A DNA stretch of 64,000 nucleotides from Alphaproteobacteria bacterium. Lineage in GTDB: Bacteria; Pseudomonadota; Alphaproteobacteria; SMXP01. The stretch is taken from positions 325,322-389,321 of the forward strand of contig JANQPV010000022.1 in NCBI GenBank assembly GCA_028285305.1. Reading direction: 5' to 3'. The translations under genes and the position numbers were made by a program. Numbering within the stretch: position 1 is the stretch's first letter; each line of letters starts with the position of its first letter. The notes below the pieces were generated by a model. The model saw only the letters and a program-made list of their open reading frames with translations, made no database searches and had not been told where the DNA came from. Shown here piece by piece: positions 1-64,000 of this stretch.

Positions 1-2
1 AT

Positions 3-281
3 CTTTTCATTGTGGGAGGGCATTCGCACACACATGCCATATTGAGTTTTCTTGATGCGGAAGGGCTCGATGCGGAGCTTAAAACCAGCAAAGACCTGCT
101 TGGGCAACACGGGATCGGAGTACGGCACTACTCTTATCCTGAGGGTCTGTCGAACTGCTATTCGCCGCAAGTCATTGACGCCTTGAAGGACCTCGGCGTT
201 GTGTGTTGTCCGACGGCCATTGATGGTGTGAATTCCCCGCCACTCAGTCTGTTCCACTTGCGCCGGATTATGGCGACCTAG
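3..281 (+). CDS. polysaccharide deacetylase family protein, C-terminal part (cut by window start)
   Basis: This is the last 92 codons of a NodB-like (carbohydrate esterase 4) deacetylase; the frame is open to the window edge, so the true start lies outside. The visible segment begins with the family's GGHSHTH metal-binding motif (H-S-x-x-H) and ends in a strand and helix followed by LFHLRR, as is common at the end of these enzymes. Such proteins remove N-acetyl or O-acetyl groups from sugars or polysaccharides. The next gene, a neuB homologue, starts 29 bases downstream, so it is probably the preceding gene of the same glycan operon. Substrate cannot be inferred from what is visible. Confidence 0.8.
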   Translation, partial: LFIVGGHSHTHAILSFLDAEGLDAELKTSKDLLGQHGIGVRHYSYPEGLSNCYSPQVIDALKDLGVVCCPTAIDGVNSPPLSLFHLRRIMAT

Positions 282-310
282 TACCTTTAGCTCAGGAGCA
301 TTGTTCGAAG

Positions 311-1324
311 ATGCAGCTGTTTGAGAAAAATACCGAAACCGATACGGTCATCGTCGCGGAAATCGGCGTCAATCATGAAGGTGATCTAGATAAGGCGCTT
401 GAGCTGATCGAACTTGCGGCAAAAGCGGGAGCAGATGCCGTCAAGTTTCAGACCTATACGCCTTCGCGATATGCCTGTGCGAACGATGCCGAACGGCTGG
501 CCCGAACTGGGAAGTTTGCTCTCGATATGTCGGACTGGGTTGTCCTGAAGGAAAAGGCCAGCTCACTGAATATCGGCTTTTTCTCCACTCCGCTGTCTGA
601 GGATGTGGTGTCGGACCTTGATCCATTGTGTCCGGTTTTCAAGATTGCGAGTGGCGACATAACTTTTGAACCGGTCGTTCGAGCTGCTGCAGCGACGGGC
701 AAGCCGCTTTTGGTCTCAACGGGTTGCGCCACGCTTGAGGAAATAGATGCTGCCGTACGATGGGTGCAAGAGGAAGCAAAAGATGCGCCGCTTCAGGACA
801 GGCTGGCATTGCTGCATTGCGTGGCGGCTTATCCAACGGCGATCGAGGAGGCAAACGTTCGCAGCATTCCATTCTTGGCTGAGCGTTACGGCGTTACCGT
901 TGGATACTCAAATCATGTGATTGGAATGGAGGCTTGTTTGGCGGCGATCGCACTCGGGGCTCCGATCATTGAAGTGCACTTCACGGATCAAAAGGAAGGG
1001 CGAAGTTTTCGAGATCATGAATTGTCTATGGACTTCGGGGATTTGAAGCGATTGGTCGAGACCGCGCCCCTTATTCGGCACGCACTCGGTGATTTTGGCA
1101 AGTTCGTTCAGCCCGGCGAAGAAGGCACGCGCCTCCTTATTCGCAAAGGCGTGGTTGCTGCTCAGGATCTGAATGAAGGAGACATCTTGTCGGAAGATAA
1201 CTTGATGTATGCCAGGCCTGCTACCGAGTTTGCATCCAGCGAGATTGGTGCGCTTATGGGGCGCAAGTTGACCGCTTCAGTGAAGATGGGTGAACTCATT
1301 CCACGGGCCGCCGTCAGCCCCTAA
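311..1324 (+). CDS. NeuB-family nonulosonate (sialic/legionaminic/pseudaminic-type) synthase
   Basis: A 337-residue protein with the full NeuB layout. A TIM-barrel domain carries AEIGVNHEG (about residues 16-24), VKFQTY (44-49), KIASGD (111-116), GYSNH (198-202) and EVHFTD (221-226). A C-terminal antifreeze-like SAF domain follows from about residue 275. The family condenses phosphoenolpyruvate with an N-acetyl-hexosamine derivative to make nine-carbon nonulosonic acids. Length fits the family (about 335-350). The canonical EKHFTLD stretch is changed to EVHFTDQ, so the exact substrate (neuraminic, legionaminic or pseudaminic precursor) cannot be assigned. No CMP-sugar synthetase or UDP-sugar dehydratase is in the window; these may lie upstream. 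Confidence 0.88.
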   Translation: MQLFEKNTETDTVIVAEIGVNHEGDLDKALELIELAAKAGADAVKFQTYTPSRYACANDAERLARTGKFALDMSDWVVLKEKASSLNIGFFSTPLSEDVVSDLDPLCPVFKIASGDITFEPVVRAAAATGKPLLVSTGCATLEEIDAAVRWVQEEAKDAPLQDRLALLHCVAAYPTAIEEANVRSIPFLAERYGVTVGYSNHVIGMEACLAAIALGAPIIEVHFTDQKEGRSFRDHELSMDFGDLKRLVETAPLIRHALGDFGKFVQPGEEGTRLLIRKGVVAAQDLNEGDILSEDNLMYARPATEFASSEIGALMGRKLTASVKMGELIPRAAVSP

Positions 1325-1338
1325 GTGGGTTTCGAAAT

Positions 1339-2337
1339 CTGATTCATCTCGGCGTTATAGGATTGGGTGTCGGCGAACGGTTGGCGCATGCCGCCGCGAG
1401 TCATCGTGCCTGTCGCATCAAGACGATTTGCGATTTTGATCACGATAAGCTGTCCGATGTTTCCTCACGATTGCCTGAAGCGCAAACGACAGAACGTGCG
1501 CATGAGGTCTTGGAAGACGACGAGCTTGATGCGGTCATCATTGCCTCTTGGGACAATTATCATTTTGAGCAAACGAAATCTGCATTGCTTGCCGGCAAGC
1601 ATGTGTTCGTGGAGAAACCTTTTGTCGTTCACGAAGACGAGGCGCGCGAAATCAGATCCATACTGAATGCGCGCCCGTCCCAAGTCTTCGCTTCTAATCT
1701 TGTCCTGCGCACGACGCCGCGATTTCGAGATCTCAGGAACCGCATTATCCAAGGGGAAATGGGGGAACTGTTTCATCTCAGCGGCGACTATGAATATGGA
1801 CGCCTTCAAAAGATCACGGAGGGTTGGCGCGGCCAGCTCTCGTTCTATTCAGCCGTTCACGGCGGCGGCGTGCATATTGCGGACCTTTTGATGTGGCTGT
1901 CTCAGTCGCGCATCAGCGAAGTGAGCGCGTATGGCAATGCGATCGCCAGCGCCGGATCCTCGTTCAAGAATTTTGATATGATCATTGCTTCACTTCGTTT
2001 TGAAAGCGGTGCCGTCGGATCGTTAGGCGTGAACTTTGGTTGCATGAGGCCTCACTATCATCAGCTGCGCATTTACGGCACCAAGGCGACCTTCGAAAAT
2101 CGTGCGGGATCCGCGGAATGGCATGTCGGACGGCAAAAAGGCTTGGAACCCGAATATCTGGAAACGGAATACCCTGGTCAGAAGAAGGCCGAGCTGGTCC
2201 TGAGTTTTGTTAAGGAAGTCATGGGTGAGGGCAAGTGTGAAGTGTCTCGTGACGACGTCTTCGCATCCATGGCAGTTTGCTTCGCCATAGAAAAGAGCGC
2301 CCACGAAGGGTGCGCACAACAGGTCGCGTATCTCTAG
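1339..2337 (+). CDS. Gfo/Idh/MocA-family oxidoreductase
   Basis: An NAD(P)-dependent sugar oxidoreductase of about 332 residues. The N-terminal Rossmann motif (LGVIGLGVGE) and the family EKPF motif (in HVFVEKPFVV, near residue 87) are clear, followed by the alpha/beta substrate domain. The first ATG, GTG or TTG in frame is TTG at 1363, but this would cut the glycine-rich cofactor motif in half. The frame stays open back to 1294, and the only plausible starts before the motif are CTG at 1339 or ATT at 1342; I placed the start at CTG 1339. It lies between a neuB homologue and a GNAT acetyltransferase, so it probably oxidises or reduces a nucleotide-sugar intermediate. Confidence 0.85.
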   Translation: MIHLGVIGLGVGERLAHAAASHRACRIKTICDFDHDKLSDVSSRLPEAQTTERAHEVLEDDELDAVIIASWDNYHFEQTKSALLAGKHVFVEKPFVVHEDEAREIRSILNARPSQVFASNLVLRTTPRFRDLRNRIIQGEMGELFHLSGDYEYGRLQKITEGWRGQLSFYSAVHGGGVHIADLLMWLSQSRISEVSAYGNAIASAGSSFKNFDMIIASLRFESGAVGSLGVNFGCMRPHYHQLRIYGTKATFENRAGSAEWHVGRQKGLEPEYLETEYPGQKKAELVLSFVKEVMGEGKCEVSRDDVFASMAVCFAIEKSAHEGCAQQVAYL

Positions 2338-2413
2338 GCTCAACACTTATAGTGCCGGTCAAATTACATCGCGCGCTCGGATCGCCGCAGTTGAAGACGG
2401 GTGGCTGAGTGAT

Positions 2414-3091
2414 ATGTTGTCGAAGTCAGCTTACAGAGTGACTATTGATGCTGATGCAGAGAGCGGGCAGGATTTTGAGGCTGTTCTCGACGCGGCTGGC
2501 TTCATATTTGCGAAGGTCCCGTCGAGCGATATCCCAATTGTACAAGAGTTGGAGGCGTTCGGGTTTCGATTGGTCGATGTTGGGCTTCAGTTGGAGGCCA
2601 GCAAAGTTTCTATTTCCCGGACCGCCCGCGGCGAAGTCCGGACTGCTGTTCCTGGCGATGAGGAAGAGGTCAAACGCCTGGCGGGGACCAGCTTTGTCTG
2701 GTCCCGCTTTCACTCAGACCCTTTGATTCCGAATGAGACGGCGAATGAGATAAAGTCTGCTTGGGCTGGCAACTTCTTTCGCGGAGAGAGAGGCGACACG
2801 ATGGTGGTCGCAGAGGCGGGCGGCGAGGTCGCTGGCTTTTTGCTGTTGTTGTGGGACTCAGAGAAGAAGCTTGTCATTGACCTCATCGCCGTTGCTGCAG
2901 ACGCCCGAGGGCGAGGATTGGGGCTGGGTATGATCGGCTTCGCCGCCCAACACTTAAATCCTTCGCATGGGTGGAGAGTTGGCACTCAGCTCGCCAATCG
3001 AGCATCGCTCCAGCTTTACGAACAGGCCGGGTTCCGGATGGTCAGCTCAGAAATTATACTTCACCGCCATGGGTCAGGAGAGCCATCCTAG
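2414..3091 (+). CDS. GNAT-family N-acetyltransferase (WecD-like)
   Basis: A 225-residue GNAT acyltransferase. The C-terminal half holds the acetyl-CoA binding motif (ARGRGLGLGM, about residues 162-171) and a terminal strand-helix (LYEQAGFRMV) typical of the fold. Size and overall layout resemble WecD, the dTDP-4-amino-sugar acetyltransferase, more than the short PseH proteins. In this place it probably N-acetylates an amino-sugar intermediate on the way to the nonulosonate or another amino-deoxy sugar. The stop is separated from the next start (3093) by one base, so translation of the two is probably coupled. The function assignment is from family and context; the acceptor is unknown. Confidence 0.8.
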   Translation: MLSKSAYRVTIDADAESGQDFEAVLDAAGFIFAKVPSSDIPIVQELEAFGFRLVDVGLQLEASKVSISRTARGEVRTAVPGDEEEVKRLAGTSFVWSRFHSDPLIPNETANEIKSAWAGNFFRGERGDTMVVAEAGGEVAGFLLLLWDSEKKLVIDLIAVAADARGRGLGLGMIGFAAQHLNPSHGWRVGTQLANRASLQLYEQAGFRMVSSEIILHRHGSGEPS

Positions 3092-3092
3092 T

Positions 3093-4925
3093 ATGTGCGG
3101 AATAGCCGGATACTATGGATTGGGCAGCATCGCGGACGAGCGGATTCAATACTGTCTCAATCTCATGGAGCGTCGTGGACCCGATGCGTCGGGCGTTAAG
3201 CGTTTCCGCGCCACGTCCGGCCGAAACTGCGTTCTCCTCCACAGCAGGCTTTCGATCATCGATCTTGACGATCGAGCCAACCAACCGTTTCAGGACGGCG
3301 CCCAATCGATCGCGTTTAATGGTGAAATCTACAACTATATCGAACTGAGGGAAGCCCTTGAAGTGGAGGGCAGGACCTTCCGAACTCAGTCAGATACTGA
3401 GGTTCTTCTTGCCGAGATAAGCAAACGCGGCGCCTTCGAAGCGGCCATGCGGGCGGAAGGGATGTGGGCCTTCGCCATGTTTGACGAAGAGAAGAATACT
3501 CTCACTTTGTCCCGCGACCGCTTTGGCGAAAAACCCCTGTATGTGCATAGAGGCCAAGATGGCGTTTATTTTGGATCAGAGCCGAAATTCGTTTTCGCGC
3601 TGTTGGGGCGCAAACTTCCCATCAATGAGCAGCACGTTCTTCGATATCTCGTGAACGGTTATAAGTCTTTGTACAAACAGAAAGAGACCTTCTTTTTGGG
3701 CCTTGACGAAATCGCGCCGCGGACGATTGTGGAGATAGATGGCGAGGGAAATGAAACGCGCCAAACCTACTGGGAACCAACGTTTCAGCCAAATCCAGAT
3801 CTGCGCTTGGAAGATGCCGTTGACATGGCGCGAGAACACCTTAGCCGCTCCGTTCGCCTCAGGCTTCGAAGTGACGTTCCGCTCGCCTTTTTGTTGAGCG
3901 GCGGGGTGGACTCCAATGTTCTGACTGCGATCGCGAAGCGAGAGTTTGACTATGACGTTCACGCATTTACGATCATGAACAAAGATGAGCGGTATGATGA
4001 ACGTACTCTGGTCGAAGAAACGGTGGAGGAACTCCAGATTCGTCATACGTCCGTACCGGTAACGCAAGAGGAATTCCTTCCCAGGCTTCGTGAGCTGATT
4101 ATATATCACGATGCGCCCGTCTACACGATCACCTATTATGTACAATGGCTTTTGATGCAGAAGGTTCATGAGCATGGATACAAGATCACGGTGAGCGGCA
4201 CCGGCGCCGATGAAGTGTTTTCGGGCTATTATGATCACCATCTTATGCACCTACGCGAAATCCGGGAGACAGCGCTCTACGAACCCACTTTAGCTGCTTG
4301 GAAGGAGCATATTCAGCCGCTGGTCCGCAACCCCTATCTCAGCGACCCCAGTCTCTTCCAGGACAACCCTTGCCTTAGAGATCATATCTATCTTGGGGCG
4401 GATGAATTTTCTACTTTCCTCAAACGACCTTTTGCCGAGACGTTTTTCGAGGAGCGCTACGCCGAGTCTCTGTTGAGAAACCGAATGATGAATGAAATGT
4501 TTCATGAGTCGGTTCCCGTTATTCTTCATGAGGACGACTTGAATGCGATGTATTACTCGATCGAGAACCGATCGCCCTTTCTCGACCGGCAGCTATTCGA
4601 GTTCTGCTATTCGGTTCCGGATGCTCATCTTATTCGCGACGGCTTCAACAAGGTTCTTTTGCGGGACGCAGCGCGGGGCATGGCACCCGACCATATATTG
4701 GATCGGCGTATGAAGGTGGGATTTAATGCGCCGGTGCGTGCGTTCTTAAACCCTGACCAGCCTGAGGTGCGGAAGGAGTTGCTGGCGGACGGTCCGCTGT
4801 TCGACATTGTTCATCGGGAGAAGATGTCGGAGTTGCTGGACGAGGATTCTCTGCCGAACAGCAAAAGCAAGTTTCTGTTTAATCTGGTCAATACCAAGAT
4901 CTTTCTAGAGGAGCTCGCTGCCTAG
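3093..4925 (+). CDS. AsnB-type glutamine-hydrolysing asparagine synthase family protein
   Basis: A 610-residue class II glutamine amidotransferase plus synthase. I chose ATG 3093 over upstream in-frame starts because it places the essential Cys directly after Met (MCGIAGYYG), as needed for the N-terminal nucleophile. The glutaminase site is intact (SRLSIIDL, NGEIYNY, SDTEV). The synthase domain carries the ATP-pyrophosphatase loop LSGGVDSN near residue 270 and GTGADEVFSGY further on. In surface-glycan loci this family often amidates sugars or uronates rather than making asparagine. It sits directly before an N-acetyl-sugar amidotransferase, so it may supply ammonia to it or perform its own amidation. 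Confidence 0.87.
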   Translation: MCGIAGYYGLGSIADERIQYCLNLMERRGPDASGVKRFRATSGRNCVLLHSRLSIIDLDDRANQPFQDGAQSIAFNGEIYNYIELREALEVEGRTFRTQSDTEVLLAEISKRGAFEAAMRAEGMWAFAMFDEEKNTLTLSRDRFGEKPLYVHRGQDGVYFGSEPKFVFALLGRKLPINEQHVLRYLVNGYKSLYKQKETFFLGLDEIAPRTIVEIDGEGNETRQTYWEPTFQPNPDLRLEDAVDMAREHLSRSVRLRLRSDVPLAFLLSGGVDSNVLTAIAKREFDYDVHAFTIMNKDERYDERTLVEETVEELQIRHTSVPVTQEEFLPRLRELIIYHDAPVYTITYYVQWLLMQKVHEHGYKITVSGTGADEVFSGYYDHHLMHLREIRETALYEPTLAAWKEHIQPLVRNPYLSDPSLFQDNPCLRDHIYLGADEFSTFLKRPFAETFFEERYAESLLRNRMMNEMFHESVPVILHEDDLNAMYYSIENRSPFLDRQLFEFCYSVPDAHLIRDGFNKVLLRDAARGMAPDHILDRRMKVGFNAPVRAFLNPDQPEVRKELLADGPLFDIVHREKMSELLDEDSLPNSKSKFLFNLVNTKIFLEELAA

Positions 4926-4949
4926 CATCTTGGCTGGGCGCCTTTGGTG

Positions 4950-6083
4950 ATGCGCTATTGTGATTTGTGTGTTTTGCCGGATACGCGGCCAAATCTCGTG
5001 ATTGGCGATGATGGCGTGTGCAACGCGTGCAAGTCTCACGGCAGCAAGCCGTCTATTGACTGGCGGTCGCGGGAAGAAGACTTTGCTCATCTGGTTACGC
5101 ACGCTAAGCGCCAGTCGTCCCGGTACGATTGTTTGATTCCCGTCAGTGGCGGCAAGGACAGCACCTGGCAGGTTGTCAAATGCCTCGAGTATGGGCTGAC
5201 GCCTCTGGCGGTTACATGGCGGCCCCCTGCTCGTACGGAAGTTGGGCAGCGAAATCTTGAAAACCTTATTCGTCTGGGTGTTGATCATATCGACTATACG
5301 ATCAATCCGAAGGTTGAGGCGCGGTTTATGCTCAAAGCTTTCGAGCGGTTTGGAAGTACTGCCGTTCCCATGCATTTGGCGATCTTCAATATCACGCCAG
5401 CGATCGCCGCCCGGTTTCGGATCCCGTTGGTTATCTGGGGCGAAAACTCGGCGTTCGAATACGGGAATACCGACGATGCCCACACAGGGTTCCTTATGGA
5501 TGAGGCTTGGCTCAATACGTACGGCGTGACTCACGGAACAAAGGCGGAGGATTGGGTTGACGAGGATCTTACCGAAAGAGACTTATCGGCCTATTTCGCT
5601 CCTGATGCTGATGAGTTGAAGGCCGCTGGAACGCGCGCTATTTTTTTGGGTTATTATTTTGAATGGGATCCGACCAAGACTTTTGAGGTTGCAAAGGCGC
5701 ATGGTTTTTCCAACGAAGCGACCGGGGCGCGCACAGGTTTGTACGATTTCGCGGATATCGACGATGACTTCATCTCTATTCATCATTGGCTGAAATGGTA
5801 CAAGTTCGGCTTTACGCGTCTTTCCGACAATCTGTCATTAGAGATCCGAAATGGCAGGATAGTGCGAGAAGAGGCGCTCGAAATTCTAAGACGGGCCGGA
5901 GATCAAACTCCTCACGCGGATATTGAGAAGTTCTGCGCATTTGCCGAGATCAGTAAGGACCGCTTCTTTTCGATTGCGGAAAAGTTCAGAAACCTGGACA
6001 TTTGGAAAAAGACTTCAGATGGATGCTGGTTCCTTCCGGATTTCATTTTCTCTGATTGGGTTTGGTCACGGAGTTGTGCATGA
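4950..6083 (+). CDS. N-acetyl sugar amidotransferase (PseA/WbpG-like)
   Basis: A protein of about 377 residues of the family that converts an N-acetyl group on a sugar into an acetamidino group. Visible features are the N-terminal cysteine pairs (YCDLC and CNACKSH, about residues 3-30) and the PP-loop ATPase motif PVSGGKDST near residues 64-72. TTG 4944, GTG 4947 and ATG 4950 are consecutive in frame; ATG 4950 gives the family-typical start MRYCDLC. WbpG-type enzymes normally work with HisH/HisF-like partners that release and channel ammonia from glutamine. Neither is visible here, but an AsnB homologue ends 24 bases upstream. The stop overlaps the next start in ATGA. Confidence 0.86.
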   Translation: MRYCDLCVLPDTRPNLVIGDDGVCNACKSHGSKPSIDWRSREEDFAHLVTHAKRQSSRYDCLIPVSGGKDSTWQVVKCLEYGLTPLAVTWRPPARTEVGQRNLENLIRLGVDHIDYTINPKVEARFMLKAFERFGSTAVPMHLAIFNITPAIAARFRIPLVIWGENSAFEYGNTDDAHTGFLMDEAWLNTYGVTHGTKAEDWVDEDLTERDLSAYFAPDADELKAAGTRAIFLGYYFEWDPTKTFEVAKAHGFSNEATGARTGLYDFADIDDDFISIHHWLKWYKFGFTRLSDNLSLEIRNGRIVREEALEILRRAGDQTPHADIEKFCAFAEISKDRFFSIAEKFRNLDIWKKTSDGCWFLPDFIFSDWVWSRSCA

Positions 6084-6475
6084 AGTTTGAGCCGAAAGAT
6101 CCACCGCGAAAGTTTGAAGTCGGTAATTCCGTTCGCTTTGATATGAGCGACTGTGGGTCAATGAGCTTGGAGCCCGATGAGCAGATTACATTTGTTACGG
6201 AGGCTGGCGGCGAATTCGACGTCGCTCGGAAAGATTGGGGGTTTTATGCGACCCCTTCGCTTAACGGGCGGCTCTCTCAGTTTGATTTGCGTGCGGTGCT
6301 TATTCGGAACTCGCTAACGAACAGATATTACCTGCTGCTTGTTGAAAGAGGCAGAGAGCAGGCGTTCCTTAACTATCTGGAGCAAGAAAGCTGCGAGGTG
6401 GTCACCTGGCTTGACAGCTCTGAATCGTGTGATGCTTTGCGCGCTAGCCTAGACAATGGGTGCGCGCGTGATTAG
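6080..6475 (+). CDS. hypothetical protein, 131 aa
   Basis: I do not recognise this protein. It is small, mixed in composition, without signal peptide, membrane segment or cysteine cluster. It has an acidic middle (LEPDEQITFVTEAGGEFDV) and a C-terminal half with alternating strands and helices (RYYLLLVERGREQAFLNYLE). Its ATG overlaps the amidotransferase stop in ATGA, and its 3' end overlaps the next methyltransferase by 20 bases. This tight coupling on both sides supports it as a real gene and suggests that its product acts with the amidotransferase or with the methyltransferase that follows. Confidence 0.7.
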   Translation: MKFEPKDPPRKFEVGNSVRFDMSDCGSMSLEPDEQITFVTEAGGEFDVARKDWGFYATPSLNGRLSQFDLRAVLIRNSLTNRYYLLLVERGREQAFLNYLEQESCEVVTWLDSSESCDALRASLDNGCARD

Positions 6476-7310
6476 TCCAACACTCCAATGCCCTTGTGAT
6501 GGACAGTACATGAACCATGCTTGGTCGTATAATGAGCCGCCCGATGGAGAGACGCTCTTTGACCTCAAGGGACAGCCCTACTTCCGCTCGTACGACCGCT
6601 GCTCGCTCTGTGGACACATGATAGGGAAGCATCTTCTGGACCTCTCGTTGCTTTATGATCGGGACTACGTCGATGCCACTTACGGCGGAGCGGAGGGTAT
6701 GCGCCAGCGGTTTGAAAAGATCATGAGCCTGCCGCCGCACAAATCAGACAATTGGGCGCGCGTTCGCCGGGTTTTGTCGTTTTTTGGTCGTCACCATAAG
6801 ACAGGTTCCAAACGATTGCGTGTACTTGATGTTGGGGCAGGGCTAGGTGTTTTTCCAGCGGCGATGGCAGAAAACGGATGGGAAGCCATTGCTCTTGAAA
6901 CGGACCGAAGAACGATTAGCCATTTGGAAGAAGTCGCGGGTGTCTCTGCCATTGATCATGACCTGCTCAAGTCAAATGTCGATGAGATCGGTTCTTTCGA
7001 CCTCGTCACATTCAACAAGGTGCTTGAGCACGTCGAAGATCCGGTAGGGCTGCTCGCGTCAAGCTTGCCGTTGGTGGGCGAAAACGGATACGTCTATATT
7101 GAGCTTCCTGACGTCGCAGCTGGCGTCGACGGAAAAGAACGCGAAGAATTCTATGTCGAGCACCACCACGTTTTCAGTCCCACGTCTGTCATTATGCTGG
7201 CGTCCCGGGCTAGTTTTGAGATTTTGGAATTGACCCGAATTCGGGAATCCAGCGGTAAGTATACGCTGTTTGGATTTGCGATCTCTACTGATCGCAAAAG
7301 ACCGTACTGA
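6456..7310 (+). CDS. class I SAM methyltransferase with N-terminal four-cysteine site
   Basis: A 284-residue methyltransferase. The N-terminal 55 residues hold CPC and CSLC pairs, a likely zinc site. The SAM-binding domain follows, with LDVGAGLGVF (about residues 127-136), an acidic residue ending the next strand (ALETDR), and the Methyltransf_23-like stretch VLEHVEDP. Zinc-site methyltransferases of this layout are common in sugar-modifying gene clusters, where they act on nucleotide-sugars or glycans. The start at ATG 6456 lies inside the preceding gene; GTG 6468 is an alternative. The specific methyl acceptor cannot be read from the sequence. Confidence 0.82.
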   Translation: MGARVISPTLQCPCDGQYMNHAWSYNEPPDGETLFDLKGQPYFRSYDRCSLCGHMIGKHLLDLSLLYDRDYVDATYGGAEGMRQRFEKIMSLPPHKSDNWARVRRVLSFFGRHHKTGSKRLRVLDVGAGLGVFPAAMAENGWEAIALETDRRTISHLEEVAGVSAIDHDLLKSNVDEIGSFDLVTFNKVLEHVEDPVGLLASSLPLVGENGYVYIELPDVAAGVDGKEREEFYVEHHHVFSPTSVIMLASRASFEILELTRIRESSGKYTLFGFAISTDRKRPY

Positions 7311-7444
7311 GTTCCGGCCTTGGGTCTCTTTGAACAGTGAAGTCTGGTATCGATTACGGATATGAAAGTAGTTTTCCTTTCATTGATCTGTAGGCAGTTC
7401 TTTTCCTGTCTTCAGATGTGAGTTTCGTTAGTTTTCAAGGGACA

Positions 7445-8140
7445 ATGATGAGAGATTACTTGCAGCAAAATGCTTCGTATTGGGAGAAAGGATATACCGC
7501 TCCGAACGTAGAAAGCGTCGTGTTTCGTATTGTTGGAAGAACGCTCAAGAGTGAGCTGAACTTGGGCCACAAAAATGAGCGAGCAGTGGATTTCGGGTGC
7601 GGGCAAGGAGCAACAGCTGCCTACCTGCATTTAGAGGGTTTCCAAGTTCAGGGGGTTGATATCTCCAAGACGGATATTTCGACTGCTCGTATTCGATATC
7701 CTCATATAGCTGATAGATTTCAAGTTTGCGCTCCAAATCCGGCGGATAATGATTACTACGGTTGGGAAAATGAGGTAGCGCTGGTCATGGCCATTCAGTC
7801 GCTGTACTATTTTTCTAAGAGTGATTTCGATCTCATGATCGATAAGCTCTACAAAGCAATGTCTCCAGGTGCGATACTCTTTACGACAATGATGTCCACC
7901 AAGCATGCGTTTTATCAGTATTCTAAAGCGACAAGCGATCCTTGGCTGAGAGAAACGAATTTTGATGGCCCACGCATAAGAATTGAGAAGTATTACAATT
8001 TCTTCGTGGAGGACCGTGAGGATATGTGTAGCCGTTTTTCTATGTTTGAGCCCATTCACTGTGGTGAGTACATGATGCAGTTGCAGGAGGGTGACACCAA
8101 TAATCACCACCTGACGTTTCTTGGGCGAAAACCGGGTTAG
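7445..8140 (+). CDS. class I SAM-dependent methyltransferase
   Basis: A 231-residue methyltransferase with SAM motif I VDFGCGQGAT and the acidic end of strand 2 in GVDISKTD. ATG 7445 (or 7448) is preferred over the more upstream GTG 7418 because an AGGGA ribosome-binding site lies five bases before it and the protein then begins MMRDYLQQNASYWEKGY, a usual opening for this family. The gene is noticeably more AT-rich than those around 40-60 kb. It is flanked by gaps of 134 and 238 bases, unlike the tightly packed genes before it, and may mark the beginning of a separately acquired part of the locus. Confidence 0.8.
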   Translation: MMRDYLQQNASYWEKGYTAPNVESVVFRIVGRTLKSELNLGHKNERAVDFGCGQGATAAYLHLEGFQVQGVDISKTDISTARIRYPHIADRFQVCAPNPADNDYYGWENEVALVMAIQSLYYFSKSDFDLMIDKLYKAMSPGAILFTTMMSTKHAFYQYSKATSDPWLRETNFDGPRIRIEKYYNFFVEDREDMCSRFSMFEPIHCGEYMMQLQEGDTNNHHLTFLGRKPG

Positions 8141-8378
8141 ATTGTTTCCATACTATCTTCGGCGATTTCGAAAGCGTTTGCGAGGCGGTGTCATGTCGGC
8201 ACGTCATTTCGATCGGCCTTCGAAGGAACTGTGGGGGTGAGAGCTTGGTTCCCGTAAGGCCAGTCCGGGTTTCGCTCGTCAGGAGACTCCTCCTCAGATC
8301 TTTTCCTGCTTGTCGCTTGGAAGCTTGGTCTAGCGCTTGCTTTGATTGATGTGCGCGTTTGTACATGAGATCTGAAGT

Positions 8379-10124
8379 TTGAAAATTCTTGTTTTCGCTC
8401 CGCACTCGGATATATGGGTTCATGCCTTTCCAGAAGCTATCGTTTCCGAGGCCTTGGCTAAGCAAGGGCATGAGATCGACTATGTGACTTGCGGGAGGTC
8501 TCTTCCGGGTTCCTGTGTTCCAGTCGCAAGCCGTGTCGGTGAAGCAGTTAGTCAAGATGAGGTCTGTACTTCTTGCGGAAACAGAGACCGGATGATTCGC
8601 AACGCAATGTCCTTCTCTGGCTTCACAATAGAAGAATTACTCAATGCTACTGATGCGGAGGAAGTTGATGGTTTGCTGCACAACAAGTCATCAGATGAAC
8701 TTATAGATATTCACTGTGAAGATGTTCCGGTTGGAAAGTTTGCAGCATACGAGATCTATCTCCGTGAGAAACGTTACAACGTTGACTTTTCGGGTGAATT
8801 GTTGCTTGAGCTTAAGGAAAAAGTACGAGCAACGTTAGCAACGGCAATTGCCGTACGGAACTATGTCGCTAAGTTTGGCATTCCCCATCGTTTGGTCGTA
8901 TACAATGCGATGTATTCGGTCACGCGCACTGCTTGTGCATTGCTCGAACATCGAGGAGTTCCGTACTATTCTCTTCATGCTGGTCCAAATCTTCCGCATC
9001 GATTGCAGAGACTCATGATAAATCGGCACGATGGCTTTGGAACCATACGACATCAGTTAGAGCAATGGCCGAGGTATCAACACGTTGCGCCATCTGCGTC
9101 CCAACTCTCTTTTGTCACAGACCATCTCCTCCATATGATCAAAGGACGCAGTGTGTTCTCGTATTCTTCGGGGCGCACAAAAAAATCCAAGTGCATCCGG
9201 GAAATCTACGAGATCGCGCCGGAAAAGAAAGTGCTGACAGCTTTGTTGAGTAGCAACGATGAACGTAGTGCAGCAGAAACCATTGGAGCCTATGTCCCGC
9301 CTCAGGACCTACTTTTTCCAACGCAATCCGACTGGGTTCGTGCAGTGATAGACTATGTGCGTGGTCAGGAAGACCTGTTCTTGATTGTCCGTGTACATCC
9401 TCGAGAGCTTCCTAATAGGCGGGACAGCATAGAGTCAGAACATGCACGCCAACTTATGAGCGCGTTCGAAGAACTTCCGAAGAATGTAGCAATCAATTGG
9501 CCAAATGAGAATCTCTCGATTTTTGACATGCTGGATCAGAGCGACGTCTTCCTCTCAGCGTGGTCAAGTTTGGGTAAAGATATTCCAATTTTTGGACGGC
9601 CTGTTGTTGTCTATTCGGGCCAACTGCTGAATTACCCGGCCGATCTAAATTTTGTGGGGGAAGGATATAGTGACTATTTCGATGCTATTCGATCCGCAAT
9701 CGATAAGCCTTTTGATTCGTCTCGGATCCGGCTCGCTTATCGCTGGAGTGTATTCGAACAGTTGAGATCAACCGTGGATATCGGGGATAGTTTTTTCCAT
9801 AGGGAGTATCGGTCTCGAAATGTCTTTTCTAGATCTTGGGTTGCCATCCGTAGGCGGATGCAGAAGGAGTTCATAGAGCGTCGAGATATTGCGCGTCGAA
9901 GTTCCGACCTTCAATCTGCACATCTGATTAACGGGATTATCGAGTCCGGGAATAGCTCCATTCTTGAATTGCTGGAACCCGAGGCCGTTGAGCAAGGCAC
10001 GGTTGAGCACGAGGCGATCGATATAAGAAATGAAACAAGACGTCTTGCTGATGCACTTTTTCCAACTCAAGAAGCGAAGCTGAGCAGCCGATTGTATGCA
10101 TCGTTGTGTACTGCATTTGATTGA
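8379..10124 (+). CDS. putative capsule/surface-polysaccharide glycosyltransferase, 581 aa
   Basis: A large protein opening with MKILVFAPHSDIWVHAFPE, a strand-loop-helix typical of the first GT-B domain, so TTG 8379 is the likely start. A cysteine pair (CTSCGNRD, near residue 66) follows. The central part (LFLIVRVHPRE, then DVFLSAWSSLGKDIPIFGRPVVVY) resembles the second domain of capsule-polysaccharide synthesis proteins, where His-Pro-Arg and the serine-rich loop approach the donor nucleotide. A helical tail of about 120 residues is not recognised. I infer a glycosyltransferase acting in the cytoplasm on a surface glycan; donor and acceptor are unknown. Composition is AT-rich. Confidence 0.6.
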   Translation: MKILVFAPHSDIWVHAFPEAIVSEALAKQGHEIDYVTCGRSLPGSCVPVASRVGEAVSQDEVCTSCGNRDRMIRNAMSFSGFTIEELLNATDAEEVDGLLHNKSSDELIDIHCEDVPVGKFAAYEIYLREKRYNVDFSGELLLELKEKVRATLATAIAVRNYVAKFGIPHRLVVYNAMYSVTRTACALLEHRGVPYYSLHAGPNLPHRLQRLMINRHDGFGTIRHQLEQWPRYQHVAPSASQLSFVTDHLLHMIKGRSVFSYSSGRTKKSKCIREIYEIAPEKKVLTALLSSNDERSAAETIGAYVPPQDLLFPTQSDWVRAVIDYVRGQEDLFLIVRVHPRELPNRRDSIESEHARQLMSAFEELPKNVAINWPNENLSIFDMLDQSDVFLSAWSSLGKDIPIFGRPVVVYSGQLLNYPADLNFVGEGYSDYFDAIRSAIDKPFDSSRIRLAYRWSVFEQLRSTVDIGDSFFHREYRSRNVFSRSWVAIRRRMQKEFIERRDIARRSSDLQSAHLINGIIESGNSSILELLEPEAVEQGTVEHEAIDIRNETRRLADALFPTQEAKLSSRLYASLCTAFD

Positions 10125-10203
10125 TGACTATACGAACGTATTGGTTGTTCAAAGTGTCACCGAAGTAAAGGCTTTAAGTTGAGATCAGCCTATATGCTTT
10201 TGG

Positions 10204-11490
10204 TTGCAAACGGATCGATCGGCAGCTTTGGAAGATCAGCTTGAGTCGCTTGTCATGAACACCAACTACTATCCCAAAATCGATTATCCTTCTCATCCCG
10301 CTTTTTGTATGTTGGACGTCGATCCGAGAGACGACAATGGCGTTGTTGAAGACATGATCGTCGAGATCGACCAAGCGGTTTGTCATTTGAACGAATCTCC
10401 TTTTTCCGATCAATCCTCTTTGCGCGAGGCTTTCGATGACGTCTTGGTCTCGAGAATTGATTCTCTTACAGAGTATTTGTCGAGGACAACTGAGAATGAT
10501 AGGGTGCGATCTTGGATTCAACGCGCTGTTCAGAATGTACGCCAAGAGCTCTGGGAAGGGGCAGTTGTGGCAGTCCGACGACGCAAGTCGGCCTCACTTG
10601 GTCTGACTGAGGAGGCGCTAGAGGTTGCTTCAAAACTCAAAAAGGATGGATGTGCAATATTCAGACTGGAAGAAGAGACCAAACGCACGCTCCGACGACT
10701 ATGCGATCCAGCCATTGCAGAACTGAGAGAGAGAGCAAAGCAAGAGCCAATTGACCGCCTCGTGCACAACTACGAGCTCAGTGGCAAAGTTGGACAAGAG
10801 ATCGCGTCGTTTTTCCGGCGCAAGAGTATTTGTGAGGGACTCTCCGGCTATGTTGGTAGCAATGTGGAGTTCGCCGGATTTTCGTTGGAGTACTCCTATC
10901 CCAAACAAAGCTGGTGGCGCGGTTTGTACTTAGACGTTGGACTAGACGATACGAGAACGTCCTACATGCACTACGATCACGGTTGTCGAGATCCAAAGGC
11001 AATAATTACCCTTTCGGAAGTTGAGAAGGAAAGTGGTCCCACCAGATTTGTTGTTGGTAGCCATGCGCAAGATCGGTCCCGCTTTCTGCACTTCATGATC
11101 AAATCTTTGGATTTTGCATGGGAGCGTGATCCAGAGGTTCTTGGGCCCGGAACGTATTATCGGCCACACTTTTCGCGTCCCGAATACCGTAGAGAGATAT
11201 TGCAGCTTCCTGCGGCCTTTCAAGGTTCGAGTCATTTCGGTGAAGATGTTCTAGACGACACGCCACTGTCCCACGAGTTGCTTAGTCATGAAATTGCGAT
11301 GACTAGCGAGGTGGGCGATTGCATTGTTTTTGATGGAAATAACGGCATTCACCGGGGCGCTCTCGTGGAGCGAGGCGAGCGAATAGCTTTTCAAATCGTG
11401 TTTTTGGTTGAGGACCGTCCTTCCTTTGCGCAGACGATGTACCAAAAAACTCGTGGAATGGCGCTGCGGATGCTTGGCAAGGTTGAATAG
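10204..11490 (+). CDS. phytanoyl-CoA dioxygenase-like Fe(II)/2-oxoglutarate oxygenase
   Basis: A 428-residue protein. The C-terminal two thirds shows the double-stranded beta-helix oxygenase signature: the iron ligands H-x-D in MHYDHGCRD (His256, Asp258), a distal His in GIHRGALVERGERIAFQ (near residue 383) and an Arg about ten residues later for 2-oxoglutarate. ESGPTRFVVGSH between them is typical of the phytanoyl-CoA dioxygenase (PhyH) group. The N-terminal 150 residues are unrecognised. In a glycan locus such an enzyme may hydroxylate a sugar, lipid or amino-acid substituent. The first available start is TTG 10204; ATG 10255 is an alternative. Confidence 0.72.
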   Translation: MQTDRSAALEDQLESLVMNTNYYPKIDYPSHPAFCMLDVDPRDDNGVVEDMIVEIDQAVCHLNESPFSDQSSLREAFDDVLVSRIDSLTEYLSRTTENDRVRSWIQRAVQNVRQELWEGAVVAVRRRKSASLGLTEEALEVASKLKKDGCAIFRLEEETKRTLRRLCDPAIAELRERAKQEPIDRLVHNYELSGKVGQEIASFFRRKSICEGLSGYVGSNVEFAGFSLEYSYPKQSWWRGLYLDVGLDDTRTSYMHYDHGCRDPKAIITLSEVEKESGPTRFVVGSHAQDRSRFLHFMIKSLDFAWERDPEVLGPGTYYRPHFSRPEYRREILQLPAAFQGSSHFGEDVLDDTPLSHELLSHEIAMTSEVGDCIVFDGNNGIHRGALVERGERIAFQIVFLVEDRPSFAQTMYQKTRGMALRMLGKVE

Positions 11491-11532
11491 CCTTCGGTTA
11501 ACCTCTGGACAAATTCGAGTTAGGGAAACGAA

Positions 11533-12609
11533 TTGTTAGGTTTCAGAAACCCTTGGCGTACTGAACAGACGAAGGTGATCCAGGTGAGTGAGAGTTTGCT
11601 TGGGTCGCAAAAGTTGGTCGGTGTTGATGTAGGGGCGGCAAATGGCCTGCTCCCGCATTGGCGTTCCTTAGATGGTATCGCCACGATTTATCAGGTTGAA
11701 CCAAGAAAAGAGTCTTGCGATGATTTGCGGGCGCAATTGCAGAACTCTGTTCGGCCTGATCTATATCAAGTGATTGAAGCCGGTGTTGCCGGTACTGAAG
11801 GAGAGCGCACACTCTACGTATCAAACGTTCCCACTGGGTCTTCGCTCTATTCACCAAACCCTGATGCCCGTGACAATGATGGACAGTATACAGATCCATC
11901 GTATTTTTGGCCAATCACCGAACGAAAGATCAGCACCAGGCGTTTGGAAGGGATTTTCGATGAGGTTTCAGAGCGTCAAGTCGATCTTATTAAGCTCGAT
12001 ATTCAAGGTGCCGAACTCGAGGCGTTAGAAGGGCTAGGAGAAACGCGACTCTCGAATCTTTTGTGTGCTGAATTAGAGATCGGCTTGCACGACATATATA
12101 AAGAAGCGGCAAGTTTCTGCGATGTGCAGGATTTCTTTCAGCAGTACCAGATGCAGTTTTTCGACGTTCGTGTTTCCCGCGCCCGGTTGCCACGAAATGG
12201 GTCGTCTGGCACCTATGAACAGAGCGTCTTTTCGGTACAGGACAATAGTCCTACGCTCTCGGCGCGGGTATGGGAATTTGATGCTGTGTTCTTTCGGTCA
12301 AGAACCGACGTGTTAGGGAAGCGCGATCCCAATTTGATCCGGCGGATGATGTTAATCTATGCTACATACAACTTTTTCGCTGAGGCGCATCGCTTGGCGG
12401 AAGATGCTGAGAAGGCAGGCATTCTTTCTGGTGATGTCTGTGCTGAGCTTCAGAAGCTGATTGTAGATTTGCACTACGTAAAGCACTTTCGCCCCTGGTT
12501 GTCGCGGCATCGATTCTGGGGCCTGGTACAGCGCATCAGATACCGTTTAGCACCTCGGAATGTACAGCGTTGGTGTCAGTATATGTATCAAGAATATCCG
12601 CACGGGTGA
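11533..12609 (+). CDS. FkbM family methyltransferase
   Basis: A 358-residue protein with an FkbM-type methyltransferase core: SAM motif VGVDVGAANG (about residues 33-42) and the family's LIKLDIQGAELEALEG near residues 152-167. FkbM enzymes O-methylate sugars or polyketides. TTG 11533 is chosen as the start because AGGGA lies seven bases upstream and there is no better start before the SAM motif. About 120 residues after the core (from ATYNFFAEAHRLAEDAEKAG onward) form an added helical region of unknown role. It is the first of three FkbM-type genes within 5.6 kb. Confidence 0.83.
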   Translation: MLGFRNPWRTEQTKVIQVSESLLGSQKLVGVDVGAANGLLPHWRSLDGIATIYQVEPRKESCDDLRAQLQNSVRPDLYQVIEAGVAGTEGERTLYVSNVPTGSSLYSPNPDARDNDGQYTDPSYFWPITERKISTRRLEGIFDEVSERQVDLIKLDIQGAELEALEGLGETRLSNLLCAELEIGLHDIYKEAASFCDVQDFFQQYQMQFFDVRVSRARLPRNGSSGTYEQSVFSVQDNSPTLSARVWEFDAVFFRSRTDVLGKRDPNLIRRMMLIYATYNFFAEAHRLAEDAEKAGILSGDVCAELQKLIVDLHYVKHFRPWLSRHRFWGLVQRIRYRLAPRNVQRWCQYMYQEYPHG

Positions 12610-12649
12610 TTAAGGTAGGTTTGCCCTTCAGGTCTCAACTTAAAGCTAA

Positions 12650-14413
12650 GTGAATCAAAGATTATCATATCTCCGATCACTGATCGGTTTTGCTTTTCAG
12701 AATAACCCGCTTCTATACGGCGCGCTCGCGCTGTCAGTCTTTTCTGTGATCATCGAATTGGCGGCCGTCAGTAGTCTGATGCCACTTGCAGCCGTAGCGG
12801 CAGGCGAAAGCGCGCCGGTCGACTCGCCTACCGTCAGAGTGCTTGACTGGATGGGTATGACGGCGAGCGGGCAAACATTGTTGATCGTCTTCGTTGGTCT
12901 TTTCTCAGTCCGTGTGCTCACTCAATTTGCCAGTCAGGGCTTGATCTTTTATTTGAGCAAAAGACTGCTTTTGCAGCTATCGACACGTGCATTTCATACA
13001 ATTATGCACAGTGTTCCGCTCAAAGAGCTGGAAAGACAGAGTATGGGCTATTTTATCACATTGTCGGGTGATGAGGCAAATCGCGCCAGCAATATCATTG
13101 CTTATATGAGTCAGTTCGCATCCGTAACCTTGCTCGCTTTTCTCTATTTTGTTGCAATCGTCGCATTTTCCCTGCCTGTTGCCGTCTTTGTGGCCGTCTT
13201 CCTTTTAGTTTCTTTTCTCGCGCTCTTTAATTCCTTCCGTACCACACATAAGCTTGGCGCTAAGGCCGTTGAACAGTCGCAGGGACTTCACTCCGTCTTT
13301 GTAGACACTCTGAACGGGCTTCGGTCTGTTCGAGCCTTTGCAGCAGAAACTTATGTATCCAACAATTATTACAGCATGCTCCTGTCCTATGTGCGGACCA
13401 ATGTCATAATAGAGATGATTTCCCTGACAGCGCGCTACGGCCCCGCTTTGCTTCTTTTGCTCGCTGTTTGCGGAGTTGCCTTGTGGCCCTCTTCTGCTAG
13501 TCGTTTTTCAGTCGAATTGCCCCTTCTCGTCACACTGATCGTACTATTGATGAGGTTTTTTCCGGTGACCGGTCAGGCTCTTAATCTTGGTCTGCGGATT
13601 ATCGCGGACGTGCGAGCTGGCCAAGACGTGACGCATATAATCAATCAGTATAAGCCGGCCTCTCCTAAGCAGGAGATGGACGTATTGGAGACAATCACCC
13701 GGATTGAAGCACGTTCGATCGACTTCTCGCATTTAGACGGGAAGCCGGTTTTGACTGGTTTCGACGTTTCATTGGAGAAAGGGAAGAGCTACGCTCTTGT
13801 TGGAGAGTCGGGGTCGGGAAAGTCCACATTCTTAGACCTGTTATTGTGCTTTTATGAGCCTGAGAATGGTAAGTTGCTTGTCAATTCCACCGCGCTTCAA
13901 TCTGTCCCCAAATTAGAACTCAGGCGGAGAATCGCGCTTGTCGCTCAAGAGCCCGTGATCTTTAACGATACGGTAGCTAGCAATATACAGTTTGGTGCCC
14001 AAGCCGACCGCGAGCAAATTGAACGTGCCTGCAAAGTTGCCTGCATTCACGAATTTATTCTTTCCTTACCAGAGGGGTACGACACCCACATAAACTATCG
14101 CGGAAGCAATCTTTCCGGCGGTCAAAAACAACGGATAGGAATTGCGCGCGCGGTTTTGCGGCAACCTGATGTGCTTTTGCTGGATGAAAGTACAAGCGCA
14201 CTGGATGAGGGAACGCGGAAGCGGGTTGTTTCCAATCTTCTCACAGAGTTTCAAGACCGCATCATACTGTTTGTTACCCACGATGCGTTCGTTATGGGAG
14301 AAGCTGATTTCATTTACGCGATGGACAAGGTTAACCAAGTCTGTGCTGACACAAAAGACGAGACAGTTAAACAGAAACACCGCGATTCCGTCCGCACTTC
14401 GACAAGCTCGTAG
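12650..14413 (+). CDS. ABC transporter, fused permease and ATPase (PglK/MsbA type)
   Basis: A 587-residue half-transporter. The N-terminal 330 residues hold about six membrane segments. The ATPase domain has Walker A GESGSGKST (about 384-392), the Q-loop in LVAQEPVIF, signature LSGGQKQR (near 488), Walker B VLLLDEST (near 507) and the H-loop FVTHD. The architecture matches lipid-linked oligosaccharide flippases such as PglK and lipid exporters such as MsbA. It is the only exporter in the glycan locus, so it is the best candidate to flip the lipid-linked glycan across the inner membrane. The start is GTG 12650. Confidence 0.85.
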   Translation: MNQRLSYLRSLIGFAFQNNPLLYGALALSVFSVIIELAAVSSLMPLAAVAAGESAPVDSPTVRVLDWMGMTASGQTLLIVFVGLFSVRVLTQFASQGLIFYLSKRLLLQLSTRAFHTIMHSVPLKELERQSMGYFITLSGDEANRASNIIAYMSQFASVTLLAFLYFVAIVAFSLPVAVFVAVFLLVSFLALFNSFRTTHKLGAKAVEQSQGLHSVFVDTLNGLRSVRAFAAETYVSNNYYSMLLSYVRTNVIIEMISLTARYGPALLLLLAVCGVALWPSSASRFSVELPLLVTLIVLLMRFFPVTGQALNLGLRIIADVRAGQDVTHIINQYKPASPKQEMDVLETITRIEARSIDFSHLDGKPVLTGFDVSLEKGKSYALVGESGSGKSTFLDLLLCFYEPENGKLLVNSTALQSVPKLELRRRIALVAQEPVIFNDTVASNIQFGAQADREQIERACKVACIHEFILSLPEGYDTHINYRGSNLSGGQKQRIGIARAVLRQPDVLLLDESTSALDEGTRKRVVSNLLTEFQDRIILFVTHDAFVMGEADFIYAMDKVNQVCADTKDETVKQKHRDSVRTSTSS

Positions 14414-14502
14414 TGGGAAGTCGATGTCGTTTGCCAATGTTCGCAGACACGTCTTGTTCGCAGTTTTCTGAGGTTCGCGAATTGGGGGTTCGTTAGGCTA
14501 GC

Positions 14503-15228
14503 TTGACTCTCATCGGCAAGTGGCGGAACAACATGCCGCAGTTCGTGAAATCTGCCTGTTGGGCTGTGACGCGTTTCTGTGATCCGTATGCTAATTTGTC
14601 CTATTCTCAAGATGGAGAGGACATGATTGTGGATCGTTTGTTCACAGGAAAGAGTGACGGGTTTTATGTGGATGTAGGAGCACACCATCCCGTTCGATTC
14701 TCTAATACTTGCATCTTCCACCGGCGGGGGTGGCGAGGTATCAATATCGATGCGGATTCAACACTAATGGCGGCTTTCGAACGCGCACGTCCGGCCGATA
14801 TCAATCTGGCTTTCGGCGTTGCCGAACATGATGATGAACTTCAATTGTCGATATTTGATGACCCGGCTTTGAATACATTGAATTCTGAGGTCGCTCGGCA
14901 GTTGGAAGCTGATACATCGTACCGTGTCGTAGAACGCCGACAAATATCGGTTCGTCCGCTTAGAGCTCTCCTCGAAGAACACCTTCCTGGGGGCTGCGAA
15001 ATAGACCTTTTGAATGTGGACGCCGAGGGGCTGGATCTAAGCGTACTGAAGTCCAACGATTGGCAACGGTTTCGTCCTCAATGTACGCTTGTTGAGGCCG
15101 GACACGCTCCATTGGACCAAATTCGGAATGATCCCGTTTTTCAGTTTATGGTGGAGCAGGGTTATTCGCTTTATGCTAAAACAGTTAGAACACTGATTTT
15201 CACCAATTCCGAGATTGCTTCGGCATGA
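14503..15228 (+). CDS. FkbM family methyltransferase
   Basis: A 241-residue methyltransferase of the FkbM group. Recognisable parts are SQDGEDMIVDRLF (about residues 36-48), the SAM motif FYVDVGAHHPVRFSNT (about 54-69) and the later EIDLLNVDAEGLDLSVLKS. This SQ-x-GED...D-G-x-H-P-x-x-x-SNT pattern defines a subgroup often found in polysaccharide clusters. TTG 14503 is used as the start; ATG 14533 is an alternative that removes ten residues. Its stop overlaps the ATG of the next gene (ATGA), indicating translational coupling with that glycosyltransferase-like gene. Confidence 0.82.
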   Translation: MTLIGKWRNNMPQFVKSACWAVTRFCDPYANLSYSQDGEDMIVDRLFTGKSDGFYVDVGAHHPVRFSNTCIFHRRGWRGINIDADSTLMAAFERARPADINLAFGVAEHDDELQLSIFDDPALNTLNSEVARQLEADTSYRVVERRQISVRPLRALLEEHLPGGCEIDLLNVDAEGLDLSVLKSNDWQRFRPQCTLVEAGHAPLDQIRNDPVFQFMVEQGYSLYAKTVRTLIFTNSEIASA

Positions 15229-16169
15229 ACCCTGCGCCGATTGCTCTTTTCGTTTATGCGCGTCCCGAACATACGCGCTCAGTTATTGAGGGATTGGCTA
15301 CAAATCCAATGTTCGGGGATAGTGATCTTTGGGTGTTTTCCGACGCACCAAAAGACAATCGGGATAGTGAGGCGGTGGAAAGCGTCCGCTCACTCATCAA
15401 ACAGGTGAGGGGTCCCCGTCGATTGGAGGTGGTCGAACAAAGTGAGAATTTGGGATTGTCGCGTTCGATCATTGATGGCGTTTCTCGCTTATGCGGCACT
15501 TATGGAAAATGCATCGTGCTTGAAGATGACATCGTGCCTACGCCATACTTTCTTGAGTATGTGAACGAGGCGCTCGAGCTCTACAAAGATGATGAGCAAG
15601 TGATGAGCATTGGTTGTTATTCGTTCAGCGATGGCCGCGCATTGCCGGATACCTTTTTTCTTCGTGTGCCGGATTGTTGGGGATGGGCCGTTTGGGCGCG
15701 AAGCTGGAGATTCTTTGAGGAGGATGGGCAGAAGTTATTGTACGAATTGGATCGTTTAGACCTAAAACAAGAAATTGATTTTGGTGGTGTGTACCCATAC
15801 TATCGAATGCTTGAGGATCATGCGAATGGGCTAAATGATTCGTGGGCAGTGAGATGGTATGCAGCGACGTTGCTTCGTAACGGTTTGGTTCTTTATCCAG
15901 GGATGTCGGTTACCGATAATGTCGGATTTGACAACACTGGAACGCATACCGGGAGTCACCGCGGTAAACCACCGAACACTCTTGCTCATCGAAGCATACC
16001 GGTCGTTGACATACCGGTCGAAGTATCTGAGCTGGGTACAGAAGTTTGGCGGAACGTGATGCGCAACATGCAACCGAACCTCGTTGAAGGGCTATTTGCC
16101 AGTATGCGGGAAAAGTTGGGACGGTTGCGTCGTCATGCTCGTGCGCGAACTACGGGGAGTCCCAACTAG
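15225..16169 (+). CDS. GT-A-fold glycosyltransferase (family 2-like)
   Basis: A 314-residue protein with a GT-A fold. It starts with PIALFVYARPEHT, continues with NLGLSRSIIDGV, and has the acidic metal-binding motif LEDDIVPTPYFL near residues 101-112. DCWGWAVWARSW in the middle is characteristic of a group of glycosyltransferases from bacterial surface-glycan clusters. It should transfer a sugar from a nucleotide donor in the cytoplasm. Start ATG 15225 overlaps the preceding FkbM stop by four bases. Donor and linkage are unknown. Confidence 0.75.
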   Translation: MNPAPIALFVYARPEHTRSVIEGLATNPMFGDSDLWVFSDAPKDNRDSEAVESVRSLIKQVRGPRRLEVVEQSENLGLSRSIIDGVSRLCGTYGKCIVLEDDIVPTPYFLEYVNEALELYKDDEQVMSIGCYSFSDGRALPDTFFLRVPDCWGWAVWARSWRFFEEDGQKLLYELDRLDLKQEIDFGGVYPYYRMLEDHANGLNDSWAVRWYAATLLRNGLVLYPGMSVTDNVGFDNTGTHTGSHRGKPPNTLAHRSIPVVDIPVEVSELGTEVWRNVMRNMQPNLVEGLFASMREKLGRLRRHARARTTGSPN

Positions 16170-16184
16170 TTTTGGTTTGAGCGG

Positions 16185-17114
16185 ATGAAGCTGCCGTTCC
16201 TCGATCGCCTTTATTCTGTTTGGCATCTCTTGCATGAATTGCGGGAGCAACTAGATTCGGTTCAGATGGCGCTTGGTCGGGTCGAAGCGCGTCAGACTGA
16301 AAATTTGTCTGCTGACGCATTACCTGAAGCGGAGTTTAAAGTCTATTCCCAATGGGGCGAAGATGGTCTGATTGAGCATATGCTCAGGCAAGTGCCTATC
16401 GACAGAAAGGTCTTCGTGGAGTTCGGCGTACAGGATTATCGTGAATCCAACACTCGATTCTTGCTTAAGCACCGGAATTGGTCCGGTCTTGTGCTGGATG
16501 GATCGCCCGATAATGTTCGCCGAATTAGAGAGGACGTCATCTATTGGCAGCATAATCTAAAGGCGGAATGCGCCTTCGTTTCGCGCGAGAACATCAATAA
16601 GCTGATAAGCGCTCACGGTATAGAGGGCGATATCGGTCTCTTATCGATCGATATTGACGGCAATGATTATTGGGTGTGGCAGGCGATCAACGTGATCTCT
16701 CCCCGCATTGTCATCGTCGAATATAACGCCTTGTTCGGACCGGAGGCGCCTGTTTCGATCCCTTATGATGAAACATTTGTTCGTTCACGGGCTCATTATT
16801 CTAATCTCTATTGGGGGTGTTCGTTGGCAGCTCTTAATCACATGGCTGCAGAGAAGGGTTATGTGCTGGCCGGGTGCAACTCAAACGGAAACAATGCGTT
16901 CTTTGTTCGAAAAGACGTGTCGAAAGGTATCAGTGTAAAGACGGTGGAAGCTGCGTTCCGCAGGTCTTTGTTTCGCGAATCGCGAAACCAAAGCGGGGAA
17001 CTGACCTATCTAAGCCCGGAACGGGCGCTCTTAGAAATTCAAGAGCAATCGGTCGTCCAAGTGCGGACTGGTGAGACTATGGCCGTAGGCGATGCAGTTG
17101 TTGATAGAATGTAG
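16185..17114 (+). CDS. FkbM-like methyltransferase with N-terminal coiled coil
   Basis: A 309-residue protein. Residues 1-40 are helical with heptad-like leucines (LLHELREQLDSVQMALGRVEA), a probable coiled coil. The core starts with FKVYSQWGEDGLIEHML and FVEFGVQDYRESNTRFLL, then LLSIDIDGNDYWVW and IVIVEYNALFG. These are features of an FkbM-like branch in which the SAM glycine loop is EFGVxDxxESNT. It is the third FkbM-type gene of the cluster and differs clearly from the other two. It follows the GT2-like gene by 15 bases, so it is part of the same transcription unit. Confidence 0.75.
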   Translation: MKLPFLDRLYSVWHLLHELREQLDSVQMALGRVEARQTENLSADALPEAEFKVYSQWGEDGLIEHMLRQVPIDRKVFVEFGVQDYRESNTRFLLKHRNWSGLVLDGSPDNVRRIREDVIYWQHNLKAECAFVSRENINKLISAHGIEGDIGLLSIDIDGNDYWVWQAINVISPRIVIVEYNALFGPEAPVSIPYDETFVRSRAHYSNLYWGCSLAALNHMAAEKGYVLAGCNSNGNNAFFVRKDVSKGISVKTVEAAFRRSLFRESRNQSGELTYLSPERALLEIQEQSVVQVRTGETMAVGDAVVDRM

Positions 17115-17149
17115 TTGCCGGTATTAGCGATAGGTGTAAAAGAAAATTC

Positions 17150-17851
17150 ATGAGAGAACGTTTGAGCAATTTAGCCACAGCTATCTGTCCGCCGATTTTG
17201 CTTCCTCCTGTGAAAGCAATATACAGAGTAATTAGTGGTCGTGCGCAAGTGATTATTGATCCGCACTCGCAGGACCTTGATGTCTATTGGACAGATGAAA
17301 TGCAGCAAGTCCTTGAGACTTGGGGGGAAGGAAATGTTTGGAGCGAGATCCAACTCGCGATGGCCGGTCGAAAAGGAAAAGCGTTAGATATAGCGTGCGG
17401 CACGGGAAAGGTGACTTCGCTTCTTCAATATAACAAGGACTTGGAGATCTGGGGCGTAGATATTTCGGACAAGTTCATCGACAAGGCTGCCCAGCGTGGT
17501 CTTGATCAGAGCCGATTGTTTATCGGCGATGCTTTGGATCTACCTTTTGAAGACAACTTCTTTGACTACTCATACTCGATTGGTTCGATTGAACATTTTA
17601 CTGAGGATGGCATTGCTACTTTTCTCAAAGAGAGTGATCGAGTGACCAATTCGACTTCTTTTCACATGCACCCGGTTTCGAAGTCCGGAGAAAATGAAGG
17701 CTGGATCAAGACTGTCCAAAGTTATTTCAATAATTCTGTAGATTGGTGGCTTCCGAAGTATCGTGAGGCTTTCTCTTCGGTTGTCGTACTAGACTCTCTG
17801 TGGGAAGATCACCGGTCGAAGGGTAAATGGTTTGTTTGCAGTAACCTTTAG
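17150..17851 (+). CDS. class I SAM-dependent methyltransferase
   Basis: A 233-residue methyltransferase with motif I LDIACGTGKVTSLL (about residues 79-92), GVDISDKFIDKA for the adenosine-binding strand, and DLPFEDNFFDYSYSIGSIEHF, which matches the motif II/III region of Methyltransf_11 proteins. It probably methylates a sugar or glycan intermediate. The stop is three bases from the GTG start of the next methyltransferase, so the two are likely translated as a pair. Nothing in the sequence fixes the acceptor. Confidence 0.78.
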   Translation: MRERLSNLATAICPPILLPPVKAIYRVISGRAQVIIDPHSQDLDVYWTDEMQQVLETWGEGNVWSEIQLAMAGRKGKALDIACGTGKVTSLLQYNKDLEIWGVDISDKFIDKAAQRGLDQSRLFIGDALDLPFEDNFFDYSYSIGSIEHFTEDGIATFLKESDRVTNSTSFHMHPVSKSGENEGWIKTVQSYFNNSVDWWLPKYREAFSSVVVLDSLWEDHRSKGKWFVCSNL

Positions 17852-17854
17852 TCT

Positions 17855-18688
17855 GTGATACCTCACTTCTTGAAAAGCTGGATTCCACCTGCCGCGTATG
17901 CGAGTGTCGAAAGGCTGCGAAGAGGACGATCCGGGCTTGGGAATCTCATTGGCAGTTGGCAACAGGCGCGCGAAGATGGGTCTAGTTATGCTGCAGATGA
18001 GATTTTGCACTCAGTCGACCAAGCGGTGCAGCGAGCGATGGCTAGCGGAGTCCAAGATAGAGACGGATCCCTTGTCAGCAACTCGGCTGCTCCAGGCGCG
18101 CTTATTGCGACTTTGCTTCAACAAGCCCTCAAAACTAATTCTAGAGGACGGCTTTCCGTACTCGATTTTGGCGGTGCTCTTGGCTCTTCCTATCGACTAG
18201 CCAAGCCTTGGATGGAGCCCTTGGATAGTCTGACCTGGCATATTGTTGAGCAGCCGGGGTTTGTTGAAACGGGCCGAAGGAGTTATGAATCAGATGAGCT
18301 GCGCTTTTTCGCCTCAATGGAGGAAGCGGCAACAGCGTCTACACCGGACATCATCCTATTTTCGGGCGTGCTCCAGTACCTCGACAACCCCTATGAAATT
18401 CTGGAAAGAGCCAAAAAACTTGGTGCAGAAACGGTTTTTGTGGATCGCAATCCAAAAAGTGAAGTGATCGAGGACAAGTATACTCTACAATATGTTCCAG
18501 GAGGGACATTCACAGCGCGCTTGCCTTTTCGCATATTTGGAAAACAAAAGCTGGAGGAAGCTTTGTCTCCGGAGTACATTCTGCGGGGAAATTTTGCTAG
18601 CGTTGATCCAGATATGACTGCGGGCGGAATGCCCGTTTCGTTTCTGGGTTCGTTGTTTACCGCAAGCGACGGCCCGCAGCAGCCGTAG
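17855..18688 (+). CDS. TIGR04325-type methyltransferase
   Basis: A 277-residue protein resembling the TIGR04325 methyltransferase family of surface-polysaccharide loci. It has SVLDFGGALGSSY (about residues 105-117, replacing the usual G-x-G-x-G), WHIVEQPGFVETG, then DIILFSGVLQYLDNPYEIL and ETVFVDRNP. The SSY after the glycine loop and the VEQ-x-x-x-V-E stretch are family hallmarks. The start is GTG 17855, three bases after the previous stop. The enzyme probably modifies a glycan intermediate; its reaction has not been inferred more closely. Confidence 0.8.
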   Translation: MIPHFLKSWIPPAAYASVERLRRGRSGLGNLIGSWQQAREDGSSYAADEILHSVDQAVQRAMASGVQDRDGSLVSNSAAPGALIATLLQQALKTNSRGRLSVLDFGGALGSSYRLAKPWMEPLDSLTWHIVEQPGFVETGRRSYESDELRFFASMEEAATASTPDIILFSGVLQYLDNPYEILERAKKLGAETVFVDRNPKSEVIEDKYTLQYVPGGTFTARLPFRIFGKQKLEEALSPEYILRGNFASVDPDMTAGGMPVSFLGSLFTASDGPQQP

Positions 18689-18728
18689 AACAAATAGGCT
18701 ATCGCATTCAGGATAAGAATTGGAAAGC

Positions 18729-19139
18729 ATGGCATACGAAGTAATTGAAGAAGATGGCGTGCGTTACGCCGAAATCATTTGGGCCAACACGGAAGTTGAA
18801 ATCACCAAGTTTTATTCGCCTGCGGAATCGTCGCTGCAATTCGGATTGCTAGCACATGAAGCGGGTTTCGTGGAGCCGCCGCACTATCATCACCCTGTTA
18901 AGCGTGAAATCAACGACCTTCAACAGATGTTGGTCGTTCAACGCGGTGTCGTTGCAATTGACTTCTTTCGTCCGGATGGGTCAAGACTGCGTGAGGTGGT
19001 GCTAAAGGTTGGTGACGCGATCAATTTGATTGACGGCGTTCATTCCGTGCGCGTCATAGAGGACATGCAGTGCGTTTCCGTCAAGCAGGGCCCGTTCTTG
19101 GGGGATAAATTGGACAAAGTTAATGTCGACACAAAATAG
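18729..19139 (+). CDS. cupin-like protein
   Basis: A 136-residue single-domain cupin. The first cupin motif carries histidines in PPHYHHPVK (near residues 54-62) followed by MLVVQRGVVAIDFF, and the second motif has GDAINLIDGVHSV. It is too unlike FdtA-type sugar 3,4-ketoisomerases in sequence to be called one, although its size is similar. ATG 18729 is preferred; TTG 18720 in frame is possible. Its 3' end overlaps the aminotransferase gene by 17 bases. A role in preparing or epimerising the nucleotide sugar used by that enzyme is a reasonable inference, not something shown. Confidence 0.65.
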   Translation: MAYEVIEEDGVRYAEIIWANTEVEITKFYSPAESSLQFGLLAHEAGFVEPPHYHHPVKREINDLQQMLVVQRGVVAIDFFRPDGSRLREVVLKVGDAINLIDGVHSVRVIEDMQCVSVKQGPFLGDKLDKVNVDTK

Positions 19140-20247
19140 AATTCCCGTTCACGAGCCAGAAATCGGTGAAGAAGAGATCGAAGCGGTTGTTGCGGCTCTT
19201 CGGCGTGGAGAGATCTCCGGTACTTTCGGGCAGGCTCTTCCGGAGTTTGAAGAAAAGTTCGCGGCCTATTGCGGCTGCAAACACGGGATTGCGGTCACAA
19301 ACGGAACTACCGCTCTTCAGATGGCAGTCACCGCAGCCGGTGTCGGTGCGGGCGATGAGGTCCTGATGAGTGCGTCCACGAATATCGCGACTGCGCTGGC
19401 CGCTTACTACAACAACGCGGTACCGGTGCCGGTTGACTCGGAACCTGTAACCTGGAATTTGGATCCCAGCTTGATCGAAGAATTGATCACACCTCGAACA
19501 AAAGCGATCATCCCGGTTCATTTGTTTGGCCATCCCTGCGCTATGGATCAAATCATGGAGATTGCCACCAAATATGGTCTCGCAGTGATAGAGGATTGCG
19601 CTGAATCCCATGGTGCAACGCTGAATGATCAGATGACGGGTAGTTTTGGCGGCATGGGATGTTTTAGCTTTTACGCCAACAAAGTGATTACGACTGGCGA
19701 GGGCGGAATGGTTACGACCAATGACGACCGTTTGGCTGAGAAGCTCAGGTCCTTGCGCAATCTCTGTTTTGGTCAACCGCGATTTGTTCATCAGGAAGCG
19801 GGCTATAACTTCAGAATGACAGGCTATCAAGCGGCGATGGGATTAGCTCAGCTCGGGAAAATTGAGCAGATCATTGAGCAAAAACGGCGTATTGCGCAAA
19901 CATACAATACTTATCTGAACGACGTTCCTGGTGTCCAAACGCCGGCTGAACTGCCCGGTGTTCGGAATGTTTATTGGATGTATGCGGTTTCCATTGAACC
20001 GGAGTTTGGGAGAAGCCGTGATGAATTGGCGGACATTTTGCGGGAGCAGGGTATCGACACCCGAACATTCTTCTGTCCCATGGGGCAACAGCCCTTCCTT
20101 CAGGAGCAAGCTGGGTATCGTGATATCCCTTGCCCAGTAGCGGATCATCTTTGGGAAAGCGGCTTTTATCTGCCATCGGCCAATTCCTTGGACGAAGGGT
20201 CGATTAGACGCATTTGCGATGCCATCCGCGATGCGGGGCGTTTTTAG
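19123..20247 (+). CDS. DegT/DnrJ/EryC1/StrS aminotransferase, perosamine-synthase-like
   Basis: A 374-residue PLP-dependent sugar aminotransferase. Lys187 in SFYANKVITTGEGGM is the expected Schiff-base residue; TNGTTALQMAV and VIEDCAESHGA hold the phosphate-binding and ring-stacking positions. The sequence around the lysine and PVHEPEIGEEE at the start resemble GDP-perosamine synthases, which put an amino group at C4 of a 4-keto-6-deoxy sugar. This suggests an amino-dideoxy sugar in the glycan. The 4,6-dehydratase needed to make its substrate is not in the window. Confidence 0.85.
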   Translation: MSTQNRIPVHEPEIGEEEIEAVVAALRRGEISGTFGQALPEFEEKFAAYCGCKHGIAVTNGTTALQMAVTAAGVGAGDEVLMSASTNIATALAAYYNNAVPVPVDSEPVTWNLDPSLIEELITPRTKAIIPVHLFGHPCAMDQIMEIATKYGLAVIEDCAESHGATLNDQMTGSFGGMGCFSFYANKVITTGEGGMVTTNDDRLAEKLRSLRNLCFGQPRFVHQEAGYNFRMTGYQAAMGLAQLGKIEQIIEQKRRIAQTYNTYLNDVPGVQTPAELPGVRNVYWMYAVSIEPEFGRSRDELADILREQGIDTRTFFCPMGQQPFLQEQAGYRDIPCPVADHLWESGFYLPSANSLDEGSIRRICDAIRDAGRF

Positions 20248-20265
20248 GCCGAACATCTCCTTTTC

Positions 20266-21486
20266 GTGAAGATTGCCGCATATGTAGCCGGGTATGCGCC
20301 TGACGCCGGAGGAGGATATACGTTTGAGAACGATGTCCTGAACGGCTTGTTGGCGCGCCTGAGGTCCGGTGATCCCCATGACTTTTGTATAATGTGCCCG
20401 GCCAGCAGCGAGCCCTCTCTGCGTGCGCATATCGCGCCGTTTGAGATAGAGGTTCTTCCTATCCCGGAGGGGCGCTTGCGGAGCATGGGAACGGCCTTAC
20501 TCCGTGACAGCGATTTCTTGCGCTCGCATTGGCGGCGGCCTTATGCGCTGGATCGCGTCGCAGATAAGGGGCGGGTGGATTTCATTTGGTTCCTTGGAGC
20601 TGGAGTTCACCTGACAAATCGTCCGTATGCTACAATCGTTTGGGATATCCAGCATCTGAACACGCCGTGGTTCCCTGAAATGAGCGGAAATGGACTTTGG
20701 GATGGCCGCGAAATGTCACACAATTGGTTTTTGCGCCGCGCCTCTGTCGTGGTGACGGGCACAAGACGCGGCCAACACGAACTGAATAGTCTCTATCACA
20801 TCCCAATTGAACGGTTACCAATCTTGCCGCACCCCACGCCTCAATTTGCCTTGGATGCCGGCGTGCCCGAAAAGAGCCGTTCCATCGTTGACGGCTTGGG
20901 TTTGACTAGGCCTTATGTTCTGTATCCCGCTCAATTTTGGCCTCACAAAAACCATGTCAATTTAATCGAGTCGCTTGCCCGTTTGAAGCGGGACAAGGGT
21001 GTCGCTATGGATTTGGCGCTTGTCGGTTCCGACAAAGGCAATCGCGGTTTTTTGGAGGCGGTGGCAGACCGTCTAGGTGTGAGGGATGCGATTCACTTCT
21101 TGGGGTTCGTTGACCGAAGCGATCTTATTGCTCTTTACCAGGAAGCTGTGGCGCTTACCTATGCTTCATGGTGTGGGCCGGAGAACTTGCCTCCACTGGA
21201 AGCGTTTGCGTTGGGATGTCCTGTGGTGGCAACGGACATTCCGGGAGCCCAGGAACAACTCGGCGATGCTGCTATACTGGTCGATCCGGCGAATCCGAGC
21301 GCGATTGCGGATGGAATTCTCAAGGTTCATCAGGATCCAAGGCTGCGCGAGGGCCTAATTGAAAAAGGCCATGTTCGCGCGCGAAAATGGACGCCTACGG
21401 AGTATGTGAACGGATTCCTCGATCATGTGGAAAAATTCGAGCCGATCCTAAAATGTTGGAATGCATCACCTCAGAGAGAGGGATGA
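20266..21486 (+). CDS. GT4-type (GT-B) glycosyltransferase
   Basis: A 406-residue retaining glycosyltransferase. The C-terminal domain has PAQFWPHKNHVNLIESLARL and the donor-site motif GPENLPPLEAFALGCPVVATDIPGAQ with the E-x7-E pattern of family 4. It would transfer a sugar from a nucleotide donor to the growing lipid-linked glycan on the cytoplasmic face. The start is GTG 20266, giving the normal beginning MKIAAYVAGYAPDAGGGYTF. Its stop overlaps the next GT2 gene start in ATGA. Confidence 0.85.
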   Translation: MKIAAYVAGYAPDAGGGYTFENDVLNGLLARLRSGDPHDFCIMCPASSEPSLRAHIAPFEIEVLPIPEGRLRSMGTALLRDSDFLRSHWRRPYALDRVADKGRVDFIWFLGAGVHLTNRPYATIVWDIQHLNTPWFPEMSGNGLWDGREMSHNWFLRRASVVVTGTRRGQHELNSLYHIPIERLPILPHPTPQFALDAGVPEKSRSIVDGLGLTRPYVLYPAQFWPHKNHVNLIESLARLKRDKGVAMDLALVGSDKGNRGFLEAVADRLGVRDAIHFLGFVDRSDLIALYQEAVALTYASWCGPENLPPLEAFALGCPVVATDIPGAQEQLGDAAILVDPANPSAIADGILKVHQDPRLREGLIEKGHVRARKWTPTEYVNGFLDHVEKFEPILKCWNASPQREG

Positions 21487-22346
21487 AAACACACGAACAG
21501 AATTCGCTGTCGATATCCGTCGTCACGCCCAATTACAATATGGGTGACTATCTGAGCGACACCATTGTGTCCGTTCTTGGCAATCTTAAGAGTTGCGATG
21601 AGTACTTTGTCATTGATGGGGGTTCGAGCGACAATAGCAGGGAGGTGATCAAGAGGTTCGACGGCCAATTGACCGATTGGGTCAGTGAACCGGACCGGGG
21701 CTATGCGGATGCGATCGCGAAAGGCTTTGCGGCGGCGAGCGGAGACATACTGTGCTGGGTTAATAGTGGTGATTTGCTGCTGTCGGGAGCGCTCGACAAC
21801 GTCCGATCCGCATTTGCATCGCATGACGCGGAGCTGTTGTTTGGGGATGATTTCTATATTGACGAAGAAAGCCGCGTGATCCGCTATAGTCGGGGCTTCG
21901 CGCCTGATCTGAAGCGTGCGATGTTATTGGGATCATGGACCCCGCTACAGGATGCTTGTTATTGGAGGCGATCTGCATACGAGCAAGTTGGTGGTATTGA
22001 TCCGACGATCAGCTCAGCCGCCGATTATGACCTCTTCTTGCGCTTGGCTGTGCGATGTCGTTCGGCCTATATACCGATCGCTTTCAGTGCCTTTCGGCGG
22101 CACCCAGGCCAAAAATCTATTTCCGACACAGGTACCTATGCGTCTGAAAAAGAAAGAATCCGGCGGCGGGAGTTGGCGGCTGCGGGTTGTGGTTCCTCAC
22201 GAGTGCGTTCTGTCTTCCCGCGGCTCATGACGAGCCTGCGCAGCCGTTTCGCGGCGCGTCTTTGGGTCCGACGCGATCTGATTGGCCGACCAATCGGTGA
22301 GTTGCCATCAGGCCGGTATTGGCCACCCTCGATTTCCCTTGAGTAG
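21483..22346 (+). CDS. family 2 glycosyltransferase
   Basis: A 287-residue GT-A glycosyltransferase with SISVVTPNYNMGDYLSDTI, FVIDGGSSDNSREVI, EPDRGYADAIAKGF and the loop CWVNSGD in place of the usual DxD. These features match a GT2 group in which N-x-G-D replaces DAD. ATG 21483 is the start, overlapping the previous stop in ATGA and preceded by a purine-rich GAGAGAGGG; longer in-frame starts run into the GT4 gene and are rejected. About 70 residues after the catalytic core are basic and helical. Confidence 0.84.
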   Translation: MKTHEQNSLSISVVTPNYNMGDYLSDTIVSVLGNLKSCDEYFVIDGGSSDNSREVIKRFDGQLTDWVSEPDRGYADAIAKGFAAASGDILCWVNSGDLLLSGALDNVRSAFASHDAELLFGDDFYIDEESRVIRYSRGFAPDLKRAMLLGSWTPLQDACYWRRSAYEQVGGIDPTISSAADYDLFLRLAVRCRSAYIPIAFSAFRRHPGQKSISDTGTYASEKERIRRRELAAAGCGSSRVRSVFPRLMTSLRSRFAARLWVRRDLIGRPIGELPSGRYWPPSISLE

Positions 22347-22365
22347 GGTGGCGTCCGCCGTAAGC

Positions 22366-23109
22366 ATGCGAAGTCTCGCTAAACGCTGGCTTTTGCCCTT
22401 CCTAGATCCGCGACGCTTGCTGCTCATTTTTCGTGTGCCGCGTTTTTGGGCCGAACTGCGGACTTACAAGTGTCGTTCCTCGTCTGAGCAGGTGTTACTC
22501 GCAGACACGTATCCCTGCCTGACAGATCGGACGTCAACTACACCCTTTGACCCTCACTATTTCTACCAAGGGGCTTGGATTGCCCGAAAGCTCGCTGGCT
22601 CCAACCCTACGCGGCATGTCGATGTTGGCTCCAGCGTTTTGACCATCAGCGTTTTGTCCGGCCATGTGCCCACGATATTTCTTGACTATCGTCCGCTTGC
22701 TGTCGGGTTGCCTGGGTTGGGCAGTATTGCCGCCAGTGTTTCCGGTCTTCCGTTTGCGGATGGCAGTATTTCCTCGCTGTCGTGTCTTCATGTGATTGAG
22801 CATATAGGGCTTGGGCGATACGGTGACCCGATTGACCCGGATGGAACTTTTAGGGCGCTGGATGAATTGCAAAGGGTGACATCTCGCGGGGGGCGTTTGT
22901 ATTTGAGCGTGCCCGTTGGTCGGGAGCGGGTTTGCTTTAACGCGCACCGGGTGCTTTGCCCTGACACGGTCCTGCAGCGGTTAAACGCTATGGAACTCAT
23001 CAGTTTTTCGCTTGTCGATGATGAGGGCCGTTATCATCCCGACTGCGATGTCAGCTGCGCCGGTCAACTGGACTATGGCTGCGGCTTGTTTGAATTGAGC
23101 AAACACTAA
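22366..23109 (+). CDS. DUF268-type putative methyltransferase
   Basis: A 247-residue protein of the DUF268 group. It has RHVDVGSSVLTISVLSG as a modified SAM glycine motif, then FLDYRPL, SGLPFADGSISSLSCLHVIEHIGLGRYGDPIDPDG and GGRLYLSVPVGRERVCFNAHRV. The HVIEHIGLGRYGDP segment is diagnostic for this group, which is related to class I methyltransferases and common in polysaccharide loci. Start is uncertain: GTG 22348, one base after the previous stop, is in frame and adds six residues; I used ATG 22366. Function beyond probable methyl transfer is unknown. Confidence 0.75.
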   Translation: MRSLAKRWLLPFLDPRRLLLIFRVPRFWAELRTYKCRSSSEQVLLADTYPCLTDRTSTTPFDPHYFYQGAWIARKLAGSNPTRHVDVGSSVLTISVLSGHVPTIFLDYRPLAVGLPGLGSIAASVSGLPFADGSISSLSCLHVIEHIGLGRYGDPIDPDGTFRALDELQRVTSRGGRLYLSVPVGRERVCFNAHRVLCPDTVLQRLNAMELISFSLVDDEGRYHPDCDVSCAGQLDYGCGLFELSKH

Positions 23110-23120
23110 CGTCGACCTGC

Positions 23121-23846
23121 ATGTTGGATCGCCTTAAGCACAGTGATCTGTTTGCTTACAACCTCTATCAGCGGGACAAGTGGGTTAGGGCACAAGCAAG
23201 TACAATTGAAAACGATGCGCGGGTTCTCGATGCGGGAGCAGGGTCATCGCCTTACCGTGCAATGTTCAATCATTGCATTTATGAAACACAAGATTTTACT
23301 CAGCTGAAGGATGATCAATTGCGCCATGGTGGATACGGTGCAATTGACTACGTTTGCGACATTGCTGAAATTCCGGTTGAGGACGGTAAGTTCGATGCGA
23401 TTCTTTGCACTGAAGTGCTGGAGCATCATCCGGACCCGGTTCGTGTTGTAAATGAATTCGCGAGAATTTTGGCACCAGGCGGTGTGCTCCTGTTGACGGC
23501 GCCGTTGGGTTCGGGAATTCATCAAGAGCCTTACCATTACTACGGCGGCTTTACGCCTTATTGGTACCAGCGTTTCTTGACTGAGGCCGGATTCGTTGAC
23601 CTTGAAATCGAAGCCAATGCGGGCAGCTTCCGCCAATTCTCTCAAGAAGCGATCCGCTTTGTGCAGATGACTCGCCCGTTTGGCGGGACGCTGCCCTTTG
23701 GACCTTCTCTTGTTTGGGCGCCCTTTTGGATTTTACTATTGCCAGTTCTTGCCGGGCTGGTGCCGATTGCGGCGAAACGGCTCGACGCTTACGACACGGA
23801 ACAGCGGTTTACTGTCGGATATCATGTGCGCGCCGTGCGTCACTGA
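23121..23846 (+). CDS. class I SAM-dependent methyltransferase
   Basis: A 241-residue methyltransferase with VLDAGAGSSPYRAMF (about residues 35-49), then DIAEIPVEDGKFDAILCTEVLEHHPDPVRVVNEFARILAPGG, the strand-4 to helix-E region of Methyltransf_11 proteins. A hydrophobic stretch near the C-terminus (LVWAPFWILLLPVLAGLVPIAA) is probably a membrane anchor or reentrant helix, so the enzyme may sit at the inner membrane near the lipid-linked glycan. It is 11 bases after the DUF268 gene. Confidence 0.8.
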   Translation: MLDRLKHSDLFAYNLYQRDKWVRAQASTIENDARVLDAGAGSSPYRAMFNHCIYETQDFTQLKDDQLRHGGYGAIDYVCDIAEIPVEDGKFDAILCTEVLEHHPDPVRVVNEFARILAPGGVLLLTAPLGSGIHQEPYHYYGGFTPYWYQRFLTEAGFVDLEIEANAGSFRQFSQEAIRFVQMTRPFGGTLPFGPSLVWAPFWILLLPVLAGLVPIAAKRLDAYDTEQRFTVGYHVRAVRH

Positions 23847-23866
23847 GCGTTTCTAGTGAACAGACG

Positions 23867-25090
23867 ATGAGGGTTCTTTGTGTCTTCGGTCGGTATGCCT
23901 ACGGAGAGGTTGAGAGAGGCGAAGCCTATGAGTATGCGAACTTTCTTCCTGCGCTCGAGAATATCTCGACAGAAGTTTCCCTCTTCGATTCTTTCTCTCG
24001 GGATATGTATGCGGACTTTGCGGAACTCAATCTCGCATTTCTGGAGACGGTTGATCGCTTCAAGCCGGACCTCGTCTTTGCCGTCTTGATGGGATATGAG
24101 ATCTGGACAGAAACGCTTGAAATATTGAGACAACGCACTTCAACGGCGTTCCTTAATTGGGGAACAGATGATTCTTGGAAGTTTGATCAATTCACGAAAT
24201 ATATCTCTCCCTATTTGGATTGCCATGCAACAACTTACCGCGCAGCGAAGAAACGGGCCGAGCAGTTAGCGCTTTCCAACGTTGTTCAGTCTCAGTGGGC
24301 GGCGTCATCAAGGACACTTGCAGAGCCTCTCTCGAGCGATCAATGCGAGTTCGACGTCAGCTTTGTAGGCACCGCTTACGGGAACCGGCGGCATTGGGTC
24401 GAGGCCTTGAAGGCGCGCGATATCAATGTGACCTGTTTTGGCCACGGTTGGGGCCGCACGCTTGAAAAGTCGAGCGACGTTCTGGATATCTACCGGCGGT
24501 CAAAGATCTCGCTGAACTTCGCTGACTCAGGGGTTCAACTCTCGAAGCGCGGGTTGCGGCGAAACCGTCAAATCAAGGCGCGCACATTCGAGGTTCCCGG
24601 TGCGGGTGGATTGTTGCTCACGGAACCGGCTGAGGACTTGGATCTGTATTTTAAGTTAGGTGAAGAAATCGATACATTTGCCGAAATCGACCAACTCGCC
24701 GATAAGATCGGGTTCTATCTGTCGAGGCCGGACCTTCGCGATCAGGTTGCCTGGAATGGTCAAAAACGCGTGTGTGCTGATCATACCTACGAGCAGCGGT
24801 TCCGGCCTCTCATAGACGCCGCGCTTCGCGCTCGTCGCGAACGCGGGGTTCAACACTGGTCGCTGCGGCCTCAAGCTGATCTTGCCCCATTTATCGAGAC
24901 ATATGCGGCAGGCGCGAAGGCCAAAGTTTTGAGGTATGCATTGTTGAAGATTGGAAGCCTGCTTTATGGAAGGGAGCGCGGCGCTCGTGCCGCGCGAAGG
25001 GCCGTTTATGAGGCCTACTGGCGCTTTCGTGGGGCGCGGACGTATTCGAGCGCAGGTCTTCCAGGACAATTGTTTTACAAAGAAAGCTAG
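23867..25090 (+). CDS. CgeB-like glycosyltransferase
   Basis: A 407-residue GT-B protein of the CgeB/YkvP type. The N-terminus is MRVLCVFGRYAYGEVERG, the middle has FLNWGTDDSWKFD and VSFVGTAYGNRRHWVEAL, and the C-terminal domain has KARTFEVPGAGGLLLTEPAEDLDLYF, a typical end for this group. I started it at ATG 23867 because the longer in-frame version overlaps the preceding methyltransferase by 133 bases and loses the clean first strand. It should act as a glycosyltransferase in the glycan locus; donor unknown. Confidence 0.82.
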   Translation: MRVLCVFGRYAYGEVERGEAYEYANFLPALENISTEVSLFDSFSRDMYADFAELNLAFLETVDRFKPDLVFAVLMGYEIWTETLEILRQRTSTAFLNWGTDDSWKFDQFTKYISPYLDCHATTYRAAKKRAEQLALSNVVQSQWAASSRTLAEPLSSDQCEFDVSFVGTAYGNRRHWVEALKARDINVTCFGHGWGRTLEKSSDVLDIYRRSKISLNFADSGVQLSKRGLRRNRQIKARTFEVPGAGGLLLTEPAEDLDLYFKLGEEIDTFAEIDQLADKIGFYLSRPDLRDQVAWNGQKRVCADHTYEQRFRPLIDAALRARRERGVQHWSLRPQADLAPFIETYAAGAKAKVLRYALLKIGSLLYGRERGARAARRAVYEAYWRFRGARTYSSAGLPGQLFYKES

Positions 25091-25096
25091 GTTGCA

Positions 25097-26035
25097 GTGG
25101 TGCCCAAGGTCAGCGTTGTTATGTCCGCGTACAATTGCGAACAAGAAATTGAACTGGCGGTCGCTTCGATTGTTGCTCAAACGTTTCAAGATTGGGAGCT
25201 TATAGCGATTGATGACGGATCGACCGATGGAACCCATGAAAGACTGGCCGGATTTCAGGATCAAAGAATTAGAGTTGTGCGTGAGAGAGAGCGCAAAGGT
25301 TTGGCGTACCGCCTGAACCAAGGGATTGCGATCGCGCGCGGCGCCTATGTCGGGCGGATGGACGCAGACGATATTTCGTATCCTGAGCGGCTGTCCAAAC
25401 AGGTCGCATATCTCGATAAGTCGCCCGACACGGATTTGTTGGGTACCGCTGCATTTGCTTTTGAACCCGGGTTTCGCGCAATCGGTGTATGTGATGTTGA
25501 ACCCTCACATGAAGGGGTTTGTGCGAACCCGGCATCCGGGTTTCGGATGCCGCATCCTTCGTGGATGGGAAAACGGAATTGGTTCGAAAAACATCCTTAC
25601 CGCACAGATGCGAAACGCGCTCAAGATCAAGACCTGTTGGTTCGTACATTTCGCTCCAGCCGCTTTGCCAATCTTGAGGAGATCCTCATCGGCTACCGGC
25701 AAAGTCTTCCCAAGATCAATCACATTCTAATGGGGCGTTGGTCTTATGGACGGGCGTGTTGGCGCTACAATCAGAATCTTGGCGGGCGTTTCCCGGCTCT
25801 TTTGGGCGTTTCCGAGCAGGTGGTTCGGTCAATGGTTACTGTACCGCTTATTGTCTTCGGCCAAGCTGATTGGGTTTTGCGTCGCCGGTTTCGAACGGCG
25901 ACCTCTGCGGAGAAGGAGCAGTTCAACCAAGTGTGCGGCTCTCTGTCGGCGATCGATTGCTTCCGAAGCGTTCGCCAAGAAAACGGGTCTGAGCTGCAGG
26001 CCCAATCCGATTCGCCCAATTTGGGTCCGCTCTAG
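25097..26035 (+). CDS. family 2 glycosyltransferase
   Basis: A 312-residue GT-A enzyme. VSVVMSAYNCEQEIELAV, LIAIDDGSTDGT and the metal-binding YVGRMDADDISYPERL form a complete GT2 catalytic core. Later, FRMPHPSWMGKRNWF and DQDLLVRTF are typical of the acceptor side. Tandem GTG codons at 25097 and 25100 are both possible starts. It follows the CgeB-like gene by six bases and precedes the second asnB homologue, so it belongs to the same operon. Confidence 0.86.
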   Translation: MVPKVSVVMSAYNCEQEIELAVASIVAQTFQDWELIAIDDGSTDGTHERLAGFQDQRIRVVRERERKGLAYRLNQGIAIARGAYVGRMDADDISYPERLSKQVAYLDKSPDTDLLGTAAFAFEPGFRAIGVCDVEPSHEGVCANPASGFRMPHPSWMGKRNWFEKHPYRTDAKRAQDQDLLVRTFRSSRFANLEEILIGYRQSLPKINHILMGRWSYGRACWRYNQNLGGRFPALLGVSEQVVRSMVTVPLIVFGQADWVLRRRFRTATSAEKEQFNQVCGSLSAIDCFRSVRQENGSELQAQSDSPNLGPL

Positions 26036-26050
26036 GCAGAAACGCAGACT

Positions 26051-28024
26051 ATGTGCGGAATAGCCGGCTTCTTGCGCTCCGATCCTGGCGCTGAGGACAC
26101 CATGTCCCGAGTCGTTACCGCCATGTCGGACACTTTGATTCATCGAGGGCCGGATTCGTCCGGTCTCTGGTGCGACGGGGCAGCAGGCATTGCTTTGGGA
26201 CATCGCCGCCTGTCGATTGTGGATCTCTCCGAACTTGGACATCAGCCCATGGTGTCAAGCAGTGGGCGGATGGTCATTTCCTATAATGGCGAGGTCTATA
26301 ATTTTAAGGAAATCCGATCCGAACTTACACAGGCGGGCATTGCGGTTCGCGGGGGCTCGGACACGGAAGTGATTCTTGAGGCGTGTGATCACTGGGGTGT
26401 TGAGCAAACGGTGTCCAGACTCATCGGTATGTTTGCAATCGCACTATGGGATCGTGATACGAGAACATTGTCCTTGGTGCGTGACCGGCTTGGCATAAAG
26501 CCTCTCTATTTTGCATATGAGCCAGGCTTCTTTCTCTTTGGCTCCCAGCCCCAGGCCCTCCTTCGCTATCCGGATTATCGTGCTGAAATCGATCCGTCTG
26601 CAGTTGCATCCTATGTGCGCTTTTCGAACGTTCCGGGTCAGTACGCAATCTACCAGAACATGCGCAAAGTGGAGCCCGGGCATATTCTCACGATTCAATC
26701 AGATTTATCGGTTGCCGATGATGCCTATTGGTCGATGGATGACGTAGTACGTCGAGGTCGTAATGCGCCTATTGACCAGGATGACACGCAAGCCGTTGAA
26801 GCGTTGGATGGTCTCCTCCGCGATTCGGTCAGGCGCCGCTTGGTGGCGGATGTCCCATTGGGCGCATTCCTTTCGGGCGGCGTTGATTCCTCCACCGTTG
26901 TCGCGCTCATGCAGGCTCAGTCCGAGCGGCCGGTCAAGAGCTTTTCAATCGGCTTTCAGGAGGATGCCTACAACGAGGCCCAGCATGCCAAAGCCGTAGC
27001 ACAGCATCTTGGTACGGATCACACCGAGCTGTATGTCGATGCTCATCAGGCGCGTGACGTCATTCCGAAACTGCCTTTGATGTTTGATGAACCTTTCGCT
27101 GATGCCTCTCAGATTCCCACCTTTTTGGTTTCTGAACTCACACGAAAGCATGTGACGGTTTCTCTGTCCGGCGACGGCGGTGATGAGCTTTTTGCCGGAT
27201 ATAATCGCCACATGATGGCATCGCGTATGTTACCGGCTATCTTCAATGTACCTGGGATTGCGCGGCGCTTCTTGGTGGCAATGTGCCGGGCGATCAGTCC
27301 AGCGCGATGGACCCAGTTTTCTCACCTTCTTCCGTCCAATGTGCGTCCCCAGTTGTTTGGTGATAAGCTGTATAAGTTCTCCGATGTCATTTCCGGCAAT
27401 CAGCAGCAGGCATACAATCGACTCGTCAGCCTTTGGTCGAATCCTGCCGAGATTGTGGCCGATGCGGAGCAGCATCAAACGATGCTCGATGAAACAGCGC
27501 ACTTGCGCGGCGCCGCAAGTCTGGTCGAATGGATGCAGTTTTTGGACACCAAAACATATCTCCCAGATGATATCTTGACCAAAGTTGATCGTGCGAGCAT
27601 GGCGGTCAGCTTAGAGGCGCGGGTTCCGATTCTCGATCACCGGGTCGTCGAGTTCGCTTGGCGCCTGCCTGTGCGGTTCAAGTTGCGCGGCGGCCAGAGC
27701 AAATGGCTGCTACGCCAGGTGCTTTATCGGTATGTCCCAAAAGACATTATCGAACGACCTAAGATGGGCTTCGGCGTGCCCATTGATGACTGGTTGCGTG
27801 GCCCCTTGAGGGAATGGGCAGACGACCTGATTAGTGAGAAGAGATTGAAGGAGGAGGGCTGGTTTCAGTCTGGGCCCGTTCGCCAGCGCTGGCAAGAGCA
27901 CTTGTCTGGTGACCGGAACTGGCAATATTCGCTTTGGACAATTTTGATGTTCCAAGCGTGGTTAGATGCGCAGAGATATTCGGTCTCGAGGGAACCATCT
28001 GCTCAGGGACAATTATGTGCGTAA
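26051..28024 (+). CDS. AsnB-type glutamine-hydrolysing asparagine synthase family protein
   Basis: A 657-residue protein starting MCGIAGFLRSD with the catalytic Cys2 intact. Glutaminase residues (HRRLSIVDL, YNGEVYNF, SDTEV), PP-loop LSGGVDSST (near residue 278) and SLSGDGGDELFAGYNRH are all present. It is longer than the first AsnB homologue of this window and closer to the common exopolysaccharide-locus form. It may amidate a uronic acid or other carboxyl of the glycan, or simply make asparagine. The next gene begins ten bases before its stop, showing coupling with a GT4. Confidence 0.86.
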   Translation: MCGIAGFLRSDPGAEDTMSRVVTAMSDTLIHRGPDSSGLWCDGAAGIALGHRRLSIVDLSELGHQPMVSSSGRMVISYNGEVYNFKEIRSELTQAGIAVRGGSDTEVILEACDHWGVEQTVSRLIGMFAIALWDRDTRTLSLVRDRLGIKPLYFAYEPGFFLFGSQPQALLRYPDYRAEIDPSAVASYVRFSNVPGQYAIYQNMRKVEPGHILTIQSDLSVADDAYWSMDDVVRRGRNAPIDQDDTQAVEALDGLLRDSVRRRLVADVPLGAFLSGGVDSSTVVALMQAQSERPVKSFSIGFQEDAYNEAQHAKAVAQHLGTDHTELYVDAHQARDVIPKLPLMFDEPFADASQIPTFLVSELTRKHVTVSLSGDGGDELFAGYNRHMMASRMLPAIFNVPGIARRFLVAMCRAISPARWTQFSHLLPSNVRPQLFGDKLYKFSDVISGNQQQAYNRLVSLWSNPAEIVADAEQHQTMLDETAHLRGAASLVEWMQFLDTKTYLPDDILTKVDRASMAVSLEARVPILDHRVVEFAWRLPVRFKLRGGQSKWLLRQVLYRYVPKDIIERPKMGFGVPIDDWLRGPLREWADDLISEKRLKEEGWFQSGPVRQRWQEHLSGDRNWQYSLWTILMFQAWLDAQRYSVSREPSAQGQLCA

Positions 28025-29202
28025 TGGATTCTGCATCTGACCTCGCTCTTGACCAACCCGGTGCCGATCGGCGCGGTAGAATCTTGTTTCTCGTGACCGA
28101 AGATTGGTATTTCTGGTCCCATCGTGTGCGGTTGGCAAAGGCGCTGACGAACGCGGGCTTTGACGTGCATGTGGCTACTCGCGTCCAAGATCATCTGACG
28201 AAATTGGAGGAGCTTGGCTTGACCGTTCATGCTCTCGGTTGGCAGAGAGGCAAGTCAAATCCCGTCCAAGAACTCCGCGCGCTTATCAAAATCACCCAGC
28301 TGCTCAGAGACGTTAAACCGGACATCCTTCATCTGGTCGCCTTGAAGCCGATTCTTTTCGGTAATATTGCTAATAAGATCATCCGAAAGAGCCGGGTGGT
28401 GAATGCTGTTTCGGGCCTTGGAGCAAGTTTCATCGGAAACTCGCGCCACGCTAGACTATTGCGCCGGCTCGTTGAGCTCGGTTTTTCGAGATTGCTCCGT
28501 CATCCCCGAGATGTAGTGGTCGTTCAGAATGAAGATGACGCGGACTATTTCCAAAAATCTGGTTTCGTTCGCTCCGGTCAGGTTCGATTGGTTCGTGGGT
28601 CGGGAATTGATCTTGACCGGTTTCAATATGTGCCAGAGCCGCCGGACAATAATGGGGTGGTCGTTAGCATCGTATCGAGAATGCTATGGACCAAGGGGAT
28701 CGGTGAATCGGTGGAGGCCGTTCGTCGGCTTCACGAGGCAGGCCGAAATGTCGAGCTGCGCTTGATTGGAAGCCCAGATGAAACAAATCTCGACTCAATT
28801 CCTCAGAGCACCCTTGAGAAGTGGAATAAAGAGCCGTTCATCCAATGGCAAGGTCCACGCAGTGACATACCTCGCGTTTGGCAAGACAGTCATATTGCTT
28901 TGTTGCCTTCATACCGGGAAGGATTGCCGCTCAGCCTCATAGAAGCGGCAGCCTGTGGCCGTCCGCTGGTCTCGACAAATGTACCGGGATGCCGAGAAAT
29001 TGTTCGCCCCAATGTCAATGGTCTTATGGCGGAATTGGGCAATGTCAGTGAGCTTGCCAATTCAATTGAGACCTTGGTGGTGAACAAAGAACAGCGCCAG
29101 GAGTTTGGGCGAGCGGCTCGTATTGATGCGGAGAAATTCTACTCAGAATCGACAATCTTTGGTGAATTCTTCGATTTGTACGGGGAGCTATTGCGACAAT
29201 AG
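28015..29202 (+). CDS. GT4-type glycosyltransferase, last gene of the glycan locus
   Basis: A 395-residue GT-B glycosyltransferase. After about 22 extra residues it shows ILFLVTEDWYFWSHRVRLAKAL, ILHLVALKPILFGNIA, SRMLWTKGIGESVEAVRRL, and the donor motif LPSYREGLPLSLIEAAACGRPLVSTN. The pattern resembles transferases acting early on lipid-linked sugars (PglA/WbpH-like). ATG 28015 has AGGGA five bases upstream and is chosen over further upstream in-frame codons and over ATG 28024. The gene faces the convergent nusG paralogue 68 bases away; I see no clear intrinsic terminator between them. Confidence 0.84.
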   Translation: MCVMDSASDLALDQPGADRRGRILFLVTEDWYFWSHRVRLAKALTNAGFDVHVATRVQDHLTKLEELGLTVHALGWQRGKSNPVQELRALIKITQLLRDVKPDILHLVALKPILFGNIANKIIRKSRVVNAVSGLGASFIGNSRHARLLRRLVELGFSRLLRHPRDVVVVQNEDDADYFQKSGFVRSGQVRLVRGSGIDLDRFQYVPEPPDNNGVVVSIVSRMLWTKGIGESVEAVRRLHEAGRNVELRLIGSPDETNLDSIPQSTLEKWNKEPFIQWQGPRSDIPRVWQDSHIALLPSYREGLPLSLIEAAACGRPLVSTNVPGCREIVRPNVNGLMAELGNVSELANSIETLVVNKEQRQEFGRAARIDAEKFYSESTIFGEFFDLYGELLRQ

Positions 29203-29270
29203 GGAGTATTCTTGCGTTCAACACGGAATATGTTTGTGCTCCAATGTGCAAGAGTTCAAGTATCTTGCTG

Positions 29271-29774
29271 CTAAAGCGTAGCGGGCAGGACATCTCGTCT
29301 TGGAACCGTCGCCATCACGTTTCCACCTAAGACTTCGATCAATAGTTTCACTCTGTCTTTCGGGAGCATCTTGCGAACCAGTGCGATGCTATCCACGAAC
29401 GGTCCTGCTACAAACTTGACCCTCTGGCCCGGACGAACGTCAAAGGTACTGTAAACGGTTTCAGTCTCTTCCGCGTCTACAAGTCTAATCGACTCTTCAA
29501 ACTCCATTGGCAGGAACTTTGGCAGTTTGCCGTCGGTGATTAGGTACTTAACTCCATAGGTGTTGTTTATCGGCGCCCAATCATCCTTAGCTGGATCGAT
29601 TTCGACGAATAGATATCCTGGGAACAAAGGTTCGAAAATTGTGTCGATGCGCCGGGCGCGACGTCGGGCGCGTTTCGTCTTCGGCAGCCACGGTATGAAG
29701 CCTTGACGCTTAAGGTTCAGTTCCGCTCTTGATTCTTGGTGCGGACGAGTGTGAACAACGCCTAACTTCTTCAC
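29271..29774 (-). CDS. NusG/RfaH-family transcription antitermination protein
   Basis: A 167-residue NusG paralogue. The NGN domain (residues 1-105) starts GVVHTRPHQESRAELNLKRQGF and has EPLFPGYLFVEID (about 48-60), the usual RNA-polymerase-binding face. A KOW-like domain follows with RPGQRVKFVAGPFVDSIALV (about 113-132). Length and the missing acidic insert fit RfaH/LoaP-like specialised factors that help polymerase read long polysaccharide operons, rather than housekeeping NusG. It starts at GTG 29774, overlapping the stop of the upstream winged-helix gene by four bases (GTGA). The obvious candidate target is the 29-kb glycan locus that converges on it. Confidence 0.85.
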   Translation of the reverse strand: MKKLGVVHTRPHQESRAELNLKRQGFIPWLPKTKRARRRARRIDTIFEPLFPGYLFVEIDPAKDDWAPINNTYGVKYLITDGKLPKFLPMEFEESIRLVDAEETETVYSTFDVRPGQRVKFVAGPFVDSIALVRKMLPKDRVKLLIEVLGGNVMATVPRRDVLPATL

Positions 29775-30424
29775 TTCGTCTTCCCCTTGGGCGCAACATG
29801 TGGAGGAGAGAAGTCAAGTGGTGAGCTCGTTATGCACAAAAATGCTGGTGCTGCGATATGATGGTTAGGATATTTCTCTCGCAGCTGATCATAAATCGAC
29901 TGAGGATGACGCGACTCTGCGATCACCAGCGTATCGTGTGGCTCAATTCCGCCGGTCTTGCTAACGATCGGCACGCCAAATAGTGTCGTAGACGACGCTT
30001 CGCCCTGAAAATCCACGCCTCTAATCTCAACGCCTACTTCGTGTGCGGACCAAATGGCAATCTCTACGAGTTCCCCTTGGCCAACGAGGACAAAACTCTG
30101 CCGGTTGGCTGCCGTTTCAGATTCGAACAGCTGTGTATACTCCTGCCGTGCGGATCGAAAGAAATCGAGTGATGTTTCTAAGTATTGGGCAACGAGCCTG
30201 GACTTCTCATTGAAGCCTTTTGGCGTCAAGTAGTAAGCGTACCGTTTATAGGGCGCCGCTTTCGCCTTCACGTAGCCTTTCTTGATGGCCCGCTTTAACA
30301 TTGCGTTGACAAGCCCGACGGAAACCGAAAAACGCTTGGCCAACGACATCTGCGTGACGACTTCGCGCCTCTCCAACTCGGAGAGAAAATTCAATTCGGT
30401 TTCGACCTTTGCCCGATCAGACAT
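29771..30424 (-). CDS. EPS-associated MarR-type winged-helix regulator with Rossmann-like C-terminal domain
   Basis: A 217-residue protein. Residues 1-90 resemble the MarR family EPS-associated regulators (TIGR04176-like): MSLAKRFSVSVGLVNAMLKRAIKKGYVKAK is the helix-turn-helix and RYAYYLTPKGFNEKSRLVAQYL the wing and following helix. Those proteins usually end soon after. Here residues 110-180 add a nucleotide-binding-like fold, beginning FVLVGQGELVEIA and including GVEIRGVDF and LFGVPIV, similar to PglD N-terminal or Rex-like domains. I infer a sensor that binds a nucleotide or nucleotide-sugar and controls transcription together with the overlapping NusG paralogue. Confidence 0.75.
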   Translation of the reverse strand: MSDRAKVETELNFLSELERREVVTQMSLAKRFSVSVGLVNAMLKRAIKKGYVKAKAAPYKRYAYYLTPKGFNEKSRLVAQYLETSLDFFRSARQEYTQLFESETAANRQSFVLVGQGELVEIAIWSAHEVGVEIRGVDFQGEASSTTLFGVPIVSKTGGIEPHDTLVIAESRHPQSIYDQLREKYPNHHIAAPAFLCITSSPLDFSPPHVAPKGKTK

Positions 30425-30903
30425 ATTTAACTGGTATTATGCACAATCTTTTAAGTCAAGGCCTGAATTTCAGGGCTTGAATTTCGTGTTTCAAGGAAGC
30501 GTTGGTCTCGTATGCAAGCGGGTCTGGTCTAAGATGAGCTTAATTGCATCACTGTGGACTGATGAGTTTGGGCGTCTTTTCACCCAGATGCCCGCCTGGC
30601 CTTTTCACACGATCCAGTGCGAGATTTTGACTGAATTTCAATTCAGCATCCGGTTCGTAAATCCAAGTATGATGAAATCTGCGTCGTCCCACGAGCTTTG
30701 CTCGATCAATGTCGCATCCTCTGCAGTTGACACCTGAAGGCCGACAAGTTGAGTGAAAAGCGCTGGAACGCATTGGGGGATAAGAGGGACATTTGAATTG
30801 TCGACCGTATCGATCTTATTGAACTCGAACTGGGTGCTGAATAATTCGTGTTTGGTGTACAGAATAGAGATTGTCCTATAGGGCCGGACCAAAGGAGAAC
30901 AAG
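30425..30903. other. 479-bp divergent intergenic region
   Basis: This is the only gap over 300 bases in the window. It lies between the winged-helix regulator (-) and the epimerase gene (+). The open frames through it lack ribosome-binding sites and recognisable protein features. It holds the TGAATTTCA repeats described separately, a TTGACT box for the - strand at 30454-30459, and the AAAGGAG ribosome-binding site of the epimerase at 30891-30897. The part from about 30650 to 30890 is either a long untranslated leader of the epimerase gene or simply spacer; no clear promoter is visible there. Confidence 0.6.
30462..30646. promoter_or_regulatory. repeated TGAATTTCA palindromes, candidate operator sites
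   Basis: Site 1 (30462-30474) is a perfect inverted repeat, CCTGAA-T-TTCAGG. Site 2 (30478-30485) repeats TGAATTTC in direct orientation 14 bases further. Site 3 (30631-30646) is CTGAAT-TTCA-ATTCAG, again a perfect inverted repeat and again containing CTGAATTTCA. Site 1 lies three bases from a TTGACT -35-like box on the regulator's own strand. A winged-helix dimer binding such sites would be able to control both its own operon and the divergent epimerase gene. Binding is inferred only. Confidence 0.45.
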
Positions 30904-31920
30904 ATGAGGGTATTGGTTACAGGTACAGCCGGCTTTATTGGACTGCATTTGGCCGAGCGCCTTCTGAACGAAGGGCACCAAGTCTTCGGTGCCGATTCTG
31001 TGACCGATTACTACGATGTCCGGCTTAAAGAAGACCGCCTAAATCTTTTGCGACAACATCCCGGTTTTGTGGAGTACCGGATCGATATTGCGGAAGCGGA
31101 AAAAGTCCAAAGCCTCTTTAGCGAAGCCGAGCCCGACGTTGTCTACAATCTCGCGGCCCAAGCAGGCGTCTCTCAGAGCCTGAAAGATCCGTGGGCGTAT
31201 AGCCACTCAAATATCGAAGGTTTCTTGAGCATTTTGGAGGCCTGCCGCGCCCATCCGGTTCAACACCTCATCTTTGCGTCAACGAGTTCCATCTATGGCG
31301 CCAACCGATCCCTGCCATTTGTTGAGACGCAAGGGACCCAGCATCCTCTGACTCTCTATGCGGCAAGCAAGAAAGCAAATGAAATGATGGCGCATGCTTA
31401 TGCTAACCTGTTCGGCATACCTGCGACCGGTGTTCGTTTCTTCACGGTTTACGGGCCCTGGGGGCGGCCGGACATGGCATTGTTCAAGTTCACCAAGGCA
31501 ATCCTCGCTGGTGAAGTCATCGACGTCTATGATATTGACAACATGCAGCGGGATTTCACTTATGTGGAAGATATCGTTGAAGGCTTGGTGCGCCTTATGC
31601 TCGTCGTACCTTCTACCGAAGAGAGCCAGACGAGTGAGAGTGACTTAGATCCAAGCGGCAGCCCCGTGGCTCCCTATCGTATACTGAATATTGGAAATGG
31701 CCGTATCGAGAAGTTGGCCCGGTACATCGAGGTGTTAGAAGCAAAGCTGGGCCGGGAAGCCAAGATCAACCATCTCCCCCTTCAACCATATGATGTCTCC
31801 GCCACGTGGGCGGACACGAGCGCTTTGAAGGCGTTAACCGGGTATGCGCCCAGCACGACGATTGATGAAGGGGTGGGCAAGTTTGTGGACTGGTATCTTG
31901 ACTACTACGATGCGAGATGA
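30904..31920 (+). CDS. NAD-dependent epimerase (UDP-glucuronate 4-epimerase-like)
   Basis: A 338-residue extended short-chain dehydrogenase. GTAGFIG (residues 7-13) binds NAD, STSSIYG carries the catalytic Ser region, and Tyr153 and Lys157 in YAASK form the catalytic pair. The opening MRVLVTGTAGFIGLHLAERLL, the DYYDVRLKEDRLNLL stretch and the length closely fit UDP-glucuronate 4-epimerases (GalUA-forming), which supply galacturonate for surface glycans. ATG 30904 has AAAGGAG seven bases before it and is chosen over the in-frame upstream start at 30871. It stands alone, divergent from the regulatory pair. Confidence 0.85.
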   Translation: MRVLVTGTAGFIGLHLAERLLNEGHQVFGADSVTDYYDVRLKEDRLNLLRQHPGFVEYRIDIAEAEKVQSLFSEAEPDVVYNLAAQAGVSQSLKDPWAYSHSNIEGFLSILEACRAHPVQHLIFASTSSIYGANRSLPFVETQGTQHPLTLYAASKKANEMMAHAYANLFGIPATGVRFFTVYGPWGRPDMALFKFTKAILAGEVIDVYDIDNMQRDFTYVEDIVEGLVRLMLVVPSTEESQTSESDLDPSGSPVAPYRILNIGNGRIEKLARYIEVLEAKLGREAKINHLPLQPYDVSATWADTSALKALTGYAPSTTIDEGVGKFVDWYLDYYDAR

Positions 31921-32047
31921 GGCATGTCTGTGCGGTCCGACTGCGCGCCTATCTCAGTGTCATGCCCTCCGGGCTGGCCTGGAACTCTTGGAAGAGACCC
32001 TTGACCGATTCCAAACCGGGCTAAGGCTGAATTGCTGAAAGTGGATC

Positions 32048-32101
32048 AAAAAAAGAACCGGCTGACTTAGCGTTCCCATTGGGAGCCTTTGAGTCAGCCG
32101 G
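32048..32101 (-). terminator. intrinsic terminator of the 44-aa membrane peptide gene
   Basis: Perfect ten-base arms, CCGGCTGACT (32058-32067) and AGTCAGCCGG (32092-32101), enclose a 24-base loop which itself holds a small inverted repeat (TCCCATTGGGA). On the - strand the stem is followed by a run of seven T (complement of A at 32048-32054), giving a normal rho-independent terminator 53 bases after the stop of the small gene. On the + strand there is no T-run, so it probably does not serve the epimerase gene. Confidence 0.75.
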
Positions 32102-32154
32102 CGTTCAGAATGCGACTTTCGTTTTCTGAGCGGTGTCCCGCCAAAACAATTCTC

Positions 32155-32289
32155 TTATGCAACAGCAACAACGGTGTAGGCCACGGCGGCAACGAAGGCC
32201 AGGCCGATAAGGATGCGAGCAATCCGTACGGGAAGTGAAGCGTCTTTGGCTTTGCGAACGAATTGTCTTGGCTCTGCTAATGCGGACAT
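32155..32289 (-). CDS. small single-pass membrane protein, 44 aa
   Basis: The protein starts MSALAEPRQFVRKAKDASLP and ends with one hydrophobic helix (about residues 24-44, IARILIGLAFVAAVAYTVVAVA without a tail). AGGAG lies seven bases before ATG 32289, and a strong terminator follows the stop, so this is a self-standing transcription unit. A longer in-frame version from 32424 is possible but has no ribosome-binding site and its extra residues look random. Basic residues before the helix predict an N-in topology. Function is unknown. Confidence 0.65.
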   Translation of the reverse strand: MSALAEPRQFVRKAKDASLPVRIARILIGLAFVAAVAYTVVAVA

Positions 32290-32356
32290 TTTGTGCTCCT
32301 CTTGTGGGTGACGGGCGCGTGCCCCAATGTGTTCATTGATGCCTGAAACGCCGCTC

Positions 32357-32417
32357 TTTTTCCACCTTTTTTCGCAGTATTCTGGGATTTTTTGCAAGAA
32401 AATCAGTGTGCGTTTTT
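32357..32417. other. helically phased A/T-tracts (predicted DNA bend)
   Basis: Tracts of four to six A or T are at 32357-32361, 32367-32372, 32388-32393, 32399-32402 and 32413-32417. The first four have centres separated by 10.5, 21 and 10 bases, that is, one or two helical turns, which produces an intrinsic bend. The region is 68 bases and more upstream of the 44-aa membrane protein gene on its own strand and just beyond the end of the TPR transferase gene. It may serve as an upstream promoter element or a nucleoid-protein site. Confidence 0.5.
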
Positions 32418-32483
32418 GCATCATTGCTCACTTAGGATGCGTGAACATTCCGCGCTGATTACAAAATAACAGGTGGTGAAATT

Positions 32484-34571
32484 TTAGGCGGCGCTCGTCT
32501 GCTCGCACCACTTGACCCAGGCATCTCGCAAGGCGCATTCAAGGTCACGGGCAAACTGCTCGCCGTCACAGAGAGGAGAACTTGCGACTTTGCCACGCAA
32601 TGCTTTCCTCAGGTCAGCCAAGCCCTCGAGGTCGGCCGCATGACGTTTTGCAAGCGCGACATATGATTCGTCGTCGTCGCATATCCAATCTTTGAGACCA
32701 ACATTGGAGAGGTGGCTGGCGGCGTGACGTGCCGCAAACGTTTCACCAGGCTTGGAAATCACCGGAACGCCCATCCAAAGGGATTCCACGGTCGTGAGAC
32801 CCCCCGTGTACGGGAAGGGGTCAAGGGCGATATCGACATCGTTGTACTCTTGAAGCAATTCAATGTGCGGTGAGGACCCTCTCAAATCAAGCTGCTCGGG
32901 CTCAACGCCGTGGGCCAAGAATTTCTCTTGGAACAACTTTCGCACACCCTCATCGCCCAACTGCTTTCCCTTTAAAATCAGCTTACTGTTTTCCACCTCG
33001 CCTAAAATGCGGCTCCAGAGGGCGATGACGGGGGGTTGCACTTTGGTGAGGTTGTTGAAGCAGCCAAACGTGACATATCCATTCGTAAGAGCGGGCAAGG
33101 GTACCGGATCGGTTGCGTAGTCGGGAGGATCGTAACACACGTATCCGTTGGGCAGGCGAATGATCTCCTCGGTATACCAGTCGTCAACGCCCGCCGGCGT
33201 TTCGACCCAGTCCGAGATGAGGTAGTCCATCCCTTCCATCCCCGTCGTATTGAACAATCCTCCGACCCATTTCACTTGAATCGGCGCCGGTTTTCTCGCG
33301 AAAGCGAGCAAACGATTCCCGGCCGCGTGCCCAGACAAATCGATCAGAATGTCGATCTCATCTTTCTTGACAAGTTGAGCCAGCGTTTGATCTGGAAGAC
33401 CGATAGTGGAAACCCAGTGATCAGCCGTGGTTTGAAACCGGTGGGTGATATCGTCAAAACCCTTTGTGTCATTGTAGATGACGATCTCAAACTGTTTTCT
33501 GTCCAGTGCCTCAAGGGCTGCGATCGTCATGTAGCCGACGGGATGACGCGCGAAACTTCCCGACGTGAAGCCAAGGCGGATGCGTTTTGTGGGGTCGGGA
33601 ATGTTGTCGAAATTGAGTTCGGATGGTCTGAGGTCATTGACGTAAAACTCATTCCATTTGAGGTGTTCGCTGAAGATCACCTCTTTGGAATAGGTGTCGG
33701 AGTAGTGCATGGTCAGAAGCTTGTTGCTCAGCACTTCCACACGAGGCTCGATTGCGGCGGCCCGGTCATAGGCGTGCAGCGCGTTCTCGATTTCTCCGAT
33801 GTCCTTGTACGTATTTGCCAAATTGTTCAGAGCGGATGCATTGTCGGGGAACATTTCCAGGCTCTTTTGATAAGAGCCGATGGCGTCTTCAAGACGATTC
33901 AAACCGTAATATGCGGAGCCAAGATAATTGTGTGCATTCGGATTATCGGGGTCGAACACAACGGCGATCTGCAGGATGCCTTCGGCGGCTTCGAATTCGC
34001 GCATGTCCAAAAAGGTGAGCCCAAGATTGAGGTATGCGCCTGTGTGTTTGTTGTCGCGCTTGAGCACTTGGGCAAAAAGACTTGAAGCTTCTTTCAGGTG
34101 ACCTTCGTTGCGAAGCATGTTGGCTTGCTGAAATAGCTCATCCACATTGCGGCTTTCTGCGTCTGATTGGTGGTCACCCGACTGCCCGATGCCTTGCCAG
34201 CCTTGTTTTTGTCTGAAAATTTCGAGGATCCCAGCTTTGTTGGATTTGGCGATTTCCAAAGTCGGATCCAATTCCAGTGCCTTTTCATAGCATTCCATCG
34301 CTTCAAGGAACCGCCCCTGCTCTTGGAGCGCGGCCCCTAACGCATTGTGGGCAACCGCAAAGTCCGGCTTTAGGGCGATGGCTTCTCGATAAAGCTGTTC
34401 GGCTGGGACCGTGTTGCCGTTCTTGTGTTCACGGATCGCCTCGGTGAGTTTGCGGTGAAGAGCTGCAATGTCATCTGACAGCCCCTCAGGGGGGGCTTCA
34501 CCAATCTCGATTGAGGACTTCAAGCTTTGGCGATTCTGTTTCGCTGCGGCTCTGCGCTGTTTCCTGTTCAT
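32484..34571 (-). CDS. TPR-repeat GT41 (O-GlcNAc-transferase/SPINDLY-like) glycosyltransferase
   Basis: A 695-residue cytoplasmic protein. After a basic start (MNRKQRRAAAKQ) come TPR repeats over about residues 35-300, for example AVAHNALGAALQEQGRFLEAMECYEKALELDP and AHNYLGSAYYGLNRLEDAIGSYQKSLEMFPD. The catalytic part (about 330-690) is GT41: RLGFTSGSFARHPVGYM, DILIDLSGHAAGNRL, VTFGCFNNLTKVQPPVI and DPFPYTGGLTTVESLWMGVPVI. The family glycosylates Ser/Thr of proteins; the TPR superhelix selects the target. It is divergent from flbT-flaF across 177 bases, which suggests flagellin or another flagellar protein as target, by analogy with the TPR-type flagellin transferase FlmG of Caulobacter. A -10-like TATACT precedes it. 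Confidence 0.85.
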   Translation of the reverse strand: MNRKQRRAAAKQNRQSLKSSIEIGEAPPEGLSDDIAALHRKLTEAIREHKNGNTVPAEQLYREAIALKPDFAVAHNALGAALQEQGRFLEAMECYEKALELDPTLEIAKSNKAGILEIFRQKQGWQGIGQSGDHQSDAESRNVDELFQQANMLRNEGHLKEASSLFAQVLKRDNKHTGAYLNLGLTFLDMREFEAAEGILQIAVVFDPDNPNAHNYLGSAYYGLNRLEDAIGSYQKSLEMFPDNASALNNLANTYKDIGEIENALHAYDRAAAIEPRVEVLSNKLLTMHYSDTYSKEVIFSEHLKWNEFYVNDLRPSELNFDNIPDPTKRIRLGFTSGSFARHPVGYMTIAALEALDRKQFEIVIYNDTKGFDDITHRFQTTADHWVSTIGLPDQTLAQLVKKDEIDILIDLSGHAAGNRLLAFARKPAPIQVKWVGGLFNTTGMEGMDYLISDWVETPAGVDDWYTEEIIRLPNGYVCYDPPDYATDPVPLPALTNGYVTFGCFNNLTKVQPPVIALWSRILGEVENSKLILKGKQLGDEGVRKLFQEKFLAHGVEPEQLDLRGSSPHIELLQEYNDVDIALDPFPYTGGLTTVESLWMGVPVISKPGETFAARHAASHLSNVGLKDWICDDDESYVALAKRHAADLEGLADLRKALRGKVASSPLCDGEQFARDLECALRDAWVKWCEQTSAA

Positions 34572-34748
34572 GATCAGGAAACTAGATAAGTATAGTAAAC
34601 GGCCCCTAAATCACCGCGGGGTTCTTAAGTCGCCTCCGGCTTGGACTTTCGCAATCCGTGAGCGCGTTGATCTGAAAGCCTTCCTTAACCGGGTCTGGGC
34701 TATGTTTCCAAGTTGTACAGTTGAGTTGGGTGCGCTTGATTATTCGCT

Positions 34749-35138
34749 ATGCCTCTTAAGATTTCTCTCAAGCCCGGCGAGAAAGTTGCCATAAACGGCG
34801 CTGTCATCGCGAACGGGGACCGGCGGTCGAGCTTTGTCATCCAAAACAAAGCAAACATCCTGCGTGAACGGGATATTATGCAGGCGGACCAAGCCAATTC
34901 TCCTGCGCGCCGCATCTACTTTCCGATCATGATGATGTATCTCGATGTTGAGGGATATCAGTCCTACTACGACGAATTCAAAGGCCGGCTGGAAGAGTTT
35001 ATGGCGGCCATCCAAAATCCTGATATTCTGAAAACCTGCGTAGACATCAATAAGGACGTCGTTGGTCACGAGTTCTATAAGGCACTCAAGGCTTGTCGGG
35101 AATTGATCGCTTATGAAGAAAAGGTCCTTGCGGCATGA
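34749..35138 (+). CDS. flbT: flagellin synthesis regulator FlbT
   Basis: A 129-residue protein matching FlbT in length and sequence: MPLKISLKPGEKVAINGAVI at the start, then FVIQNKANILRERDIMQ and RIYFPIMMMYLD. FlbT binds the 5' untranslated region of flagellin mRNA and, with FlaF, links flagellin translation to hook completion in alphaproteobacteria. It overlaps flaF by four bases (ATGA). The ribosome-binding site is weak. No flagellin gene is within the window, so the flagellin genes are elsewhere. Confidence 0.93.
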   Translation: MPLKISLKPGEKVAINGAVIANGDRRSSFVIQNKANILRERDIMQADQANSPARRIYFPIMMMYLDVEGYQSYYDEFKGRLEEFMAAIQNPDILKTCVDINKDVVGHEFYKALKACRELIAYEEKVLAA

Positions 35139-35491
35139 GTTTGCAGGCCTATCAAAATACGATCAAAACAACCGCTAGTCCGAGGCAAACGGAATATCGT
35201 TTGTTTGCTGAAATAACCGGTGAACTCCTTCAAGCGATGGAAAGCGGTAAACGGGACGCCAGCCTTGTGGAAGCACTTGACCGAAACAAGCGATTGTGGA
35301 TGGCGCTCGCCGGTGATTGCCGAAGCCCGGGGAACCAGCTTCCAGATCAGACAAAGGCGAGCATCATTTCGCTCAGCCTTTGGGTGGGAAAGCATTCTAG
35401 CGCCGTGGTTCGCGGTGAAGAAAAAATAGACGATCTCATCGAGGTCAATCGTATTATTATGCAGGGCCTCAACACGGCACCTGCCACTTAG
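35135..35491 (+). CDS. flaF: flagellar biosynthesis regulator FlaF
   Basis: A 118-residue protein with the FlaF pattern: MSLQAYQNTIKTTASPRQTEYRLFAEITGEL, then LVEALDRNKRLWMALAGDC and LPDQTKASIISLSLWV. FlaF is needed for flagellin synthesis or secretion and counteracts FlbT. It starts inside the flbT stop (ATGA), so the two are translationally coupled. It converges with the CMD-like gene on the other strand, 17 bases away. Confidence 0.92.
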   Translation: MSLQAYQNTIKTTASPRQTEYRLFAEITGELLQAMESGKRDASLVEALDRNKRLWMALAGDCRSPGNQLPDQTKASIISLSLWVGKHSSAVVRGEEKIDDLIEVNRIIMQGLNTAPAT

Positions 35492-35508
35492 CCCGTATTG
35501 CGAAATCG

Positions 35509-36051
35509 CTACGTATTCACCTTAACCCCTTCGGTTACCCCGTCAGCTTCTATGTCGACATCGAACGTTTCGAGGAAGCGGCTGACCATCATGTAATATC
35601 CGATCGTCAGCGTCAGTTCGACGAGCTCTTGCGGGGAGAGAACCGCTTCCAAGGGTTCGAACGTCTCATCGGCGGGCCTGACATTTGTGACCACATCATC
35701 GGTGAATTTCATGATGTCCGCTTCCAAAGGGGTAAATACGGAGGATCCAGGTCCTTCGTGGATTGCTTCGATCAGTTCTTCGCTCATTCCCAGCTGCCGA
35801 CAAATACGTTCGTGCTGGAAGACTTCGTACTTTGCCTTCGACAAGACACCCACACGGACAATGGCGATTTCTCTAAGAACGGGATCGAGTTTGGATTTGA
35901 AGAGAATGTGATTTCCGAGGAGCACGAACTTTTGGAGAATTCCGTCGCCGTGAGCCATCATCTTAAAAATGTTCATCGGCTCTAGGTTTTCCAGGCTTTC
36001 CTTGGCTTTTGGGGGAGCCTCACCTGGTTCGCAATAGGGCATTCGAGCCAT
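35509..36051 (-). CDS. carboxymuconolactone decarboxylase-like (AhpD-fold) protein
   Basis: A 180-residue all-helical protein of the CMD/AhpD fold: LDPVLREIAIVRVGVLSKAKYEVFQHERICRQLGMSEELIEAI is the conserved core. The CxxC redox pair of AhpD is absent (only one Cys, in ERICRQL), so peroxidase-reductase activity is unlikely; it is closer to the decarboxylase-like or uncharacterised members. GGAAGG precedes ATG 36051. It lies 38 bases after the FAD dehydrogenase gene on the same strand, so the two probably form an operon for degradation of a hydroxy or keto acid. Confidence 0.78.
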   Translation of the reverse strand: MARMPYCEPGEAPPKAKESLENLEPMNIFKMMAHGDGILQKFVLLGNHILFKSKLDPVLREIAIVRVGVLSKAKYEVFQHERICRQLGMSEELIEAIHEGPGSSVFTPLEADIMKFTDDVVTNVRPADETFEPLEAVLSPQELVELTLTIGYYMMVSRFLETFDVDIEADGVTEGVKVNT

Positions 36052-36089
36052 TTTCCTTCCTTTCTGCTCAGGACTACTCTTCCAATGTT

Positions 36090-37490
36090 TCAGTCAAAAA
36101 TCTTTCCAGGATTCATGATGCCATGAGGGTCGAGCGCTTGTTTGATCTTCTTCATCATGAAGTGGGCGGTGGGATCTTTGAACTTCAGAAATTCCGACTT
36201 CTTGGCGACGCCGACACCATGTTCCGCACTGAATGATCCTCCCATTCCATGGGCGATTTCGTGCACGATCGCTGCGACGGGTTCGCGCTTTGCCTCGAAT
36301 GCTTCAGCGCTCATGTCTTTGGGCTGAGAAAGATTGTAGTGGATATTTCCATCGCCGATATGACCAAAGGGGACGGCACGAATGCCCTCGACCTCGGCGG
36401 TGACCGCTTTGGTCGCTTCGGTCAGGAAAATCGGGATAGAGGCGACGGGGACACAAATGTCGTGTTTCAAGCTCACGCCCTCGTGGCGTTGAGCTTCGGA
36501 GATTTCCTCCCGCAAGGCCCAGAACTCTTTGCCTTGACGCTCGTTCTGCGCAATAGCGGCGTCTAAGATCAGACCGTCTTGTAGGGCTGACGCGAAAACC
36601 GCTTCGGCTACAGATTGTAGGGATTGTTGATCGTTGCCGGTCATTTCGACAAGAACGTACCAGTCGTGCCTGTTGGACAATGGGCTCTTGTCCGGCGTGC
36701 CATGTTTGAGCACCATGTCTAGAGCATTTTCCGACATGATTTCAAAAGAGGATACGGAACCCCCACTGGATTCTTGGGCCAGATTTAGTAAAGCGATTGC
36801 TGCACGCGGATCTGCAACAGAGACAAAAGCGACGATGGTTGCACCAGGCTTCGCCACCAGTTTGCAAACTGCGGCTGTGATGATGCCCAAAGTTCCCTCA
36901 GCGCCGATGAACAGATCTTGAAGATGATATCCGGTGTTGTCTTTATGCAAACGGCTTAGTCCATTCCAGACGTCGCCATCTGGTGTGACAACCTCCAGTC
37001 CCAATACAAGATTGCGCATGGTGCCATATCTCAGAACCGCCGTTCCACCTGCGTTCGTCGCCAGCAGTCCGCCGATTTGGGCGGTGCCTTCCGAGGCCAA
37101 GGACAACGGAAACAAAAGGCCTTCGTTTTCCGCAGCGGTTTGAACTGTCGCCAGCACGCACCCCGCGTCCACCGTTATCGTCCGTCCTTCCGGATCTAGC
37201 GTGCGGATCGTCCGCATACGCTCTAGGGAGACGATAATCTCTTGGTCTGTCGGAATTTGTCCGCCTACCAATCCCGTGTTACCACCTTGAGGAACAATGG
37301 GACGGCGGTATTTTGAACACAGCTTTACAATCTGCGATACTTCGGCGGTGCACTTTGGTCTGACGATAAGTGACGCCTCTCCATACCAGCGCCCCCTGCG
37401 CTCGGTAAGATACCGGGCTCGATCGTTTTCATCCGTAACAATGCCGGCGGGGCCGACAATCGTGGTCAATTTGTGTTCGAATTCTGCCAC
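36090..37490 (-). CDS. FAD-linked 2-hydroxyacid dehydrogenase (GlcD/D-2-hydroxyglutarate dehydrogenase type)
   Basis: A 466-residue flavoprotein of the vanillyl-alcohol-oxidase fold. The PCMH FAD-binding domain has VPQGGNTGLVGGQIP (about residues 63-77) and LATNAGGTAVLRYG (about 138-151). The C-terminal domain carries GHIGDGNIHYNL, which provides metal-binding His residues, and AEHGVGVAK. These fit D-2-hydroxyglutarate or D-lactate/glycolate dehydrogenases that pass electrons to a quinone or ETF. It starts at GTG 37490. The exact hydroxyacid is not determined by the sequence. Confidence 0.87.
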   Translation of the reverse strand: MAEFEHKLTTIVGPAGIVTDENDRARYLTERRGRWYGEASLIVRPKCTAEVSQIVKLCSKYRRPIVPQGGNTGLVGGQIPTDQEIIVSLERMRTIRTLDPEGRTITVDAGCVLATVQTAAENEGLLFPLSLASEGTAQIGGLLATNAGGTAVLRYGTMRNLVLGLEVVTPDGDVWNGLSRLHKDNTGYHLQDLFIGAEGTLGIITAAVCKLVAKPGATIVAFVSVADPRAAIALLNLAQESSGGSVSSFEIMSENALDMVLKHGTPDKSPLSNRHDWYVLVEMTGNDQQSLQSVAEAVFASALQDGLILDAAIAQNERQGKEFWALREEISEAQRHEGVSLKHDICVPVASIPIFLTEATKAVTAEVEGIRAVPFGHIGDGNIHYNLSQPKDMSAEAFEAKREPVAAIVHEIAHGMGGSFSAEHGVGVAKKSEFLKFKDPTAHFMMKKIKQALDPHGIMNPGKIFD

Positions 37491-37608
37491 TTGTTTGCGT
37501 TAGACTCTTTGTTCCTCGGGTTCTTGACATATATCGTTCTTAGGGCTGCTGGAATGGCAACTTTCATCTGAGAAAGGTTTATTCACGACCTTCGGCTAGT
37601 CTGACTTC

Positions 37609-38592
37609 ATGAGACTTTTCGGTACCATCGTCTTCGTCTGGGCCGTGTTCACAAGCAGCGCCTGGTCAGCGCCTGACCCGGTTGAGGCCAGGCCAACCCT
37701 TTCCGGCCGGGAACTTGGCACATCTTACGCCGCACCGCGGCGCGTCACTGTATTGGGATATACGGGTCATATGCTTGACCCGTTCGTCAGTCGCGACGGG
37801 CGTTATGTTTTGTTCAGCAATAAAGGTTCTGGGCGCGACCTCCACTATGCTGTGCGGAAAGAACCCGACACCTTCATATATAAAGGCCGGCTTTCCTCGC
37901 TCAATGTCCAGGGATTGGCGGGGATGCCAACCATCGATTGGCGAGGTGCGCTCTATTTTATCTCTGCAAAAGCTATCGGCGCGGCCGGTGCTGCCATTTA
38001 CAGAACGAATTTTGTCGGTGGGACAACGTCTCGGGCATTGTTTGTGGAAGGTGACTTCGGCGGGCGCGGGCGCTTTAACATGGACGTTGAGATTAGTGCC
38101 GATGGAGGCACACTTTATGTGTCAAGAGCGGTAAAGACCTGGTTCCAAGCCGCGCCGCGTCAATCGAACATCGTTTTGGCCATGCGCACAGGCTCTCATC
38201 GCTTTCAGCTGGTTCCAGAAGGCGAGACGATTATGGCTCAGATCAATACGAATGATCTTGAGTATGGGCCGTCTGTGTCGCCGGATGAAACGATCATTTT
38301 CTTCACCAGATCCACCCCCCGGGCGTTTCAAAAGAAATCGTCGGAGGGAAACGGCATCTACGTCGCTGTGCGCGACACGCTCGACGTTCCGTTTAGCGAT
38401 GTGACCTTACTCTCTGCCTTGAAAGGATTTGTGGGTTCTCCTGCGCTCGCCGATCGAGGCTGTTCGCTCTATTACCACAGAAACGATCCCGACTTTTATT
38501 CCGTGTACCGTTCAGTGCGGCAAGACTGTCAAGCCGAGATTGAACGACCGATCTCGCGGCGCCGAGATGTCATCTTGATTCCACACGATTAG
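37609..38592 (+). CDS. secreted WD40/TolB-like beta-propeller protein
   Basis: A 327-residue protein with an N-terminal signal peptide (MRLFGTIVFVWAVFTSSAWSA, about 20 residues). Repeats resembling PD40 blades follow: LDPFVSRDGRYVLFSNKG, DVEISADGGTLYVSRA and YGPSVSPDETIIFFTRS. It probably folds as a periplasmic or secreted beta-propeller. No catalytic motif is visible. It converges on tsaC, their 3' ends overlapping by 23 bases. Function unknown. Confidence 0.72.
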   Translation: MRLFGTIVFVWAVFTSSAWSAPDPVEARPTLSGRELGTSYAAPRRVTVLGYTGHMLDPFVSRDGRYVLFSNKGSGRDLHYAVRKEPDTFIYKGRLSSLNVQGLAGMPTIDWRGALYFISAKAIGAAGAAIYRTNFVGGTTSRALFVEGDFGGRGRFNMDVEISADGGTLYVSRAVKTWFQAAPRQSNIVLAMRTGSHRFQLVPEGETIMAQINTNDLEYGPSVSPDETIIFFTRSTPRAFQKKSSEGNGIYVAVRDTLDVPFSDVTLLSALKGFVGSPALADRGCSLYYHRNDPDFYSVYRSVRQDCQAEIERPISRRRDVILIPHD

Positions 38593-39556
38593 ATGAGCTC
38601 TGCGCCGCGCGGGTGAGACGGTCATTGATGGCGCGTCCAAGGCCGGTGTTGGGGATCGGCATTACGGCAATGCGCTCGCACCCGCTTGCGTCCAGCGCGT
38701 GCAAATGGGCGAACAGGTTTGCAGCTGCTTCGCGGAGGTCCCTGTCCCTGCTCAAGTTCAAGGACGTGTAGGGGGCGCCGGGACATGGCTTGCCAAAGGC
38801 AAGCAGTGCTTCTGCTTCTTCCACCGTATTTGCATTGAGTCTCAAGGGATGGCGGGGGGCGTAGTGGCTCGCCAACTGACCAGGTGATTGGGGGGCCGAT
38901 GAGGTTTCGTCGGAGGATACGATCGTCAGGTGCGGCATAGCTGCTTCCAACTCTTCTGCGGTTACGGCACCGTGACGCAGGATGTAGATGGCCTTTCGAT
39001 CTGTCTTCACGACTGTCGACTCCAATCCAGCGCTGCACTCGCCGCCATCGATGATAAGGAGCCCAGGGTCGGAAAGGCTTTGCGCGACATGGACAGCTCT
39101 TGTGGGGCTAATGTGGCCGGACCGATTGGCGCTTGGAGCTGCGATGGGACATCCGGCGCGTTCGATCAGTTGTTGGGCAACGGGGTGATTGGGTTGACGG
39201 ATCGCGATTGTGGGCAGTCCCGCGCTCACCAACTCCGTAGCCGGACAGTTATTGGTGCGTGGGAGAACAAGCGTCAACGGGCCGGGCCAAAACGCCTGGC
39301 AAAGCTTTTCCGCCTCTTCCGACATGTGTCCCAATTTCCGCGCCATACCGGTGCTTTCAACGTGTACGATCAGCGGGTTGAAGGTGGGCCTCGCCTTCGT
39401 TTCGAAGATGCGGCTTGCCGCTTGACCGTTCGTCGCGTCGGCGCCTAACCCGTAAACGGTTTCCGTTGGAAAAGCGACGATTTCTCCTGATCGAAGCCGG
39501 AGGGCGGCCTCGCCGATCGTTTCTTGTGTTGCGGACTTTATCACGTTCCAATTCAC
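38570..39556 (-). CDS. tsaC: L-threonylcarbamoyladenylate synthase
   Basis: A 328-residue Sua5-type enzyme. The YrdC domain has GEIVAFPTETVYGLGADATN (about residues 28-47), KARPTFNPLIVHV and PIAAPSANRSGHISPT. The C-terminal Sua5 domain begins with SPGQLASHYAPRHPLRL. It makes threonylcarbamoyl-AMP for the t6A37 modification of tRNAs reading ANN codons. The two-domain form is usual in alphaproteobacteria. The start is GTG 39556. Confidence 0.93.
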   Translation of the reverse strand: MNWNVIKSATQETIGEAALRLRSGEIVAFPTETVYGLGADATNGQAASRIFETKARPTFNPLIVHVESTGMARKLGHMSEEAEKLCQAFWPGPLTLVLPRTNNCPATELVSAGLPTIAIRQPNHPVAQQLIERAGCPIAAPSANRSGHISPTRAVHVAQSLSDPGLLIIDGGECSAGLESTVVKTDRKAIYILRHGAVTAEELEAAMPHLTIVSSDETSSAPQSPGQLASHYAPRHPLRLNANTVEEAEALLAFGKPCPGAPYTSLNLSRDRDLREAAANLFAHLHALDASGCERIAVMPIPNTGLGRAINDRLTRAAQSSSNRVESR

Positions 39557-39668
39557 TCACATATCGAGGCGCCGTCCCCTCAGGGGCGCCAATCTTTGCT
39601 TTGTCGCCCCAAGGTGGGATATAAAACGAAAGTGCATACATACCAAAGAACGCGTGCGAGGGAGTATC

Positions 39669-40592
39669 GTGAATCATCATTTGAGGACTTGGGCTACAGC
39701 GGCTGTGGCGAGTTTGTTCGCCGTAACAGCCGGTTTTGCCCAGCAAGACTTTGACTCGGTCTTGATTGAAGCAACGGACTTGGGCTCCGGTGTCTATATG
39801 CTGATGGGGAGCGGCGGCAATATGGGGCTCTCCGTTGGCGAGGACGCGACGATCCTCATAGACGATCAATTTGCGCTGCTAACGGATAGAATAATAGCAG
39901 CAGTGGCAGAAATCACGGAAACCCCCATCAGCCACGTCATCAATACACACTGGCATTTTGACCATACCGGCGGAAACGAAAACTTAGGAGAGGCCGGCGC
40001 CACCATAATCGCGCACGATAATGTTCGTGTGCGTATGGAGTCGGGTCAAGAGTCGCAACTGCTCAATCGGAAGATTGAACCGGCCGCCAAGGTTGCACTG
40101 CCGGTCATTACGTTTTCCGAAGACATGACCATGCATCTCAACGGCGACACTTTACGCGTACTGCACGTCGCAAATGCTCATACGGACGGGGACGCCATTC
40201 TCTTTTTTGAAAATGCCAATGTCGTTCATATGGGCGATGTCTATTTCAGTGGTCGGTATCCGTTCATTGATCCGGAGTCGGGCGGTCATGTGGACGGCGT
40301 TATCGCTGCCTTTGATCGGGTCCTTGATCTGATTGACGACGATACCAAGGTGATTCCCGGACATGGGCCGCTTGCATCGAAAACCGAAGTCAAACAGACG
40401 CGCGACATGCTTGTTGATGTGCGCAGCCGTATCCAAGCTGAAATCGATGCCGGCAAGGATCTCGACGCAATTCTTGCCGGGGATCCGCTCGCCGATCTGA
40501 GAGAGGCTTGGGAACCTGAGGGGACTTTCGTCAATGCCGAGATGTTCACCCGCTTGATGCACCTCATGTTAACGCAAACCGGCGGAGAATAA
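39669..40592 (+). CDS. exported metallo-beta-lactamase-fold hydrolase
   Basis: A 307-residue protein with a signal peptide (about 22 residues, ending VTAGFAQQ) and an intact MBL-fold metal site THWHFDHTGG (H-x-H-x-D-H, near residues 97-106), further ligands in VANAHTDGD and IPGHGPL. Similar proteins act as periplasmic hydrolases; substrates range from lactams to esters and thioesters. GTG 39669 has GAGGGAG four bases upstream and is chosen over GTG 39654. Ten bases separate it from the RDD gene. Confidence 0.83.
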   Translation: MNHHLRTWATAAVASLFAVTAGFAQQDFDSVLIEATDLGSGVYMLMGSGGNMGLSVGEDATILIDDQFALLTDRIIAAVAEITETPISHVINTHWHFDHTGGNENLGEAGATIIAHDNVRVRMESGQESQLLNRKIEPAAKVALPVITFSEDMTMHLNGDTLRVLHVANAHTDGDAILFFENANVVHMGDVYFSGRYPFIDPESGGHVDGVIAAFDRVLDLIDDDTKVIPGHGPLASKTEVKQTRDMLVDVRSRIQAEIDAGKDLDAILAGDPLADLREAWEPEGTFVNAEMFTRLMHLMLTQTGGE

Positions 40593-40601
40593 CCAACCGA
40601 A

Positions 40602-41111
40602 ATGACGGAGCCAGAAAACCAGGAAGATCGTAGTGCCCCGAGCGAAGTCGTCGCGGCGGATCATTCGGGAACCTCGGAAAACTCGGAGAAATATGCGGAC
40701 TTCGCGGCGCGGGCGTTGGCGGCGCTTATTGATGGTGTTATTGTTGCCATACCGATCAATATCTTATTTGGTGGGCCTTCGCAGATCGCTTCGGGAATGA
40801 ACGCGTTGATTCTCGCTTTGGCGTTCCTGGGCTACAAAGTTTACTTCGAGACCTCTGATTGGCAAGCAACGCCCGGAAAAATGCTGATGCGCTTGAAAGT
40901 CCAAACAGTCAGTGGAGGACGGCTCGAGTATCAGCAAGCCGTCATTCGGTCGACACCTTACTGGCTCCCGTCGTTACTCGGATTCTTGAGCGGCATTCTT
41001 GCCTTTATTGCCGCTCTGGTCGCTGTAGTTTCATTCGTGGCCGTTATGTCGAGGGAGCGAAACCAGGGCTATCACGATACGGCTGCAGGTTCTGTCGTTG
41101 TCAAGGTTTAG
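40602..41111 (+). CDS. RDD family membrane protein
   Basis: A 169-residue protein. After an acidic, disordered N-terminus comes YADFAARALAALIDGVIVAIP with the Arg-Asp pair of RDD proteins, then two further hydrophobic segments, and WQATPGKMLMRLKVQTVSGGRLEYQQA, which is the family's second hallmark. It probably has three to four membrane helices. RDD proteins are poorly understood; some are linked to ion transport. It is likely cotranscribed with the upstream hydrolase. Confidence 0.8.
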   Translation: MTEPENQEDRSAPSEVVAADHSGTSENSEKYADFAARALAALIDGVIVAIPINILFGGPSQIASGMNALILALAFLGYKVYFETSDWQATPGKMLMRLKVQTVSGGRLEYQQAVIRSTPYWLPSLLGFLSGILAFIAALVAVVSFVAVMSRERNQGYHDTAAGSVVVKV

Positions 41112-41153
41112 GGACCCGAATCCAAAGACTGTGCGGCGGGAAGAGAGGACATC

Positions 41154-42227
41154 ATGGACGTGGCGGTTACCCAAGAAATAAAAGAAAAACAGCGCAGAAG
41201 CGGATACGACTATCCGTTTGCAGAGTTTCCGGCGCGCGGATCGAAAATGGAGGTCGCTCCGGGGGTCTTTTGGGTGCGGATGGCGCTGCCTTTTGTGCTC
41301 GATCACATTAATCTCTGGCTTGTTGATGATGGCGATGGATGGACGCTCGTTGATACCGGCATATCGAGCGAACAGACACGGGAGGATTGGGAGTCGGTGT
41401 TCGACAACCATCTGGAGGGCAAGCCCATAACGCGCGTGATTGTCACGCACCTGCATCCCGATCATATCGGATTGGCTGGATGGATCACGAGAAAGTTCGG
41501 TTGCCAGCTTTGGATGTCGCAGACGGACTATCTGTTGTGCCGAAATTTGGTCGCCGACACCGGGCGCGAAGCGCCTTCGGAGGCCAAAGCCTTCTATAAG
41601 GGTGCCGGATTTAGTCAGCGCGCCCTTGATGCGTATTTGCAGCGTTTTGGCCGATTTGGGACATCCGTCAGCCACATTCCCGACGCCTACCGTCGTCTCA
41701 AAGAAGGCAATGTCATCCTGATCGGCGGCCGCGAGTGGCAGGTGGTCATCGGGCGCGGCCATGCGCCGGAACATGTGTGCTTGTATTGTCCGGAACTCAA
41801 AGTGTTGATTTCCGGTGACCAAGTCCTGCCCCGCATTTCGTCGAACGTGAGTCTCTTTCCAACTGAACCAGAAGCGGATCCGCTTTCGGAATGGCTTGAC
41901 AGTTGTGCGCATCTTAAGAGTGTTCTTCCGGACGACCTGTTGGTATTACCGGCCCACAATGAGCCCTTTTACGGGCTTCACCGGCGCATGCAGCAGCTGA
42001 TCGATGAACATGAAACGAATTTGAGCGCGCTGGAAGAGCTGTTGTCGGAACCAAAAAGGTCTGTAGACGTATTTTCGGCCCTTTTCAAGAACGAGATCAC
42101 GCGTGATACGTACTTCATGGCGACCGGTGAGTCGCTTGCACACCTCAATTGTCTGCTCAGCCGTAACCGTATAGAAAGATCGCGCGATGCCGATGGTGTG
42201 GATTGGTACGTAAAGAAACCGGAATAG
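41154..42227 (+). CDS. cytoplasmic metallo-beta-lactamase-fold hydrolase
   Basis: A 357-residue hydrolase without signal peptide. The metal site THLHPDHIGLAGW (near residue 101) is complete, GRGHAPEHVCLY and ISGDQVLP provide further ligands, and PAHNEPF closes the domain. A C-terminal extension of about 110 residues (QLIDEHETNLSALEELL onward) resembles the helical region of the group related to human LACTB2-type hydrolases. The substrate cannot be deduced. It ends four bases before a small membrane-protein gene. Confidence 0.84.
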   Translation: MDVAVTQEIKEKQRRSGYDYPFAEFPARGSKMEVAPGVFWVRMALPFVLDHINLWLVDDGDGWTLVDTGISSEQTREDWESVFDNHLEGKPITRVIVTHLHPDHIGLAGWITRKFGCQLWMSQTDYLLCRNLVADTGREAPSEAKAFYKGAGFSQRALDAYLQRFGRFGTSVSHIPDAYRRLKEGNVILIGGREWQVVIGRGHAPEHVCLYCPELKVLISGDQVLPRISSNVSLFPTEPEADPLSEWLDSCAHLKSVLPDDLLVLPAHNEPFYGLHRRMQQLIDEHETNLSALEELLSEPKRSVDVFSALFKNEITRDTYFMATGESLAHLNCLLSRNRIERSRDADGVDWYVKKPE

Positions 42228-42231
42228 ACAC

Positions 42232-42477
42232 ATGAACGAACAGCCCTCTTCATCCCCCTCACGGCCCACTCGAATCCTTCAGATCATTGTTCTGGGCGTG
42301 ACTCTTGTGGTGGTGGCATATGTTGGCGTTGTGGCTGAATTTCCAGGTAATCTCCTCATTGGCTTGGGGCTCGTTCTGGTAAATCTGGCGGTGTTGCGTG
42401 TGTTCTTTGCCAAGAAGGAACCCGAAAGTTCTTCGCTTCGAGATCAGGCATCTCAAGCCGAAGACTTTGTAGACTGA
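42232..42477 (+). CDS. small membrane protein, 81 aa
   Basis: A short protein with two hydrophobic helices (about residues 14-34, ILQIIVLGVTLVVVAYVGVVA, and 40-58) and a polar acidic tail (SSSLRDQASQAEDFVD). No family is recognised. Its start is four bases after the stop of the MBL-fold gene, which supports it as a real downstream gene of that operon. Confidence 0.55.
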   Translation: MNEQPSSSPSRPTRILQIIVLGVTLVVVAYVGVVAEFPGNLLIGLGLVLVNLAVLRVFFAKKEPESSSLRDQASQAEDFVD

Positions 42478-42515
42478 AGGTCGCCAAACTCGCGGAGCGG
42501 TGGTGAATACCTAAA

Positions 42516-42929
42516 ATGAGCGATCTCGGGATTACCCATCTAGCGCTCACATGCCGTCAGGCTCAGCGCACCATCGACTTCTATGAGACGTATGCGGGGC
42601 TCACCGTGGTGCATGACCGCGTTGACGACGGCGTTCGCGTCTTTTGGATGGGAGATCTGTTGCGCCCGTTTGTCCTTGTTTTCCTCGAGACCCAGACTCC
42701 CGAACCGCCGCTTGGGCCGTTTAGCCATATTGGTGTTTCTGTCGGCAGCCGCGAAGAAGTGGACCGACTCAGTGCGCTCGCAAAGTCAAAGGGAGTCGTG
42801 ACGCAAGGGCCGAATGATTTTGGGCCGCCTGTCGGGTATTGGGTTTTTCTCTCCGACCCCGATGGCCATACGCTTGAGCTCTCCTATGGCCAAGACGTTG
42901 CTGCGGCCGTAAACAATGTCCATTCTTGA
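42516..42929 (+). CDS. VOC (glyoxalase/bleomycin resistance/dioxygenase) family protein
   Basis: A 137-residue protein with paired beta-alpha-beta-beta-beta modules. It starts DLGITHLALTCRQAQRTIDFYETYAGL and ends VFLSDPDGHTLELSYGQ, in which the Glu is a usual metal ligand; SHIGVSVGS in the middle supplies another. This is the common small VOC type, which forms dimers with a metal site, acting as lyases, isomerases or dioxygenases. The substrate is unknown. Confidence 0.83.
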   Translation: MSDLGITHLALTCRQAQRTIDFYETYAGLTVVHDRVDDGVRVFWMGDLLRPFVLVFLETQTPEPPLGPFSHIGVSVGSREEVDRLSALAKSKGVVTQGPNDFGPPVGYWVFLSDPDGHTLELSYGQDVAAAVNNVHS

Positions 42930-42979
42930 GTGGAGATTCGCGATCCGGCGACGCTTGTAGGGGACTTTATCCAAGACTG

Positions 42980-43474
42980 ATGCTTCAACGACTTTCCCAT
43001 CGTGTCACGGGGGCACTCACGACGTGGCCGACATCTGCCGAATGGCTTGCAGTTGGGCTTGTCTATCTGGTTTATGTAGTTGGTGTGCTGCTTTTCTCGG
43101 GTGGCAATCCAGGTGTGATCAAATTTGACCAACGGGAGATCGTTCATCCTGTCGTGATGGGTATCTATGTGTTCATCGTTCCAGCCCTGTTGGAGGAATT
43201 GGGATTTCGCGTCCTCATTTACCCCCGTGAAGATGAGAGCATAAGGCCTCTGTTCAGACTGTTTTGGCTGCTTGCCGGGTGGGCTCTTTTTGTTCTCTGG
43301 CATCCCTTACAAGCCATGACTTGGTCGCCGGATCGAATCGAGTTTCTTGACGGTATGTTCCTTGGTCTGACGGCATGGTTCGGTCTATGTGCCAGCGCGG
43401 CTTATCTGCTCACGCAATCGATTTGGCCGGCGGTTCTTTTGCATTGGTTGGTTGTGCTATATCTGATTTCTTGA
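42980..43474 (+). CDS. CPBP-type membrane protease homologue
   Basis: A 164-residue membrane protein with four to five hydrophobic segments. VPALLEELGFRVLIYP shows the E-E-x-x-x-R motif of CPBP/CAAX intramembrane proteases, and ALFVLWHPLQAM supplies the second motif His; a later His is in LLHWLVVLY. It is shorter than most CPBP members. ATG 42980 is chosen; TTG 42926, overlapping the VOC stop, would add 18 residues without hydrophobic character. Substrate unknown. Confidence 0.72.
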   Translation: MLQRLSHRVTGALTTWPTSAEWLAVGLVYLVYVVGVLLFSGGNPGVIKFDQREIVHPVVMGIYVFIVPALLEELGFRVLIYPREDESIRPLFRLFWLLAGWALFVLWHPLQAMTWSPDRIEFLDGMFLGLTAWFGLCASAAYLLTQSIWPAVLLHWLVVLYLIS

Positions 43475-43484
43475 CGGGAGGCAT

Positions 43485-44231
43485 ATGAAACTCATCGCTT
43501 GGAATATCAGAGCCGGAGGTGGCCAGCGGGCCGAGCGAATCGCACAGCAGCTTATTGAATGGAAGCCGGATCTGGTTGCGCTCAGCGAGTTTCGGTCAAC
43601 ACCGGCGAGCCGTCTTATCGCTGACCTTTTGGCTGAAGCAGGTCTCTCCCACCAGATCTCAACAATCCAACATGTCGAGCCGGGCCGTAATGCGTTGCTT
43701 GTCGCCTCTCGGTTCAAACTCAAAGCCGTCATTGAGCCGGGTGCGCCCACCGAGCCGGGGCGCTGGATCATGGTGGTCGCGTCTTCGCGGCCAAGCCTTC
43801 ACGTGGGCGCTCTTCACGTACCAAACCAAGTTACAGGGCGTAAGCCTGAGTTTCACTCACGCGTGCTCGATGTCATCAAAAAGCACTCAAAAAAGCGGTT
43901 TATCATAATGGGGGATACCAATTCCGGCCGTATGGGGATCGATGAACAAAACCCCGCTTTCAACCGCCAAACGACACAATGGTTTGACGCGATTGAAGAG
44001 GCTGGATGGGTTGACGCATTTCGTCACTTGGAGGGGCCAAAGCGAGAATATACCTGGTACTCCCCGAACAAAGGGAACGGGTTTCGGCTTGATCAGGCGT
44101 TTGTGAGTCCCCGGCTTCGCAAGTCCCTTAAGACGGTAACCCACGCTTGGGCAGGTGTGTCCGATCTGCCTGAGCGGCGGGCCGAAATCAGCGATCATGC
44201 GGCGTTGTTGGTCGACTTGGATATGCGATAA
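43485..44231 (+). CDS. endonuclease/exonuclease/phosphatase family protein
   Basis: A 248-residue EEP-fold hydrolase. It begins MKLIAWNIRAGGG, has PDLVALSEF with the metal-binding Glu, IMGDTNSG with the Asp-x-Asn pair and ISDHAALLVDLD with the terminal Asp-His. These are the residues used by ExoIII/DNase I-type phosphodiesterases. Whether it acts on DNA, lipids or small phosphoesters is not clear. GGGAGG precedes ATG 43485. Confidence 0.84.
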   Translation: MKLIAWNIRAGGGQRAERIAQQLIEWKPDLVALSEFRSTPASRLIADLLAEAGLSHQISTIQHVEPGRNALLVASRFKLKAVIEPGAPTEPGRWIMVVASSRPSLHVGALHVPNQVTGRKPEFHSRVLDVIKKHSKKRFIIMGDTNSGRMGIDEQNPAFNRQTTQWFDAIEEAGWVDAFRHLEGPKREYTWYSPNKGNGFRLDQAFVSPRLRKSLKTVTHAWAGVSDLPERRAEISDHAALLVDLDMR

Positions 44232-44283
44232 CGTGATACGCAACGCATAACTTCTTGGCAGATCGACAAAGGTTCTTGCGCCG

Positions 44284-45243
44284 ATGACAACTGCAATTCT
44301 TACCCATGATGCGTGTTTGGCCCATCTGCCCGGCGTGCATCATCCCGAAAGTCCCCACCGCCTCAACGCGGTTCTTAAGGCTCTGCGTTCGCCTGAGTTC
44401 GAGGATTTGTCCTGGTTCGAAGCGCCGCAGATTTCTCGAGAACATCTCGAGTTGGTCCATCCGAAGGATCATATCGATCATGTACTCAGTCATATGCCTG
44501 TTGGTGAGGCCGTCTACGCCTTTGATGGGGATACGGTTGCGTCCCCGGGGACCCAGGATGCGGTCTTACGTGCTGCTGGAGGTGTAACGCGAGCCGTCGA
44601 TTTGGTGCTGCAGGACGGCTATTCAAATGCTTTCTGTGCCGTTCGGCCGCCGGGACATCATGCAGAACCGGACGTTGCCATGGGCTTTTGTTTTTTCAAC
44701 AATGTTGCGATTGGCGCGAAGTATGCCCAATTCGTTCACGGTCTGGGCAAGGTGGCCGTCATTGATTTCGATGTGCACCATGGAAACGGCACCCAAGCCG
44801 CATTTTGGCGCGATGCGAGCGTGTTTTACGGCTCCAGCCACCAAGGTTACTTCTATCCTGGAACGGGACTCGCTGGGGAAACGGGGCTGTTCGGCAATGT
44901 TGTCAACGTTCCCGTGCCTGCTGGAAGCCACGGCGAGCACATTCGAAGCGCCTACGCGAATAACATCCTGCCGAAGTTGCAGGCATTTGAACCACAGCTC
45001 ATTTTGATTTCGGCAGGTTTTGATGCCCACCAATCGGACCCATTAGCGGGGCTGCAACTTGACGCAGAGGATTTCGGTTGGCTGACGGAACGGATCTATG
45101 ATATCGCCGAGGCCGTGTGTGAGGGGCGTGTTATTTCCGTTTTGGAAGGTGGTTATGATCTAGAGGCTTTGTCGCAAAGCGTCAGGTCTCATGTTGGAGT
45201 TTTGATGGCGCGCGCGACTTCAGCGCATGAGAAAATGGCGTAA
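44284..45243 (+). CDS. histone deacetylase family protein (acetylpolyamine amidohydrolase-like)
   Basis: A 319-residue zinc hydrolase with the class II HDAC pattern: HHPESPHRLNAVLKAL, VRPPGHHAEPDVAMGFCFFNN with the His-His dyad (near residues 122-128), VIDFDVHHGNGTQAAF with the zinc Asp and His, ISAGFDAHQSDPLAGLQL with the other zinc Asp, and LEGGYD. Bacterial members deacetylate polyamines or related amides. It heads a stretch (histidine phosphatase, xseB, dxs, tlyA) whose order is common in Rhizobiales. Confidence 0.92.
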   Translation: MTTAILTHDACLAHLPGVHHPESPHRLNAVLKALRSPEFEDLSWFEAPQISREHLELVHPKDHIDHVLSHMPVGEAVYAFDGDTVASPGTQDAVLRAAGGVTRAVDLVLQDGYSNAFCAVRPPGHHAEPDVAMGFCFFNNVAIGAKYAQFVHGLGKVAVIDFDVHHGNGTQAAFWRDASVFYGSSHQGYFYPGTGLAGETGLFGNVVNVPVPAGSHGEHIRSAYANNILPKLQAFEPQLILISAGFDAHQSDPLAGLQLDAEDFGWLTERIYDIAEAVCEGRVISVLEGGYDLEALSQSVRSHVGVLMARATSAHEKMA

Positions 45244-45254
45244 CGAGATTGCAG

Positions 45255-45836
45255 ATGCGACAACGGGTCAAACCAGGCTGGATCATTACGGTCCGGCATG
45301 GCCGCCCAGATATGGACAGAACCTTGCGGCTCTCGTCGGCCGAGTACGAAGGCTGGTGGGCAGACTACAACCGAAGCGGTCTGGCGCCGGGTGAGACCCC
45401 GCCACAACGGCTCGTCGAACTGTCCCATGATGCCAATTATCGACTTTCCAGCGCTCTGCGACGGGCCAAGGAAACAGCTGGGGCTATTTCGCCGGGCCAT
45501 GAAATCGAAGCGAATGAGGTATTCAATGAGGCACCGCTGCCGCGTCCCCCGGTCGCTTGGCTGAAGCTCAAGCCAGGCAGCTGGGGCTTTGTTTCGCGCG
45601 TCTATTGGTTTTTGGGATATTCGCGCGGCGGAGAGAGCCATCTCCAGGCCATCGTTCGCGCCAATCGGGCCGCGAATGAACTCATCAAACTCGCAAAAAC
45701 TGGGGGAAACGTTCTTTTGTGCGCCCACGGGTATTTTAATTGGATGATAAATGTCGCATTGCGAATGAAGGGTTGGAAGCGCACTTATAACGGTGGACAC
45801 CATTTCTGGGCGTGGCGTGAATACAGTCGGAAGTAG
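45255..45836 (+). CDS. histidine phosphatase family protein
   Basis: A 193-residue protein of the phosphoglycerate-mutase-like superfamily. The RHG motif in IITVRHGRPDMD holds the phosphorylated His, SSALRRAKETA the conserved Arg pair, and VLLCAHGYFNWMI the second His. The Glu acid residue may be in the FNEAPLP stretch. It probably acts on a small phosphomonoester. ATG 45255 is preferred to TTG 45249. Eleven bases after the HDAC-like gene. Confidence 0.83.
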   Translation: MRQRVKPGWIITVRHGRPDMDRTLRLSSAEYEGWWADYNRSGLAPGETPPQRLVELSHDANYRLSSALRRAKETAGAISPGHEIEANEVFNEAPLPRPPVAWLKLKPGSWGFVSRVYWFLGYSRGGESHLQAIVRANRAANELIKLAKTGGNVLLCAHGYFNWMINVALRMKGWKRTYNGGHHFWAWREYSRK

Positions 45837-45884
45837 TCGGGGTCTAAACGTTTGGATATGAATGAAGGATAGGCGACGGGGCCA

Positions 45885-46145
45885 ATGGCAAAAACGGTAA
45901 AACCAGAAAGCCCTGGTGATGTGGAAGCTCTTAGCTTCGAAAAAGCTTTAGAAGAGCTGGAAACCATTGTGCAAAAGCTGGAGACTGGCGACGTCGATTT
46001 GGATCAATCGATTGCGCTTTATGAGCGGGGCACGCTGTTAAAGGCTCATTGCGCTGCAAAACTGTCCGCAGCTCAGGAGAAGATTGAGAAGATCTCGCTC
46101 GGGTCGGACGGGGCGGTCAAATCCGAACCGACGACGATATCCTGA
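45885..46145 (+). CDS. xseB: exodeoxyribonuclease VII small subunit
   Basis: An 86-residue helical protein with the XseB signature SFEKALEELETIVQKLETGDVDLDQSIALYERGTLL. Several copies bind one XseA to form exonuclease VII, which degrades single-stranded DNA. Length and sequence are normal for alphaproteobacteria, as is its location just before dxs. The large subunit gene xseA is not in the window. Confidence 0.95.
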   Translation: MAKTVKPESPGDVEALSFEKALEELETIVQKLETGDVDLDQSIALYERGTLLKAHCAAKLSAAQEKIEKISLGSDGAVKSEPTTIS

Positions 46146-46318
46146 CCTGGTTCCATCGTTTATCGGCCACATTTTTGGTGTCGACTTGGATTCGGTCGCA
46201 AACAGCGCAATAAATGTTTACGTTTGGGGGTAATCTAGGTAATTTTATTATCTAATTCGAAAAGCTCGCTCGCGCGAACTGTTCTCAACACCTGTAACCA
46301 CATCACTGAAAGCCAATC

Positions 46319-48277
46319 ATGAACACTAAAGTGACGCAACCTGCCGAAGGCGCTTCTCGTTCCACGCCGCTGCTGGACAAAGTCAATGTTCCCTCGGACC
46401 TGAGGCGTCTTGACGAAAAGGATCTGCGCCAATTCGCCGACGAACTTCGCCAAGAAACCATCGATGCCGTCTCGACGACGGGTGGTCATTTGGGCGCGGG
46501 TCTGGGAGTCGTAGAGCTCACAGTTGCCATTCATCATGTTTTTGATACCCCGCGCGACCGTCTCATTTGGGATGTGGGTCACCAATGTTATCCACACAAG
46601 ATCATCACAGGACGTCGGGACAGAATCAGGACGATCAGACAAGGAGGCGGCCTGTCGGGATTCACCAAACGAGCGGAAAGTGAATACGATCCTTTCGGGG
46701 CCGCCCATGCCTCCACGTCGATCTCGTCCGGTCTCGGAATGGCGGTGGCCCGCGATCTCGGCGGCGACGACAACAATGTGATCGCGGTGATCGGAGACGG
46801 ATCTATGAGCGCTGGAATGGCCTATGAGGCCATGAACAATGCCGGCGCGATGCATAGCAGATTGATCGTGATCCTGAATGACAATGATATGTCCATCGCC
46901 CCGCCCGTGGGAGCAATGAGCGCTTATCTCGCGAGGTTGGTCTCGGGTGACTTATATCAAGGTGTACGGAACATTGCGAAACAGCTCGCCAAGAAACTTC
47001 CTAAAGCCTTTGAGGAAACCGCCCGAAAAGCTGAAGAATACGCCCGCGGATTTGCCACGGGCGGTACGATGTTCGAAGAGCTGGGATTCTATTATGTTGG
47101 CCCTGTGGACGGCCACAATCTTGAGCATTTGATTCCTGTTCTGAAGAACGTGCGGGATATGAAAGAGGGGCCTGTGCTGGTTCATTGCGTGACCCAGAAA
47201 GGGAAAGGCTATCAACCGGCTGAACAGTCAGCGGACAAGTACCATGGTGTCAGCAAATTCGATGTGATCACCGGTGCGCAACAAAAAGCCAAGCCGAATG
47301 CTCCTTCCTACACAAAGGTCTTTGCAGAAAGCTTAATCAAAGAGGCCAAGAAGGATGACAAGATTGTCGGGATCACAGCGGCCATGCCCTCGGGGACCGG
47401 TCTCGATAAGTTCGGAGAAGTCTTTCCTGAGCGGACCTTTGATGTTGGCATCGCAGAACAGCATGCCGTCACCTTTGCTGCGGGGTTGGCCTCCGAAGGC
47501 TATAAGCCCTTTGCCGCGATTTATTCGACATTTCTTCAGCGAGCGTACGACCAAGTTGTCCATGATGTGGCGATCCAAAAGTTGCCTGTGCGTTTCGCTA
47601 TTGACCGGGCGGGCCTCGTTGGTGCCGACGGGCCGACCCACGCCGGCTCCTTTGATGTCACTTACTTGGCGACGTTGCCGGACATGGTTGTGATGGCGGC
47701 GGCCGATGAAGCCGAGCTGGTTCACATGGTTGCCACGGCTGCGGCAATCGATGATCGCCCGAGCGCATTTCGCTATCCCCGCGGAGAGGGCATTGGTGTT
47801 GATCTGCCGGAAGAGGGCATTCCTTTGGAATTGGGCAAAGGCCGGATCATACGTGAAGGGACAAAGATCGCTATCTTGAGTTTAGGAACGCATTTGTCGG
47901 AAGCTCTTGTTGCGGCCGATGAACTCGAAGCACACGGACTTTCGACTTCTGTGGCCGATGCCAGGTTCTGTAAACCTCTGGATACGGCGCTTGTCGAACG
48001 ATTGGTGAAAGAGCACGAAGTTTTGATCACAATCGAAGAGGGTGCGATCGGTGGTTTTGGCGCGCATGTTCTTCATTTCATGGCACACCGGGGGCTCCTT
48101 GACAAAGGCTGCTCGGTTCGTCCTATGGTGATGAATGATCTCTTCGTCGATCAGGATAAGCCCGAAAAAATGTATGACGTCGCTGGTCTCAATTCAGAAG
48201 ACATTGTGCGTACTGCGTTTTCCGCGCTGGGCAAAGATGCAGAACTGGAAGACATCTCTGAATCCAAACGCGCCTAG
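46319..48277 (+). CDS. dxs: 1-deoxy-D-xylulose-5-phosphate synthase
   Basis: A 652-residue thiamine-diphosphate enzyme, first step of the MEP isoprenoid pathway (pyruvate plus glyceraldehyde 3-phosphate). [20 protein letters not shown] carries the catalytic-side His, [20 protein letters not shown] is the TPP motif (near residue 158), and [18 protein letters not shown] and [15 protein letters not shown] belong to the transketolase pyrimidine domain. The length is slightly above the usual 630-640. A 173-base leader with an AT-rich segment separates it from xseB. Confidence 0.96.
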
Positions 48278-48293
48278 CCGCGATGCGGTTTGA

Positions 48294-49064
48294 ATGAGTA
48301 CCAAGCGGCTCGATGTCCTGCTGTTCGAGCAGGGGATGGTGTCTAGCCGATCGAAGGCGAAAGATGAGATCGAAGCGGGCCGTGTCTGGGTTAACGGTGC
48401 GTGTGCGGACAAGCCAGCCGTTCGTGTGCGCTCCGAGGCGCTCATTGAGATTCGTGATCCCACCAATCCATGGGTTTCACGAGGGGGATTGAAGCTCGCT
48501 CACGCTCTTCAAGAATTCGGTGTCAGTGTTGCACACAAAACGGTCCTGGATGTCGGCGCCTCGACGGGAGGTTTCACCCAGGTTTGCCTGACTTCCGGTG
48601 CGCGCAAGATCTACGCCGTTGATGTCGGGACGGAGCAGCTGCATGTGTCGCTGCGCGACGAGGCGAAGATCGTTTTCCTTGAGCAGACCGATTGCCGGCA
48701 GTTGAGCAGGGATGACGTCCCGGATCCCATTGACGTGATTGTTTGTGATGTCAGTTTTATCAGTTTTGCGAAAGCGTTGACGGTCCCTCTTTCGCTCGCC
48801 AGCGAGACCGCGGATCTGATCGCCCTTGTTAAGCCCCAATTTGAGGTGGGTCCGGGAAAGGCTTCGAAATCGGGGGTCGTGGCTGACGCGGCACAGCACG
48901 CGCGCGTTTGTGATGCGGCGCGCAGGTGGTTGGATGCGCAGGACGGGTGGGAAAGCGGCGCGGTGATCGAGAGTCCGATCCAGGGCCGCGCGGGCAACAC
49001 AGAGTTTCTCCTGCATGGTCGCAAGGCACCACGCCCGAATACCGGAACGCGATCTGAAGGCTAG
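48294..49064 (+). CDS. tlyA: TlyA family RNA 2'-O-methyltransferase
   Basis: A 256-residue protein. An N-terminal S4 RNA-binding domain (LDVLLFEQGMVSSRSKAKDEIEAGRVWVNG) is followed by an FtsJ-like methyltransferase with VLDVGASTGGFTQVCLTSGARKIYAVDVG, then VSFISFAKAL and LVKPQFEVG. TlyA methylates ribosomal RNA riboses (C1409 of 16S and, in some, C1920 of 23S). It is 16 bases downstream of dxs, the common order in Rhizobiales. Confidence 0.92.
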   Translation: MSTKRLDVLLFEQGMVSSRSKAKDEIEAGRVWVNGACADKPAVRVRSEALIEIRDPTNPWVSRGGLKLAHALQEFGVSVAHKTVLDVGASTGGFTQVCLTSGARKIYAVDVGTEQLHVSLRDEAKIVFLEQTDCRQLSRDDVPDPIDVIVCDVSFISFAKALTVPLSLASETADLIALVKPQFEVGPGKASKSGVVADAAQHARVCDAARRWLDAQDGWESGAVIESPIQGRAGNTEFLLHGRKAPRPNTGTRSEG

Positions 49065-49141
49065 CGAAGCCCAAGGAATGTTGTAGGGTAAAGCGGTTGG
49101 GCTCGTTGTTGCCCGGACTGCATTGTTTTTTGGGAGGGGGC

Positions 49142-50320
49142 ATGACCGAGCGCGCTGAGGGGCCGGTCTTGATAGACCTGAGCCACCGCGATCTTGCCGC
49201 GATCATCGCCGTGTTGTTGCTCACATTCGCGAGCGCCATCGGCATGGCCTTTAATATCGGCGCCATGGTCGCGAGCCTTGGCGCGACGGCGGGCCAGGCC
49301 GGTCAAGTTGCGACCATCGAACTCGCCTGCGTCTCCATTGCTTCCTTTGTCACGTCTCGACTCCTGGTTCGCTTTTCGATCCGACAGGTGTTGTTTGCAG
49401 GTGTGACGGTGACCGCTTTGGCGAATGCGCTGACGGTGGCGTTCCAAGACATTCACTTGCTTTTGGCGTGGCGGGGATTGGGCGGCCTAGGGGAAGGCGT
49501 TGTCATCGCCGGGCTGATGGGCCTTGCGGGCCGCTCGAAGAATCCGGAAATGACCTTTGGGCTGATCAATGGCTCGATTGGGATCGGATTGACAGTCGTT
49601 TCCTTCGTCATTCCTTGGGCGATTAATGGCTATGGTTTGGGCGGCGCCTATTCACTCTATTTGGCGTTTGGTCTTTTGGCATTTGGTGCCCTTCCTTTTG
49701 TTCCGCGTGGGGAGGGGCTGAATGGCACACCCGCTGATGGGGCGGCTCCTCAGGAAAGCTTAGGCTTGCTCGGCTGGTTGCCGTTGTTCGGGTTGGGGCT
49801 CCTTTTTCTGGGCCACAACGCGTTGATGGCTTTCGCTGAGCGCATCGGCAATGGGATTGGACTGCAAATCGACCAAGTTGGTATTGCGATAGCCATCGGC
49901 GGTTTGCTGACGATTATCGGTCCGATCAGTGCGGGCATGGTTGGCGCCCGGTACGGCAGTCTCAAGCCGGTTCTGGTGTTTATAGCGCTTCTCGTGGCTG
50001 CGGCCTACGTTTTGGCCACGGTTTCTTCTGCCTCCGTCTTCTTTGCTGTCGTTCCTGTATTCATGCTGTTGCCGCTTACGCTCATGCCGTTTTTTCTCGG
50101 CGGACTGGCTGCACTTGATCCAAGCGGCCGTCTGGTGGCGGCCAATCCGGCCTTTGTGACCATGGGCGGAGCGATCGGCCCGGTGATTGGAGGTTATATC
50201 GCCGATGTGTCGGGTTTTTTCCAAGTTGGATTGGTGTCGATGGGGCTGTTTCTACTCGGTGCGGGATTGATGATTGCCGGCCTTGGCCGGGCAGATCAGC
50301 TGCGTCTCTCTGCGAATTAG
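49142..50320 (+). CDS. MFS transporter
   Basis: A 392-residue protein with about twelve hydrophobic segments. LAWRGLGGLGEGVVIAGLMGLA lies in the middle of the first half, and loop residues near VSRLLVRFSIRQVLFAG fit the MFS motif A position. GGGAGGGGG precedes ATG 49142, which is chosen over the longer in-frame TTG at 49097. High GC. The transported compound is unknown; its place between tlyA and an RNA methyltransferase gives no hint. Confidence 0.8.
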   Translation: MTERAEGPVLIDLSHRDLAAIIAVLLLTFASAIGMAFNIGAMVASLGATAGQAGQVATIELACVSIASFVTSRLLVRFSIRQVLFAGVTVTALANALTVAFQDIHLLLAWRGLGGLGEGVVIAGLMGLAGRSKNPEMTFGLINGSIGIGLTVVSFVIPWAINGYGLGGAYSLYLAFGLLAFGALPFVPRGEGLNGTPADGAAPQESLGLLGWLPLFGLGLLFLGHNALMAFAERIGNGIGLQIDQVGIAIAIGGLLTIIGPISAGMVGARYGSLKPVLVFIALLVAAAYVLATVSSASVFFAVVPVFMLLPLTLMPFFLGGLAALDPSGRLVAANPAFVTMGGAIGPVIGGYIADVSGFFQVGLVSMGLFLLGAGLMIAGLGRADQLRLSAN

Positions 50321-50322
50321 AT

Positions 50323-51624
50323 ATGCCGAGGCGCACTTCGAAAAATCGTCTCCGGCGGCGCTCGAGGGGGCCTGTTGAAAGTGCGGTCCAAGACGTCACA
50401 ATTGATCGTTTGGGTCATTTGGGCGACGGAATCGTGGAGCTCAATGGTGATGACGTTTATATTCCCTATACGGCGCCGGGTGACCGCGTTCGAATTGGGC
50501 GAAGTGGAAAGCGCGGAAAATTGCTTTCCATGGTTGAAGCCGGACCACACCGGGCTCCGCCGGTCTGTCCGCATTTCGGGGAGTGCGGCGGGTGTTCCGT
50601 TCAACATCTTGAAGCGGACCTGTACCGTAGTTGGAAAGTTGGCCGCCTCGAAACCGCTCTGAAATCGCAAGACGTTTCCTATGCTACGATGGCGGAATTG
50701 TTTGATGCCGGTCAGCGTCGTCGTTTGGCATTCTCATATAAATGTACTGTATACGGAGATGTCTCCTTAGGATTCTTGGCGCCGGGATCACATAGATTGG
50801 TCCCCATTCAGACTTGTCCGGTTGCGTGCGACGGTATTGTTGCGCACCTTGGGGCTCTCAAGTCTTTGCTCGGTGTTTTGACGCAGGGCGTTGGAGGCCG
50901 CGGCAAGGCCTTTGTAACGCTCACCGAGGCGGGCCTGGATATCAATATTGCCGGTCCCGAGCGTTTCGATCTGGACGCGGACCGGATTGACGCTGTCATC
51001 AGGCAGGTTCGATGCTTTCCTGTTGTGCGACTTTGTGTTGCCCAAGACGTTATTATTCAGCTCGAGCCGCCATCGGTGTCTTTTGCAGATGTCTCGGTTG
51101 TTCTTCCTTCGGGCGGGTTCTTGCAAGCAAGCACAGATGCAGAACGTTACATGTCGGACCTGGTCGTCGAGCATTTGAAGGGGGCTCGGTCGGTAGTCGA
51201 CCTCTTTTCCGGGTGCGGGACATTCACGTTTCCCCTGGCGCGACATGTGCGTGTGCACGCGGTGGACGGGTCGGGTGATGCCATCGCGGCCCTCAACGCA
51301 GCGCGTGACACCACGACCGGTGTGAAGCGTGTGACGAGCGAGGTGAGGGATCTTTTCCGGCGGCCACTCGGAGCCAAAGACCTCAATATGTTCGACTGCG
51401 CGGTCTTCGATCCGCCGAGAGCCGGCGCCGCAGAGCAGGCCAAAGCGCTGGCAAACAGTGATCTCACCAAAATTGTCGGTGTTTCCTGCAACCCAGCGAC
51501 ATTTGCGCGCGATGCGCGGCTCTTGCTTGATGGCGGATTTGTCTTAGACTCGGTCTATCCGGTGGACCAATTTAAGTGGTCCCACCATATTGAAGTCGTG
51601 GGGCTTTTTCACCGGTCTGGATAA
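50323..51624 (+). CDS. RNA m5U-type methyltransferase with TRAM domain and iron-sulfur cysteines (RlmD/RumA-like)
   Basis: A 433-residue protein. The N-terminal TRAM region (TIDRLGHLGDGIVELNGDDVYIPYTAPGDRVRI) precedes CPHFGECGGCSVQHL, a [4Fe-4S] site with a fourth Cys at CPVAC. The SAM domain has VVDLFSGCGTFTFPLARHVRVHAVDG, FDPPRAGA, and the catalytic Cys in VSCNPATFARD. Family members make 5-methyluridine in 23S rRNA or tRNA. Its start is three bases after the MFS stop. The exact target nucleotide is not certain. Confidence 0.9.
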   Translation: MPRRTSKNRLRRRSRGPVESAVQDVTIDRLGHLGDGIVELNGDDVYIPYTAPGDRVRIGRSGKRGKLLSMVEAGPHRAPPVCPHFGECGGCSVQHLEADLYRSWKVGRLETALKSQDVSYATMAELFDAGQRRRLAFSYKCTVYGDVSLGFLAPGSHRLVPIQTCPVACDGIVAHLGALKSLLGVLTQGVGGRGKAFVTLTEAGLDINIAGPERFDLDADRIDAVIRQVRCFPVVRLCVAQDVIIQLEPPSVSFADVSVVLPSGGFLQASTDAERYMSDLVVEHLKGARSVVDLFSGCGTFTFPLARHVRVHAVDGSGDAIAALNAARDTTTGVKRVTSEVRDLFRRPLGAKDLNMFDCAVFDPPRAGAAEQAKALANSDLTKIVGVSCNPATFARDARLLLDGGFVLDSVYPVDQFKWSHHIEVVGLFHRSG

Positions 51625-51627
51625 AAG

Positions 51628-52695
51628 ATGCGTAGAACGAACCGATTGACAGAATTGACATACCGACTGAGCCAGACAGCGCGGGTGGGTTGGTTTGCAG
51701 CACACTATCTCGCGGCTCGGCGGATTGGCGGGCCCCTGACACCGGAAGAAGAACCCGATTTCCGGCCCTCCTCCAGTGTGCCCAATCGGCAGGATCTGAC
51801 ACGTGAGCTGAGGCGCCTTTTTGACACCGATTTGGAGAACATTCGTAATGGGATCTATGCGGCGCCTCATGATATGGTGCGCAATCCTGTCGAACTGATC
51901 GAGTCCAGCGTTCGGTTTTTGACGGATGTTCCCAAGGTGGATCGCCGCCGGCTCGATCGTGAGTATTCAGAGGTCAAGTCCCAAGTCTCGCAAGGTAGGT
52001 ATCCCAACTACTTTTTGCAGAACTTTCATTACCAAACGGATGGATATCTTTCCAAGGATTCGGCCGAGATCTACGACTTTCAAGTCGAAACGCTCTTTTC
52101 GGGCACCGCTGATGCGATGCGGCGTCAAGCACTGGTGCCTGTCTACAATGCATTGAAAGAGAAGGACCAACGGCGGTGCCGGCTGCTCGACGTTGCGACG
52201 GGGACGGGGCGTTTCCTGACCTTTGTGAAGGATAATTATCCAAGGCTTCCCGTTGCAGCCGTAGATTTGTCTCCCGACTATGTTTCGGAGGCGAGGCGGA
52301 CTCTTCGGCGCTGGCGGGACGTCTTGGCCGTGCAGGCCAATGCTGAGTCCCTTCCGTTTGCTGAAGGTTCGTATGACATCGTAACGTGCATCTATCTCTT
52401 TCATGAGTTGCCGCCAAAGGTGCGCCGGACGGTGGCGCGGCAGATTTCAGATCAGTTAGCGCCCGGTGGCACTTTTGTATTCGTCGACTCTCTTCAAAAC
52501 GGGGACATCGATAATTTCGATGGACTGCTTGAAATGTTTCCCGTCGGGTTTCATGAGCCCTACTATACGACGTACCTGGACGAAGATCTCACAGAGATGT
52601 TTGGCGACGTTGGGCTTGAACTTGAAACCAAGACAACCGCGTTCTTGTCAAAGGTTGTAACGTTCCGCAAATCCGCGCGAAATTCAGGCATCTAA
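51628..52695 (+). CDS. class I SAM methyltransferase with long N-terminal region
   Basis: A 355-residue protein. The first 180 residues are helical and include PNYFLQNFHYQTDGYLSKDSAEIYDFQVETLF, shared by a group of Methyltransf_11-type proteins found in alphaproteobacteria and cyanobacteria. The SAM domain follows: LLDVATGTGRFLTFV, AVDLSPDYVSEARR, ESLPFAEGSYDIVTCIYLFHELP, and LAPGGTFVFVDSLQ. Three bases after the RNA methyltransferase, so probably cotranslated. The acceptor is unknown; similarity to ubiquinone or lipid methyltransferases is general. Confidence 0.82.
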   Translation: MRRTNRLTELTYRLSQTARVGWFAAHYLAARRIGGPLTPEEEPDFRPSSSVPNRQDLTRELRRLFDTDLENIRNGIYAAPHDMVRNPVELIESSVRFLTDVPKVDRRRLDREYSEVKSQVSQGRYPNYFLQNFHYQTDGYLSKDSAEIYDFQVETLFSGTADAMRRQALVPVYNALKEKDQRRCRLLDVATGTGRFLTFVKDNYPRLPVAAVDLSPDYVSEARRTLRRWRDVLAVQANAESLPFAEGSYDIVTCIYLFHELPPKVRRTVARQISDQLAPGGTFVFVDSLQNGDIDNFDGLLEMFPVGFHEPYYTTYLDEDLTEMFGDVGLELETKTTAFLSKVVTFRKSARNSGI

Positions 52696-52827
52696 ACGAA
52701 TGCCGTGCCGTTGCCGACATACCTTGGTGTCTTTTCTTGCGCTGTCTTTCGGCAATGTTGAGCGATGCAGTTGTGCACGTTTTCTGTGCTGTTTAGGATC
52801 GTGATTCGAGTATTCGTTCGTTGCCGA

Positions 52828-52844
52828 TTGTCCTGAACGGACAA
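52828..52844. promoter_or_regulatory. small inverted repeat before the GCS2-like gene
   Basis: TTGTCC (52828-52833) and GGACAA (52839-52844) are perfect six-base arms separated by TGAAC, 44 bases before ATG 52888. It could be an operator or a small mRNA stem. The 192-base gap also contains TTGCCGA twice and its complement once. No promoter is obvious. Confidence 0.3.
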
Positions 52845-52887
52845 GCGGCCAATCATTAGTTTGGGTTCATTCAGATTGTAAGGTGTC

Positions 52888-54303
52888 ATGGGCGAAGAGA
52901 TCGCACAAACCAGTTTCGGACCTGATGACTTCTTGAAGTTTCGTGATCGGTTGGCTGCTGAGACTGACCTTCTTGAGAAGACCCTTAGAGATGGTTTGTT
53001 CTCGGAAGAAGGATATGTCATCGGATTTGAAATTGAGGCTTGGCTTCTCGATCACAATTTCTTTCCTCATCCGGTCAATCAGGAACTCATTAAAAAGGTC
53101 GCTCATCCCTTTCTGGTCCCGGAGCTCTCGCGGTTCAACGTTGAGCTTAACTGTGCGCCAGTTGAGCTTTCCGGGGACGCTCTGTCGCGCGTGTGCCGCA
53201 GCCTCTCCGAACTTTGGTCAGAGATCAATGGTGTTGCGCATACGCTCGACACAAACATGGTGATGATTGGAACACTGCCGCTCATTCAAGATTCCGACTT
53301 GTCTCTCTCAAATATTTCCCCATCTCCGCGCTATGAAGCCCTGAACAACGCGGTCCTCGAACAACGCGGCGGAAAGCCAGTCGAGGTTGAAATCGAAGGT
53401 GCAGACCGACACCACAGCTCGCATGACGACTTTATGCTCGAAGCGGCGACCACCTCGTTTCAGATTCATCTCCAAACCCCCGGGCATTTGGCGCACCGTT
53501 ACTACAATGCATCGCTGATGGCGTCTGGTCCGATTTTGGCAGCGAGCGCGAACGCTCCCTTCGTTTTCGAGAAGTCCTTGTGGAGCGAAACCCGTATCCC
53601 TCTCTTTGAACAGGCTGTTCCTTTGACCAACACACAAGGGTTGGGACGCGTGTCATTCGGGTCAGGGTATCTGGAAGGCTTGGTGAGCGAAGTTTTTCAA
53701 GAAAACCTCGAAACCTATCCCGTGCTCCTTCCCGTGGAATTCGATCAGGCCCCTGATGCGTATCGTCATCTTCGGCTCCACAATGGAACAATTTGGCGCT
53801 GGAATCGTCCGCTTGTCGGCTTTGGATCCGGCGGTCAGGCCCATATCAGGCTCGAACACCGGACGCTGCCTGCTGGGCCTACGATCATCGACATGATTGC
53901 AAATGCTGCCTTCTATTTCGGACTTGTCCGTTTCATGATCGATACGGGATTTGATGAAAAAGCTGCACTTGCATTTCAGGATGCGCGGGGAAACTTTTAT
54001 GAGGCGGCGAAGCTGGGGCTTGAAGCCGATCTCGATTGGCCGGGTTATGGAAAGGTGAACGCGCGGGACTTGGTGCTGAAGGAGCTCGTCCCCGCTGCGC
54101 GCCGCGGGCTTACCGCCTTTGGGGTCAGCGATGGCGACACCTATATGGATATCATTGCGGCTCGGGTCGAGAGTGGTCGAACAGGAGCTCAGTGGCAGCG
54201 GGACATGCTCTCGAGCCTGAACAGAGACTTCCGGCGGCTCATGTCGGTCTATTGCGAGGAACAGCGCCGCGCCTCACCAGTTCACCAATGGAGTGGAAAA
54301 TAG
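52888..54303 (+). CDS. glutamate-cysteine ligase family 2-like protein (ATP-grasp-like amide ligase)
   Basis: A 471-residue protein related to the GCS2/YbdK carboxylate-amine ligases. FEIEAWLLD (about residues 50-58, metal and ATP ligands), FNVELNCAPVEL and IQDSDLSLSNISPSPRYEALN follow the family order, and AHIRLEHRTLPAGP gives the second half of the active site. The enzyme would join an amino group to the gamma-carboxyl of glutamate or a like acid, using ATP. Its 3' end overlaps an aspartoacylase-like gene by 16 bases, so the two proteins probably act in one pathway. Confidence 0.78.
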   Translation: MGEEIAQTSFGPDDFLKFRDRLAAETDLLEKTLRDGLFSEEGYVIGFEIEAWLLDHNFFPHPVNQELIKKVAHPFLVPELSRFNVELNCAPVELSGDALSRVCRSLSELWSEINGVAHTLDTNMVMIGTLPLIQDSDLSLSNISPSPRYEALNNAVLEQRGGKPVEVEIEGADRHHSSHDDFMLEAATTSFQIHLQTPGHLAHRYYNASLMASGPILAASANAPFVFEKSLWSETRIPLFEQAVPLTNTQGLGRVSFGSGYLEGLVSEVFQENLETYPVLLPVEFDQAPDAYRHLRLHNGTIWRWNRPLVGFGSGGQAHIRLEHRTLPAGPTIIDMIANAAFYFGLVRFMIDTGFDEKAALAFQDARGNFYEAAKLGLEADLDWPGYGKVNARDLVLKELVPAARRGLTAFGVSDGDTYMDIIAARVESGRTGAQWQRDMLSSLNRDFRRLMSVYCEEQRRASPVHQWSGK

Positions 54304-55331
54304 ATACCGAGCTGACTATTTTCGATTCCTTGCCTGATGGTTTTCTCCAGGCGTCGGGGCCCGAGTTAAAGGACCTTTTGCCCGGCCCCAGTCTGATAGA
54401 CCTTTCGGGGCGAGATGACCGCCCTCTCTTTGTTTGCACTTTGTTGCATGGCAACGAAGTCACGGGCTTGTTGGCCATCCAACGGGTTCTCGAACACCAC
54501 CAATCAATGCCGCTGCCGCGCCGACTGCTGATCTTTGTCGGGAACATATCGGCGGCCGCCGAGGACGTGCGTACTCTTGATCGTCAGACGGACTATAACC
54601 GCGTATGGCCGGGTACGGAGTTCCCCGACGCACCGGAGGCCGACCTTATGGCCGAAGTGACGGACTATGTGTCCCGGCAAGATCCTTTCGCAAGTATCGA
54701 TATCCATAACAATACGGGCTTTAATCCTCACTATGCTTGCGTTAATAAACTTGATGCTGATTGTCTTCACTTGGCGCGATTGTTCAGCCGTACCATCGTG
54801 TTTTTCGAGAAGCCGACAGGTGTACAGTCGGCAGCTCTGGCCAAGTATTGTCCGGCCGTGACCGTAGAGTGCGGCATTTCCGGTGATCCCGCCGCAACGT
54901 CCCATGCGGCCGAGTTCGTGCAGTCGGCGCTTCATCTGCATGCGTTTCCAGAGAATCCGCCCGATCCTGCGGATCTCGACATCTATCGCACGTTTGGTGT
55001 CGTCAAAGTTCCCACCGCATTGTCATTTTCATTTGATGGGGCGCCGGCCGATATTCAGTTTCGGTCCGATATTGATCATCTCAACTTCAGTGAACTTGAT
55101 GCCGGTACGGTGTTGGCCACTTATTCCGGCGAACCTCATGTTCGTCTTGCAGCCTTGCCGGCAACGAATGAGCCGGTTGAAGACTATTTCCAGTATCGTG
55201 ATCAAGAAGTGAGATTAGCGCAGCCTGCGATACCTGCAATGTTGACCAAGAGCGCCCAAGCCGTTCGTCAAGATAGTCTGTGCTACTTTATGCACCGGGT
55301 CGATTTGACTGGCCAAAAGATCAACCGGTAG
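54288..55331 (+). CDS. succinylglutamate desuccinylase/aspartoacylase-like M14 amidohydrolase
   Basis: A 347-residue zinc hydrolase. LLHGNEVTGLLAIQRVL supplies the H-x-x-E pair, NYNRVWPG (from TDYNRVWPGTE) the substrate-binding Arg region, and DIHNNTGFNPHYACV the third zinc His; VTVECGISGDP contains the expected catalytic Glu. The AstE/AspA family cleaves N-acyl amino acids. Start ATG 54288 lies inside the ligase gene; a longer in-frame version reads 84 further codons through that gene and is rejected. Confidence 0.82.
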   Translation: MEWKIDTELTIFDSLPDGFLQASGPELKDLLPGPSLIDLSGRDDRPLFVCTLLHGNEVTGLLAIQRVLEHHQSMPLPRRLLIFVGNISAAAEDVRTLDRQTDYNRVWPGTEFPDAPEADLMAEVTDYVSRQDPFASIDIHNNTGFNPHYACVNKLDADCLHLARLFSRTIVFFEKPTGVQSAALAKYCPAVTVECGISGDPAATSHAAEFVQSALHLHAFPENPPDPADLDIYRTFGVVKVPTALSFSFDGAPADIQFRSDIDHLNFSELDAGTVLATYSGEPHVRLAALPATNEPVEDYFQYRDQEVRLAQPAIPAMLTKSAQAVRQDSLCYFMHRVDLTGQKINR

Positions 55332-55385
55332 CGCGTGGCATCGGCGTTCGAAAAAAGGTGCCTGGCGAAATTTCGCTCGGCTCTT

Positions 55386-55727
55386 CTAGTCTTTTTGGAG
55401 ATGATTGCCCAAGAGCATGGCTCTCATATCCCCGTTCGTTTGGAAGCTGATGACTAAGAGATAGGCGGACAAGAAGATCATGCCGCCGGTTATGCAGAGT
55501 CCAAGAAGAATACCTACGGGCCTAAAGCTGTGACGCCATGCGATCCAAAGGCCGACAATTACCAAAAACAAGAAAAAGTCCAAATTGAACTGACCTTGCC
55601 ACCCCATCCCTTCGAGAGCACTAAAAAATGCAGGAAAAAGATTTGGTCCCTCATTTGCGACGGTCGCAATCGTATAGCCCGTCATGATCAAGAAGAAGAC
55701 GATCAACAAAATCTGAAACGGCGACAT
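55386..55727 (-). CDS. small integral membrane protein, 113 aa
   Basis: Three hydrophobic helices are visible (about residues 4-24, 48-64 and 70-92), with FNLDFFLFLVIVGLWIAWRHSF in the centre, a layout similar to small DUF2834-type membrane proteins, though I am not certain of that family. AGGAAAGGA lies before ATG 55727. It is 24 bases after the NTF2-like gene on the same strand, forming a two-gene operon. Confidence 0.65.
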   Translation of the reverse strand: MSPFQILLIVFFLIMTGYTIATVANEGPNLFPAFFSALEGMGWQGQFNLDFFLFLVIVGLWIAWRHSFRPVGILLGLCITGGMIFLSAYLLVISFQTNGDMRAMLLGNHLQKD

Positions 55728-55751
55728 GTTCAGTATCCTTTCCTTTTACAC

Positions 55752-56165
55752 CTATTGACGGTTATTTTGGTTTGCGCCAAGCAGGTTCTCCATCGCATTC
55801 GCGATCGTTGCGTAGTCGAAGTATTCCCGCCAGTAGACTATTTTTCCGCTTCGCACTTCATACACTCCCGTGACCGGCAATTCGAACCAGCCTTGTGGAA
55901 CTCTATGACGGTCGAGCCGTTCAAGAACGACGAATTTGTCTTGGGCAACCCTCCGCTTTATGATGAATTCATTTTCTTCGATTGGGGCAAAGAAAGGCTC
56001 GAGGACTTGCCGCACACCCTGAGGTCCGGAAACTTCCGTGTTGGGACTGTTTATATAAACCAGATCATCGGAGGCATATTTTAGACCCGTTTCGAAGTCC
56101 ATTTGCTCCATCGCATTGGAAAAGGCCATGACGACGGCGAGCGGGTCTTTGGAGTTTTCGGACAT
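55752..56165 (-). CDS. NTF2-like (limonene-1,2-epoxide-hydrolase/SnoaL-type) protein
   Basis: A 137-residue alpha+beta barrel protein: PLAVVMAFSNAMEQMDFETGLKYASDDLVYINSP, GPQGVRQVLEPFF, then YEVRSGKIVYWREYFDYATI. The last stretch (W-R-E-Y-F-D) matches the limonene epoxide hydrolase group, in which Asp and Arg are catalytic. GGAG lies seven bases before ATG 56165. The operator-like array 105-134 bases upstream suggests it is inducible. Confidence 0.8.
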   Translation of the reverse strand: MSENSKDPLAVVMAFSNAMEQMDFETGLKYASDDLVYINSPNTEVSGPQGVRQVLEPFFAPIEENEFIIKRRVAQDKFVVLERLDRHRVPQGWFELPVTGVYEVRSGKIVYWREYFDYATIANAMENLLGANQNNRQ

Positions 56166-56269
56166 GGTAAGCTCCGGCGTTGCACAAATGAAGAGGAACA
56201 GAAATGCGGCAAGGGGGATCGGCGAAATCTTTGAACGGCTTTCCTCATGAGACTTCCCAGTCCAGGCTT

Positions 56270-56299
56270 GTAGCGTCTGCTACATGTAGCATGTGCTAC
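56270..56299. promoter_or_regulatory. double GTAGC-N4-GCTAC inverted repeat, candidate operator
   Basis: Two identical inverted repeats stand in tandem with a 16-base period: GTAGC-GTCT-GCTAC at 56270-56283 and GTAGC-ATGT-GCTAC at 56286-56299, separated by AT. The half-sites also form a 14-base perfect palindrome (TGCTACATGTAGCA, 56278-56291) across the junction. On the - strand a TTGACT box (56313-56318) lies just upstream of the array, so a bound repressor would cover the -10 region of the NTF2-like operon. Operators with paired inverted half-sites are typical of TetR-family dimers. No such regulator gene is in the window. Confidence 0.6.
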
Positions 56300-56350
56300 G
56301 AAAGGTGATATAAGTCAAGGAAATATTCGCGACGTCTTTAGGCTGCTGTC

Positions 56351-57448
56351 CTAGCCGGTGCTGCCCACCTGACCCCTATGGCGCAATGCGTGGTCCGCCA
56401 GCACGCAGGCCATCATAGCTTCGCCGACGGGAACGGCGCGGATGCCAACACAGGGGTCGTGTCGGCCTTTGGTGACAATGTCGGTTTCTTTACCGTCCTT
56501 TGTGACCGTCTTCCGGGGACTGAGGATAGAGGAGGTTGGCTTTACTGCGAACCGAACCACGATGTCCTGACCGGTTGAGATGCCCCCCAATATTCCGCCG
56601 GCATTGTTGCTGGTAAACTCTACACCATTGCCCTTCGTGACCATTTCATCGGCATTTTCTTCGCCGGTGAGAGCAGCTGCGGCAAATCCGCTCCCGATTT
56701 CGACGCCTTTGACGGCGTTGATGGTCATCATGGCTCCGGCTAGATCAGAATCCAATTTGCCGTATATGGGCGCCCCCCAGCCTTCCGGGACACCTTTGGC
56801 GGTGACTTCGATGATGGCGCCGCACGAAGAACCGTTTTTGCGGACCGTGTCCAGATACGTCTCCCATTTTTTTGCCGCCTCAGCGTCGGGGCACCAAAAA
56901 GGATTGTTCTCGATCTCAGCCCAGTCCCACTTGTGTCGATCGATGGTGTGGGGACCCATTTGAACGAGCGCTCCCGTAATCTGAACCGACGGCTCGAGGA
57001 TCTTTCTCGCGATCGCGCCTGCGGCGACGCGTGCGGCCGTCTCTCTGGCTGATTGGCGGCCGCCGCCGCGATAATCCCGAATGCCGTATTTGGCGTGATA
57101 TGAAAAGTCCGCGTGGCCGGGGCGAAACTTGTCCTTGATCTCCGAATAGTCTTTGGACCGTTGATCGACATTTTCAATCAGTAAACTGATGGGTGTCCCC
57201 GTGGTTCGTTGTCCGTTGGTTTCCTCGTCTTCGAACACGCCAGAGAGGATTCTTACCGTGTCCGGTTCTTTGCGTTGTGTCGTGTATTTGCTCTGTCCCG
57301 GCCGGCGGCGGTCCAGCCAGTGTTGGATGTCGCTTTCGCTCAATTCGATGCCGGGCGGTGCGCCGTCAACGACGCAGCCCAGAGCCGGACCGTGGGACTC
57401 TCCCCAGGTCGTCACGCGGAACAGGTGGCCGAATGTGTTGTGCGACAT
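56351..57448 (-). CDS. aroC: chorismate synthase
   Basis: A 365-residue enzyme of the shikimate pathway, converting EPSP to chorismate with reduced FMN. The three family signatures are present: [18 protein letters not shown] at the start, the [27 protein letters not shown] segment (about residues 110-136), and [15 protein letters not shown] near the end. Length is normal. It follows fabI by 14 bases on the same strand. Confidence 0.97.
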
Positions 57449-57462
57449 CTGCCCTCGCCGCC

Positions 57463-58278
57463 TTAGGCGTCCTTGTTAAAGGATATGTCCGGGGCATCCA
57501 GAGCTTTCATTCCCATGACGTGGTAGCCGCAATCGACGTGCAGGACTTCGCCGGTGACCCCGCTCCCCAAATCGCTCAGAAGGTATAGCGCGGACTTGGC
57601 GACATCGTCGAGAGTGGTGGTACGGCGAAGCGGCGAATTGTGTTCGCTCCATTTCAGCATGGAACGGAAATCGCCGATACCGGCTGCCGCCAACGTTTTG
57701 ATTGCGCCTGCCGATATCGAGTTTACGCGGATATTGTCCTTGCCGAGATCTTCGGCCAAATACCTAACGCTGGCTTCAAGGGCGGCTTTGGCCACGCCCA
57801 TCACGTTGTAGTGAGGGATGACTCGTTCGGCACCGTAATATGTCATCGTCAACAGGCTTCCGCCTTCGGTCATCAACTTTTCAGCACGCTGAGCGATGGC
57901 AGTAAACGAGTAACATGAGATGTTTAGGCTATTGAGGAAGTTGTCCACGCTTGTGTCAACGTATCTGCCCTTGAGTTCCGCGCGGTCGGAAAAGGCGATC
58001 GCGTGCAGTACGAAATCAAGGGTACCAAAGTCTGATTTGAGCTTTGCGAATACTTCATCAAGACTGGCGTGGTCGGTGACATCGCATGGCATAACGAGTT
58101 TGCTACCGACTTGTTCTGCTAACGGTTCGACGCGCCGCTTAAGCGTCTCGCCCTGATAAGTGAACGCCAAGTCCGCTCCTTCCGCATGACATGCTTTTGC
58201 GATTGCCCATGCAATGGACTTGTCGTTTGCAACGCCCATGATGAGGCCTCGCTTCCCCGATAGGAGTGTCCCAGTCAT
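57463..58278 (-). CDS. fabI: enoyl-[acyl-carrier-protein] reductase, NADH type
   Basis: A 271-residue short-chain dehydrogenase of the FabI group. It begins [35 protein letters not shown], the diagnostic NADH-binding stretch. The catalytic Tyr-x6-Lys lies in [13 protein letters not shown], with MTYYGAE preceding it. It carries out the last reduction of each fatty-acid elongation cycle. The order dnaJ-like, fabI, aroC is typical of Rhizobiales. Confidence 0.96.
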
Positions 58279-58401
58279 TAATTCGCGCTCCCGCTTTGAT
58301 GATTTTGAGGCTCATCTAGCATATGATTTGTCCCCGGGGAACGGTCCGGCTCTTCAGCTTTTGGGGACGGCAATAATCCTGTTTGTCCCGCGGCCAGCAG
58401 C

Positions 58402-59364
58402 CTATTCTGCCGGTTCGGCCGATTGAAGATGCTGCCGGACCGAGTATGAATTGCGCGCGGCCCACTTTTTCACGAGTTTGAAGAACTGTTTGTCGTCGCT
58501 GTCGGGCAAGATGACCTTCAGATTAATGTACTGATCACCGCGTTTGTCCCGATTGATCGGTCTTGAAGGGTCGAATATCTGTGAGCCTTTGCCGCGTAAA
58601 CGAAAGATCGTGTCTCCGTTTGAGCCGGGCGGAATCTTGAGAATGACCGGGCCGTCAAGCGTTGGGACTTCGACTTTGGAGCCAAGAACCGCCTCGTCGA
58701 TGGTTACGGGCAGTTCCATGTGCACGTTGAAGCCTTTGCGCTTAAAATAGGGATGGTCGTCGACTTTCACTTCGAAAACCACATCTTCCGGTGAAAGATC
58801 GCCGTCAATCTCATCAAATCTCGGTTCGGAGCGTGCGCTTCGCAGTCTTATACGCTGGCCGTCAGAGACGCCCGCAGGGATCTTGGCATCGAACACGGAT
58901 CCATCGGCCAAGCGTATGCGTCGTTCCACCCCGAGGGCTGCGTCTTCAAACGAAAGCCGGATGATCTTGTCCTCGATCGCTGCTTCGGTGTTTCGGGTTC
59001 TTGACGACCGATACTTGGCTTTTTCGGTGGTCTGAAAACCCTTGATTCCAAATAGATCCGACAAGAAGTCATCCGACTTGCGCGGCTGGCTTTCTTGACT
59101 GCGATGGGCTGCATTTTTTTTTGGTGGATTTCGCTTCGTGAATGCTTCCCATTCGGGCTTTTGGGGTTTTCCGTCCGAACGAGCGCTTCTGATTTTGTCG
59201 TAGGCCTCGCAAATTTCGCGGAACTTGCCGAGCGCTCTTTGATCTCCGGGATACAGGTCCGGATGATACTTCTTAGCAAGACGGCGATATGCCGACTTTA
59301 TCTCGGTTTCGTCTGCGCCTGGAGTCAGGCCCAGAACCACATATGGATCTCGTATGGTACTCAA
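58402..59364 (-). CDS. DnaJ C-terminal domain protein (CbpA-like, no zinc finger)
   Basis: A 320-residue J-protein. The J-domain (residues 5-66) has YVVLGLTPGADETEIKSAYRRLAKKYHPDLYPGD with the HPD triad. A charged linker follows, then the two-part C-terminal substrate domain (EDKIIRLSFEDAALGVERRIRLADGS; FNVHMELPVTIDEAVLGSKVEVPTLDGPV; LRGKGSQ). The cysteine-rich zinc finger is missing, as in CbpA. It stimulates DnaK. The start is TTG 59364. The leader carries long inverted repeats that reach the start codon. Confidence 0.9.
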   Translation of the reverse strand: MSTIRDPYVVLGLTPGADETEIKSAYRRLAKKYHPDLYPGDQRALGKFREICEAYDKIRSARSDGKPQKPEWEAFTKRNPPKKNAAHRSQESQPRKSDDFLSDLFGIKGFQTTEKAKYRSSRTRNTEAAIEDKIIRLSFEDAALGVERRIRLADGSVFDAKIPAGVSDGQRIRLRSARSEPRFDEIDGDLSPEDVVFEVKVDDHPYFKRKGFNVHMELPVTIDEAVLGSKVEVPTLDGPVILKIPPGSNGDTIFRLRGKGSQIFDPSRPINRDKRGDQYINLKVILPDSDDKQFFKLVKKWAARNSYSVRQHLQSAEPAE

Positions 59365-59437
59365 CGGTTTGTTCCAGCGGTCTTTAGGCGTCCTTGTTCT
59401 AAGTCCAGATTTGAAACAAATCTGACAACAAACCGTT
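59363..59437 (-). promoter_or_regulatory. nested inverted repeats in the dnaJ-like gene leader, possible RNA switch or operator
   Basis: The inner repeat CAGATTTG-AAA-CAAATCTG (59406-59424) has perfect eight-base arms. An outer pair with perfect 11-base arms, AACGGTTTGTT (59363-59373) and AACAAACCGTT (59427-59437), encloses it. Read on the - strand, the 3' outer arm runs directly into the TTG start codon (two of its bases), so in an mRNA starting upstream of 59437 the start region would be paired. A TTGTCA box directly before the inner repeat, with 17 bases between, alternatively allows the inner repeat to be a DNA operator within a promoter. Confidence 0.5.
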
Positions 59438-59492
59438 AAGAGGCAGGTAACGGCAGATTAATGACTATTAAGAAGACGTTAACGCAATTTCG

Positions 59493-60371
59493 TCAGTCTG
59501 CGGTGTTTGCCTTCAGACCGAGCCGATCCGCCATAACGCGGTCCACGGTGCGTTTGGGCAAAAGTCGCGGCAAAATCCAGTTTATGACCGGGTGGCGGAC
59601 CACCGGGTATCTGACTTTGGGCTTGGGATCGGTGAGAGCTTTCAATACGACCCGGCCGACTTTTTCCGGTGGGAAGCCCTTCTTGCCTTGTTCCAAGAAA
59701 TATTCTTTAAACTGAGCAAGAGTATCGTAATACTCTGTCCCTTCAAAACGGCTGATATCGTCGTCTTGGGCTTTGTCCCAAATCGGCGTGGCGACGGCGC
59801 CGGGAGCTACGATGATCATGTCTATTCCGTGGACAACCAACTCGCGGCGCCAGGCCTCGGTCAAGCCTTCCAGACCATGTTTCGAGGCGGCGTATGCGCC
59901 AAGAAACGGAGAGGCTATCTTGCCGCCTACGGAGCTTATATTCACGATCCGGCCAGGGTCCCCTGCGCGGTCAGGATCTGTTCCCAGCAGCGGGAGAAAG
60001 TGCTTGGTTGTCCGGAAGGCGCCGACCAAATTGATGTCCAACTGCCGCGTGATCTCATCGGGCTCCAAATAGGACAGAGGACCGGAGACCGCCACGCCCG
60101 CGTTGTTTACGAGGCCGGCAAGATTTTGGCCTCCGAGTTGGTCGCTTAGGCTCTCAGCGCTCCGTCTTATTGCTTCATCATCCGTGACGTCGAAGACCAA
60201 AGGTTCGAACGCCTCACCAAACTCGCGCTTTAGTTTCTGGCCATCTTCGGGTTTGCGCACACTGCCGTAGATTTTGAATTGCTTGGCGATGAGAACTTTT
60301 GCGGTTCCCCAACCGATCCCAGAAGAACATCCGGTGATGACCACTGCTTTGGTCTGATCTTGATTAGCCAT
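59493..60371 (-). CDS. short-chain dehydrogenase/reductase
   Basis: A 292-residue classical SDR. The cofactor motif is VVITGCSSGIGWGTA, NNAGVAVSGPLSYL provides the conserved Asn, and Tyr and Lys of the active site are in YAASKHGLEG. The C-terminal part (KVGRVVLKALTDPKPKVRYPV) is common in SDRs annotated as retinol or steroid dehydrogenase-like. AGGAG precedes ATG 60371, so I rejected the longer in-frame start. Substrate unknown. Confidence 0.86.
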   Translation of the reverse strand: MANQDQTKAVVITGCSSGIGWGTAKVLIAKQFKIYGSVRKPEDGQKLKREFGEAFEPLVFDVTDDEAIRRSAESLSDQLGGQNLAGLVNNAGVAVSGPLSYLEPDEITRQLDINLVGAFRTTKHFLPLLGTDPDRAGDPGRIVNISSVGGKIASPFLGAYAASKHGLEGLTEAWRRELVVHGIDMIIVAPGAVATPIWDKAQDDDISRFEGTEYYDTLAQFKEYFLEQGKKGFPPEKVGRVVLKALTDPKPKVRYPVVRHPVINWILPRLLPKRTVDRVMADRLGLKANTAD

Positions 60372-60399
60372 CCGTGCTCCTCGCGCAATTGATTGGACG

Positions 60400-60873
60400 T
60401 TAGCTGCTGTAGATTTGCCAGGATCCATCCGGTTGTTGACAGGCAGTCGCTTGTCCTTGAGCGGACTCACCGCCTGCTTGGACGGTTTCATTGAACCGCG
60501 TACATTTTTGACTGCCCCGTTGATAAGACTGAGTCGGGGTCACTTTGCCCGAATTGCCGCTTTCCGCGTTGCGCCATGTCTGCGATTGGCCCGAATTCAC
60601 GGCATCGTAGGCCGCTTTGTCGCGGTAGGCATAGTCTTTCTGGGTCAGGCGGCTCGCTATGGCCCGGCCGGCGTACCCACCCAATAGGGCGCCAAACACA
60701 GTTGCGGCCGTTTTTCCACTGCCGGAACCGAATTGGGCTCCCACGACACCGCCGGCGATCGCACCCAATATGCCTCCGACATCTTGACTAGAGAGCCCTC
60801 CGCTGCTTGTGCACCCTGAAAGCACCAGTGCCGAAGTCACGACGCACATCTGTGCAGTTCTCATCATTCCCAT
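60400..60873 (-). CDS. glycine-zipper surface-antigen-type lipoprotein
   Basis: A 157-residue lipoprotein. The signal sequence ends in the lipobox LSGC (Cys near residue 21). A glycine-zipper segment follows (GGILGAIAGGVVGAQFGSGSGKTAATVFGALLGGYAGRAI), as in the Rickettsia 17-kDa antigen family, then a domain ending in ATACQQPDGSWQIY, typical of the RT0821/Lpp0805 type. It is expected to be anchored in the outer membrane. AGGGA eight bases before ATG 60873 supports the start. Confidence 0.85.
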   Translation of the reverse strand: MGMMRTAQMCVVTSALVLSGCTSSGGLSSQDVGGILGAIAGGVVGAQFGSGSGKTAATVFGALLGGYAGRAIASRLTQKDYAYRDKAAYDAVNSGQSQTWRNAESGNSGKVTPTQSYQRGSQKCTRFNETVQAGGESAQGQATACQQPDGSWQIYSS

Positions 60874-61037
60874 TGTCGTTCCCTTTCCATGTGTTCGAAA
60901 GCCGGCATCAGTTTAATTATGCTGACCTGTTCTAATCCTTGCCAAGGTATTGTGTCGAACATCAGGTCATTCTGGATTGCAATGGGCGAATTCTATATGA
61001 CCATTGTACGTGGATTTGATCACAACGGATTAGGATC

Positions 61038-61676
61038 ATGGCTGTATCGACATCCAACTCTCCTGCCGCCGGGCTCATGGAACTTCAAGAGTGCGAGGAC
61101 CCAATTGAGCTCTTTCAAGACTGGTTTTCGGCTGCGTGTGACCGCGAAGTGAGTGATCCCACAGCAATGGCCTTGGCGACGGCCGATGCGCGCGGCGTGC
61201 CGAATGTGCGCATTGTTTTGTTCAAGCGCTCAGGCGAAGACGGCTTTGTTTTTTACTCCAACAGTCAGAGCATCAAAGGAGAGGAACTAAAGGCAAATCC
61301 GCAAGTCGCGCTTTGCATGCATTGGAAGAGTATCCGTCGGCAGATACGGGTTCAGGGGGTTACCGCGCCGGTCGACAATGCCGAAGCAGATGCCTATTTT
61401 CGTACACGCCCTCGGGACAGTCAGATCGGTGCTTGGGCGTCGGAACAATCGCGAGAGCTCAGCGGGCGGCCAGAACTTGAACAGGCGCTCCGTGATGTGG
61501 AAGCGCGATTTGATGGCCGCGATGTCGACCGGCCGCCGCATTGGACGGGCTTTTGCGTGCGTCCGTTGCGTATAGAATTCTGGCGCGAGCGGGAATTTCG
61601 TCTCCACGACCGCAAAGTCTTTGAGCGATCCAATCCTGATGACACAAATTGGCGATCTAAGTATCTCTATCCCTGA
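61038..61676 (+). CDS. pdxH: pyridoxamine 5'-phosphate oxidase
   Basis: A 212-residue FMN enzyme that makes pyridoxal 5'-phosphate. DPTAMALATADARGVPNVRIVLFK, GFVFYSNSQSIKGEELKANPQVALCMHWKSIRRQIRVQG, and the C-terminal signature PPHWTGFCVRPLRIEFW...RLHDR are all present. Length fits. It is divergent from the lipoprotein gene; the 164-base gap contains a small palindrome CCTTG-C-CAAGG (60937-60947). Confidence 0.95.
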   Translation: MAVSTSNSPAAGLMELQECEDPIELFQDWFSAACDREVSDPTAMALATADARGVPNVRIVLFKRSGEDGFVFYSNSQSIKGEELKANPQVALCMHWKSIRRQIRVQGVTAPVDNAEADAYFRTRPRDSQIGAWASEQSRELSGRPELEQALRDVEARFDGRDVDRPPHWTGFCVRPLRIEFWREREFRLHDRKVFERSNPDDTNWRSKYLYP

Positions 61677-61704
61677 TTCGGTTTGACAACGAAAAGCTGC
61701 ACGC

Positions 61705-62652
61705 ATGACGCAACCAGAGAAGTTATCTTCACCTCCCGCTGATCGTTCGGAGTCCAAACCAGATACCGAGAACCAGATGCGGTTGGCGACTTATGCCGCA
61801 GTTGCGGTTGCGATCGTCTTAGTGGTTATAAAGTTCGTTGCGTGGAATGCCTCAGGTTCCGTTGCATTGCTGGGTTCTTTGTTCGACAGTCTGATGGACT
61901 TCGCGGTCTCCGTCTTAAACTTGCTTGCCGTGCGTCAAGCGCTGGTGCCCGCCGATCACGATCATCGGTTTGGTCATGGAAAGGTGGAGGCTTTGGCCGG
62001 TCTCGGCCAGGCCACGCTGATTTCCCTGTCTGCAGCCTACTTGCTGTTCGAGTCGTATAGTCGCTTGGCCAACCCGGAGATCATCGAGAGCGGAGATTTG
62101 GCTATCGGTGTTATGATCATTTCAATGGTGCTTACGTTGGGGCTGATCCTCTATCAGCGGCGTGTCGCGCAGGCATCCGGGTCCCTCGCAATCGCAGCTG
62201 ACGAACTCCATTATCGCGGCGATCTGTTGATAAACGGGGGCGTCATTGTGGCTCTTGTTCTGTCCATCGCGTTCGGCTGGCTAGAAGCCGACGGGTTCTT
62301 CGGGCTCGGCATCGCGATCTATTTGTTCCACGCAGCGTGGCAGATCGGCCGTCAGTCGACAGATCAACTGATGGACCGGGAGCTGCCAGACGATGTCCGA
62401 ACTCAAGTCAAAAAAATTGCGCTTGATCACCCACGCGTAAAAGCGGTTCATGACCTTCGCACGCGCTCCGCCGGGAGAAAGCAATTCATACAAATGCACC
62501 TGGAAATGGATCCCAAGATCTCGTTAACTGATGCACACCGAATTTCAGATGAAGTTGAAGGCGCGCTCATGAAAACATTTCCACGTGCCGAAATCCTTAT
62601 TCACCAGGATCCAGAAGGTCACGAAGAAGTGTCAAAACTGGCGCAAAGCTAG
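61705..62652 (+). CDS. cation diffusion facilitator (FieF-like) metal transporter
   Basis: A 315-residue inner-membrane exporter with six predicted membrane segments. The metal-site residues are in SLFDSLMDF (segment 2), HDHRFGHGKVEALAGLGQA (loop) and ADELHYRGDLLINGG (segment 5), where H-x-x-x-D is typical for Zn/Fe-type CDF members. A cytoplasmic alpha-beta domain (VKAVHDLRTRSAGRKQFIQMHLEMDP) ends the protein. It exchanges divalent cations for protons. It follows pdxH by 28 bases. Confidence 0.9.
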   Translation: MTQPEKLSSPPADRSESKPDTENQMRLATYAAVAVAIVLVVIKFVAWNASGSVALLGSLFDSLMDFAVSVLNLLAVRQALVPADHDHRFGHGKVEALAGLGQATLISLSAAYLLFESYSRLANPEIIESGDLAIGVMIISMVLTLGLILYQRRVAQASGSLAIAADELHYRGDLLINGGVIVALVLSIAFGWLEADGFFGLGIAIYLFHAAWQIGRQSTDQLMDRELPDDVRTQVKKIALDHPRVKAVHDLRTRSAGRKQFIQMHLEMDPKISLTDAHRISDEVEGALMKTFPRAEILIHQDPEGHEEVSKLAQS

Positions 62653-62744
62653 GGATTTTGGGACATTGCAGTTGCGACCGTGTGGGTTCGCGCTTAAGGT
62701 GATGAGTTAAAGATAGAGATTTTGTGACGTTCAGGGAGGAACGA

Positions 62745-64000
62745 ATGCAGGGATTGATGCAGGATTGGCCCCTTCTGGTGGGGAAAGTGTTTGATCACGC
62801 GAACACCGCTCACGGGGAACAAGAAATCGTAACTCGTACGGTTGAAGGACCGATCCACCGTTACACGTACCGGGATGCCTATGTCCGCTCAAAGAAGGTT
62901 GCTCAGGCTCTTCTTAAGCTTGGTGTTAAAGAAGGGGATCGAATCGGCACGCTTGCATGGAATACATATCGGCATCTTGAATCTTGGTACGGAATTACAG
63001 GTGTGGGTGCCGTCTACCACACCCTCAATCCTCGTCTCTTTGCCGAGCAGCTTGTTTATATCATTACCCATGCTGAGGATAAGTTCATCTTCGTTGATTT
63101 GACATTTGTTCCCATCTTGGAAGGTATTCAGGATCAATTGGGGTGTGTGGAGGGTTACGTTATTCTGACCGATGAAGCCTCCATGCCGGCCACCAGTCTG
63201 AAAAATGCGATCTGCTATGAGGGCTTGATTTCTGACCATGACGGAGACTTCGAATGGGCTGCGGTCGACGAGAAGGCGGCCTGTGGCCTTTGCTATACCT
63301 CGGGCACAACGGGGAACCCAAAAGGTGTGCTCTATTCCCATCGATCAAACGTGTTGCACACTCTGGCGGCCAATGGGGCTGATGCCATGGGGATGCGCGC
63401 GGCCGACAGTGTGCTTCCGGTTGTCCCTATGTTTCATGCGAACGCGTGGACGATCGCGTTCAGCGCGCCTGCCGCCGGTTCAAAGTTGGTCATGCCGGGC
63501 GCAAACATGGACGGCGAGAGCATCTATGAGCTGCTTGAAAACGAACAGGTGACGTTTTCAGCAGCTGTTCCAACCGTGTGGCTCATGTTGCTCAGCTATC
63601 TTGAAGATAATGACAAGACGCTCTCGTCTTTGCGCCGGGTGGCGATCGGTGGGTCGGCGTGCCCGCAAATGATGATTGAGAAGTTCCAAAAAAATTATGG
63701 CGTGGACGTCGTTCATGCGTGGGGCATGACGGAGATGAGTCCGATCGGGACCTTGTGCACTTTTAAGCCGGGCATGGAGAAGTGGCCCGCGGAGCAACAA
63801 ATCCAACAAAAGTTGAAGCAGGGCAGAGCGATCTTCACGGTGGAAATGAAAATCACCGATGATGACGGCAAAGAATTGCCGCATGACGGAAAAGCTTTCG
63901 GTCACCTCTTGGTTCGAGGTCCGGCTATTGTGAACGGATACTTCAAAGGGGAGGGCGGAGACCCTCTGGATACAGATAGCTGGTTTGATACGGGCGATGT
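62745..64000 (+). CDS. acyl-CoA synthetase (AMP-forming), cut by window end
   Basis: At least 418 codons of an adenylate-forming enzyme, still open at 64000. The P-loop CYTSGTTGNPKGVLYSHRS (about residues 184-202), HAWGMTEMSP (near 325) and the DTGD motif close to the cut end are clear. The layout (MQDWPLLVGKVFDHAN, LPVVPMFHANAWTIAFS) matches the medium/long-chain fatty acyl-CoA ligases of the AlkK/FadD3 group, which activate fatty acids for beta-oxidation. AGGGAGGA lies before ATG 62745. Confidence 0.9.
   Translation, partial: MQGLMQDWPLLVGKVFDHANTAHGEQEIVTRTVEGPIHRYTYRDAYVRSKKVAQALLKLGVKEGDRIGTLAWNTYRHLESWYGITGVGAVYHTLNPRLFAEQLVYIITHAEDKFIFVDLTFVPILEGIQDQLGCVEGYVILTDEASMPATSLKNAICYEGLISDHDGDFEWAAVDEKAACGLCYTSGTTGNPKGVLYSHRSNVLHTLAANGADAMGMRAADSVLPVVPMFHANAWTIAFSAPAAGSKLVMPGANMDGESIYELLENEQVTFSAAVPTVWLMLLSYLEDNDKTLSSLRRVAIGGSACPQMMIEKFQKNYGVDVVHAWGMTEMSPIGTLCTFKPGMEKWPAEQQIQQKLKQGRAIFTVEMKITDDDGKELPHDGKAFGHLLVRGPAIVNGYFKGEGGDPLDTDSWFDTGD

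What the first reader, a model, noticed from the sequence alone, without database searches (positions are those of the whole stretch)
6456..23846. Nine methyltransferase genes in one glycan locus
Six different types are present (Zn-site, two or three Methyltransf_11-like, three FkbM, TIGR04325-like, DUF268-like) within 17.4 kb, against five or six glycosyltransferases in the whole locus. That is an unusual excess of decoration over assembly and predicts a strongly O-methylated, relatively hydrophobic glycan, possibly variable between strains.
Basis: partly seen in the sequence, partly recalled or inferred. Interest (0 to 1): 0.55.

Follow-up and report, generated by a model that had tools for sequence, protein, structure and literature searches.

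The report
Methyltransferase-rich surface sugar gene locus
A stretch of bacterial DNA that builds an unusual surface sugar really does carry nine methyl-adding enzyme genes; some belong to a core shared with distant bacteria while others look swapped in and out, so the nine should not be read as nine extra O-methyl groups on one greasy sugar coat.

Summary
The nine methyltransferase (MT) genes are real: seven pass Pfam or NCBIfam cut-offs on catalytic-type domains, one passes through DUF268, and one (16185-17114) is a divergent FkbM relative found only by profile comparison. Nine in 17.4 kb is the highest of 79 related loci examined (median of the other 78: 2). The locus has seven glycosyltransferases, not five or six.

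MT1 (6456-7310) belongs to a nonulosonic-acid (NulO) amidine module: a WbuX amidotransferase lies just upstream in 60 of 64 testable homologous loci. It more likely modifies the NulO (N-methyl amidine, as reported for PtmH/ORF8) than a hydroxyl. MT3 and MT4 belong to a block (NulO-transferase-like enzyme, dioxygenase, FkbM, ABC flippase, FkbM, glycosyltransferase) shared with Nitrospira and Afipia. The other MTs vary: Afipia birgiae has 12 in 25.6 kb, and syntenic Nitrospira differ by one TylF-type gene (3 with, 3 without). So variation between related loci is supported. "Strongly O-methylated" and "hydrophobic" are not shown: a characterised cluster uses three MTs for two methyl groups, and losing N-methyl made Legionella's surface more hydrophobic. 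This is a methyltransferase-rich variant of a known kind of locus.

The parts
311..1324 (+). NeuB-type nonulosonic acid synthase
   Evidence: PF03102 206 bits; below NCBIfam cut-offs for NnaB and PseI, so the exact NulO is open
1363..2337 (+). Gfo/Idh/MocA oxidoreductase of the NulO module
   Evidence: recurs in 46 of 80 MT1 loci
2414..3091 (+). GNAT N-acyltransferase, WecD-like
   Evidence: recurs in 55 of 80 MT1 loci
2967..4925 (+). AsnS1, glutamine-dependent asparagine-synthase-type amidotransferase (annotated start overlaps GNAT; true start probably later)
   Evidence: PF00733 218 bits; in 67 of 80 MT1 loci
4944..6083 (+). WbuX family N-acetyl sugar amidotransferase
   Evidence: TIGR03573 335 bits, cut-off 203; in 71 of 80 MT1 loci
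6056..6475 (+). orf6056, conserved 139-aa protein of unknown function between WbuX and MT1
   Evidence: no Pfam; in 65 of 80 MT1 loci, directly upstream of MT1 in 53
6456..7310 (+). MT1, Methyltransf_23 with four-cysteine N-terminal site; NulO-module methyltransferase
   Evidence: four Cys in 71 of 81 aligned sequences; D125, G127, G129, E191, H192, H236 in 81 of 81
7418..8140 (+). MT2, Methyltransf_25/11 type, accessory
   Evidence: no match in any of 10 comparison genomes
8379..10124 (+). GTx, predicted GT-B glycosyltransferase, candidate CMP-NulO transferase
   Evidence: model pLDDT 84, pTM 0.86; top rows GT-B including KpsC Kdo transferase; invariant RVHPR stretch and W395, S396, G399, K400
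10204..11490 (+). PhyH-like 2-oxoglutarate/Fe dioxygenase
   Evidence: PF05721 17.5 bits, below cut-off 22; H256, D258, H383, R393 invariant in 7 of 7 rows; profile hits solved Fe/2OG dioxygenases weakly
11533..12609 (+). MT3, FkbM family, core
   Evidence: PF05050 57.6 bits; ortholog 54-55% in Afipia, 35-39% in Nitrospira
12650..14413 (+). ABC exporter with fused membrane and ATPase parts, MsbA/PglK/HepA type
   Evidence: no NCBIfam equivalog cut-off reached
14503..15228 (+). MT4, FkbM family, core
   Evidence: PF05050 67.4 bits; 46-52% in Afipia and Nitrospira
15225..16169 (+). GT2-like glycosyltransferase, core
   Evidence: PF00535 17 bits, below cut-off 23.3; conserved downstream of MT4
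16185..17114 (+). MT5, divergent FkbM-like, accessory
   Evidence: hhalign to FkbM alignment 97.6%; homologs in 15 of 229 other class genomes; single-sequence model unusable, pLDDT 37
17150..17851 (+). MT6, Methyltransf_11/25, accessory
17855..18688 (+). MT7, TIGR04325 methyltransferase family, accessory
   Evidence: 141.4 bits, cut-off 80; in 0 of 229 other class genomes; 34-36% counterpart in 5 Nitrospira loci
18720..19139 (+). small unassigned ORF, cupin-like by eye
   Evidence: no Pfam
19123..20247 (+). DegT/LegC-like sugar aminotransferase
   Evidence: PF01041 400 bits; TIGR04181 311 bits, below cut-off 420
20266..21486 (+). GT4 glycosyltransferase
21387..22346 (+). GT2 glycosyltransferase
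   Evidence: 55% ortholog beside MT8 in Afipia
22282..23109 (+). MT8, DUF268 type, accessory (true start probably near 22366)
   Evidence: PF03269 53 bits; 55-57% in Afipia
23121..23846 (+). MT9, Methyltransf_11, accessory
   Evidence: 32-37% counterpart in 5 Nitrospira loci
23714..25090 (+). glycosyltransferase, Glyco_trans_1_2 (true start probably after 23846)
25097..26035 (+). GT2 glycosyltransferase
26051..28024 (+). AsnS2, second asparagine-synthase-type amidotransferase, near the XrtA/PEP-CTERM type
   Evidence: TIGR03108 604 bits, below cut-off 817; 45% in Afipia
27934..29202 (+). GT4 glycosyltransferase

Best explanation
This is a mosaic surface-glycan locus built around an amidinated nonulosonic acid, with methyltransferases added in modules. 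Shown by sequence: a NulO module (NeuB to orf6056), a core block (GTx, PhyH-like dioxygenase, MT3, ABC exporter, MT4, GT2-like) and a variable tail. Inferred: MT1 methylates the NulO, most likely on the amidine nitrogen that AsnS1 and WbuX install, before GTx transfers the NulO from CMP; MT3 and MT4 (FkbM) O-methylate sugars of a conserved inner oligosaccharide, the dioxygenase hydroxylates one position, and the ABC exporter flips the lipid-linked product; MT2 and MT5 to MT9 make lineage-specific methylations of the outer sugars. The number of different methyl groups is probably fewer than nine.
For: MT1 neighbourhood: of 80 named MT1 loci, WbuX in 71, AsnS1 in 67, orf6056 in 65, NeuB in 50; WbuX just upstream in 60 of 64 loci with more than 2.5 kb upstream; control, MT5-centred glycan loci, WbuX in 1 of 14. 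Separation of modules: two Nitrospira loci (G629, G632) keep GTx-PhyH-MT3-ABC but, in the 34 and 50 kb read, show no WbuX, AsnS1, MT1 or MT4 in that place. Core block: order MT1-GTx-PhyH-MT3-ABC-MT4-GT15225 kept in Afipia birgiae and in six Nitrospira (five read up to GT15225; L122 ends after MT4). Accessory MTs: MT2 in 0 of 10 genomes; MT7 and MT9 counterparts only in Nitrospira, MT8 only in Afipia, MT5 and MT6 in neither; TylF-type MT between GTx and PhyH in G242, G243, G246, not in G244, G245, G640. GTx: GT-B model, best VIA row KpsC beta-Kdo transferase Z 12.2, rmsd 5.2, 265 aligned. Precedents: PtmH/ORF8 N-methylate Leg5Am (PMC3766260, PMC13306086, PMC13317340, passages).
Against: No enzyme or glycan was assayed. 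PtmH or ORF8 sequences were not obtained, so MT1 homology to them is untested, and no PtmH model appeared in the NCBIfam scan. MT1's profile also hits sugar C-methyltransferases TcaB9 and mycarose 3-C-MT, which fits C-methylation as well. WbuX occurs without MT1 in 5 of 6 NeuB-centred genomes. GTx's Z score ties with many other GT-B rows, so its donor is a guess. MT counts in other loci are homology-seeded lower bounds and many loci are truncated.
Confidence: 0.6

Rival explanations
1. One reading: all nine enzymes O-methylate hydroxyls of one glycan, giving a strongly O-methylated hydrophobic polymer.
For: FkbM, TIGR04325, DUF268 and Methyltransf_11 genes lie inside one glycan operon-like run with short gaps; density is the highest of 79 loci.
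Against: MT1 tracks with the amidotransferase module and is absent with it from two loci; MT number need not equal methyl number; N-methyl loss raised hydrophobicity in Legionella.
Confidence: 0.15
2. MT1 is a C-methyltransferase acting on a keto-sugar or NulO precursor, in the manner of TcaB9 or mycarose 3-C-methyltransferase, with a zinc-binding N-terminal part; the rest of the locus works as in the best explanation.
For: Profile A1 hits 4rv9 (E 4.7e-10), 5t64 (1.1e-8) and TcaB9 entries; four-Cys site in 71 of 81; an E/D-H pair at residues 235-236 is kept (E 61, D 19; H 81 of 81), which I recall, from no call, as resembling the active site of those enzymes.
Against: Only the catalytic half aligns; UbiG-type O-methyltransferases score at least as well; the constant partner is an amidotransferase.
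Confidence: 0.25
3. Several of the MTs are redundant, have lost function or work as pairs on one position, so that only two to four methyl positions exist (compatible with the best explanation).
For: In T. forsythia loss of either of two unrelated MTs removes the same methyl group (PMC6120980 section 20); MT5 lacks a recognisable Pfam MT domain.
Against: All nine ORFs are open, eight with family hits, and motif positions are conserved in MT1, MT3 and MT4.
Confidence: 0.3

Closest known systems
Legionaminic-acid amidine N-methylation (PtmG/PtmH of Campylobacter, ORF8 of Legionella pneumophila sg1)
   Same: NeuB-family synthase, amidotransferase and a methyltransferase in one NulO locus (passages in PMC3766260, PMC13306086, PMC13317340)
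   Different: Homology of MT1 to PtmH/ORF8 not tested; here an asparagine-synthase-type protein and orf6056 accompany WbuX, and eight further MTs follow
Tannerella forsythia protein O-glycosylation cluster (27 kb)
   Same: NulO, an AnsB-type amidotransferase put forward for the amidine, glycosyltransferases and MTs in one cluster (PMC6120980, passages and section 20)
   Different: Three MTs and two methyl groups there; nine MTs here; the MTs were not compared by sequence
Nitrospira and Afipia birgiae loci found here (L118, L120, L121, L122, L185, G640; L159)
   Same: Same NulO module and the same core block in the same order
   Different: Different accessory MTs: 5-6 MTs in Nitrospira, 12 in Afipia; MT2, MT5 and MT6 only in the window
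KpsC beta-Kdo transferase (6mgd, 8fuw)
   Same: Predicted GT-B fold of GTx aligns over 265-266 residues at rmsd 4.7-5.2
   Different: 13% identity; Z tied with unrelated GT-B enzymes

Membership tests
FkbM methyltransferase (PF05050) | Domain score above 22.7 bits (MT3, MT4) | tested here: met
   MT3 57.6, MT4 67.4 bits
FkbM methyltransferase (PF05050) | MT5 (16185-17114) reaches the Pfam cut-off | tested here: not met
   No Pfam hit at E<=0.01. It is a relative by profile comparison only (97.6%)
TIGR04325 methyltransferase family | Score above 80 bits | tested here: met
   MT7 141.4 bits
DUF268 (PF03269) | Score above 25 bits | tested here: met
   MT8 53.0 bits over residues 169-227, profile 69-127 of 176: partial domain
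WbuX amidotransferase (TIGR03573) | Score above 203.2 bits | tested here: met
   335.2 bits
PtmH/ORF8-type NulO amidine N-methyltransferase (MT1) | Encoded with a NulO synthase and an amidotransferase | tested here: met
PtmH/ORF8-type NulO amidine N-methyltransferase (MT1) | Sequence homology to PtmH or ORF8 | not tested
   No sequence of either was obtained
PtmH/ORF8-type NulO amidine N-methyltransferase (MT1) | Transfers methyl to the amidine of CMP-NulO | not testable with these tools
   needs an enzyme assay
TcaB9-type sugar C-methyltransferase (MT1) | Profile match over catalytic domain | tested here: inconclusive
   Matches, but UbiG O-methyltransferases match as well
KpsC-like CMP-Kdo/ulosonate transferase (GTx) | GT-B fold close to KpsC | tested here: inconclusive
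   Best Z 12.2 but tied within 1 with other GT-B rows
PhyH dioxygenase (PF05721) | Score above 22 bits | tested here: not met
   17.5 bits
Fe/2-oxoglutarate dioxygenase fold group | HxD...H metal triad and distal Arg | tested here: met
   H256, D258, H383, R393 in 7 of 7 rows

The most novel reading that the evidence does not exclude
A previously undescribed, horizontally spread glycan core (amidine-methylated NulO transferred by the GTx family, then hydroxylated by the PhyH-like enzyme and doubly O-methylated by MT3 and MT4, flipped by the ABC exporter) occurs in unrelated phyla, and the methyltransferases around it act as a combinatorial cassette that changes surface identity by gain and loss of methyl groups rather than of sugars.
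Probability: 0.3. Interest if true: 0.6.

Novelty: new variant of a known kind. Interest (0 to 1): 0.42.

Why it matters
If the modular reading is right, surface diversity in nitrifying Nitrospira, in Afipia and in this bacterium (class Alphaproteobacteria, inferred because contigs of same-class genomes have the lengths of named alphaproteobacterial records) is made by swapping methyl-adding enzymes on a conserved sugar scaffold. That can be tested by comparing six syntenic Nitrospira that differ by a single TylF-type gene in the core block. It also warns against reading the number of methyltransferase genes as a number of O-methyl groups or as hydrophobicity.

Tried and rejected
Rejected: nine recent duplicates (best pair E 1.9e-6). 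Rejected: that the four-Cys site of MT1 is not conserved; the first 8-row alignment suggested so, but it is kept in 71 of 81 (in one search I had counted the wrong columns for the second pair). Phase-variable tracts: a scan for runs of at least 8 A or T, or 7 G or C, in 6456-23846 found none. A genome-contig scan with MT7 alone found no relative. MT7 in 0 and GTx in 2 (weak, 24-25% identity) of 229 other class genomes; GTx in 0 of 397 other genomes of the phylum and in 8 of 29 Nitrospira. MT2 in comparison genomes: nothing, though the tool warns that an empty answer without a positive control shows little. PDB profile search with MT5 gave only two chance-level nuclear-receptor rows and with MT4 none. 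The MT5 single-sequence fold failed (pLDDT 37) and was not searched.

Papers: searches were seen as listings. Six papers were opened: PMC13306086, PMC3766260, PMC13317340, PMC12016536 and PMC11320575 as passages only, PMC6120980 as passages and section 20. PMC12016536 and PMC11320575 did not bear on the locus. None of the listings named this locus type, but the library is open-access only.

Rows dropped or limited: the 80 named MT1 loci are the best 80 of 149 relatives. L063 was dropped from alignment A1 because its stretch holds a stop. Of 79 loci several overlap (for example L159 with the Afipia stretch, L118, L120, L121 and L185 with the Nitrospira stretches). In one search the count was 58 of 64 because two touching or overlapping genes (L175, L182) were missed; one search gives 60 of 64.

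Full report
What is there. The window (C5:325322-389321 of a 5.4-Mb, 77-contig genome) carries from 311 to 29202 one run of same-strand genes with short gaps or overlaps. I number them MT1 to MT9. Eight have curated domain hits above cut-off; MT5 (16185-17114) has none and is tied to the FkbM family only by a profile-profile match of 97.6% to one FkbM alignment, while another gave no match. Two further MT genes lie upstream of the window on the other strand.

Is it more than chance? Against the genome background of 59 MT places, seven in 17.4 kb is far beyond chance, but glycan genes cluster. I therefore counted MT-type ORFs in 79 glycan-type loci with one homology-seeded procedure, checked by eye on the window, Afipia and Nitrospira against the Pfam calls. 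The window's best 17.4-kb span has 9; the other 78 have a median of 2 and a maximum of 8. Several of the 78 overlap each other, many are cut at 16.8-20 kb, and the seeds come partly from the window, so this is a rough ranking. The glycosyltransferase count is seven: 8379-10124 (GTx) has no Pfam family but its model (pLDDT 84, pTM 0.86) matches GT-B enzymes.

The NulO module. Genes 311-6475 encode a NeuB-type synthase, an oxidoreductase, a GNAT, an asparagine-synthase-type protein, a WbuX amidotransferase and a small conserved ORF. Upstream of the window are an epimerase, a DegT aminotransferase, a cytidylyltransferase, a formyltransferase-like and a deacetylase-like gene. NeuB scores below the cut-offs for both sialic and pseudaminic synthases, so the exact acid is open.

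MT1 belongs to that module. A scan of named genomes with an alignment of eight MT1 sequences gave 149 relatives, 80 kept, in Alphaproteobacteria, Rhodocyclales, Nitrospira, Cyanobacteria, Omnitrophota, archaea and others. WbuX is in 71, AsnS1 in 67, orf6056 in 65 and NeuB in 50 of the 80 loci. With more than 2.5 kb upstream available, 60 of 64 have a same-strand WbuX just upstream of MT1; the four exceptions are L129, L166, L170 and L179 (one search gave 58 by missing two touching genes). In 14 glycan loci found through MT5 instead, WbuX appears in one. WbuX also occurs without MT1, in 5 of 6 NeuB-centred genomes, so MT1 is an optional addition. PtmH of Campylobacter and ORF8 of Legionella are reported to N-methylate the amidine of legionaminic acid (passages of PMC3766260, PMC13306086, PMC13317340). 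I infer the same for MT1; its homology to those proteins was not tested. The rival is C-methylation, because the MT1 profile also hits TcaB9 and mycarose C-methyltransferases.

The core block. Afipia birgiae (L159/L192) and Nitrospira loci L118, L120, L121, L122, L185 and G640 keep the order MT1, GTx, PhyH-like, MT3, ABC exporter, MT4, GT15225 (L122 is read only to MT4). MT3 is 54-55% identical in Afipia and 35-39% in Nitrospira. Two further Nitrospira (G629, G632) keep GTx, PhyH-like, MT3 and the exporter, but in the stretches read (34 and 50 kb) show no WbuX, AsnS1 or MT1, and no MT4 after the exporter (other FkbM-type genes follow further on). So MT1 goes with the amidotransferase and MT3 goes with GTx and the exporter: they are separable. 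GTx is rare: none in 397 other genomes of the phylum, two weak ones in 229 others of the class, 8 of 29 Nitrospira. That patchiness points to horizontal spread (inference).

The accessory methyltransferases. MT2 has no match in 10 comparison genomes. MT5 and MT6 have no counterpart in the Afipia or Nitrospira loci; MT7 and MT9 have counterparts of 32-37% in Nitrospira, MT8 one of 55-57% in Afipia beside the same GT2 gene. Afipia has 12 MT-type ORFs in 25.6 kb, one fused to a GT2; six of the 12 were confirmed by Pfam, the others by homology. Among six syntenic Nitrospira a TylF-type MT sits between GTx and PhyH in G242, G243 and G246 and is missing from G244, G245 and G640. Counts around GTx (9 kb before to 22 kb after): window 9 MT and 7 GT, Afipia 12 and 7, Nitrospira 3-6 MT and 3-6 GT, one of them cut short.

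What does not follow. MT number is not methyl number: in T. forsythia three MTs give two methyl groups, and loss of either of two of them removes the same one (PMC6120980 section 20). Hydrophobicity does not follow either: the Legionella mutant without N-methyl had the more hydrophobic surface (PMC13306086 passage). The FkbM, TIGR04325 and DUF268 members here most likely O-methylate sugars, but no acceptor is shown.

Verdict. The locus is a methyltransferase-rich variant of NulO glycan loci, with a core block shared across phyla that I did not find described in the papers searched (open-access library only).

Noticed in passing
L006:8069-10435 (about 8.3 to 5.9 kb before the window start): A 788-aa ORF joins an LPG_synthase_TM (flippase-like) part to a Wzy_C ligase/polymerase part; no counterpart was seen in the Afipia or Nitrospira stretches.
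   Followed up: no
window 6056-6475: orf6056, a 139-aa protein without Pfam match, lies between the amidotransferase and MT1 and is directly upstream of MT1 in 53 of 80 loci; its role is unknown.
   Followed up: partly
window 29271-29774 and 29771-30424, - strand: A NusG/RfaH/UpxY-type antiterminator (RfaH 98 bits, below cut-off 144.5) beside a MarR-like gene, on the strand opposite to the glycan run.
   Followed up: no
window 32487-34571, - strand: TPR protein with a GT41 (O-GlcNAc-transferase-like) part.
   Followed up: no
window 10204-11490: A PhyH-like Fe/2OG dioxygenase kept beside GTx and MT3 in Afipia and Nitrospira, an uncommon enzyme for a glycan locus.
   Followed up: partly
L005:8535-11668: A second sugar-acid set upstream (epimerase, HAD phosphatase, HpcH aldolase, cytidylyltransferase).
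   Followed up: no
G629 and G632 (L212-L216): Nitrospira loci with GTx, PhyH, MT3 and exporter but without the amidotransferase module.
   Followed up: partly
window 6000-20000: G+C of about 0.48-0.51 against 0.52-0.54 on either side, in keeping with a mosaic origin.
   Followed up: no

Follow-up and report, generated by a model that had tools for sequence, protein, structure and literature searches.

Two overlapping genes of an alphaproteobacterial genome, encoding a MarR_EPS-like regulator with a Rossmann-like C-terminal domain and an RfaH-like NusG paralogue, are likely to form a two-gene module that combines MarR-type control of initiation with ops-dependent control of elongation of a long surface-glycan operon and that is gated by a ligand, which is probably a nucleotide. 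The pair lies in a stretch of 64,000 nucleotides, hereafter called the window. The evidence comes from the architecture of the regulator, its linkage to the NusG paralogue, two cis elements and their placement at the operon of the window, and the predicted fold of the C-terminal domain.

The gene pair and its distribution

The regulator gene (29771..30424, minus strand) has an ATG start and encodes 217 aa, and the gene of the NusG paralogue (29271..29774, minus strand; 167 aa) has a GTG start that overlaps the regulator stop, the two reading frames sharing the 4 bp GTGA. A first-pass annotation had placed both open reading frames correctly, without giving a strand, and the overlap that it reported is confirmed in the sequence. 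It had also described an operon ending 68 bases away; this gap between the end of the NusG paralogue gene and the last operon gene (which ends at 29202, plus strand) is right, but pair and operon are convergent. Since the pair cannot read into the operon, any control of the operon would have to act in trans.

The winged-helix part of the regulator, including a long helix (30128..30403, minus strand; residues 8-99), is defined by the structural model and by a match to the MarR_EPS model TIGR04176 (E 2e-15, 56.7 bits, under the curated cut-off of 88). The protein resembles this family in its winged helix, its glycan-locus context and the operator GTTCA-N5-TGAAC, which is also present upstream of bona fide members, but the family model has only 105 positions, whereas the regulator continues for approximately 100 further residues, which include the Rossmann-like domain. 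The recognition helix reads SVGLVNAML in the clade of the window and ALGLTNAYL in most relatives. Single-sequence searches of the PDB with the regulator gave no significant match. Other arrangements of the winged helix were also observed: in one alphaproteobacterial family (f23; L018, L313-L323), a MarR_EPS winged helix is fused N-terminally to a bifunctional ATP-sulfurylase/APS kinase of approximately 700 aa, and in three loci (L123-L125) a short MarR_EPS gene is divergent from a NusG paralogue and overlaps a following gene of ~330 aa, the palindrome being absent.

The second protein matches the NusG family PF02357 (E 1.6e-15) and is nearest to RfaH (TIGR01955, 98.3 bits, E 4.4e-28, under the curated cut-off of 144.5); its score against UpxY (NF033644) is 62.5 bits, under the cut-off of 100. 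In an ungapped reading of the residues with which RfaH contacts ops, R23 (and Q24) is kept and K10, H20 and R73 are replaced by R, N and Y, respectively, with two of the four direct contacts (R10 for K10, and R23) being alike by charge. The C-terminal domain of free RfaH is an alpha-hairpin and autoinhibited. In the AlphaFold2 model of the paralogue, the KOW domain is a beta-barrel, which is still compatible with a second fold; with this prediction and with ops contacts that are partly kept, RfaH-type autoinhibition is not indicated. Thus, the protein is similar to RfaH in being a NusG paralogue with a presumed glycan operon target and the ops core GCGGTAGC in the leader, but differs in its apparent co-translation with a putative DNA-binding regulator, in the three substitutions and in its score below the cut-off. 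The UpxY/UpxZ system of Bacteroides also comprises a NusG paralogue encoded with its glycan operon and an adjacent regulatory partner; in that system, however, the partner UpxZ acts by interfering with other operons, and it has not been described as a protein of the MarR-Rossmann type. An RfaH cluster (CL4) associated with an HTH regulator has been reported by Wang et al. 2020 (PMC7593976), in the main text of which the cluster is described with neither a sensor domain nor an operator nor a placement of ops. The earlier view of the pair as an undescribed system therefore holds for these three features, as far as that main text goes, but probably not for the association itself.

A search with the whole regulator gave a match in 19 of 96 relatives, and a profile search covering genomes of the class gave one in 93 of 385, approximately 76 of which have the long two-domain form. 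The suspected association between the fused regulator and NusG paralogues at glycan loci proved to be strong: a NusG paralogue is located within 60 bp downstream of the two-domain regulator in 61 of the 72 fetched loci, with frames that mostly overlap or abut, and the same order was replicated in a second collection (61 of 63 new loci). This recurrence exceeds chance. A scan of a named collection yielded 492 relatives; the best 80 belong mostly to Rhodospirillales-like and other alphaproteobacterial metagenome bins and include one cultured strain, Hwanghaeella grinnelliae Gri0909. Genes flanking the loci of relatives encode nucleotide-sugar epimerases, aminotransferases and polysaccharide synthases, and a UDP-sugar dehydrogenase is the upstream neighbour in 11 of 57.

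The operator palindrome and the ops element

An unbiased search of 73 upstream regions revealed the palindrome GTTCA-N5-TGAAC ahead of the pair in 55 of the 73 loci, as compared with at most three in shuffles and with 2 of 544 other genes of the same loci, and the finding was replicated in 58 of 62 new loci. Two copies approximately 23 bp apart usually follow TTGAC in relatives, the first filling the -35/-10 spacer, and this location between a -35-like TTGAC and the -10 region in most relatives points to repression. Among 17 short MarR_EPS genes that score over the TIGR04176 cut-off, 14 have the palindrome upstream as well; many of these short genes (L295-L311) belong to other classes of the phylum and most have no NusG neighbour in the DNA fetched, so that the palindrome can be assigned to the winged helix. 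Counted over whole genomes, the palindrome shows no clear excess in carriers of the pair over 20 genomes that lack the pair, and therefore only its placement is informative.

A clade variant of the operator, ATTCA-N5-TGAAT, occurs in loci L102 and L121, and the operator of the window is likewise a variant, of degenerate form. Its repeats, ATTCAAGCCCTGAAA and ATTCAGGCCTTGACT (30454..30482, minus strand), have a 14-bp period, and the last of them runs into the -35-like hexamer TTGACT; TAATAC at 30434..30439 (minus strand) is read from the sequence as a possible -10 element of the promoter of the pair, although the spacing is short. One TTCA-N5-TGAA per 64 kb is no more than expected by chance, and the weight given to the operator of the window comes from its position and from a parallel array at the operon rather than from its count. 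These repeats are upstream of or overlap the -35 element and are thus outside the spacer, so that in this clade activation is as possible as repression.

The second element, GCGGTAGC, corresponds to the core of ops12 from E. coli, GGCGGTAGCGTG (PMC5995543), which the sites match at 8-12 of 12 positions. It occurs 33 times between genes in 72 loci, where shuffled 8-mers average 2.85 occurrences, and follows the NusG gene in 22 of 63 loci but other genes in only 4 of 658; in a second set it was found after the NusG gene in 27 of 58 loci. Most sites are located 20-110 bp ahead of the gene that follows the NusG paralogue, those of some loci being elsewhere, and in 39 of 61 loci no GCGGTAGC was found within 250 bp after the NusG gene. 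No other word was enriched after NusG in loci without it, except GCGGCAGC in three (L112, L116 and L117), where this possible ops variant takes the corresponding place behind the NusG paralogue.

Both elements also occur together at a distance from the pair. Among the operator sites remote from the pair that were examined in 20 genomes, six have an ops core 66-244 bp downstream, with both elements on one strand. The genes that follow encode a DegT aminotransferase, a Polysacc_synt_2 enzyme (three sites), a cytidylyltransferase and a protein without a Pfam match, i.e., a recognised glycan gene at five of the six sites, and these sites look like target operons in trans. A looser composite pattern, TGAAC-N80..110-GCGGTAGC, was also searched in 50 genomes and was discarded, as its occurrences were mostly due to chance and the reversed control was commoner.

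The presumed target operon

The part of the presumed target operon that is within the window (311..29202, plus strand) consists of glycan genes, including those for NeuB, a DegT aminotransferase, glycosyltransferases, methyltransferases, an ABC transporter and glutamine amidotransferases. Six more plus-strand genes are present upstream of the window, reaching as far as the UDP-sugar dehydrogenase gene at position 319679 of contig C5 of this genome (G000:C5:319679), where the operon starts. With these six genes the operon is approximately 35 kb long, instead of the 29 kb first assumed, and begins 5.6 kb before the window. Several of its long open reading frames (4944-6083, 8379-10124, 10204-11490, 15225-17114 and 17855-18688) gave no match to Pfam at a threshold of E 1e-5. 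On the other side, the pair is adjoined by a gene for a TPR protein that contains an OGT-like domain of glycosyl transferase family 41 (32484-34571).

For the genome to which the window belongs, the regulon was derived from pattern searches together with the 117 kb around the pair. Tandem ATTCA-type repeats form a variant operator array before the operon (C5:319434-319479), followed on the operon's strand by the ops element GTGCGGTAGCCATG (C5:319586-319599), ahead of the UDP-sugar dehydrogenase gene. GTGCGGTAGCCATG at this site is unique in the genome, and GTGCGGTAGCNATG is unique in its 5.4 Mb. GCGGTAGC is absent from the window itself and occurs once in the 117 kb, 150 bp after the array and on the operon's strand. 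There are four occurrences of TTCA-N5-TGAA in the same 117 kb: two in the operon array, one at the promoter of the pair and one inside a gene. ATTCA-N5-TGAAT at C5:394891, considered as a further operator, was dropped because it is inside a gene.

The promoters of pair and operon have a common layout, in which tandem ATTCA-type repeats with a 14-bp period run with the last repeat into TTGACT, followed by N14 and TAATA. This common layout is the strongest evidence that the operon may be controlled by the pair. The first-pass annotation had suggested joint adjustment of initiation and elongation; the shared operator array and the ops element before the operon support this, but such control could be exerted in trans only.

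The C-terminal domain and the proposed mechanism

The C-terminal domain comprises approximately residues 108-197 (29834..30103, minus strand), and its designation as a Rossmann-like domain remotely related to PF13727 is derived from an AlphaFold2 model, structural matches and profile comparison. The model (pLDDT 85 on average) contains, besides the winged helix and a long helix, a confidently predicted Rossmann-like domain of beta-alpha type, which has the nucleotide-binding type of fold that had been anticipated. Foldseek alone gave no match to the model at E below 0.001. Structural matches of residues 107-200 include WbaP (8t53, Z 8.8 over 85 residues), 4m99 (Z 8.8), the Rex chain 3wg9 (Z 8.6), 3nkl (Z 8.0), which is labelled UDP-D-quinovosamine 4-dehydrogenase, and the PglB/PglD-type N-terminal domain of PglB acetyltransferase (Z ~8-9); values of 8-9 are close to the level reached by models without a clear match and are suggestive rather than decisive.

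In direct searches, neither PF13727 (CoA_binding_3, gathering cut-off 25 bits; E up to 10) nor PF17836 (PglD_N, 23.4 bits) matched the window protein, and each matched 2 of 68 relatives, PF13727 weakly (best E 0.032) and PglD_N with a best E of 0.0036; searches with a profile of the domain gave Rossmann matches that were weak at best. Comparison of the profile of 68 relatives by hhalign gave E 2.9e-7 for the FlaA1/CapD group and 2.1e-6 for the WbaP group of PF13727, versus 0.001 for PglD and 0.01-0.3 for eight unrelated control families. Profile and predicted fold together thus point to a remote homologue of PF13727 as the closest assignment. The likeness to PglD-N or Rex that had been noted earlier is sustained for the type of fold, but PF13727 comes ahead of PglD_N and nothing in particular favours NADH or Rex. 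The relatives WbaP and FlaA1/CapD-type dehydratases carry this domain on membrane glycan enzymes, whereas here it is found on a transcription regulator.

According to a single paper (PMC10942596), the PF13727 domain of WbaP is stabilised by UMP, UDP and UTP, and nucleotide sensing was proposed there. Considering this report and the proximity of PF13727, a sensor of a uridine nucleotide or nucleotide sugar is our best guess for the C-terminal domain. In the mechanism that we propose, the winged helix would bind the palindrome (GTTCA-N5-TGAAC in most relatives, ATTCA-N5-TGAA[AT] in the clade of the window) in its own promoter and in that of the target operon, and binding of a ligand, most likely a nucleotide or nucleotide sugar, by the Rossmann-like domain would alter this DNA binding. 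The co-translated RfaH-like protein would be loaded on RNA polymerase at GCGGTAGC in the operon leader and, once loaded, would prevent early termination. Opening of the promoter and the supply of antiterminator would thereby both track precursor availability. The more specific proposal that a sensor like that of the glycan-initiating enzyme WbaP, joined to a MarR winged helix, lets one uridine-nucleotide or nucleotide-sugar signal gate both promoter firing and ops-dependent completion, and does so widely in Alphaproteobacteria, is tentative, its chances being somewhat short of even.

Alternatively, the domain may bind no small-molecule ligand and serve only for dimerisation or protein contacts, in which case a constitutive autorepressor would set the antiterminator dose within the same DNA circuit. 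We regard this as quite possible but on balance doubtful. The same operator is kept by short MarR_EPS proteins that lack the domain, which implies that DNA binding is independent of it, and the homologous domain of WbaP mediates dimerisation as well (PMC10942596). However, the glycine-rich loop after the first strand is conserved, with G115 invariant in 16 sequences, and the domain is retained in many families of the class, as expected of a site under selection. It is also conceivable, although rather unlikely, that the regulator is an activator in the clade of the window and that the NusG paralogue mainly recruits ribosomes: the repeats at both the pair and the operon lie upstream of TTGACT and end at it, but in most relatives the palindromes occupy a repressor position between -35-like and -10-like elements. 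A Rex-like redox sensor of NADH/NAD+, with which the regulator shares a winged helix plus a Rossmann fold, appears very improbable; Rex domains match the C-terminal domain at Z 7.6-8.6 (7.8 for 3ket), but the profile is nearest to PF13727 and not to the tested Rossmann domains of the dehydrogenase type, the genes lie in a glycan-synthesis context, and the whole-chain rmsd on Rex is ~15 A, indicating a different domain arrangement in the model. That regulator and antiterminator are merely neighbours at a glycan locus is hardly credible: some loci have a single gene of the two, but the overlap is conserved, operator and ops occur at the same leaders, and distances in the trees of the two proteins show a correlation of r 0.75 (at most 0.38 in 2000 permutations), to which shared descent contributes.

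The preferred reading of a ligand-gated module acting on both initiation and elongation is built on known principles, namely MarR control and RfaH/ops; literature searches returned neither the fused protein nor its operator, nor these principles joined to a sensor domain and such cis elements. The MarR_EPS family, for which no DNA operator has been described in the literature searched, now has a candidate one, and loading sites that resemble the ops of E. coli are found before glycan operons across Alphaproteobacteria. Control of initiation and control of elongation would be linked at single leaders, and the exact sequences that can now be mutated may allow a direct test of whether glycan operons are tuned to nucleotide-sugar supply at the level of transcription.
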